25,775 nucleotides of DNA from a virus, in IMG/VR virus record IMGVR_UViG_3300022752_000346, positions 1-25,775 of that record. One strand, written 5' to 3'. The notes beneath the pieces are model-generated. The model did no database searches. It saw only the letters and a list, made by a program, of their open reading frames with translations, and was not told the origin of the DNA. Position numbers and translations under genes: made by a program. Positions 1-25,775 of the stretch are shown in pieces (within the stretch, counting starts at the first letter, position 1; each line of letters begins with the position of its first letter).

Positions 1-2460
1 TCTAAATTATTTGGTGATTCTTATTTTAGATTTCAAACATTAAACTCAACATTAGATAATAATGGATTTGTTAAAGTAGCTCCATATGTTGATGATAAAT
101 ATAGTGACTATAATAGCGAAGGAAACAAAACTAGTGTATCAGACCCAAAGAATTATATGCTTTCTATTGAAAATTTGGCATGGTATGGTTATGAAGCATA
201 TCTACCACCAATAGAAGCTGGTGTGGGTGATTTAATGACAGGTAGCAAAGGTAGAATAATGTGGTTTCCACCTTATAATATTCAATTTAACGAATCTACG
301 TCTGTTAATTGGGAGTCAACAAATTTTATAGGTAGAGGTGAACCAGTTTATACATATAATAATACAGAAAGAAGCGCTAGTTTATCTTTTAGTATAATTG
401 TTGACCATTCAAGCTATATGAATTCTTTTAGAGGAGCATTAGGTCCAGAAGACAATTATGTTGCTTCATTTGTTGCTGGTTGTGTTGAACCTAATAATAA
501 ATTTGCTGAAAGACTTACAGTTTCTGAAATAAGTTCAATTGTGCAAAAAGAAATACAAGACCCACAACAACAAGTTTTAACTAATGATATACCAGACAAT
601 ATTCAATTTGAAATATATTATCCAAATGATGTCTATTCTTTAAATTATTCTTTAACTGGTGGTTATGAAAATGGTTTAGATAATAATTTTAATAATGGTA
701 ACCAAATAATTGGAACACAAACAATTCCTTCACCAGGTGAAGGATATGGTCTTGTAACTATAGCTGGAGAACTTACTAACGTAGGTACACTATACCCTGA
801 TAATACAAATTTTGGGTTTAATAATAAACCAATAGAAGTTGATAATGTTACTTACAGTGGTTTAACAGACCCAAACTTTGCTATTGCTTTAAGTAATTAT
901 TTGGAAACAAAATGCAAGCATTGCACTATAAATATAAAATCAAGTGCTAGCCCACAAGGAGATGAAGCAAGTAATCAACAATTAGCAACAAAAAGAAATG
1001 AATCAGCTTCTAATTTTTTTAAAGTTTTAGGTATAAATGGGGAAAGAATAAAAACAGAAATAGAAGAAATGGACGAAGATGATAGAAATCAATGTCAAGA
1101 GTCTTTTTCTAGAGATGTTCGTCCATGTAAAATACGTAGAAGGTCTTTTATAACAATAGAATACGATTCAAATTATGCAGCAAATAATGAAGTTAAACCA
1201 GAGCCTGTAGTTAAAAAACAAAACTTTGAAGTCAATACTAAAATAAGTAATAGATTCTATAATGAAGCTATATATTTTGAAAAACTAAAACAAACTGATA
1301 ATTTTGTTTTTGATTCTTTTAGAGAAAAAATTAAGTATTTTCATCCAGCTTTTCATTCCATGACACCTGAAGGGTTAAACTCTAGATTAACATTTTTACA
1401 ACAATGTACTAGACAAGGACCAACAACTGAAAATGTTAACACTAATAATTTGGCTTTTGGCAGACCTCCAATCTGTATTCTTAGACTTGGAGACTTTTTC
1501 CATACAAAAATAGTTATAGACAATCTTAGTATTGATTATGAACCACTAGTTTGGGATTTAAACCCAGAAGGTGTTGGTGTCCAACCAATGATAGCAAACG
1601 TAACACTTTCGTTAAAAATAATTGGCGGTTCATCTCTTTTGGGTCCAATAAACAAATTGCAAAATGCATTATCATTTAATTATTATGCCAACACACATGT
1701 TTATGACCCAAGAGCTGATTATATAGCCAAAACTAGTGATTTAGCTGAAGATGTTGTACCTGTTAAAACAAATGGTGACTATTCATTGATTAGTGGTCAA
1801 ACAAATATAAACAAATATAGAACTAGTACGGTTATTTCTGAAACCCCAGTTGAATCAGAAATTAACCAAACGGCTGCATCATCAGAGGCTGCTAAAGTTG
1901 CTGCCAAATCAGCGCCACTTTCTAATCCAACTACAGGTTCAACTGAGCCAGAAATAACATCTGTTAGATATGTTAAAATAAAACCTATCGATGTAAACGT
2001 TAATAACAATACTAACAAATATGAAATAACAGTATTACTGAATCAAAATAATGTTTTTGACGCAAATGGTGATTTAATGTTGGCTTCGTTTAACAATAGT
2101 AATGATAAAGTTATAGAATATTTTAATAAAGGTATTTCTTTTGTTTTATCACAACCAACACCTCAAAGTGATGTTAGAAATTTAGCTGGCACTGGTACTG
2201 ATTTTTACAATAATAAATTAATTAAATACACAAATGACTTAGGTGAGACTGGTTTAAAAGAATTATTTGTACCTAACGCATTTGGTTGTGACGCTTTTGA
2301 ATTTGAATGTGGATTTAAATATGTGGTTGAAAACTTAAAATTAGATGCTTATACTTATAATAATAATTTTAATTTTGAACTTAGATATAATGGTAAAAGA
2401 ATTCAAATATTTAACATGAACCCAATTTATAACGATACTTTTGTTTATCAAGCACAATAA
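1..2460 (+). CDS. Baseplate/tail-tube-associated virion protein with an inserted OmpA-like domain (5' partial)
   Basis: The frame is open from base 1, so the gene begins upstream; the first ATG at 157 is internal (52 codons precede it) and 819 residues are visible. Visible residues ~120-160 contain a 'GRGEPVYTYNNTERSASLSF' stretch, and ~495-580 contain 'PPICILRLGDFF' followed by 'VTLSLKIIGG'. Both resemble the beta-rich tube-initiator/baseplate proteins next to the hub in contractile phages (T4 gp48/gp54 type); this is a pattern-level match only. Between them, residues ~254-390 look like an OmpA C-terminal peptidoglycan-binding domain: A316-S-P-Q-G-D, then N325, L328 and R332, ending in a basic strand. 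The C-terminal part is Asn-rich and unrecognised. It lies 13 bases before a gp53-like gene and upstream of the hub gene, consistent with assembly at the tail tip. Confidence 0.6.
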   Translation, partial: SKLFGDSYFRFQTLNSTLDNNGFVKVAPYVDDKYSDYNSEGNKTSVSDPKNYMLSIENLAWYGYEAYLPPIEAGVGDLMTGSKGRIMWFPPYNIQFNESTSVNWESTNFIGRGEPVYTYNNTERSASLSFSIIVDHSSYMNSFRGALGPEDNYVASFVAGCVEPNNKFAERLTVSEISSIVQKEIQDPQQQVLTNDIPDNIQFEIYYPNDVYSLNYSLTGGYENGLDNNFNNGNQIIGTQTIPSPGEGYGLVTIAGELTNVGTLYPDNTNFGFNNKPIEVDNVTYSGLTDPNFAIALSNYLETKCKHCTINIKSSASPQGDEASNQQLATKRNESASNFFKVLGINGERIKTEIEEMDEDDRNQCQESFSRDVRPCKIRRRSFITIEYDSNYAANNEVKPEPVVKKQNFEVNTKISNRFYNEAIYFEKLKQTDNFVFDSFREKIKYFHPAFHSMTPEGLNSRLTFLQQCTRQGPTTENVNTNNLAFGRPPICILRLGDFFHTKIVIDNLSIDYEPLVWDLNPEGVGVQPMIANVTLSLKIIGGSSLLGPINKLQNALSFNYYANTHVYDPRADYIAKTSDLAEDVVPVKTNGDYSLISGQTNINKYRTSTVISETPVESEINQTAASSEAAKVAAKSAPLSNPTTGSTEPEITSVRYVKIKPIDVNVNNNTNKYEITVLLNQNNVFDANGDLMLASFNNSNDKVIEYFNKGISFVLSQPTPQSDVRNLAGTGTDFYNNKLIKYTNDLGETGLKELFVPNAFGCDAFEFECGFKYVVENLKLDAYTYNNNFNFELRYNGKRIQIFNMNPIYNDTFVYQAQ

Positions 2461-2473
2461 AATTTAAAATAAT

Positions 2474-2794
2474 ATGGCACAATATTTCGACAGATACGGT
2501 AATTTTAGAGAAAACGGTCAAATGAAACCATTACCTGGAATCTCTATTCCTTCAGCCAATAGTGATAAATTAGCTGTTTATAAAAAAGGTGTTAGTAGAC
2601 TTGACAAAATAAGCAACACATATTATAATAACCCATACAGTGGTTGGTTGATATTGTTAGCTAATCCTCAATTTGGTGGTTTAGAGTTTAACATTCCAGA
2701 CATGTCACCAATAAGAGTGCCTTTTCCTTACGACAATGCTGTTCAAAGATATATAAACGAAGTTAAAACATATACATTGCTTTATGGCCAATAG
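2474..2794 (+). CDS. 53: gp53-like baseplate wedge protein
   Basis: This 106-residue protein has the pattern of the short gp53/LysM-like baseplate wedge family: 'GVSRLDKISNTYYNNPYSGW' (residues ~39-58), then 'ILLANP', then a proline-bearing 'IPDMSPIRVPFP' end. The family is typically read as 'R-x-D-x-(I/V)-x-x-x-Y-Y-x-x-P-x-x-W ... N-P ... I-x-x-G-x-x-(I/L)-R-(I/V)-P'. T4 gp53 (196 residues) is longer, so this is a minimal version. In T4 it links wedges to the hub. The gene starts 13 bases after the upstream stop with an A/T-rich leader and no Shine-Dalgarno sequence, and its end overlaps the hub gene by 11 bases, implying translational coupling. Family assignment is by eye. Confidence 0.65.
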   Translation: MAQYFDRYGNFRENGQMKPLPGISIPSANSDKLAVYKKGVSRLDKISNTYYNNPYSGWLILLANPQFGGLEFNIPDMSPIRVPFPYDNAVQRYINEVKTYTLLYGQ

Positions 2795-5700
2795 ATTACA
2801 AGGAGTAGACCCTAATAGTGTTGATGAACTAGATTCTAGCTCTAATTTTTTTGTACCGTATGAAGATTTGACAATATTTGTTGAATTAAGTACTGAAAAA
2901 AAAGAAAGAACACTTTTGACAACCACATCATCTGGTAGTTTTACTGAAAGTAATAATAGGGTTAAAATAAATTTTATTGAAGGTGAATCTTTTAATGGAC
3001 AACGTTCTTTAACAACAAAATTTACTGAATTAACAACTAGTTTTGATGGAGAAAATTCTAGTGAAAATTTAGGCATTACTTCAATAGACATTGATTTTAA
3101 TTCTTCATTTGCACCAATGATTACAATTCAATTTGTTGATGTGAGGGGTAGTGCAATATTTCAAAATGAAAATAAAACAGCTAATAACAAAAACAAATAT
3201 TCCGTTTTTTTCCAATTACCATACCCTATATATAATTTAAAAATAAAAGGTTATTATGGCCAGCCAGTTGAATATTGTCTCCATATGACAAAATTTACAT
3301 CTAGATTTAATTCACAATCTGGTAATTTTGAAATAACAGCTAGTTTTGTTGGCTATACATATGCTATGTTATCAGATATGCTAATTGGTTACTTAAAATC
3401 AATAGAATATACAAAACTAGGTGCTGATAAGTATGCTGAATTAAAATCTCAAGACCCTAATTTAATGACTTTAGACGAACTATATGATAAGGTTTCAAAA
3501 ATAAATGAAGGTGTTAAAAGAATAGTTCAGAGTAATGACGAATATAAAAAATTAAAACTTATTGATAGTAAATTACTTATAATTAGTGATATAAGAGATA
3601 GAATAAAAAAATTTAGTAATGATGTTGATATTAATCAAAAACCTAGCACATATAATTTTGCTATCACTAAATTACCAAATGATGAATATAATAAATTTCA
3701 AAATCAATACATAACTGATATTACTAAGTTAATTGAAGATTACAATAAAGATATTGATATAAAAATAGATGAAAAATTTAAACAAGTAATAAAATATGAT
3801 GGCTTATCAATAAATATATTAGAAGATTCTACAGATGAATATTTTAGAGCTAGAGAACTTATAACTAGTGATGGTGATAAAAAAACAACTATAAAAAATT
3901 TATTAACATATATAAATAAAAACAATTATGTTTTAGCTTCTGATTTTACTTTCAATTCAATTGATAATACTTTTTTTTATAAAGAATTAGATGATAAAGT
4001 TTCTAAAATTAAAGATTTAATTAAAAGTTTACAAGAAATTTTAGCTACTGAATTAAGAAATAAAGTTAAAGGAGAATTAGATTTTGACCCATCAATAAGA
4101 AACATTGTAAAAATTTTTACAACGGCTGCTGAAGTTTTTATGTATTGCATAGGTAAAGTTTCAGAAGAAGCTTCGAAAGAATCAAATACAACTAGACGAG
4201 ATGAATTAGCAAAAGTTTTTAAAATAAAAGAAACGTCTGACATACCTAATGATGCTACAAATAAAGATTCTCAAGATATTTTAATACAATCATTTTATCC
4301 ATGGCCAGACTATAGAAAAGAAACAGACAATACTTTAGAAGAAACTTATTTAGGTGATTTTGGTGTGTTAGAGGAACCAAGTAATGTTGATGAATTATTA
4401 TTCATAGATGATTTACTAAGAGCATTTATAATACAAGCAAATAACCAATCTAATATAGAAGCTTTAGCAAACGCAAATAAAAGTAATTGGATTCCATCGA
4501 ATCCTTTGGATACTAGAATATTTGGCAATGAATTATCACCATATAAAAGAATAAATCCATTAAAAGAAAATGACCTTTTAACATTGGTTTTAATAAGAGC
4601 GACAACTTTTTTAGGTCTTAATTCTAAAATAACGTCTGGTGAAATAACAAAAATGGCCGAAGCCGAAGCACAGGCCGTAGTTAACGATGTTCAAAATAAA
4701 CAAATTGTGCAAGCAATTTCTAATAATAACTCAGGCTCAACTGAGGTCATTCCTACTGTATCTAATGAAATAAATTTTTTTGACACTAAAATATTTGCAA
4801 ATAGTTCAAATATTGACTACAAATATGACTATATATTATCAGCTGATTCTAAAAAATTTTTACCAATAAATAATAGTTTTTTTAAAGCAGAATGGCCAAG
4901 TAATTATACTGAGTTAAAACAAAAACAAGAAAACGGTACTTTATTTTTAGGTAATCAATATTTTACTCCTTCAAATTTAACTTTAGATGATGATGGGTCG
5001 ATATATGTTAAAATAGTTGAAAATGAAACATATACTATTAATCATACTGATTTTCAGTTACCAATCACAACATCAGAATCACTAATTAATTTAGAATCTT
5101 TAAAAAACGATGCTACTAATATTGATGGAGTTGGTTTTAACGCTTTTGCTGGTCCTTATGGTGTTCAAGAATTCAGTCAATTAAATTGGAATATTGATAA
5201 TTTAGATGGTTTACCATTAAGTTATTTGTTTTATTCAGACTCAATTGATAAAGGTTATGGAATATTTGCAAATGGATTGGGTTATTTTAGAAATAACGAT
5301 AATGCTTTAAAAAATTCTGAGTTTGACGTAAAACAAAATAAATATAAGGTTGCGTCACGAGTTGACAACATATTGGACATGTTTAAGGTTCCTGAAAAAA
5401 TGTTACATGATTCATATGGAAAAAATAGAGAGTTGTTTAATAATATTAGACAATCTAAAAAAAATAATATTTCATACCCATATATACATTTTACTGTAGA
5501 CGCAAACTATGATTTTGTAGATAATCCATATAATACCCCATCCACAAATCAGTATTTAATGAGGAATATCTCAATACCAATTAGTTTATTCGGTAGCAAT
5601 TTTTATTATGGTCAATCAGATGAAAAAGCAAAAGCTTTTCTTTTTTTACATACATTACCGTGGAATGGTTTAACTGAATCATACTTAAAAACAATATTTA

Positions 5701-8312
5701 AAAATGGTTCACAAGATACTGAAATTTTAAATTTATTTAAATATAGGACTGGATTTGTTTCAGCACCAAAATTATGGGCTTGTTTTATAGGTGGATTGCT
5801 TTGGAGATTTGACAGTCAAATAGACCCTATTATTTTTTCATCAACAACAGGTAGTTTAATACCAATGGTTATTTCTTATCCACAAAAAAATGAGTTTATG
5901 ACTCTTTCTAATGAAGATGAAGATTATACGGATAAACCAATGTCTTTTAAAAACCGTTCAAACAATGATACTTATAAAAAAATTGATTCTATACTTTTAA
6001 ACCTACCAAGACAAGTTAAAAATGAATTTATAGAATATTTTTTAAAGTTTTCAGTTGGTGAAGATTGGACTTCTATTAAATCTGCTTTAGAAATAAATGT
6101 TAGTGGAACTTGGTTACAAGTTTTTAGCGCAGCAACAGCTTTAAACGTCAACTTGTCTCAATCTGGTAATGAGTATTATTTAAATACAAACAATTTAAAA
6201 ACTATTTATGGTAAAAATTTTGATAATTATATTATTTTTAACCCTTATTTAAACTACCGACTAAAAGGTAATTATTTTTTAGAAATAAAAGATAATGCAC
6301 CAATTACAAATATTTTAATTAACCTTTTACAAAAGCAAGTTTTTATATCAAATATGTCTTATAGGATATGGGATGAAAACATACCAAATTCTGATATTAT
6401 TATAGATGAAAAGAATTTAGAAGATTATTTTAATGTTTTTTTAAAAAAAGTTGAAGGCTTGTTACCAAAGTCACAAGAAGATGAAGAGAAAACAAAAAGA
6501 AATAGTATATTTGGTACTTCTGATGAAAACTTAATAAAATTCATGTTATATAGAACATGTAAAAACATTAATGATAAATGGATAACACAAACTACAGATG
6601 ATAATGTTTTTTTTCAGTGTGGTGTCAGAAACCAAACAGATTCAGCATTGGCGACAAAAAGAACCAGTAATTCAAGCAATCCATCATCAACACCAAGATT
6701 AATAGATAGTTTTAGATTTGTTGATAGAGCCTTTAAGGATATTGGAGATGATTTTGCATTAAACCCATTTCCAATTTATGATATGATGGGTTCACAGCCA
6801 AATACTAGTCTTTATAATTTACTTACATCTATATTATCATCAAATAATTTTGATTTTATTGCGTTGCCTAATTTTATAGATTATAGAAATAATAATAACT
6901 TAAAAAACGTCTTTAAACCGTACCCAAAATATTCAGTAAATAACATTTCTGGTCCTTCTTTTATTTGTATGTATGTAGGACAAACATCTAAACATTTAGA
7001 TTTTGGTGGTTCAAATTACCCTAATGATGGTTTTGACTTTAGGGATGGTGATACCCCATCTGATTTTAACTCTGAATTAAAAGATAATGAAGACCCAGTG
7101 ACATATTTTAAAGTTAGGTTTGGTCAACAAAATCAAAATATATTTAAAGATATATCATTAGACCAGAGTGAATTTGCTGAAACAGCAGAGTCTTTGCAAA
7201 TAATGGATGATATATCTAAAAAAGGTACTGAAACATATAGAACATTAGCTGGACAAAACATTTATAATGTATATTCCGTTAGAAGTTATAAAGTTGAAAT
7301 TGAAATGATGGGTAATGCAATGATTCAACCAATGATGTATTTTCAATTAGATAATATTCCCATGTTTCATGGTGCTTATCTTATTACTAGGGTAAAACAC
7401 AGTATTAAACCAAATTCTATGTCAACTAATTTTACTGGTACTAGAATAAGAAAACCAGCTACTAAAATATTAGATACTGGTTATTTATTTATGTCATTGC
7501 TTGAAACGTTAAATACAACTAACATTGATACTAATGGTGTGACAATTAATTCAAATAATTATAATTGGCAAACATCTGACGTAGAATGTGGGTCTTTCAA
7601 TGTTGGTTCAATAACTACTGATACTACTTTAACCGATGAAAAAGTACCTAATCTAACAGCCACTAAACCTATTAGAGATTTGGTAGCTAGGGTCGAAAGT
7701 CAACCAGACAATTACAATGCATATAATATTGGGGATTCTGGTGCACAAGGTTCTATGAATTATAAACCTTCAGACCTAACAATTAAACAAATTAAAGAAT
7801 TACAAGCATTACCAAATGGTAACGAAAAAAGAATTTTTGCGGTTGGGAAATATCAATTAATACCAAGTACGTTTAGCGGAATGACAAAAGCTTTAGGGTT
7901 TAATGATAATGAAAAATTTGATTCTGAAAAACAAGAAAAAGCAGGTATTTGGTTAATAAAAGATGGTGCTGGAGGTAGAAAAGGGTTAAAAGCGTATTTT
8001 GCAAACGATAGCAATGGTACAGAATTAGACCTTCAAAAAGCGATAACTGATTTAGCTTTAGAATTTGCTTCAATGCCAACATTTTTTGGACCTAATAAAG
8101 ATTCAGCAAAAATTTACAGCAATCCTGGTGGATACTATCAAAATACTTCATTATATGGTGGAACGGCTGGAAACCCTGCTTCATCTAAATTTTGCGCTTT
8201 AGATGTAGCTAAAGCTTTAATACAAACATGGAAAAACTTAAATCCTGGAAAAACGCCTGAAATAGATTATGAAACCATATTACAAAGAGGTGGTCAACAA
8301 CCAACAGCTTAA
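2784..8312 (+). CDS. Giant baseplate hub protein with C-terminal lysozyme/transglycosylase-like domain (gp27 + gp5-like)
   Basis: This 1842-residue protein appears to combine the tail-spike hub and the cell-wall-cutting enzyme. Residues ~172-207 ('FNSQSGNFEITASFVGYTYA') and ~1497-1560 (an MMGNAMIQPMMYF stretch, then HGAYLITRVKHSI, ending TNFTGTRIR) resemble the split barrel of gp27/gpD-type hub proteins. Residues ~1620-1842 look like a lysozyme/lytic transglycosylase domain: 'VARVES' with a candidate catalytic Glu at 1638, a following NAYN segment, and 'GKYQLIPSTF' near 1690, the usual signature of soluble-transglycosylase-like muramidases. The middle (~210-1490) is Asn/Lys/Ile-rich and unrecognised. 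In T4 these functions are split between gp27 (391 aa) and gp5 (575 aa). The start overlaps the gp53-like gene by 11 bases. Confidence is high for a hub/tail lysin and moderate for exact homology. Confidence 0.7.
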   Translation: MANRLQGVDPNSVDELDSSSNFFVPYEDLTIFVELSTEKKERTLLTTTSSGSFTESNNRVKINFIEGESFNGQRSLTTKFTELTTSFDGENSSENLGITSIDIDFNSSFAPMITIQFVDVRGSAIFQNENKTANNKNKYSVFFQLPYPIYNLKIKGYYGQPVEYCLHMTKFTSRFNSQSGNFEITASFVGYTYAMLSDMLIGYLKSIEYTKLGADKYAELKSQDPNLMTLDELYDKVSKINEGVKRIVQSNDEYKKLKLIDSKLLIISDIRDRIKKFSNDVDINQKPSTYNFAITKLPNDEYNKFQNQYITDITKLIEDYNKDIDIKIDEKFKQVIKYDGLSINILEDSTDEYFRARELITSDGDKKTTIKNLLTYINKNNYVLASDFTFNSIDNTFFYKELDDKVSKIKDLIKSLQEILATELRNKVKGELDFDPSIRNIVKIFTTAAEVFMYCIGKVSEEASKESNTTRRDELAKVFKIKETSDIPNDATNKDSQDILIQSFYPWPDYRKETDNTLEETYLGDFGVLEEPSNVDELLFIDDLLRAFIIQANNQSNIEALANANKSNWIPSNPLDTRIFGNELSPYKRINPLKENDLLTLVLIRATTFLGLNSKITSGEITKMAEAEAQAVVNDVQNKQIVQAISNNNSGSTEVIPTVSNEINFFDTKIFANSSNIDYKYDYILSADSKKFLPINNSFFKAEWPSNYTELKQKQENGTLFLGNQYFTPSNLTLDDDGSIYVKIVENETYTINHTDFQLPITTSESLINLESLKNDATNIDGVGFNAFAGPYGVQEFSQLNWNIDNLDGLPLSYLFYSDSIDKGYGIFANGLGYFRNNDNALKNSEFDVKQNKYKVASRVDNILDMFKVPEKMLHDSYGKNRELFNNIRQSKKNNISYPYIHFTVDANYDFVDNPYNTPSTNQYLMRNISIPISLFGSNFYYGQSDEKAKAFLFLHTLPWNGLTESYLKTIFKNGSQDTEILNLFKYRTGFVSAPKLWACFIGGLLWRFDSQIDPIIFSSTTGSLIPMVISYPQKNEFMTLSNEDEDYTDKPMSFKNRSNNDTYKKIDSILLNLPRQVKNEFIEYFLKFSVGEDWTSIKSALEINVSGTWLQVFSAATALNVNLSQSGNEYYLNTNNLKTIYGKNFDNYIIFNPYLNYRLKGNYFLEIKDNAPITNILINLLQKQVFISNMSYRIWDENIPNSDIIIDEKNLEDYFNVFLKKVEGLLPKSQEDEEKTKRNSIFGTSDENLIKFMLYRTCKNINDKWITQTTDDNVFFQCGVRNQTDSALATKRTSNSSNPSSTPRLIDSFRFVDRAFKDIGDDFALNPFPIYDMMGSQPNTSLYNLLTSILSSNNFDFIALPNFIDYRNNNNLKNVFKPYPKYSVNNISGPSFICMYVGQTSKHLDFGGSNYPNDGFDFRDGDTPSDFNSELKDNEDPVTYFKVRFGQQNQNIFKDISLDQSEFAETAESLQIMDDISKKGTETYRTLAGQNIYNVYSVRSYKVEIEMMGNAMIQPMMYFQLDNIPMFHGAYLITRVKHSIKPNSMSTNFTGTRIRKPATKILDTGYLFMSLLETLNTTNIDTNGVTINSNNYNWQTSDVECGSFNVGSITTDTTLTDEKVPNLTATKPIRDLVARVESQPDNYNAYNIGDSGAQGSMNYKPSDLTIKQIKELQALPNGNEKRIFAVGKYQLIPSTFSGMTKALGFNDNEKFDSEKQEKAGIWLIKDGAGGRKGLKAYFANDSNGTELDLQKAITDLALEFASMPTFFGPNKDSAKIYSNPGGYYQNTSLYGGTAGNPASSKFCALDVAKALIQTWKNLNPGKTPEIDYETILQRGGQQPTA

Positions 8313-8317
8313 TTTTA

Positions 8318-8350
8318 TTTGTTTTGCTCAGTAATTTTTAGTACCTTTGC
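8318..8350 (+). promoter_or_regulatory. Bacteroidota-type promoter (TTTG-N20-TACCTTTG)
   Basis: TTTG at 8318-8321 and TACCTTTG at 8342-8349 are separated by 20 bases, matching the Bacteroidota housekeeping consensus (TTTG at -33, TAnnTTTG at -7, spacer about 19-20). The -7 box is preceded by TTTTTAG, as in the promoter upstream of the gp32 gene. It sits directly between the hub stop (8312) and the ATG at 8356, and it is in the only gap in this area. Confidence 0.6.
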
Positions 8351-8355
8351 GTGAT

Positions 8356-8991
8356 ATGGTAGCCAATATAATCACAACAACAAACGTAAATGCTCCAGAA
8401 GACTTTAACGTTGTAAAGTCAATTAACTCTATTATAGATGGGTTACCAACCCTTATAATTGGTTATGACTATGTATCAAAACATTATCCAGATTTTGACA
8501 TAACAGATGTTCAATTATCTAATAATCTTTATTGGACTTTTAAAAGAACAGAAAAAAGAGACAAACACGATGAGGACTTGGTTTGGTTTATAAATAAGGT
8601 TTACAAACAATTTACAGACAAAGTTATATATGTATTCGTTGACCCTATTCAATATAGGGGCAAAACAATGATGAAAATAATTAGAAAAATAAAGTCATTG
8701 GATAACATTATAACCTATGAACATGGTGAAATGCTGTATATGTATTCTGATAATTTTATATTTGGAGTAGATTTAAAATTATTAAAATATATTGGTTTTG
8801 ATTCAGACAAAATAAAAGATAAGATAAAAGCCAGAAGTAGTGTGTTTTTGAGAGAAAACGAGATACTTATAGAATATAAAAAATGCATTAATTATCTAAA
8901 CGGAAACATTAGATTTGCACCGTACTTATATTCTATAAAAAATGGACAAAACGATTCTTCTAGCGTCATTCATATTCCCAGAGAGAGTTGA
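8356..8991 (+). CDS. Conserved-looking phage protein of unknown function
   Basis: I do not recognise this protein of 211 residues. It is a charged, soluble-looking alpha/beta sequence with no signal peptide or membrane segment. Visible blocks are 'LPTLIIGYDYVSKHYPDFDI' near the start, 'LYWTFKRTEKRDKHDEDLVWF', and a hydrophobic strand 'KVIYVFVDP'. The ATG at 8356 is chosen; a TTG at 8347 would add three residues, but it lies inside the -7 box of the promoter and so is unlikely. The expected transcription start is at or almost at the ATG, so the message may be leaderless. The last 50 bases overlap the next gene in another frame. The host-type promoter suggests expression independent of the upstream structural genes. 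A non-structural role is an inference. Confidence 0.7.
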   Translation: MVANIITTTNVNAPEDFNVVKSINSIIDGLPTLIIGYDYVSKHYPDFDITDVQLSNNLYWTFKRTEKRDKHDEDLVWFINKVYKQFTDKVIYVFVDPIQYRGKTMMKIIRKIKSLDNIITYEHGEMLYMYSDNFIFGVDLKLLKYIGFDSDKIKDKIKARSSVFLRENEILIEYKKCINYLNGNIRFAPYLYSIKNGQNDSSSVIHIPRES

Positions 8992-9343
8992 TTGGTTTAT
9001 TAGTTATCTAGAGGCTAAATTTTCAATAACCAAAGACAAAGTTTTTTGTTATAAAAATTTGGACGATGAATCAAAAGTCATCATGACATTTAAGTTTAAA
9101 TTTGAAAAAGATAAAAAAACAAACTTAAAAGACTTATTTCCAAATGCTGTGCCGATTCACAAGAAAGGAAATGCGCTATATACTATAAACGCTTTAAATA
9201 AACTAATTGATTTAAAAGTTGGTAGCGATACAGGAAACATTGACTATAAATCTTATAAGATTGATTGGTCAGAATACCAAGACAGAATTATTTTATTAAA
9301 CGGCCAAGAGCTAGGTATTTTCAAGATTCAGAGAATTTTTTAA
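8942..9343 (+). CDS. Small phage protein of unknown function overlapping the preceding gene
   Basis: This 133-residue protein is Lys-rich and unrecognised. It begins 'MDKTILLASF' with a short hydrophobic strand, has a 'VIMTFKFKFEKDKKTN' block around residue 50, and ends 'GQELGIFKIQRIF'. No membrane segment, cysteine cluster or nucleotide-binding motif is visible. The ATG at 8942 lies 50 bases inside the previous gene (stop 8989-8991) in a different frame, so the two are likely translationally coupled and may act together. The overlap and codon pattern support a real gene rather than a shadow frame, and nothing on the other strand is convincing. Confidence 0.65.
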   Translation: MDKTILLASFIFPERVDWFISYLEAKFSITKDKVFCYKNLDDESKVIMTFKFKFEKDKKTNLKDLFPNAVPIHKKGNALYTINALNKLIDLKVGSDTGNIDYKSYKIDWSEYQDRIILLNGQELGIFKIQRIF

Positions 9344-9352
9344 TGTGTTTGA

Positions 9353-9376
9353 GATATTTATATAAAAGATAACAAC
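9353..9376 (+). promoter_or_regulatory. Candidate phage-specific promoter/leader motif (GATATTTAT ... ATAACAAC)
   Basis: GATATTTAT at 9353-9361 and ATAACAAC at 9369-9376 precede the ATG at 9393. The same two words recur in the same order upstream of the helicase gene (14264-14282). The first resembles a TAnnTTTG -7 box with the final G changed to A, and no TTG -33 box is evident. Read on the other strand it contains TATAAATA. A promoter role is inferred only from position and recurrence. Confidence 0.3.
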
Positions 9377-9392
9377 TTTAAAAACTAAAGTT

Positions 9393-9590
9393 ATGGAAAA
9401 TATAAATAAAAAAGAAATAAACAAAAAATCTGAAGACCTTATGAAAGCGTTGGATTCAATGCTGGAAAACGGTGAAAACCCAAATTTGGATTGCAGTTCT
9501 GGTGTTTGCGTAATAAAAGGTGACAAAAGTATTGTTGAAAGAATCAACAAGAAGATAATAACAGAAGACGGAAGACAATTATTATTCTAA
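9393..9590 (+). CDS. Small hypothetical protein (65 residues)
   Basis: This is a short, strongly charged protein with an N-terminal Lys/Asn/Glu-rich helix-like segment (residues ~1-25), a central 'CSSGVC' pair of cysteines (34 and 39), and a basic C-terminal part. I do not recognise the family. The ATG is 32 bases downstream of the candidate promoter motif. The stop codon overlaps the next start as TAATG (stop 9588-9590, ATG 9590-9592), a classic translational-coupling arrangement, so it probably works with the acidic protein that follows. Confidence 0.6.
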   Translation: MENINKKEINKKSEDLMKALDSMLENGENPNLDCSSGVCVIKGDKSIVERINKKIITEDGRQLLF

Positions 9591-10366
9591 TGAAAAAGAC
9601 TAAATTCAACCCAAGCTTGCTTAAGGAAGAACAAAATAGATTTAAACTTTTGTTAGAATATGATTTCTACCAAGAGAAAAAAGAAATTCCTGAGTTTAAA
9701 AACCTGATTTTAGGTGACACTATGGATGAGGCTGAAGAAGCCCCAGCTGATTTGGAACCAGAAGATAACATTGGCTCAGCTGCTGACAGTGTTGCAGCTG
9801 ATTTAGGTGTTGAGGCTCCAGCTGGTGAAGAAGAAGTTACTGAATTACCAGATGAAGCCCCAGCCGATGATGAAGAAGCTCCAGCAGATGACGAGGAAGC
9901 ACCTGCTGATGAACCAGCTAGTGATGAGGTTGAGGTCGATGTTACATCTATTGTAAAAGGTTCTGAAGAAGCTAAAAAAGCTGCTGACGCTGCCACAAAA
10001 AATACAGAAATGTTGCTACAAAAATTGGCTGATTTGGAATCACGTGTTGCTAACATGACAGACATAACAAATAAAATAGAAGGATTAGAGCAAGAAATCA
10101 TAAAAAGAAACCCAACACCAGTTGAAAAATTGGAGATGAGGTCACTTCACTCATATCCTTTCAGCCAAAAATTAAGTGATTATTGGGCTGATAAAGAGGG
10201 AATGTATGATGTTATGGGTACAAGTAACAAACCAAAAGAATACATTTTAACAAAAGGTGATGTTGATTCAACTTACAGCGATTCATCAATTAAACAATCA
10301 TTTTCAATACCAGAAAACCCTTATGATGAGGGAGACATTCCAGAGTATGAAGAAGAAGATATCTAA
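9590..10366 (+). CDS. Acidic coiled-coil protein, possibly scaffold/virion-associated (unknown function)
   Basis: This 258-residue protein has four visible zones: residues 1-42 with 'FNPSLLKEEQNRFKLLLEYD'; residues ~45-117, an Ala/Pro/Asp/Glu low-complexity stretch with three tandem 'EAPADDE'-type heptads at 89-109; residues ~119-175, a predicted coiled coil ('LLQKLADLESRVANM' with regular Leu/Ile/Val spacing); and an acidic tail ending 'YEEEDI'. I do not recognise the family. Acidic coiled-coil proteins between structural genes are often prohead core or scaffold proteins, but that is only an analogy. It is translationally coupled to the 65-residue gene and followed by a strong terminator. 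The sequence is less A+T-rich than the tail genes, as is gp32. Confidence 0.6.
   Translation: MKKTKFNPSLLKEEQNRFKLLLEYDFYQEKKEIPEFKNLILGDTMDEAEEAPADLEPEDNIGSAADSVAADLGVEAPAGEEEVTELPDEAPADDEEAPADDEEAPADEPASDEVEVDVTSIVKGSEEAKKAADAATKNTEMLLQKLADLESRVANMTDITNKIEGLEQEIIKRNPTPVEKLEMRSLHSYPFSQKLSDYWADKEGMYDVMGTSNKPKEYILTKGDVDSTYSDSSIKQSFSIPENPYDEGDIPEYEEEDI
9854..9916 (+). repeat. Three tandem 21-base repeats encoding Glu-Ala-Pro-Ala-Asp-Asp-Glu units
   Basis: Units at 9854-9874, 9875-9895 and 9896-9916 encode EAPADDE, EAPADDE and EAPADEP. The copies differ mostly at synonymous third positions (GCC/GCT/GCA for Ala, GAT/GAC for Asp), so the peptide pattern is kept by selection or is old, not a fresh duplication. 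A fourth, looser relative lies upstream within the same low-complexity region. Confidence 0.8.
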
Positions 10367-10368
10367 AT

Positions 10369-10400
10369 AAAAGGCCCCTTTTTGGGGCTTTTTTATTTTT
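10369..10400 (+). terminator. Intrinsic terminator
   Basis: AAAAGGCCCC (10369-10378), loop TTTTT, GGGGC followed by TTTTTT and ATTTTT. The stem is about 10 bp with five G-C pairs at its top, and a U-rich tail. It starts three bases after the stop of the acidic protein gene (10364-10366) and separates it from the gp32 promoters. Confidence 0.85.
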
Positions 10401-10413
10401 TATCACCACATAC

Positions 10414-10444
10414 TTGCAAGTTTGAAGAATGTGTAGTATATTTG
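10414..10444 (+). promoter_or_regulatory. Bacteroidota-type promoter P1 upstream of gp32 (TTG-N20-TATATTTG)
   Basis: TTG at 10414-10416 and TATATTTG at 10437-10444 are separated by 20 bases, fitting the Bacteroidota consensus. It lies about 128 bases before the gp32 ATG and would give a long leader. The 11-base word TAGTATATTTG at 10434-10444 is repeated exactly in P2. Confidence 0.6.
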
Positions 10445-10487
10445 CATTTAAGAGTTAAAATAGGAATAAAATAAACCAACATTCTGC

Positions 10488-10517
10488 TTGACTTTTCCTA
10501 TATTTTTAGTATATTTG
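10488..10517 (+). promoter_or_regulatory. Bacteroidota-type promoter P2 upstream of gp32 (TTG-N19-TATATTTG)
   Basis: TTG at 10488-10490 and TATATTTG at 10510-10517 have a 19-base spacer, a near-perfect Bacteroidota housekeeping promoter. The predicted start is near 10522, giving a leader of about 50 bases to the gp32 ATG. Between terminator and gene (10401-10571) I see only these two promoters and no small gene. Confidence 0.7.
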
Positions 10518-10571
10518 TAACACAGAAACTAAGTAAAAATAACATCTATATAAATTTAAAAACAAAGTAAA

Positions 10572-11480
10572 ATGAGTAATGAAAAAACCAGTTTGCAAGC
10601 TATTCTAGAGCAATACGAAGCAAACAACAAACCAAAGTATGAGAAGAAATCAGAAAAGGTTTATGACCTAAAAAACTACTTTAACACCTACATTAAAGAT
10701 GGTGTAAAGTCAGCAACAAAACAAATCAGGGTTTTACCTAACACAAACGGTGGTACACCATTCGTTGAGATGCACGGTCATAAAATTCAAGTTGATGGTG
10801 AGTGGAAAACATTCCCTTGCTTGAAACATGAAAAAGACGAAGCGTGTCCTTTCTGCGAAGCACGTGAGGCGTTGTTATCTACTGGTAGAGAGTCTGATAA
10901 AGAACTTGCTAAAAAGTACAGCGCAAAAATGATGTACGTTGTTAAAGTGATTGACAGAGAACACCCAGAAGAAGGTGTTAAATTCTGGAGATTTAACCAC
11001 GACTATCGTAAAGAGGGTATCTATGACAAAATCATCGGTGTTCTTAACGCTCTTAAAAAGGATGTTACACACCCAGAAACTGGTCGTGACCTTGTGTTGA
11101 CCATCAATAGAAACCAAAACAATGTACCAGTTGTGTCTGCTGTTGCATCCCTAGACCCTAGTCCGCTTTCAGAAAACGCTGAAGAAGCAAAAGCTTGGTT
11201 GTCAGATGTAAGAACTTGGGAAGATGTTTATTCTGTTAGAAGTTATGAGTATTTGGAAATCATTGTAAAAGGTGGTATCCCAGTATGGAGTTCTGAAGAT
11301 AAGAAATTTGTTGACAAAGCTTCTTTGACTGCTACATCTAGTGAAACTGAGTCTTTGGATTCTGAATTGACATTGGGTGTTGAAAATGTTAAAGCTGGTA
11401 TAGTATCAGCCCCAACTGCTCCAACAGCTACGGTTGAGACAACCAAAGAAGAAGAGGAGTCAGATGACCTTCCATTCTAA
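10572..11480 (+). CDS. 32: Single-stranded DNA-binding protein, T4 gp32 type
   Basis: At 302 residues it is almost exactly the length of T4 gp32 (301). It coats ssDNA during replication, recombination and repair. A basic/aromatic N-terminal region ('KVYDLKNYFNTYIKDG', ~29-44) leads into the OB-fold core. A zinc site is visible: H70, C83, C92 and C95, with the same H-x12-C spacing as T4 H64-C77 and the C-P-F-C pair matching C87/C90. The C-terminal third is acidic, and the last residues are EEESDDLPF. That end resembles the tip of bacterial SSB (DDDIPF/DDLPF), not the gp32 tail, and suggests docking of host or phage replication partners. Two tandem host-type promoters upstream and a terminator downstream suggest strong, early, independent expression. 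It heads the replication block with UvsX next. Confidence 0.92.
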   Translation: MSNEKTSLQAILEQYEANNKPKYEKKSEKVYDLKNYFNTYIKDGVKSATKQIRVLPNTNGGTPFVEMHGHKIQVDGEWKTFPCLKHEKDEACPFCEAREALLSTGRESDKELAKKYSAKMMYVVKVIDREHPEEGVKFWRFNHDYRKEGIYDKIIGVLNALKKDVTHPETGRDLVLTINRNQNNVPVVSAVASLDPSPLSENAEEAKAWLSDVRTWEDVYSVRSYEYLEIIVKGGIPVWSSEDKKFVDKASLTATSSETESLDSELTLGVENVKAGIVSAPTAPTATVETTKEEEESDDLPF

Positions 11481-11502
11481 TTTTAATGTTTTACACACAA
11501 AG

Positions 11503-11526
11503 AAAGGTGAGAAATCGCCTTTTTTT
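11503..11526 (+). terminator. Intrinsic terminator with GAAA tetraloop
   Basis: AAAGGTGA (11503-11510), loop GAAA, TCGCCTTT (11515-11522) continuing as a T run to 11526. The stem is 8 bp with one G-U pair. It lies between gp32 and uvsX. I see no strong promoter between it and the uvsX ATG (11562), so it may only attenuate readthrough and lower downstream expression relative to gp32. Confidence 0.8.
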
Positions 11527-11561
11527 GTTCTAGAATAACAATTTAAAATAATAACATTAAA

Positions 11562-12659
11562 ATGGCGAAAAAACCTACTAAAAAACCTATTGAGAAAAAA
11601 GAATTTAACTTAGAGGATTTTAAGAAGACACAAGGACTTAATTTTACGGTAAAAGAAAAAGAATTAGCATGGATACCACTTTCAGAAGCATTTCATGATG
11701 CGGTTAAAGTTCCAGGAATTCCAGTTGGATATTTTACCAGCTTTAGAGGATATTCAAACACTGGTAAATCAACTGCGATTTATGAAGGTGTTGCTGGATG
11801 TCAAAAATTAGGCATTCTACCAATTATTTATGAAACCGAAGGAAACTGGAATTGGGCTCATGCAAAAAATATTGGTGTTCAATTTGAAGAATATGTTGAT
11901 GAAGAAACTGGAGAATTAAATTACCGTGGTGATTTCATTTTCTTACAAGGTCCAGACCTTTTAAAAATGTACGCTTGTTATGACCATCAACATAGTAAAA
12001 TGGGAACAAAACCATTAAGATATGAACCAGTTGTTGAGGACATATCATTACATATGCACACAATTTTGGATGCGCAACAAGAAGAAATATTACCAAGAGA
12101 TGTTGCTTTCTTCTGGGATTCAGTCGGTTCAATAAACTGTTTCAAAGGTGCTACCTCAAAAACAACCAACAATCAATGGACTGCTGGTGCTTTGGCTACA
12201 TGCTTCAAATCACTAATTAATTATAGAATCCCAGCGTCTAGAAGAGAAGATGCACCTTATACCGCTACATTTGCTGTAGTTCAGCAAATATGGTTAGATA
12301 ACGAAAACAAAGTTATCAAACATAAGGGTGGTGAAGCGTTCTTTTACTCACCAAGACTTATCTTCCATTTTGGTGGTATTCTTACACATAGCACTGAAAA
12401 ATTAAAAGCTACATTGGCTGGTGAAGAGTTTCAGTTTGGTGTTGAAACCAGAATTAGATGCGAAAAGAATCAAGTTAATGGTATCGAACAAAAGGGCAAG
12501 ATTGCATCAACACCGCATGGCTATTGGAACCCAGACAAAATCAATGATTACAAAGAAGAGCACAAAGAGTTTATAAAGGCTCATTTAAACACAGAGTATG
12601 ATGATTTTGTGATTGAGAAAGAAGAAATCGGATTAAGCAAAGAAGATATGATGGCTTAA
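11562..12659 (+). CDS. uvsX: UvsX-type RecA-family recombinase
   Basis: This 365-residue protein (T4 UvsX is 391) is the RecA-fold strand-exchange ATPase that starts recombination-dependent replication and repair on gp32-coated ssDNA. Walker A is G63-Y-S-N-T-G-K-S-T71 and Walker B is V-A-F-F-W-D186. An acidic residue pair after 'PIIYETEGNWNW' (~88-98) fits the catalytic Glu strand. The following 'SVGS' and 'TTNNQWTAGA' segments fit the DNA-contacting loops. The N-terminus is Lys-rich. It sits after gp32 and before the 5' nuclease. The stop at 12657-12659 is in the same frame as the next gene, which begins 30 bases later at a GTG, so stop readthrough would give a fusion; I see no signal for that. 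Confidence 0.9.
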   Translation: MAKKPTKKPIEKKEFNLEDFKKTQGLNFTVKEKELAWIPLSEAFHDAVKVPGIPVGYFTSFRGYSNTGKSTAIYEGVAGCQKLGILPIIYETEGNWNWAHAKNIGVQFEEYVDEETGELNYRGDFIFLQGPDLLKMYACYDHQHSKMGTKPLRYEPVVEDISLHMHTILDAQQEEILPRDVAFFWDSVGSINCFKGATSKTTNNQWTAGALATCFKSLINYRIPASRREDAPYTATFAVVQQIWLDNENKVIKHKGGEAFFYSPRLIFHFGGILTHSTEKLKATLAGEEFQFGVETRIRCEKNQVNGIEQKGKIASTPHGYWNPDKINDYKEEHKEFIKAHLNTEYDDFVIEKEEIGLSKEDMMA

Positions 12660-12689
12660 TTTATTGTTTAACCTATTAACAATGAGTTT

Positions 12690-13739
12690 GTGAATAAAAG
12701 ACCACCACGTAATGGTGAAAAAATAATAAAGAAACAAAATACGCTTTTGGTAGACGGAAATGCCCTATTTAAAGTAGGGTATTTCGGTGCCAAAGGAGAA
12801 TACAACAGCAGTGGAGAACACATTGGTGGTTTATATTCGTTTCTAACTATTTTACGAAAAATTTTAACGGATGACCTTTACCATAAGGTTTATGTTTTCT
12901 GGGATGGAAACTACAGCGGAAAGCTAAGATACGAAATATACGAACCATACAAAAGTGGCCGTGGTAAAGATTATATAAACGGCACCCAACCAATAGAACT
13001 ATCTGAACTAAAACAGAGAAAGATGGTTTGGGACTATCTAAACGAAATGTATGTTAGACAATTAAAACACGAAGTTATTGAAAGTGATGACTTTATAGCA
13101 TACTATTGTTTAAATAAAAAGGAGAACGAAAAAATTACAATTGTATCGACAGATAGAGACTTTTTGCAGTTGATATCTGAAGACGTAAGAATTTATTTTA
13201 TAGATTTGAAAGAATATGTTGATTTATTCAATTATTCTTCGTACTTTTGCCACCACAAAGATAATTCTGTTCTTATAAAAACCATGATTGGAGATACTAG
13301 TGATAGTATAAAAGGAATCAAAGGTTTAGGTGAGACAAAATTACTTTCTTTATTTCCAGATTTAAAACAACGTAAACTAAGTGTAGATGACGTAATTCAA
13401 GAAGCAAAAAGGTTACAAAATGATAGAGTAACCAACAAACAGAAACCTCTTACAATCCTAGATAATATCATAAACAAGGTTACAGACGGTGTTCAAAAAG
13501 ACAAGATTTATGAGATTAATGATAGATTGGTAAACTTGTCAAAACCAATGTTAACTGAAAACGGTGTAAGAGAATTAGAACATTTAATAGATGGTACCCT
13601 TGACTCATCGGGTAGAGACCTCAAAAATGTTTTTATCATGATGAAAAGAGATGGGTTAGACAAATCATTGGGTGAGACTAGGTACGCTACCTTTTTAGAA
13701 CCTTTTAAAAAACTAATAGACAGAGAAAACAATTTTTAA
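12690..13739 (+). CDS. rnh: 5'-3' exonuclease / RNase H of the FEN family (T4 Rnh-like)
   Basis: The 349-residue protein has the acidic metal-binding set of the FEN/PIN superfamily: D22 in LLVDGNALF, D72 in VFWDGN, E131/D133/D134 in ESDDFIA, D155/D157 in STDRDF, and D202/D205 in GDTSDSIKGIKGLG, which also begins the helix-hairpin-helix DNA-binding motif. In T4, RNase H removes lagging-strand RNA primers; gp32 and UvsX upstream and gp41 downstream fit that role. T4 RNase H is 305 residues, so this one has a longer C-terminus. GTG at 12690 is the only sensible start: the frame is open back to the uvsX stop but has no ATG before the conserved core. The ATG at 12682 is in another frame and terminates after three codons. 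Confidence 0.88.
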   Translation: MNKRPPRNGEKIIKKQNTLLVDGNALFKVGYFGAKGEYNSSGEHIGGLYSFLTILRKILTDDLYHKVYVFWDGNYSGKLRYEIYEPYKSGRGKDYINGTQPIELSELKQRKMVWDYLNEMYVRQLKHEVIESDDFIAYYCLNKKENEKITIVSTDRDFLQLISEDVRIYFIDLKEYVDLFNYSSYFCHHKDNSVLIKTMIGDTSDSIKGIKGLGETKLLSLFPDLKQRKLSVDDVIQEAKRLQNDRVTNKQKPLTILDNIINKVTDGVQKDKIYEINDRLVNLSKPMLTENGVRELEHLIDGTLDSSGRDLKNVFIMMKRDGLDKSLGETRYATFLEPFKKLIDRENNF

Positions 13740-13749
13740 AATTTAAATT

Positions 13750-14250
13750 ATGACTAGTACAAAAGCAAACACTGGCGCATTTGACCAGAAGAAAGTTGAA
13801 GAACAACGTTTTGAATTCGTTCTTTACATTAACAACCACATTATCTGCCAAAGATATTTTAATATTCGTGAGTTTAACGAAAATTGTGTTGGCTCGTGGG
13901 AGATGAAAGATTTAATGGATGCTATTTGCGGAATGAATAATGGTGATTTTGGTACCATGGGAATCATACCAAACTATTTGAAAAACAAATCAAAGGATTA
14001 TCTTTGGAATAATTACAATCCTTATTCTGTTCAACCAGACCAAGGCCCAAGAAACATTTTTGAGAAAATTGATGATTTCCAGTTTGAGATTAAGATAGAT
14101 AAGAAAAGTGTCGCAAAATCAATGTTTTCTGGTAATTATTTTCCACCAAAAGTGCGTTATGCTGTGGATATAAAAGAAATCATCCCAGCTATAATGTCTG
14201 AGATTAGGCATTCGTTTAGCAAAAAAAATTATATCAAAGTGGTTGCCTAA
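13750..14250 (+). CDS. Unknown phage protein within the replication block
   Basis: I do not recognise this 166-residue protein. It has aromatic and Asn-rich segments: 'FEFVLYINNHIICQRYFNIR' near residue 22, 'DLMDAICGMNNGDFGTMGI' near 57, a 'KDYLWNNYNP' stretch, and a basic C-terminus. There is no membrane segment or nucleotide-binding motif. The ATG lies 10 bases after the nuclease stop in an A/T-rich leader. Position between the 5' nuclease and the gp41-like helicase suggests a replication accessory role (the place where a helicase loader might be expected), but nothing in the sequence resembles T4 gp59. A 12-bp hairpin spans the stop codon. Confidence 0.65.
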   Translation: MTSTKANTGAFDQKKVEEQRFEFVLYINNHIICQRYFNIREFNENCVGSWEMKDLMDAICGMNNGDFGTMGIIPNYLKNKSKDYLWNNYNPYSVQPDQGPRNIFEKIDDFQFEIKIDKKSVAKSMFSGNYFPPKVRYAVDIKEIIPAIMSEIRHSFSKKNYIKVVA

Positions 14251-14262
14251 GCGACCACTTTG
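14235..14262 (+). terminator. Strong hairpin overlapping the stop codon; terminator-like without a U tract
   Basis: CAAAGTGGTTGC (14235-14246), loop CTAA (14247-14250, containing the TAA stop), GCGACCACTTTG (14251-14262). All 12 pairs form, one of them G-U. The hairpin is followed by TGATATTTATCC, not a T run, so it could be a factor-dependent terminator, an RNA-processing or stability element, or a late-gene boundary rather than a canonical intrinsic terminator. Confidence 0.5.
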
Positions 14263-14263
14263 T

Positions 14264-14282
14264 GATATTTATCCATAACAAC
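14264..14282 (+). promoter_or_regulatory. Candidate phage-specific promoter/leader motif (GATATTTAT ... ATAACAAC)
   Basis: GATATTTAT at 14264-14272 and ATAACAAC at 14275-14282 sit immediately after the hairpin and 24 bases before the helicase ATG. They repeat the two words found at 9353-9376, with a shorter gap. No TTG -33 box is seen at the expected distance. The promoter role is an inference. Confidence 0.3.
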
Positions 14283-14306
14283 GTTTTTAAATATAAAAAA
14301 AAATAA

Positions 14307-15716
14307 ATGGCAAAAATAGATAGAGACAATTTGGGTTATTTGGGTTTAGACTATGAGTTTAGACTTATGGCTCAATTACTTACAGACAATAGATTTGCCA
14401 ATTCAATTGTTGATATAGTAGATGCTAATTACTTTAGTGACCCATATCTTAGAGTAATAGCAGCTGCAATAAAAGAAGCCAAAGAAAAAGATGATATTGT
14501 TCCTGACTTAGGAAGTATTAAAATTAGACTGTTAGCCGATGTGACAGAGGATTTACAAAGAAAGTATATCCTAACACAGCTTAGCAAGGTTCAAGAAGCT
14601 AGTTCTTATGACGCTCTTAAAATACAAGACATCGCTATGAAGTTTTGTAAGCAACAAGAGTTGAAGAAATCTATCAAACAGATTCAAAAAATTATTGATG
14701 TTGGTGACATTGAAAACTATGAAAAATGCGAAACAATACTTAGAAAAGCATTGGAGCATGGTGACAACAAAGATGATGGTATGGATATTTTTGATAATAT
14801 CAAAGATGTTTTGATTGATGACTTCAGAAAACCAATAAGAACTGGTATAAAAGGCTTGGATGAAGTAATGGACGGTGGCTTATCTAAAGGTGAATTGGCT
14901 GTAATATTGGCACCATTTGGTGTCGGTAAAACAACCATGATGACCAAAATTGCTAACACAGCAATGAACGATGGTAACAGAGTTTTACAAATATTCTTTG
15001 AAGACAATCCAAAAGTAATTCAAAGAAAACACATTTCTTGTTGGACTGGTGTTGACTTAAATAGCTTATCTTTACACAAAGATGAAATCATGTCTTTATG
15101 TGAACAAAAGCAAAAAGAGTCAAAAGGCGGTAAAGGTATCTTAAAACTTAAAAAGTTTTCTAGTGATGGGACAACCATACCGATTATAAGACAGTACATT
15201 AGGAAAAAAATTGCAGAAGGTTTTAGACCAGACATCGTTCTATTGGATTATATAGACTGCGTTCAGCCATCAAGAAAGTATGATGATGCGAATGTTGGGG
15301 AAGGCAGTGTTATGAGACAATTTGAAGCTATGTTAGCTGAATTAGATATTGCTGGCTGGACAGCGGTGCAAGGAAACAGAAGTTCAATAAAGGCAAACGT
15401 AGTAGAAGCAGACCAAATGGGTGGTTCAATCAAAAAAGGTCAGATAGGACACTTTATTGTGTCAATCGCAAAAACACTTGACCAAAAAGAAAATGGAACT
15501 GCAACAATGGCCATACTTAAATCACGTTTTGGAAAGGATGGTATTATCTTTGAAGACATTACCTTTGACAATGCTAGGATTCAGATAGATATGGGTCAAA
15601 GCAAAGGAGCAAGAACCCAAACTGAATACAGAAAAGATGTCGAGATTAACGACCAAGCAAGGGTTAATGAAGTTTTAGCCAGCACAAAAAGAAAAGCGGT
15701 TATAAACGAAGCATAA
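14307..15716 (+). CDS. 41: Replicative DNA helicase, DnaB/gp41 type
   Basis: At 469 residues it is close to T4 gp41 (475). The hexameric 5'-3' helicase unwinds DNA ahead of the polymerase and works with primase. The N-terminal ~150 residues are helical and fit the DnaB N-terminal domain. The RecA-like motor begins 'GIKGLDEVMDGGLSKGELAV' near residue 180. Walker A is A202-P-F-G-V-G-K-T-T210, a catalytic Glu candidate is E232 in FFEDN, and Walker B is V-L-L-D314-Y-I-D. A 'GNRSS' segment and a following basic region fit motifs H3/H4. The ATG follows a strong hairpin and a candidate promoter motif. Ribonucleotide reductase genes follow, giving a replication plus precursor-supply set. No primase gene is in the window. 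Confidence 0.9.
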   Translation: MAKIDRDNLGYLGLDYEFRLMAQLLTDNRFANSIVDIVDANYFSDPYLRVIAAAIKEAKEKDDIVPDLGSIKIRLLADVTEDLQRKYILTQLSKVQEASSYDALKIQDIAMKFCKQQELKKSIKQIQKIIDVGDIENYEKCETILRKALEHGDNKDDGMDIFDNIKDVLIDDFRKPIRTGIKGLDEVMDGGLSKGELAVILAPFGVGKTTMMTKIANTAMNDGNRVLQIFFEDNPKVIQRKHISCWTGVDLNSLSLHKDEIMSLCEQKQKESKGGKGILKLKKFSSDGTTIPIIRQYIRKKIAEGFRPDIVLLDYIDCVQPSRKYDDANVGEGSVMRQFEAMLAELDIAGWTAVQGNRSSIKANVVEADQMGGSIKKGQIGHFIVSIAKTLDQKENGTATMAILKSRFGKDGIIFEDITFDNARIQIDMGQSKGARTQTEYRKDVEINDQARVNEVLASTKRKAVINEA

Positions 15717-15739
15717 AAAACAAACTTAATTTATTAAAA

Positions 15740-16693
15740 ATGTATCTAAAAGATAAAACACTTAAAAAAAGGTATTCCATTTTCCCAATCATTCACAATG
15801 ATTTGTGGCAAATGTATAAGAAAGCAGAATCACAAACTTGGGTTGCTGAAGAAACAGATTTGAGCAAGGACAAATTTGATGAGCTAAAAGATAATGAAAA
15901 AACCTATCTAAAAAATATTTTGGCTTTCTTTGCCATATCAGATGGGTTGGTTATTGATAATTTGGCCACAAACTTTCTTAACGAAGTTGAAATATTGGAA
16001 GCTCAATATTTTTATGGACATCAAACGTTTATTGAACAAGTTCATGCAAATGGATATTCTCTATTGATTGAGACTTTTATAAAAAATCTTCATGAGAGAG
16101 AAGAGCTGTTTAATTCAATGGAAAGCAATCAAGCTGTTGCTAAAAAAGCTTCATGGGCTGAAAACTGGATAAACCATCCATCATTTGCTCATAGATTGGT
16201 AGCGTTTGCTTGTGTTGAAGGGATTGCATTCTCTAGTGTATTTTCTGGAGTTTTCTGGTTTAGAAGCAGAAACAAAATGCCAGGTTTGGCCGCAATGAAC
16301 GAATTGATTTTAAGAGATGAAACATTCCATTATGAATTCGCAATCAACTTGTATAACAATTATTTAAAAGAGGATTACAAATTATCAACAGATGAGTTAA
16401 GAAAAGTTATATTGGGTTGTTATGAAGTTGAAAAAGCTTTCGTTGAAGAAAGCATGCCAGATGGTTTACAAGGAATCACAAAACAAGACATGGTAAAATA
16501 TGTTCAGTATGTTACTGATATTGTACTAAACGATTTTGGTTGTCAAAGAGAATTTATGGTTAGCAATCCATTAGAATATATGTCTAGAATTGGATTGTCT
16601 TCTAAAAATAACTTCTTTGAAAAGAGAGAAGGTGAATATACCAGAGTAGATATTCCAACAACTATTGATGGTATTTTTGACGAAGAATTTTAA
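15740..16693 (+). CDS. nrdB: Class I ribonucleotide reductase beta subunit (NrdB/R2)
   Basis: The 317-residue protein carries the full radical-generating site: D68 (ISDGLV), E99 and H102 (FIEQVH), radical Tyr106, E160 (ACVEGI), E194 and H197 (RDETFH). Spacing matches R2 proteins of the tyrosyl-radical di-iron class. The 'EETDLSKD' and 'LAFFAISDG' motifs and the short length resemble the eukaryote/Bacteroidota-type R2 rather than the longer T4/E. coli type (T4 NrdB is 388). The C-terminus 'GIFDEEF' fits the flexible tail that docks on NrdA. It begins 24 bases after the helicase gene and precedes nrdA by five bases, the reverse of the T4 nrdA-nrdB order. Together they make dNDPs for phage DNA synthesis. 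Confidence 0.94.
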   Translation: MYLKDKTLKKRYSIFPIIHNDLWQMYKKAESQTWVAEETDLSKDKFDELKDNEKTYLKNILAFFAISDGLVIDNLATNFLNEVEILEAQYFYGHQTFIEQVHANGYSLLIETFIKNLHEREELFNSMESNQAVAKKASWAENWINHPSFAHRLVAFACVEGIAFSSVFSGVFWFRSRNKMPGLAAMNELILRDETFHYEFAINLYNNYLKEDYKLSTDELRKVILGCYEVEKAFVEESMPDGLQGITKQDMVKYVQYVTDIVLNDFGCQREFMVSNPLEYMSRIGLSSKNNFFEKREGEYTRVDIPTTIDGIFDEEF

Positions 16694-16698
16694 ATAAA

Positions 16699-18858
16699 AT
16701 GGGAATGAGAATACTTAAACGAGACAAAACGACACAGGCATTTATGCCAAATAAAATCCTAACTAGGATTAAAACACAATCGACTGGACTAAAGGTTGAT
16801 GCCGATTCTTTATTTTTAGAGGTGATGCCACTTATAAGTGATAATATCACAACAACAGAAATAGATGAAATAATTGCTTTTAAAGCTGCTGATAAAATCA
16901 TTCAGCACCCAGACTACTCCTTATTAGGTGGTAGAATACTACTAAGCAGACAATCAAAATTGATAGGCAAAGAATTGCAACCAGTTGATTTGACTTATGA
17001 CTTTTTTGCTGCAACAACATTTCTTTCGAAGTATTCAAAAAGAGATAACAACAAAGCTCCAATTGAATTACCTTCATGTATGTATGAGCGTGTTGCTTAT
17101 CATTTACACGATGATGATGATGAATCTAGAAAGGAACTTCTAAAAGAATTAAAGACCAAAAGAGCCAACTTTGCAACACCGACATATACAAACGCTGGTG
17201 TGGATAAAAGAAATGGCATGATTAGTTGTAATCTAACACATTTGGAAGAAGATTCTTTTGAAGGTATCGAAGCTACTTTAACAAAGATAGCGTCTGCATC
17301 AAAAGAGGGTTCTGGTATTGGACTACTTATAGACCCACTCAGAAGTAAAGATAGCTTGGTTCATTCATTCCAAGGCAACGCTGGTGGTGTTGTAAGACTT
17401 GCAGATATGGTTCAATCAAAAATGCGTTTCTACAAACAAGGTTCACGTTCTGGAAGTTGCGCTCTTTATTTATCAGTTTGGCATAGAGACATTTTTGATT
17501 TCTTAGACCTTACGTTACCAATTGGTGATGAACAATTAAGAACACGTGATTTATTTACGGCTGTTGTTATAAACGATTTGTTTATGAAAAAGCTTGAAAG
17601 AAACGAAAATTGGTATTTGTTCTGTCCAAATGATATAAAGAAAGCTGGGTTAACACCACTACATCTTCTTTGGGGTGAAGAATTTGAAACGGAATATCAA
17701 AAAGCGGTTGATTTGGGGATTGGTAAACAAGTTAATCCGAAAGAAATATTTGATGCTATAGTAAAAGCTCAAGTTGAAAGCGGTAGACCATATGTTATGT
17801 TTAAAGACAATGCTAACAAAAGAAACATGCAGTCTAATATTGGACCTATTTGTCAATCAAATTTATGTATTGAAGTGTTTCAAGCATCAAAACCAAAATA
17901 CACACCTCAATGTACTTTGGCATCTGTAAACTTAGCTGAACACAATGGACTTAAATCAATTGACAAAACAACAAGAGTTTTGGTTAGAGGATTAAATAAA
18001 GTTATTGACAAAAATAAATGGAGCGATGATTGGAGCCAAGCAGCTGGTTTGGACCAAAGAGCTTTAGCAATCGGTGTTGCTGGTTTAGCTGATTTCTTTG
18101 CAAAAAAGAAAATTTCGTTTGAAAGTGAAGAAGCTAAAAAATGGAACAATGATATTTTTGAAACAATGTATAAAGCTGCTGTCGAAGAGTCGATGATAAT
18201 AGCTGAAGAAAAAGGACAAAACTACCCAGCTTGGGAGGGAAGCTTATATTCTGTTGGGGAAACTTATATTGAAGGTTGGTCACCAAAACCAACTGGAGAA
18301 CCAATACCTATGTACAACAGCCTTCTTCTTGGTCTTATGCCAACGGCTTCATCAGCAATTCTTTTGGGTTCATTTGAATCATTTGAACCAGTTACGGCTA
18401 ATTTGTTTACTAGACGTGTCGGTCAAGGTGAATTTTTGATTGTTAACAAATATCTTGTAAACGAATTGATTGAACATGAGTTATGGGATTCAGAAATGAT
18501 TGACAAAGTTATAAAAAATAAAGGTAGTATTCAAAACATTGTTGAGATTCCAGAAGATATTCGTTTCAGATACAAAGATGTTTGGGAGATACCACAAAGA
18601 GTTTTACTAGACTTGGCTATCATTAGAAACAAATATGTTGACCAGTCACAGTCACTGAATGTATACCATGCTGACGCAAAATATGGCAAAATAGCTAGTG
18701 CTTTGATGTACGCTTGGAAAGGTGGGTTAAAGACAGGTGTTTACTACACTAGAACTAAATCAAAGCTAGAAACAAACACAAAATTAGCCACACAACTAGT
18801 AGCTGTTGTAAAGAAACCAAAAGACAGTCAATTTGAATGTTTTGGTTGTTCAGCTTAA
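16699..18858 (+). CDS. nrdA: Class I ribonucleotide reductase alpha subunit (NrdA/R1)
   Basis: The 719-residue protein (T4 NrdA is 754) holds the catalytic and allosteric sites. The N-terminal ~90 residues look like an ATP-cone ('MRILKRDKTTQAFMPNKI'). Active-site residues are C177 (MISCNL), N388/C390/E392 (SNLCIE) and C405 (PQCTLASVNL). Radical-transfer tyrosines are Y682/Y683, and the C-terminal redox pair is C714/C717 in 'FECFGCSA'. The 'KEGSGIGL' and 'SGSCALYL' stretches are typical of the class. No intein or intron interrupts it. The second Met (16705) is an alternative start. It is tightly coupled to nrdB and followed by a terminator that ends the replication block. Confidence 0.95.
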   Translation: MGMRILKRDKTTQAFMPNKILTRIKTQSTGLKVDADSLFLEVMPLISDNITTTEIDEIIAFKAADKIIQHPDYSLLGGRILLSRQSKLIGKELQPVDLTYDFFAATTFLSKYSKRDNNKAPIELPSCMYERVAYHLHDDDDESRKELLKELKTKRANFATPTYTNAGVDKRNGMISCNLTHLEEDSFEGIEATLTKIASASKEGSGIGLLIDPLRSKDSLVHSFQGNAGGVVRLADMVQSKMRFYKQGSRSGSCALYLSVWHRDIFDFLDLTLPIGDEQLRTRDLFTAVVINDLFMKKLERNENWYLFCPNDIKKAGLTPLHLLWGEEFETEYQKAVDLGIGKQVNPKEIFDAIVKAQVESGRPYVMFKDNANKRNMQSNIGPICQSNLCIEVFQASKPKYTPQCTLASVNLAEHNGLKSIDKTTRVLVRGLNKVIDKNKWSDDWSQAAGLDQRALAIGVAGLADFFAKKKISFESEEAKKWNNDIFETMYKAAVEESMIIAEEKGQNYPAWEGSLYSVGETYIEGWSPKPTGEPIPMYNSLLLGLMPTASSAILLGSFESFEPVTANLFTRRVGQGEFLIVNKYLVNELIEHELWDSEMIDKVIKNKGSIQNIVEIPEDIRFRYKDVWEIPQRVLLDLAIIRNKYVDQSQSLNVYHADAKYGKIASALMYAWKGGLKTGVYYTRTKSKLETNTKLATQLVAVVKKPKDSQFECFGCSA

Positions 18859-18876
18859 AAATTATACTAAAATTAT

Positions 18877-18906
18877 AAAAGGGCCTAAAAAAGGGCCCTT
18901 TTTTAT
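18877..18906 (+). terminator. Intrinsic terminator after nrdA
   Basis: AAAAGGGCC (18877-18885), an 8-base A-rich loop, and GGCCCTTTT (18894-18902) followed by more T residues. The stem is about 9 bp with a U tract. It lies 19 bases after the nrdA stop and separates the replication block from the baseplate genes. Confidence 0.85.
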
Positions 18907-18931
18907 TTACATATTTACTTACAAAAATCTT

Positions 18932-18948
18932 TTAGTATTATATTTATC
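18932..18948 (+). promoter_or_regulatory. Candidate late promoter for the gp25 block (TATATTTAT)
   Basis: Between the terminator and the gp25 ATG (18964), the sequence TTTAGTATTATATTTATC holds TATATTTA at 18939-18946, one base off the TAnnTTTG -7 consensus. No TTG -33 box is evident upstream. It is related to the GATATTTAT words at 9353 and 14264. Some promoter must start this block after the terminator, which is the main support. Confidence 0.35.
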
Positions 18949-18963
18949 TGAAAAAGCATAAAT

Positions 18964-19350
18964 ATGGCTGAATTAAAATACATCAATATAAATTATCCAT
19001 TTAAGAACAGCTCAAAGGGTTTTTTTTTGGATTTGACCAGTGATGAAAATGCAGCAATCAAAGCTGACCTATTGCATTTAATATTAACTAGAAAAGGTCA
19101 AAGACTTTATAATCCAGAGTTTGGAACTGATTTGCTTAGATATATTTTTGAACCAGAAGATGGATTGACATTATCTAAAATAAAAGAAGAAATAGACACA
19201 GCGGTAAACAAATATTTACCAAAACTTAAAGTAAATAATATAAGTGTTGAACCATCAGAATTAAATGACCACGCAGCTGTGGTTAGGTTTGACTATACCA
19301 TAACAGATGACGTTTTTACAACAACTGATTTTGTAATAATTAATATATAA
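18964..19350 (+). CDS. 25: gp25-like baseplate wedge protein
   Basis: The 128-residue protein (T4 gp25 is 132) has the family signature 'LLHLILTRKGQRLYNPEFGT' (residues ~35-54), then 'LLRYIFEP', then a helix and strands ending in 'VIINI'. gp25 is the most conserved wedge protein of contractile injection systems; it joins gp6 and gp53 around the hub and helps start sheath polymerisation. A run of nine T at 19020-19028 encodes Phe-Phe-Leu and does not break the frame. It lies one base before the gp6 gene, the same order as T4 genes 25 and 6. Confidence 0.9.
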   Translation: MAELKYININYPFKNSSKGFFLDLTSDENAAIKADLLHLILTRKGQRLYNPEFGTDLLRYIFEPEDGLTLSKIKEEIDTAVNKYLPKLKVNNISVEPSELNDHAAVVRFDYTITDDVFTTTDFVIINI

Positions 19351-19351
19351 T

Positions 19352-21169
19352 ATGGCACAAGGAATAAACTACACTTCTCGTAATTTTGCGGACATAAGAA
19401 CTGACCTAGTAAACATGGTCAGACAATACTATCCAGACATTTTTAATGATTTTAACGATGCATCTGTTGGTATGATGTTATTGGAATTAAACGCTGCTGT
19501 TGGGGACATGCTCTCCTTCAATACAGATAGAATGTTCCAAGAAACACAAATTGATTATGCACAACAAAGACAATCAATTCTTTCTTTAGCTAGAACGTTT
19601 GGTTTGAAGGTTCCAGGAAAACGACCAAGTGTAACAATAGTTGATTTTTCAGTAACAGTACCACCTTTTGGTGATACATTTGATGTCTCATATGCACCAA
19701 TTATTAGAGCTGGAGCGCAAGTAAGCGGAGCTGGTAAAGTATTTGAAACACAGTATGATATTGATTTTTCAAATCCTTTTACAATAGGTGGTATACCAAA
19801 TAGACTTATTATCCCAAATTTTAATTCAAATGGCATTTTAACTACATATACTATTACAAAAAGAGAAATGGTTATAAATGGTTTTACTAAAATTTTTAAA
19901 AGAACTATTTCACCAAATGATGTAAGACCATTTTTTCAAATAATACTACCAGAAAACAATGTATTATCAATTAATTCTATTATAGCTCTTCAAGGTACAA
20001 ATTTTACTCAAGACCCATCACTAGACCAATTTTTAAATATTCAAAATAGATGGTTTGAAATGGATGCACTAGCCGAAAGTGAAATATTCATTGAAGACAC
20101 AGCTGTAGCTAGTGATAATGCTGGTATTAGACCAGGAAAGTGGATTACAGTAACAAAAAAATTCATACGTGAATACACTGATTTAGGGTTTACCAAAATA
20201 ACATTTGGTGGTGGTAGCCAAGATGTTAGTAGTCTTTGCGACTTTGATGTAAACCCAGCTTTGGTTAATCAAATTGGTGATTTTATAAACAATATGGCAT
20301 TGGGTGAAACACCAACAGCAAATACAACTATGTTTATAAAATACAGAGTTGGTGGTGGTGGAGACACAAATTTAGGACCAAATGTGTTAACTAACATAGG
20401 TTTATTAAACATGACTGTAAACGGTCCAAATCAAACTATAAACAATTCTGTTAGGGCATCTCTTGTTGTAAACAATCCATTACCAGCATTGGGTGGTAAA
20501 GACGCTCCTAGCGTTGAGGAAATTAGGAATATGGTTAAGTATAACTTTTCAGCTCAAAATAGAGCTGTAACAATAAAAGATTATCAGAGTAGAATTTCTT
20601 TAATGCCAGGTGAATTTGGAGTTCCTTTTAGATGTGGTGTATTTGAAGAACAAAATAAAATTAAAGTTTATGTAATGAGTTTAGATGCTAATGGAAAGTT
20701 ATCAAACAATTCAACTAGCACACTTAGAAGTAATATAGCAACATATTTAGCAGATTACAGAATGTTAAATGACTATGTTCAGATTTCAAATGGTAAAATA
20801 ATAAATCTTTCTTTTGAAATTGATTTATTTGTTGATAAAAAAGCACCACAATCACAAATCATATCTCAAGTAATTTCTAGTGTTCAGAGCTTTATGGATA
20901 TAAACAAATATCAAATGGGTGATAATATATATTTGTCACCTTTAATTGAAAATATAAATAATGTTGGTGGAGTTTTAAACGTAATTGATTTAAGAATCTT
21001 TAATAAAGTAGGAAATGGATACAGTGTTAATGAGATTTCACAACCTTACATAGATACAGCGACAAGACAAATAGACATAGCAAGTGACTATACATTGTTT
21101 GGCGACCCAATTACTATGTTTGAGATAAAATTTCCAGCACAAGATATTAAAGTAAGAGTTAAATCATAA
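19352..21169 (+). CDS. 6: gp6-like baseplate wedge protein (baseplate J family)
   Basis: The 605-residue protein (T4 gp6 is 660) begins 'NYTSRNFADIRTDLVNMVRQ' and 'DASVGMMLLELNAAVGDML', typical of gp6/baseplate-J proteins. The mid-region 'PSVEEIRNMVKYNFSAQNRA' followed by 'VTIKDYQSRI' (~384-415) is the family hallmark ('tr.DY'). gp6 forms the ring of heterodimers that triggers the baseplate change. The C-terminal ~200 residues hold the beta-strand-rich dimer part, including 'NLSFEIDLFVDK'. The gene starts one base after the gp25 stop (TAATATGG), so the two are co-translated. Confidence 0.9.
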   Translation: MAQGINYTSRNFADIRTDLVNMVRQYYPDIFNDFNDASVGMMLLELNAAVGDMLSFNTDRMFQETQIDYAQQRQSILSLARTFGLKVPGKRPSVTIVDFSVTVPPFGDTFDVSYAPIIRAGAQVSGAGKVFETQYDIDFSNPFTIGGIPNRLIIPNFNSNGILTTYTITKREMVINGFTKIFKRTISPNDVRPFFQIILPENNVLSINSIIALQGTNFTQDPSLDQFLNIQNRWFEMDALAESEIFIEDTAVASDNAGIRPGKWITVTKKFIREYTDLGFTKITFGGGSQDVSSLCDFDVNPALVNQIGDFINNMALGETPTANTTMFIKYRVGGGGDTNLGPNVLTNIGLLNMTVNGPNQTINNSVRASLVVNNPLPALGGKDAPSVEEIRNMVKYNFSAQNRAVTIKDYQSRISLMPGEFGVPFRCGVFEEQNKIKVYVMSLDANGKLSNNSTSTLRSNIATYLADYRMLNDYVQISNGKIINLSFEIDLFVDKKAPQSQIISQVISSVQSFMDINKYQMGDNIYLSPLIENINNVGGVLNVIDLRIFNKVGNGYSVNEISQPYIDTATRQIDIASDYTLFGDPITMFEIKFPAQDIKVRVKS

Positions 21170-21193
21170 GGTTTTCTTATTTTTACAGTTTTG

Positions 21194-21209
21194 TATATTT
21201 GTATAAATA
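21194..21209 (+). promoter_or_regulatory. Candidate promoter: TATATTTG abutting TATAAATA
   Basis: TATATTTG (21194-21201) is a perfect Bacteroidota -7 box, and TATAAATA (21202-21209), exactly the T4 late-promoter word, follows with no gap, 20 bases before the ATG at 21230. The -33 region has TTTTC rather than TTG. In such A/T-rich DNA each word can occur by chance, but both sit in the only 60-base gap in this block. Confidence 0.4.
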
Positions 21210-21229
21210 AAATTTAAAAATTAATTAAA

Positions 21230-21574
21230 ATGGCTGGATGTAATTGTAAAGGTAATGTTATGAATGGTGAATCAAATAACGACTCACCAAAATCAATTTT
21301 TCAAAATACAGTAAATTATGGATTAAAATTACTTATGTTTTTAATCTTTTTGGTAATGTTACCATTGGTAATTGTATATATTGTTTATTTAGGTTTTAGC
21401 ATAATTGTGTTAAATAAAAATGTAAACATGAAACCATTATTATCGGCTATTGGTAATAAGTTTAGAGAGAAAGACGATGAAGATAATTTTATTGATGAAG
21501 AAGAATTAAAAAATCTAACAGAAGAAGATGTTATTTTATTAGACGCTGATGATATAACAGATAAACAATTTTAA
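21230..21574 (+). CDS. Small membrane protein in the baseplate block (unknown function)
   Basis: The 114-residue protein has a short N-terminal part with a 'CNCKG' Cys pair (C4, C6), one long hydrophobic stretch at residues ~31-61 broken by Pro45 (one long membrane helix or a tight hairpin), and a strongly acidic C-terminal tail (residues ~80-114). There is no cleavable signal peptide pattern. I do not recognise the family. Location between gp6 and a giant baseplate protein that also carries a membrane-like segment suggests a virion or infection-stage role rather than a lysis role, though a holin-like function cannot be excluded. The gene ends five bases before the next ATG. Confidence 0.6.
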   Translation: MAGCNCKGNVMNGESNNDSPKSIFQNTVNYGLKLLMFLIFLVMLPLVIVYIVYLGFSIIVLNKNVNMKPLLSAIGNKFREKDDEDNFIDEEELKNLTEEDVILLDADDITDKQF

Positions 21575-21579
21575 AATTA

Positions 21580-24500
21580 ATGTCAGAATCAATAAGAATA
21601 AGGACTACACCAAATGGGGGTGACAAATACGTCAAAGTTAAGATAGACCAAGATATAGATTTTGTTGAAATTCTTTCATTAAAGATTTCACAAGATGAAT
21701 TATATAGGGAATTTTGTTCTGACTATGGTGTTGTTGCTGGTAGGGTTATAATTAACAGCGGATTTGGTGTTCCAAATGCCAAAGTAAGTATATTCATACC
21801 TATTGATGAGGTTGATAAGAAAAATGTTGAACTATCGGCTATTTATCCATATGAAACTGTTGGCGATAAAAATAGTGATGGTATTCGCTATAATTTATTA
21901 CCTAGATATTCTGATTCAGAAAATACTTGTTTTACAGCAGTTGGTACATTTCCTAGTAAAAGAGAAGTATTAGATAACTCAAATATTTTGGAAATTTACT
22001 GCAAATACTATAGATTTACAACAACAACAAATTATGCTGGTGACTTTATGATATTTGGAGTACCAGTTGGAACATATACACTCCATGTTGATGCTGACAT
22101 TTCAGATATTGGTATTGCGTCTCAAAGACCATATGATTTAATAAGAAAAGGTAGTTCACCTAAATTTTTTAATAGTCCGACAAAATTTAAAAATGACACA
22201 AATTTAAACACGCTGATTCAAATAAAATCAGCAGATGTGGGTGTAAACATACAACCTTTTTGGGGCGACATGGAAAATTGTGAAATAGGTATTACAAGAG
22301 TTGATGTAGATTTAAATTATAATTTAGAACCTTGTGCTATTTTTATGGGTAGTATTTATGGCGACCAAGATAAAAACTCAGTAAATAAAAATTGTATTCC
22401 TAGAAAAAAATTTGGTGAAATGTGTGAACAAGTTACATCAGCTGGTTCCATAGAAATGATTAGAAAAACTTTAGATGATACAATTGAAGAGTTTTCTATT
22501 GACGGTGGTAGAGTCATTGATGATGACGGTACTTGGGCTTATCAAATTCCAATGAATTTAGATTATATGATAACTGATGAAACTGGTGCGCTCATTTTAT
22601 CCGAAGACCCAAGCAAAGGTATCCCAACTAGAGCTAACGTTAGGTTTAGAATAGGTATGGATGAGACTGGTGGTTTAGGTAGACTTAGAACTAGAGCAAA
22701 ATATTTGGTCCCAAACAACCCAAAATTACCTTCTGAGATAGATTATAATTTTGACGAAAATACAAAACCAACTAGTTTTAGAAATTTATATTGGAATAAA
22801 ATATATACAGTTTCAAATTTTATAACTAGGTATCAGAGAAGTATTACAGGTGCAGCGGATAGAAGCATAACAGCCATGAAAAGTGTCGATGCATGTGCTG
22901 GTGATAAGAATCCATTCCCATATAATAGAGTAAACACAACAACCAATCCAATATTTTTTATAATATGTTTGATTATAAAAATAATTGGATTTATCGTTGG
23001 TTTGATTAATTCAATCATTATACCTCTTATAAATGCTATTGTGTCTATTGTTAGAGCAGTGGTTGATATTATTAATTTTTTTGGAAACGATGTAACAAAA
23101 CCAGATTATGTTCCGTGTGTTACAATTGAATGCCCATCAGATAATGGGTCGTTATTTGCCCCAGGCTGTAAAGAAGGCACCGATGGTTATGTCGCTGCCA
23201 ATCCAACATATGGTTGTGGTGGTACGTATGGTGATTGTTCACCCTTTAATTTGGTTGGATTAGATGATTGTTTAGCATTTCAAATGGCTCAAGATTTAAA
23301 TTTATTTCAGTTTGATTTTTATAATGATTGGGTTAATGGAACCTTGTTTAGTTATCTTTTAAAGTATAAAAGAAGACAAAGTCAAGAAGAAAGATTTTGC
23401 GAGTTTGATTGTTCTGATTTTACTGGGGACCCTAACTATACTGGGGTTGATGGAAACGGTGATGGTACACCAGATAATGATTGTACAAACCGTGTTTTAT
23501 TAGACACATGTTATAATTGTGGTGGTGGTGGTTTACATTTACCAAGTTCTTCTGGCGGTTTTCAATTTAATTATTTAGATTGTCAAAAAGAAAGTCGCGA
23601 TAATGGTTTAATAAGAGAGGGTTTAATTAAAAAATATAAAGGTGAATTATATTATGCTGCTACCCTACATACATTAACACCGTTTAAATTATTTGCAACA
23701 GAAATTGTTTGTTTAGGTTCTGTATTTACATGTGATTGGCAAGGTTATCCTAAATTACAACCAAATTTAGTCACAACTTCATACAAATTACCTCCAGAGA
23801 TTGAAGAAAAAGATAGTAATAACACTACAGTATTAGCAAGTGGTCAGGTAACAATTGGTCTTGGTTCAAAAGGTTTATTTTTTGATATTAATTGTGTTGG
23901 TTTACACGTTGATTATCAACAATGTCTTAATCTTAGACATATTTGTGAAATCGGTGTTGATTTAGATGAAGCCATCTTTATCCCAACAACAAACCAATTT
24001 ATACCAGCTGATTCAATAATGGGTTCAAATGATATAACTGATTTAAATGAACAATTTAGAAATGCGTTTCTTTACATAAATAGTGGAACAACATTTCCAG
24101 TTATTTATTCACAACCAACAAACATTAACAGCAACTTCAATACTAGCAACTCAGCAATTTATAATTTTGCTAACAATATAGATAATGGTATTGATTATGC
24201 TAATTTTAGAGGATATTTTTCACTTCAGACACCACCACAACCAATTGATAATAATTATTGGCAATCAAAACATTCATTTTTCATGTATTTTGGAATAATT
24301 CCAGGTCGTTCAGCTTTAGATAAAATGAATCAAAGGTATTTTACACCATGTATTGTACCAGTTGATTCTGATATGCTTATAGATGCCACAGTTACCCCAG
24401 CAACTGGCTCAACATCAGCTGATGGGACAATAACGTTTACAATTGTTGGTGGACAAGGACCATATACATATGTAATAACAGACAACTTAACAGGAAACCA

Positions 24501-25710
24501 ACCATCTGGATGTGCATGTTCTGGAAATACAATCAACATAACAACAACACCGCCTAGTGTTACAGTAAATAATTTACCGCAAGGAACTTACACGATAAGT
24601 GTATTTGATGCAGCTGGAAACCCAGCAACACAAACAGTTGTTGTAGGTGGACCAATTTCATTTTATTGTAGTGCAAGTGTTACGCAAAACAATACATCAG
24701 CTACTTCACCAGATGGTGAAATAACATTTAATGCAATTGGTGGAACACTACCATATACATATTCTTTGATTGACGAAAATAATAATCCTGTATCAACTGG
24801 TCAAATACCATCACCTACATCAACTACAGTTGTTTTCAATTCTTTACCTTCAACATCAACACCACAAGGTTATACTGTTATAGTAAATGATTTTAATGGA
24901 GCAATATGTACAACAACTGGTTTGACAATTTCTGGCCCGACCGTTATTTCCATAATACCATCTGTAACCGCAACAACATGTTATTATGGAACTTTAGATG
25001 GTGCAATATCTATAACTATTATCGGTGCTCAACAACCATATACAGTTATAACAACTGGCGCTGGTCCAAATAATAGCAATTTTTATAGCGCTTCACTTAA
25101 TTTAACTAATTTAGCGGCTGGTAATTATTTAATTACTGTTAATGATGCCACAGGTCAACAACAATCTCAACAAGTTTCAGTTGGAACAATCGGAGCTATG
25201 TTACAATTAAACCCAGCATCAGCTAGTGAATTAGCTAAACAATGCGACCCAAATAACTATACAATTCCTTTTTATATTACTAATGGTTTATCTAATGGTG
25301 CAATAGCTTATATTGAGTATAGAGTAGATAATTCAACAACATGGAATTATTTAATAGCAGCCCAAACATGGACCACTGCAAGTGCTCTCATGTCATTTGA
25401 CGTCCCTAGCACAGCGTTTTTAAATACAATAACCTTTAGGTTTAGTGACACATCTAATCATGCTTGTCATAGCAATACGTTAACATACAATAAAGCGTCA
25501 ATGACGTTGCCAAGTTCTATATTAAGTAAAACAATTAACAATGGCAATAATAATAACGGTTATGTTCAAGCTCAAGGTGGTATACCTCCTTATACGTGTT
25601 CAATAAACGGAGGACAAGCTCAACCTATGACTGGTCTTCCAGCAACCCTTTCATTTAATGGAACAATAAACTCGGTAGTAGTAACAGATAGTGTTGGTTG
25701 TACAGCATAA
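21580..25710 (+). CDS. Giant composite baseplate/adhesin protein (gp7 position) with SprB-like repeats
   Basis: The 1376-residue protein follows gp25 and gp6, the place of gene 7 in T4 (1032 residues), but I see no clear gp7 similarity. Visible parts are: ~51-175, a carboxypeptidase-regulatory-like beta-sandwich (V-A-G-R-V-I-I-N-S-G, then F-T-T-T-T-N-Y-A-G-D-F and a VPVGTYTLHVD end); ~456-504, a very hydrophobic membrane-like segment; ~511-675, a region with about 12 Cys and a calcium-loop-like D624-G-N-G-D-G-T-P-D632; ~676-935, unrecognised; ~936-1205, three SprB-like repeats, with a fourth partial one at ~1327-1376. Such repeats are known from Bacteroidota gliding adhesins. The role is probably wedge attachment at the N-terminus and envelope contact at the C-terminus; this is inferred. 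Confidence 0.7.
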   Translation: MSESIRIRTTPNGGDKYVKVKIDQDIDFVEILSLKISQDELYREFCSDYGVVAGRVIINSGFGVPNAKVSIFIPIDEVDKKNVELSAIYPYETVGDKNSDGIRYNLLPRYSDSENTCFTAVGTFPSKREVLDNSNILEIYCKYYRFTTTTNYAGDFMIFGVPVGTYTLHVDADISDIGIASQRPYDLIRKGSSPKFFNSPTKFKNDTNLNTLIQIKSADVGVNIQPFWGDMENCEIGITRVDVDLNYNLEPCAIFMGSIYGDQDKNSVNKNCIPRKKFGEMCEQVTSAGSIEMIRKTLDDTIEEFSIDGGRVIDDDGTWAYQIPMNLDYMITDETGALILSEDPSKGIPTRANVRFRIGMDETGGLGRLRTRAKYLVPNNPKLPSEIDYNFDENTKPTSFRNLYWNKIYTVSNFITRYQRSITGAADRSITAMKSVDACAGDKNPFPYNRVNTTTNPIFFIICLIIKIIGFIVGLINSIIIPLINAIVSIVRAVVDIINFFGNDVTKPDYVPCVTIECPSDNGSLFAPGCKEGTDGYVAANPTYGCGGTYGDCSPFNLVGLDDCLAFQMAQDLNLFQFDFYNDWVNGTLFSYLLKYKRRQSQEERFCEFDCSDFTGDPNYTGVDGNGDGTPDNDCTNRVLLDTCYNCGGGGLHLPSSSGGFQFNYLDCQKESRDNGLIREGLIKKYKGELYYAATLHTLTPFKLFATEIVCLGSVFTCDWQGYPKLQPNLVTTSYKLPPEIEEKDSNNTTVLASGQVTIGLGSKGLFFDINCVGLHVDYQQCLNLRHICEIGVDLDEAIFIPTTNQFIPADSIMGSNDITDLNEQFRNAFLYINSGTTFPVIYSQPTNINSNFNTSNSAIYNFANNIDNGIDYANFRGYFSLQTPPQPIDNNYWQSKHSFFMYFGIIPGRSALDKMNQRYFTPCIVPVDSDMLIDATVTPATGSTSADGTITFTIVGGQGPYTYVITDNLTGNQPSGCACSGNTINITTTPPSVTVNNLPQGTYTISVFDAAGNPATQTVVVGGPISFYCSASVTQNNTSATSPDGEITFNAIGGTLPYTYSLIDENNNPVSTGQIPSPTSTTVVFNSLPSTSTPQGYTVIVNDFNGAICTTTGLTISGPTVISIIPSVTATTCYYGTLDGAISITIIGAQQPYTVITTGAGPNNSNFYSASLNLTNLAAGNYLITVNDATGQQQSQQVSVGTIGAMLQLNPASASELAKQCDPNNYTIPFYITNGLSNGAIAYIEYRVDNSTTWNYLIAAQTWTTASALMSFDVPSTAFLNTITFRFSDTSNHACHSNTLTYNKASMTLPSSILSKTINNGNNNNGYVQAQGGIPPYTCSINGGQAQPMTGLPATLSFNGTINSVVVTDSVGCTA
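24385..25707 (+). repeat. SprB-like protein repeat region
   Basis: Four divergent protein repeats: residues ~936-1024, ~1029-1120, ~1122-1205 and ~1327-1376 of the giant protein. Each has the pattern 'x-V-T-x-x-x-(C/S)-x-x-x-x-D-G-x-I-(T/S)-(F/I)-x-x-x-G-G-x-x-P-Y-(T)-x-x-(I/L)' followed by 'N-L-x-x-G-x-Y-x-(I/V)-x-V-x-D-x-x-G'. The second ends with 'TVIVNDFNG' and the third with 'YLITVNDATG'. At DNA level the copies are diverged, so this is an old, selected array and not an assembly artefact. Confidence 0.7.
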
Positions 25711-25719
25711 TATATTAAC

Positions 25720-25775
25720 ATGAGTACAGAAAGAAAACAAATTAGATTAGCGGTAGAAAATTCAAAAGAATCTTT
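25720..25775 (+). CDS. Start of a further baseplate-block gene (3' partial)
   Basis: An ATG at 25720, nine bases after the giant-protein stop and in the usual A/T-rich leader (TATATTAACATG), opens a frame to the window end giving 18 full codons beginning MSTERKQIRLAVENSKES. Too little is visible for identification. Position suggests another baseplate or tail-fibre gene. Confidence 0.6.
   Translation, partial: MSTERKQIRLAVENSKES

Follow-up and report, generated by a model that had tools for sequence, protein, structure and literature searches.

Elimination of type II restriction sites, i.e., a drop in frequency to below 0.1, has been recorded in 7.1% of site-phage pairs (Rusinov et al. 2018, PMC6286503). 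The coliphage phiX174 is devoid of GATC, for which avoidance of Dam-directed mismatch repair has been proposed (PMC5014478). Among named phages, Flavobacterium phage immuto (Immutovirus) is the nearest relative of the phage fragment considered here by its UvsX (35%) and is among the nearest by its gp6 (27%). The order of its replication genes is similar to that of the clade to which the fragment belongs; it differs in carrying 7-deazaguanine DNA-modification genes and in retaining GATC (155 versus 195 expected in 50 kb). The fragment and its relatives, by contrast, have lost this word.

A T4-like phage fragment without GATC

The window, i.e., the whole stretch of DNA analysed, is one complete IMG/VR record (IMGVR_UViG_3300022752_000346) of 25,775 bp, from a phage with a G+C content of 31%. 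It encodes several T4-like markers, namely UvsX, a gp32-like SSB, an exonuclease, a DnaB-like helicase, NrdA/NrdB, and gp25- and gp6-like baseplate proteins, and is a piece of a large T4-like phage, probably with a host among the Bacteroidota. Its features are as follows:

1..25775, no strand: stretch free of GATC, with CCGG also at 0 (word counts and shuffles, whole record)
1..2460, plus strand: gene cut short by the left end of the record, its frame open from base 1 and an ATG inside it at 157; without a family match; in-frame reading places GAC-C examples at 142, 559, and 868
2784..8312, plus strand: protein of 1,842 aa with an endolysin-like region at the C-terminus; GAC-C example at 2808
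10572..11480, plus strand: single-strand DNA-binding protein, T4 gp32-like (family match)
11562..12659, plus strand: UvsX-like recombinase; query for relatives
12690..13739, plus strand: 5'-3' exonuclease family protein
14307..15716, plus strand: DnaB-like replicative helicase; query for relatives
15740..16693, plus strand: NrdB, ribonucleotide reductase small subunit
16699..18858, plus strand: NrdA, ribonucleotide reductase large subunit; nearest cellular kin mostly Bacteroidota
18964..19350, plus strand: gp25-like baseplate wedge protein
19352..21169, plus strand: gp6-like baseplate wedge protein; query for relatives

The NrdA proteins of the relatives form two groups, with 76-98% and 37-41% identity to that of the window (16699-18858). 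This split is seen among phages with gp6 identity above 70%, and NrdA seems from these identities to have been swapped for a distant version in some relatives.

A computer count finds no GATC on either strand of the window, as the initial annotation had claimed. Base composition predicts 72.7 sites, close to the roughly 70 that it had put forward; the expectation is 50-73 depending on the null, with 56.3 under a second-order Markov model and 50.2 +/- 7.2 from dinucleotide-preserving shuffles. Under the strictest null, synonymous-codon shuffling inside the window's own genes, 53.1 sites are expected (38-71 over 1,000 shuffles). The dependence of the Asp codon on the following base was likewise correctly perceived: GAC is used in 42/42 Asp codons before C and in 16-34% before other bases, and the four examples given for it (142, 559, 868, and 2808) are all in-frame Asp GAC codons followed by C. 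Further, Ile codons after G are never ATC (0/63) and Ser codons after xGA are never TCN (0/13). The survey of other palindromes had been less complete. GGCC, AGCT, CTAG, TCGA, and CGCG all occur as listed, CGCG just once (6.3 expected); the absence of CCGG (0 versus 7.6 expected) had been overlooked.

The GATC taboo across the clade

Five IMG/VR searches with the UvsX, gp6, and DnaB-like helicase queries yielded 287 loci from public metagenomes, including several from the same or near-identical records. More than one GATC occurs in seven of these (L067, L075, L076, L077, L091, L138, and L219) and a single one in two. With the former seven left aside, the GATC-free set contains 2 GATC in 2.46 Mb of non-redundant positions; these lie at positions 104 and 74 of their loci (L062 and L107) and were set aside because each is at most about 100 bp from a contig end. 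Whole records were counted with GATCWWWW on both strands as a stand-in for GATC: it is absent from either strand in 45 of 50 records (3.95 Mb, partly non-independent), and its reversed control, WWWWCTAG, is common. The absence is complete in the largest genomes, viz., a 368,549-bp record (G042; 0 versus 1,113 expected), a 306,463-bp record (G014; 0 versus 708), and a pair of 171,472 and 168,871 bp (G004 and G018; 0 versus 396 and 413), in each of which CCGG is also at 0. Taking elimination of a type II site as a frequency below 0.1 of the composition-matched expectation, with an expectation above 15, GATC is eliminated from the window (0/56) and all four large genomes. The taboo has been kept while the proteins of the clade diverged by tens of percent, and the literature searched, with incomplete coverage, contains no prior description of it for this clade.

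The large genomes differ in other respects. Dense arrays of tRNA-like genes covering most amino acids are found in G042 (about 60; L163-L181) and G014 (more than 30; L182-L197), and no such arrays in the two 170-kb relatives. An intein-splicing domain match occurs among the shared proteins of G004 (L198-L199), several of whose proteins greatly exceed their counterparts in length.

Among 65 non-redundant contigs, GATC is eliminated from 63, CCGG from 31/34, CGCG from 9/19, and GCGC from 5/33, the denominators for the latter three being the contigs where enough sites are expected. GATC and CCGG are known type II recognition sites; over the same contigs CTAG, GTAC, AGCT, TTAA, and GANTC are near expectation. 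Beyond the shared taboos, individual genomes have their own: CGCCG (1/54 observed/expected), CCAGA (22/253), GCAGC (24/218), and CCTCC (23/153) are depleted in G042, and GCGC (0/51) and CGACG (0/19) are gone from G004. A changing set of host restriction systems would be expected to leave such a combination of persistent and shifting taboos.

Selection on DNA and its cost in protein

The genes of the four large relatives have 0 GATC against 1,946 expected from codon shuffling. Asp before C is encoded by GAC in 1213/1213 cases versus about 20% before other bases, Ile after G by ATC in 0/2439 versus about 20% otherwise, and Ser after xGA by TCN in 0/326 versus 66% otherwise. The absence of GATC is hence selection on DNA, directly visible at synonymous codons. 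A purely mutational or compositional origin is accordingly extremely improbable: at least 50 GATC in the window are expected under each of the three nulls (dinucleotide, Markov, and codon-shuffle), the observed/expected ratios of GANTC, GTAC, and CTAG over the clade are 0.98-1.18, and relatives of similar composition carry GATC.

The taboo also reaches the proteins, as Pro, His, and Gln codons all begin with C and Asp followed by one of these three residues is found at 0.67 of expectation (33% depleted). This is the lowest value of all 20 residues, the next lowest being 0.84. In immuto, the same pairs number 69 versus 74 expected.

Repeated release from the taboo

Trees of gp6, the DnaB-like helicase, and UvsX place the fragments with GATC singly within GATC-free groups (L138; L076 with L091/L219; and L067), which indicates that the taboo has been lost at least three times. 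These fragments have 38-77% of the expected sites. L067, with 13 GATC, has 77% DNA identity over 5 kb to its sister L055, with none, and 13/13 of the sites differ in the latter. Totals for this pair had suggested a reciprocal swap of GATC and CCGG taboos, an idea that was dropped because the region common to both has no CCGG.

Two similar-looking ORFs of 161 and 166 aa lie between the SSB and UvsX genes of L075 (5049-6056) and also in L076 and L077, with no homologs in the GATC-free set. They were considered as the gene explaining the GATC-bearing state of L075-L077 and rejected, as no function could be assigned to them and the fragments are short.

Modification and nuclease genes in the phages

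The claim that the phage has no protective Dam-like methylation is supported by the searches: D12 methyltransferases are absent from 40 phage records, N4/N6 methyltransferases are absent from 24, and no C5 methyltransferase scores over the family cut-off, with two partial sub-cut-off matches inside one 1,586-aa frame. The phage proteins searched include no homologs of the immuto DpdA, QueC, QueD, QueE, FolE, and QueF. By gene content, these phages are without known protective methylation or base modification, which leaves room for novel modification types.

The near clade-wide presence of the GATC and CCGG taboos across many metagenomes, more uniform than host enzymes present in a few percent of genomes would suggest, raises the alternative that the phages themselves encode a GATC-specific nuclease, used for host DNA breakdown or exclusion of rivals, and shed GATC to avoid self-cutting. 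In its fullest form, which we hold to be similarly doubtful, there would be a conserved nuclease for GATC and a second one for CCGG, both of an unrecognised family and unaccompanied by a methyltransferase, that target host or rival DNA, and loss of the nuclease would let GATC be regained. Of the 72 genes common to the four large genomes, many match no known family and might encode such an enzyme. We nevertheless regard a phage nuclease as unlikely: there is no DpnII-family match in the 40 phage records, six-frame searches of the four genomes and 65 contigs gave no Sau3AI-like protein, and the Pfam matches listed for the shared genes (for one set, the first 25 of 42 families) include no restriction-endonuclease family. 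Moreover, several further taboo words differ from genome to genome, so that many separate nucleases would be needed.

Probable hosts and their restriction enzymes

TAnnTTTG is the Bacteroidota-type promoter word. Upstream of ORFs versus in coding controls it scores 84 versus 14 in G042 and 65 versus 15 in G014, with a weak signal in G004 and G018 (11 versus 7 and 11 versus 5, respectively); Shine-Dalgarno sequences are below the control in all four. The nearest cellular NrdA proteins, at 36-39%, come mostly from Cytophagales and other Bacteroidota, along with Bdellovibrionota-like records. Both the promoter-like motifs and NrdA suggest hosts among the Bacteroidota. A gp6 query of the cellular genome set, aimed at phage DNA binned with its host, found no relative.

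Candidate enzymes are present in such hosts at low frequency. Among 395 Bacteroidota genomes, Sau3AI/MutH is found in 6, DpnII over the cut-off in 11 (two of them strong), HpaII over the cut-off in 9, and the Sau3AI-type methyltransferase in 8. A pond Cytophagaceae genome has a complete Sau3AI-type operon coding for the endonuclease and a C5 methyltransferase, and another Bacteroidota genome a complete DpnII-type operon coding for a D12 methyltransferase, DpnII, and a second methyltransferase. The search of Bacteroidota genomes for GATC-specific restriction-modification genes, which the initial annotation had proposed, finds complete operons, with the endonuclease families in just a few percent of species. 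Matches to a GATC methyltransferase and HpaII co-occur in three Bacteroidota genomes (G184, G263, and G432; hypergeometric P ~0.0006), one of the three HpaII matches being split by stops. The systems described in Flavobacterium psychrophilum are directed at CCGG, CGCG, CCNGG, and GCSGC, and this species also has a prevalent GATC methyltransferase, for which no partner enzyme is recognised (PMC11837570); the match between these specificities and the words avoided by the clade supports the restriction reading. The pressure against GATC is not general on Bacteroidota phages, as isolated ones of other groups keep the word (phi14:2, 56/60 observed/expected; FCL-2, 35/59).

This GATC methyltransferase of F. 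psychrophilum, together with the 3/8 Bacteroidota genomes in which the related Sau3AI-type methyltransferase comes without a Sau3AI/MutH match, could also be taken to mean that GATC is read by a defence outside the known restriction families, e.g., one that acts as a so far unrecognised partner to the GATC cytosine methyltransferase, which is widespread. We consider this quite improbable: ordinary type II systems suffice for the pattern, and there is no direct evidence of another effector.

Host restriction as the preferred explanation

We therefore propose, with a probability of roughly 0.8, that host type II restriction, by Sau3AI/DpnII- and HpaII-like enzymes, has purged GATC and CCGG sites from the genome of the large T4-like phage, probably infecting Bacteroidota, to which the window belongs. 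A phage copy gaining a GATC by mutation would be cut in enzyme-carrying cells and leave fewer offspring, and mutants with an altered site, the change being mostly synonymous, would survive. Once the last site is gone, the genome would be invisible to the enzyme and need no methylation, base modification, or inhibitor. Three points of this are inferred: a restriction enzyme of the host does the cutting, the host belongs to the Bacteroidota, and the restriction is still active. The initial annotation had named restriction of the Sau3AI/MboI/DpnII type, and in view of the clade-wide spread and the synonymous-site selection this is the best-supported reading, its link to a host enzyme being the inferred part.

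The rarity of known GATC endonucleases in Bacteroidota weighs against host restriction, as it fits uneasily with a near-universal taboo. A rough estimate bears on this. GATC has about 45,700 one-step neighbours per Mb, and if mutations are assumed to occur at 1e-8 per base per replication, new sites would arise at about 1.5e-4 per Mb per replication. Holding GATC at or below about 1-3 per Mb at equilibrium then needs an average selection of just ~1e-4 per site, so that a defence which phages encounter in just a small share of infections can hold the genome free of sites. The long exposure to a GATC-cutting host that had been suggested is likely, with the amendment that by this estimate rare encounters would suffice.

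Comparison with known systems

The clade resembles the phages of the survey cited at the outset (PMC6286503) in that dsDNA phages without known protective modification have lost a palindromic type II site. It differs in that the loss is virtually absolute in genomes of up to 368 kb and spans a diverse clade, and in that two near-universal words are joined by variable extras and Asp-Pro/His/Gln pairs are depleted. Both phiX174 and the clade are without GATC, the former being a small ssDNA coliphage and the latter large dsDNA phages of probable Bacteroidota hosts. The 42-kb Microcystis phage Mel-JY01 (L161) likewise has GATC at 0/83, but it is distant (gp6 27%), has a cyanobacterial host, and has a different and very broad set of missing words: it is also without CTAG (0/36), GAATTC (0/27), and GATATC (0/15), has TTATAA at 1/34, and misses several more.

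The contrast with immuto parallels that published for coliphages that have or lack a DNA hydroxymethylase (PMC6286503). The base-modifying immuto and the site-purged clade suggest that related phages have two alternative routes, viz., to purge the site or to modify the DNA. As a natural record of restriction pressure, the clade is unusually clean and large; the independent releases mark lineages freed from this pressure, and the missing words could provide a readout of host range and defence history for uncultured phages. The phenomenon is of a known kind; what is unusual is its absoluteness over hundreds of kb, its clade-wide persistence, the double taboo on GATC and CCGG, and the cost in amino-acid pairs.

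Follow-up and report, generated by a model that had tools for sequence, protein, structure and literature searches.

Gene neighborhood and the conserved core

The window analyzed here is the whole stretch of 25,775 nucleotides that makes up positions 1–25,775 of the uncultured phage record IMGVR_UViG_3300022752_000346, and the features discussed below are listed in Table 1. Genes for gp25-like and gp6-like baseplate wedge proteins lie just upstream of the gene for a 1376-aa protein, and this agrees with an earlier sequence-only reading that had placed the latter in a baseplate block. The gp6-like product matches a protein of Flavobacterium phage immuto that is annotated as baseplate wedge (27% across 605 aa). 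Among about 80 related loci, nearly all that are sufficiently long keep the order gp25, gp6, 114-aa ORF, 1376-aa gene and five more genes.

Table 1. Features of the 1376-aa gene and its upstream neighbors (window coordinates)
Feature	Residues	Position	Strand	Basis
gp25-like baseplate wedge gene (context)		18964..19350	+	PF04965, E 3.6e-13
gp6-like baseplate wedge gene (context)		19352..21169	+	phrog_219, E 4.3e-22
114-aa fast-evolving ORF (context), between gp6 and the core of the 1376-aa gene		21230..21574	+	ORF list, synteny comparison
1376-aa tail/baseplate-block protein	1–1376	21580..25710	+	ORF with its own stop (included); 79 homologous IMG/VR loci
Conserved core, ending in [YF][FM]YFG-type motif	1–925	21580..24354	+	Comparison of homologs
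Transthyretin/CnaB/carboxypeptidase-regulatory-like beta domain with insertions	46–249	21715..22326	+	Core model, pLDDT 83.7
Very hydrophobic 44-residue helix	457–500	22948..23079	+	Helix in core model
SprB unit R1	931–1013	24370..24618	+	PF13573, bacterial unit profile, AlphaFold model
SprB unit R2	1016–1107	24625..24900	+	PF13573, bacterial unit profile, AlphaFold model
SprB unit R3	1112–1192	24913..25155	+	PF13573, bacterial unit profile, AlphaFold model
Fourth Ig-like domain, without SprB match	~1207–1296	25198..25467	+	AlphaFold strands; boundaries approximate
Partial/diverged SprB unit	1307–1374	25498..25701	+	Bacterial unit profile

Of the 79 homologous loci, 65 have a stop-terminated ORF whose start is adequate (those left out have open-ended ORFs or, in L062, three frame-split ORFs), and 56 rows including the window protein were left once ten near-copies had been removed. 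All 56 share six cysteines in the core, and four homologs stop 48–124 aa past the start of the motif that ends it. The core helix is equally constant: a 21-residue segment with a mean Kyte-Doolittle value of at least 1.6 occurs at this place in 56/56 homologs and elsewhere in the protein in 4/56. Fold searches with the core were taken up by matches to its N-terminal beta domain (best VIA rows Z 8.5 with 79 aligned residues and rmsd 1.9, and Z 8.2 with 83 aligned and rmsd 2.5), and the remainder was barely covered. The core matched no known phage family (no PHROG at E 0.1, no annotated phage record at E 1e-3), and its profile did not match the immuto protein at the same place or the ORFs of the LR756508 stretch. 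Searching a collection of annotated phages brought up no match to the phage family that carries the 1376-aa protein.

The C-terminal SprB array

SprB repeats are known from surface adhesins of Bacteroidota. Residues 931–1376 match Pfam SprB (PF13573) above its curated cut-off of 28 bits; the whole ORF scores 37.9 bits (E 1.3e-9) over four stretches, and the C-terminal 476 aa alone score 43.9 bits. A unit profile made solely from bacterial SprB repeats (82 positions, 267 repeats) gives 34.9, 27.6 and 35.9 bits for R1, R2 and R3 and 17.7 bits for the partial unit, and found no match in 882 shuffled or reversed C-termini. By this profile and these controls, the three complete repeats and one partial repeat described from the sequence were correctly counted. 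The expected tandem beta-sandwich domains are also present in the AlphaFold model, in which the C-terminal region is a confident chain of such domains (mean pLDDT 89.1). Between R3 and the partial unit this model has an Ig-like domain without SprB similarity, which the sequence-only reading had overlooked.

Ig-like domains are also found in Hoc, neck-whisker and decoration proteins of phages, and these have a detectable sequence relation to the array; indeed, they are its nearest solved relatives by sequence (E 7e-6 to 2e-3), so a baseplate location of the 1376-aa protein is a prediction from gene order. The units might then be generic phage Ig domains of the Hoc/whisker type that resemble SprB through convergence inside the Ig superfamily. 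The whisker of the T4-like Klebsiella phage KMI7, the one protein used as a positive control for generic phage Ig, lends this idea some weight, since it too is matched by Pfam SprB above the 28-bit cut-off (30.1 bits) and by the bacterial unit profile (best domain 32.4 bits). Its best Pfam family is Ig_3 (1e-20), however, with SprB ranking fourth, whereas SprB is the top family in the scan of the window protein and is matched by 42/42 C-termini scanned. The C-terminal alignment took in the window protein and 41 of 44 C-termini of 300–700 aa, the near-copies L017, L031 and L043 having been left out. None of the 42 C-termini scanned matches Ig_3, I-set or Ig_2 at E 0.01, and neither Ig_3 nor I-set appeared when the window protein was scanned up to E 10, where filters remove most matches above 0.1. 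A profile of the phage units, which leans toward SprB because it was aligned on the bacterial profile, gives bacterial SprB units a median of 44 bits (245/296 at 15 bits or more), compared with 28 and 25 for KMI7. Convergence is therefore improbable in our view, and the comparison places the phage units nearer to Bacteroidota SprB units than to KMI7, the sole generic phage Ig protein compared.

Fold matches of the array are generic fibronectin/Ig tandems, and no PDB chain among the sequence matches carries the name SprB. The nearest virus models by fold are two entries titled "SprB repeat [uncultured Caudovirales phage]" (A0A6J5LD72 and A0A6J5LDA4), which, compared by name, are likewise phage SprB repeats. 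In the literature searched, "SprB repeat" occurs together with "phage" only in work on polymorphic toxins.

Relation to bacterial adhesins

The array shares its repeat family and tandem arrangement with Bacteroidota SprB adhesins; it differs in having only 3–5 units of 81–92 aa, where bacterial arrays have a spacing of ~76 aa. Outside the core helix region no 21-residue stretch of the protein reaches a mean hydropathy of 1.6 (best 1.30), leaving no signal-like N-terminus by this measure, and no T9SS sorting domain (TIGR04131, TIGR04183 or CHU_C) was found in NCBIfam at E 0.05, while L085 gives TIGR04131. Por_Secre_tail reaches 18.5 bits at residues 1166–1196, within R3, and is below its cut-off of 27. 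With neither a hydrophobic N-terminal segment nor a T9SS sorting domain, this is not a secreted host-type adhesin.

SprB passes the cut-off in 60/296 genomes from the phylum of a Bacteroidota MAG, in 0/299 from the phylum of a Clostridiales-titled genome and in 0/292 from that of a Prochlorococcus-titled genome. This restriction to Bacteroidota among the three phyla sampled, together with the use of a repeat family of host surface adhesins, would suit molecular mimicry, in which the array imitates host SprB-type adhesins and docks on the gliding/T9SS machinery or acts as a decoy that competes for adhesin ligands. The phage units, though, are of old standing and have moved away from their bacterial counterparts, and the protein lacks the sorting domain, so we regard mimicry as very improbable. 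The host link of the relatives themselves is ambiguous. Six are in contigs titled Clostridiales, Bacteroidales, Prochlorococcus, Paludibacteraceae (two) and Mycoplasmatota, which may be contigs of phages caught in bins or sorted cells; the core tree includes five of these relatives, none of them in the SprB clade.

Distribution and origin of the array

SprB is found at E 1e-3 in 62 of the 79 records. In a tree of the core, the SprB tail marks one clade with a single change of label (45 SprB and 15 other rows); here L059 is labeled SprB from a 13-bit unit that PF13573 missed, L068 is labeled non-SprB despite one 15-bit unit with the bacterial profile, and L004 and L082 (N-terminus cut) and L089 are omitted. 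The outgroup has no SprB. Some family members end just past the core, and relatives outside the clade have other extensions or none; the phage family can thus do without the array.

For 129 of 135 units the nearest unit is the one at the same position in another phage, which makes the array old and ordered. Only four have a bacterial unit as the nearest one, and three of these belong to L057, which branches first in the SprB clade; with the core tree this rules out recent transfer from the host for most members; the acquisition from a host proposed earlier is plausible as an ancient event. Intragenic repeat shuffling was not seen, as two units are nearest to a different position and none to a unit of its own protein.

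In sister phages, SprB units also form the ends of further proteins from the tail block. One of these differs strongly in repeat number, with seven units in L127 and one in four homologs.

Divergence and allelic replacement

Close pairs of loci, which were picked for high core identity rather than sampled, show the 1376-aa gene to be the divergence hotspot of its neighborhood. Divergence is confined to this gene in L037/L055, peaks within it in the window/L027 pair, and peaks near its C-terminal end in L010/L017. Some pairs have domain-sized allelic replacements, on which identical pairs are uninformative. The suggestion that repeat exchange could serve host-range variation is thus supported in part: replacement between alleles is seen, exchange among the repeats of one protein is not.

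The C-terminal arm has the highest pN/pS within the protein: the ratio climbs from the N-terminal core to the C-terminus in seven diverged pairs, one of which, L044/L031, is level between middle and C-terminus. In the near-identical pair L055/L029, where counts are small, the C-terminus has 15.5 nonsynonymous and 4.5 synonymous changes and the N-terminal core 0 and 8 (Fisher test on rounded counts, p 0.0004). The excess is not SprB-specific, since L071/L070, a pair without SprB, also has it, and hypervariability is likewise seen in the mid-core, a part that is not necessarily an arm. That the fastest-changing stretch is the SprB-bearing end fits what is expected of a host-contacting part.

This pattern bears on two other roles for the array. 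Its domains could serve the baseplate as ligand-free structural spacers or as contacts for assembly, as the ordered, position-specific array and the natural version with a single diverged SprB unit (L059) might suggest; the array's raised pN/pS and its replacements between alleles argue against this, and we think it improbable. Alternatively, the arm could keep virions close to hosts by binding to the surroundings (biofilm matrix, algal or mucus polysaccharide, particles) and not to an infection receptor. Arrays do recur on several tail proteins, and Ig-like (BACON/Ig) proteins from Bacteroidota-associated gut phages are reported to give epithelial binding once displayed on another phage (PMC13370021). 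A general glue accounts less well for diversification focused on the 1376-aa gene than does a specific partner that is contested, and environmental binding is a possible but rather unlikely role.

A candidate adhesive arm on the baseplate

Considering the direct results (domain identity, predicted fold, gene neighborhood, clade distribution, divergence hotspot and mosaicism), we favor as probable a structural component of the baseplate region, in which the conserved core is an anchor and the SprB array, gained once, a projecting adhesive arm for the Bacteroidota host surface. We infer that the protein is in the virion, that the arm is exposed and binds, and that the host belongs to Bacteroidota. 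The N-terminal core would anchor the protein in the baseplate, and the five C-terminal Ig-like domains, of which three to four are SprB repeats, would project and contact the Bacteroidota host surface or host extracellular polysaccharide during adsorption. The array would have been acquired once, early in one clade, with a bacterial adhesin or some other phage gene that carries SprB as its source; domain order would have been kept afterwards, while single domains diversified and were replaced allele by allele. A further step, in which the membrane-like core helix enters the outer membrane after the SprB arm docks, would turn the protein into a receptor arm that also opens the membrane, in a phage family that is large and as yet uncultured, but this is quite doubtful.

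The array is most likely a modular adhesive arm comparable to the BACON arrays of crAss-like phages (PMC6949934). In both, a tandem Ig-like domain known from Bacteroidota is carried by a tail-associated phage protein, here encoded in the tail/baseplate gene block as judged from the gp25/gp6 matches and synteny, and in both the C-terminus is poorly conserved and related to bacterial domains. They differ in Pfam family and in that the SprB carrier sits in a gp25/gp6 baseplate block; moreover, duplication within the phage gave rise to the crAss cluster-1 array (PMC6949934), whereas the SprB units keep position-specific identity. Our results suggest a single recruitment of a Bacteroidota adhesin repeat to a protein of the tail baseplate, at the site where the neighborhood diversifies. 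With the BACON arrays as a parallel, this gives a concrete site at which to seek host recognition in large Bacteroidota phages.

SprB repeats in a baseplate-block protein

In Flavobacterium johnsoniae, SprB serves as the gliding adhesin, and the Pfam SprB family (PF13573, curated cut-off 28 bits) matches the 1376-aa protein of this single linear virus record (25,775 bases) in four stretches, with an E of 1.3e-9 and 37.9 bits. A unit profile made solely from 267 bacterial repeats finds three complete units (R1 to R3) and one partial unit in the C-terminal arm, just as the sequence-only reading had proposed, and it matched none of 882 shuffled or reversed C-termini. An extra Ig-like domain lies between R3 and the partial unit.

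Features of the 1376-aa protein and its gene
Feature	Window position	Residues	Strand	Basis
1376-aa protein	21580-25710		+	ORF, last long one in the window
Hydrophobic helix, 44 residues	22948-23079	457-500	+	same core place in 56/56 homologues
SprB unit R1		931-1013	+	bacterial-repeat profile, 34.9 bits
SprB unit R2		1016-1107	+	bacterial-repeat profile, 27.6 bits
SprB unit R3		1112-1192	+	bacterial-repeat profile, 35.9 bits
Partial SprB unit		1307-1374	+	bacterial-repeat profile, 17.7 bits

The tandem beta-sandwiches anticipated for this region also appear in the AlphaFold model (input 42 aligned C-termini), which is a chain of beta-sandwiches with mean pLDDT 89.1; its pTM is 0.59, so the placing of one domain relative to another is unsure. 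The solved folds that resemble the arm are generic fibronectin/Ig tandems with scores lying within 1 Z of each other; among them are pieces of the Aureispira grappling-hook protein (Z 9.0 over 302 aligned residues, rmsd 10.7) and one chain of the lambda central tail fibre (Z 8.9 over 150 aligned residues, rmsd 12.3). The top virus model by fold carries the name 'SprB repeat [uncultured Caudovirales phage]'.

The refuting condition named in the sequence-only reading was that these would prove to be generic phage Ig-like domains. SprB is the top Pfam family in the window's family, and Ig_3, I-set and Ig_2 were not found in Pfam scans of the window protein and the family C-termini; in the control, the Ig-containing KMI7 whisker of a Klebsiella T4-like phage, Ig_3 is top at 1e-20 and SprB fourth, still over its cut-off. 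The bacterial unit profile also matches this whisker (32.4 bits). In the reverse test a phage-unit profile, biased towards SprB through its construction, gave bacterial SprB units a median score of 44 bits, versus 28 and 25 for the whisker. On these profile comparisons the SprB assignment holds, with a blurred border to generic phage Ig and with a single control protein, which is thin. Among bacteria, the SprB cut-off was passed by 60 of 296 genomes from the phylum that includes a Paludibacteraceae MAG, by 0 of 299 in that of a Clostridiales-titled genome (one sub-cut-off match) and by 0 of 292 in that of a Prochlorococcus-titled genome (two such matches), group names being taken from record titles.

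All 56 homologues share, besides the core helix, cysteines 463, 518, 564, 607, 772 and 924; helix and cysteines together are unusual in a phage structural protein and suggest membrane contact.

Gene neighborhood and host

The gene is preceded on its 5′ side by genes for a gp32-like and a UvsX-like protein, an exonuclease, a DnaB-like protein and a ribonucleotide reductase, with gp25 and the gene of a gp6-like wedge protein coming next. The order gp25, gp6, a 114-aa ORF, the 1376-aa gene and five further genes (here called d600, d325, d293, d307 and d875) recurs in nearly every long-enough related locus. Across its full length, the wedge protein shares 27% identity with the protein annotated as baseplate wedge in Flavobacterium phage immuto, and the reductase is closest, among phage records, to those of Cellulophaga and Tenacibaculum phages; together these point to, without proving, a Bacteroidota host. 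L088, a syntenic relative without SprB, belongs to a contig with the title Prochlorococcus sp. AG-409-L21; its host may lie outside Bacteroidota, or it may be a virus that was co-sorted.

The 114-aa ORF (21230-21574) is only 55–62% identical in the close relatives L005, L006, L008 and L027, against 82–94% for their gp6, and is a possible partner of the variable 1376-aa protein. A 1842-aa protein (2784-8312) with an endolysin-type phrog_90 match at residues 1588-1786 (E 2.8e-11) is perhaps a tail-associated lysin.

Distribution of the array

An IMG/VR scan, from which the best 80 of 83 relatives were kept, gave 79 loci. Conservation is good in the core (residues 1-925), with block means of 58–79% identity to the window through residue 420 and lower values beyond. 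At E 1e-3, 47 of 50 records in one set and 15 of 29 in the other contain PF13573. The 17 negative records are five open-ended ORFs cut before or within the array (L023, L046, L049, L050 and L052), L059, which ends after a single diverged SprB unit, and eleven array-less relatives, ten of them outside the SprB clade on the core tree and one (L082) not placed. On this 60-row tree, made by a quick method with long branches flagged and the positions of L088 and L064 unsure, SprB versus no SprB needs one change, with support 84; 0 of 500 shuffles needed as few changes. L057, the first branch within the SprB clade, has the units nearest in likeness to bacterial ones. Early loss of the array in the other branch is a possible alternative; a single early gain followed by divergence is the simplest reading.

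The L062 homologue is broken into three overlapping ORFs in different frames, through either sequencing error or frameshifts.

Divergence and recombination

The nearest neighbor of 129 of the 135 R1–R3 units is the unit at the same position in another phage (bacterial units, 4; another position, 2), which argues for an old array with ordered units. Among close pairs of loci, it is the 1376-aa gene whose divergence stands out. L037 and L055 differ by 0–5% across 20 kb save at the locus end (13%) and in this gene (bins to 26%), where the N-core is near-identical and residues ~410-810 and ~1080-1170 are replaced; since fourfold sites changed too, this indicates recombination and not point selection alone. 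L010/L017 have one replaced block (~1260-1305), in which 46% of bases and 67% of fourfold sites differ, with 3–17% of bases and 0–33% of fourfold sites differing outside it, and L044/L031 have one within the helix region. Window and L027 differ by 5–13% upstream versus 11–33% in the gene, climbing to its end.

pN/pS along the 1376-aa gene in close pairs of loci
Pair	N-core	Middle	C-term
L041/L043	0.10	0.21	0.36
L012/L016	0.03	0.10	0.17
L044/L031	0.06	0.22	0.23
L010/L017	0.07	0.27	0.48
L037/L055	0.02	0.34	0.50
L071/L070 (without SprB)	0.02	0.06	0.20
L055/L029	0.00	0.25	1.02

Because the gradient is also found in the SprB-less pair, the C-terminus diversifies whatever domains it carries, which supports an exposed role, not one specific to SprB.

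A probable portable module and its possible role

SprB units occur in further genes of six sister records (L127 to L132). Repeat number, flagged for comparison among relatives in the sequence-only reading, does differ: the gene after the d875 homologue has seven units in L127 versus one in the homologues of L128-L131. The L127 d875 homologue itself (51% over 883 aa) has three additional C-terminal units, and a shorter L132 protein holds one or two. That one phage can have such arrays on several distinct proteins of its tail block favors a portable adhesion module.

A 1675-aa protein with 13 SprB stretches, PKD_4, a T9SS type B sorting domain and a signal-like N-terminus lies at L085:2757-7781 (LR756502, a 642-kb 'uncultured phage' record); either this huge phage record encodes a secreted adhesin of host type, or it was misassembled.

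SprB repeats on uncultured phages are already named in protein database entries. In the literature library searched, 'SprB repeat' matched two papers: one, in which 'phage' occurs too, concerns polymorphic toxins, and the other is PMC7698502. The BACON arrays of crAss-like phages are linked by their authors to tails, and possibly to host binding (PMC6949934), and related gut-phage Ig/BACON proteins displayed on another phage bind epithelium (PMC13370021). Alongside the observed domain identity, gene context, clade distribution and mosaic divergence of the 1376-aa protein, we propose that the SprB arm would work likewise: the core would be anchored in the baseplate, the arm would be exposed and bind a glycan or surface protein of a Bacteroidota host, and domain replacement would track changes in the arm's binding partner.
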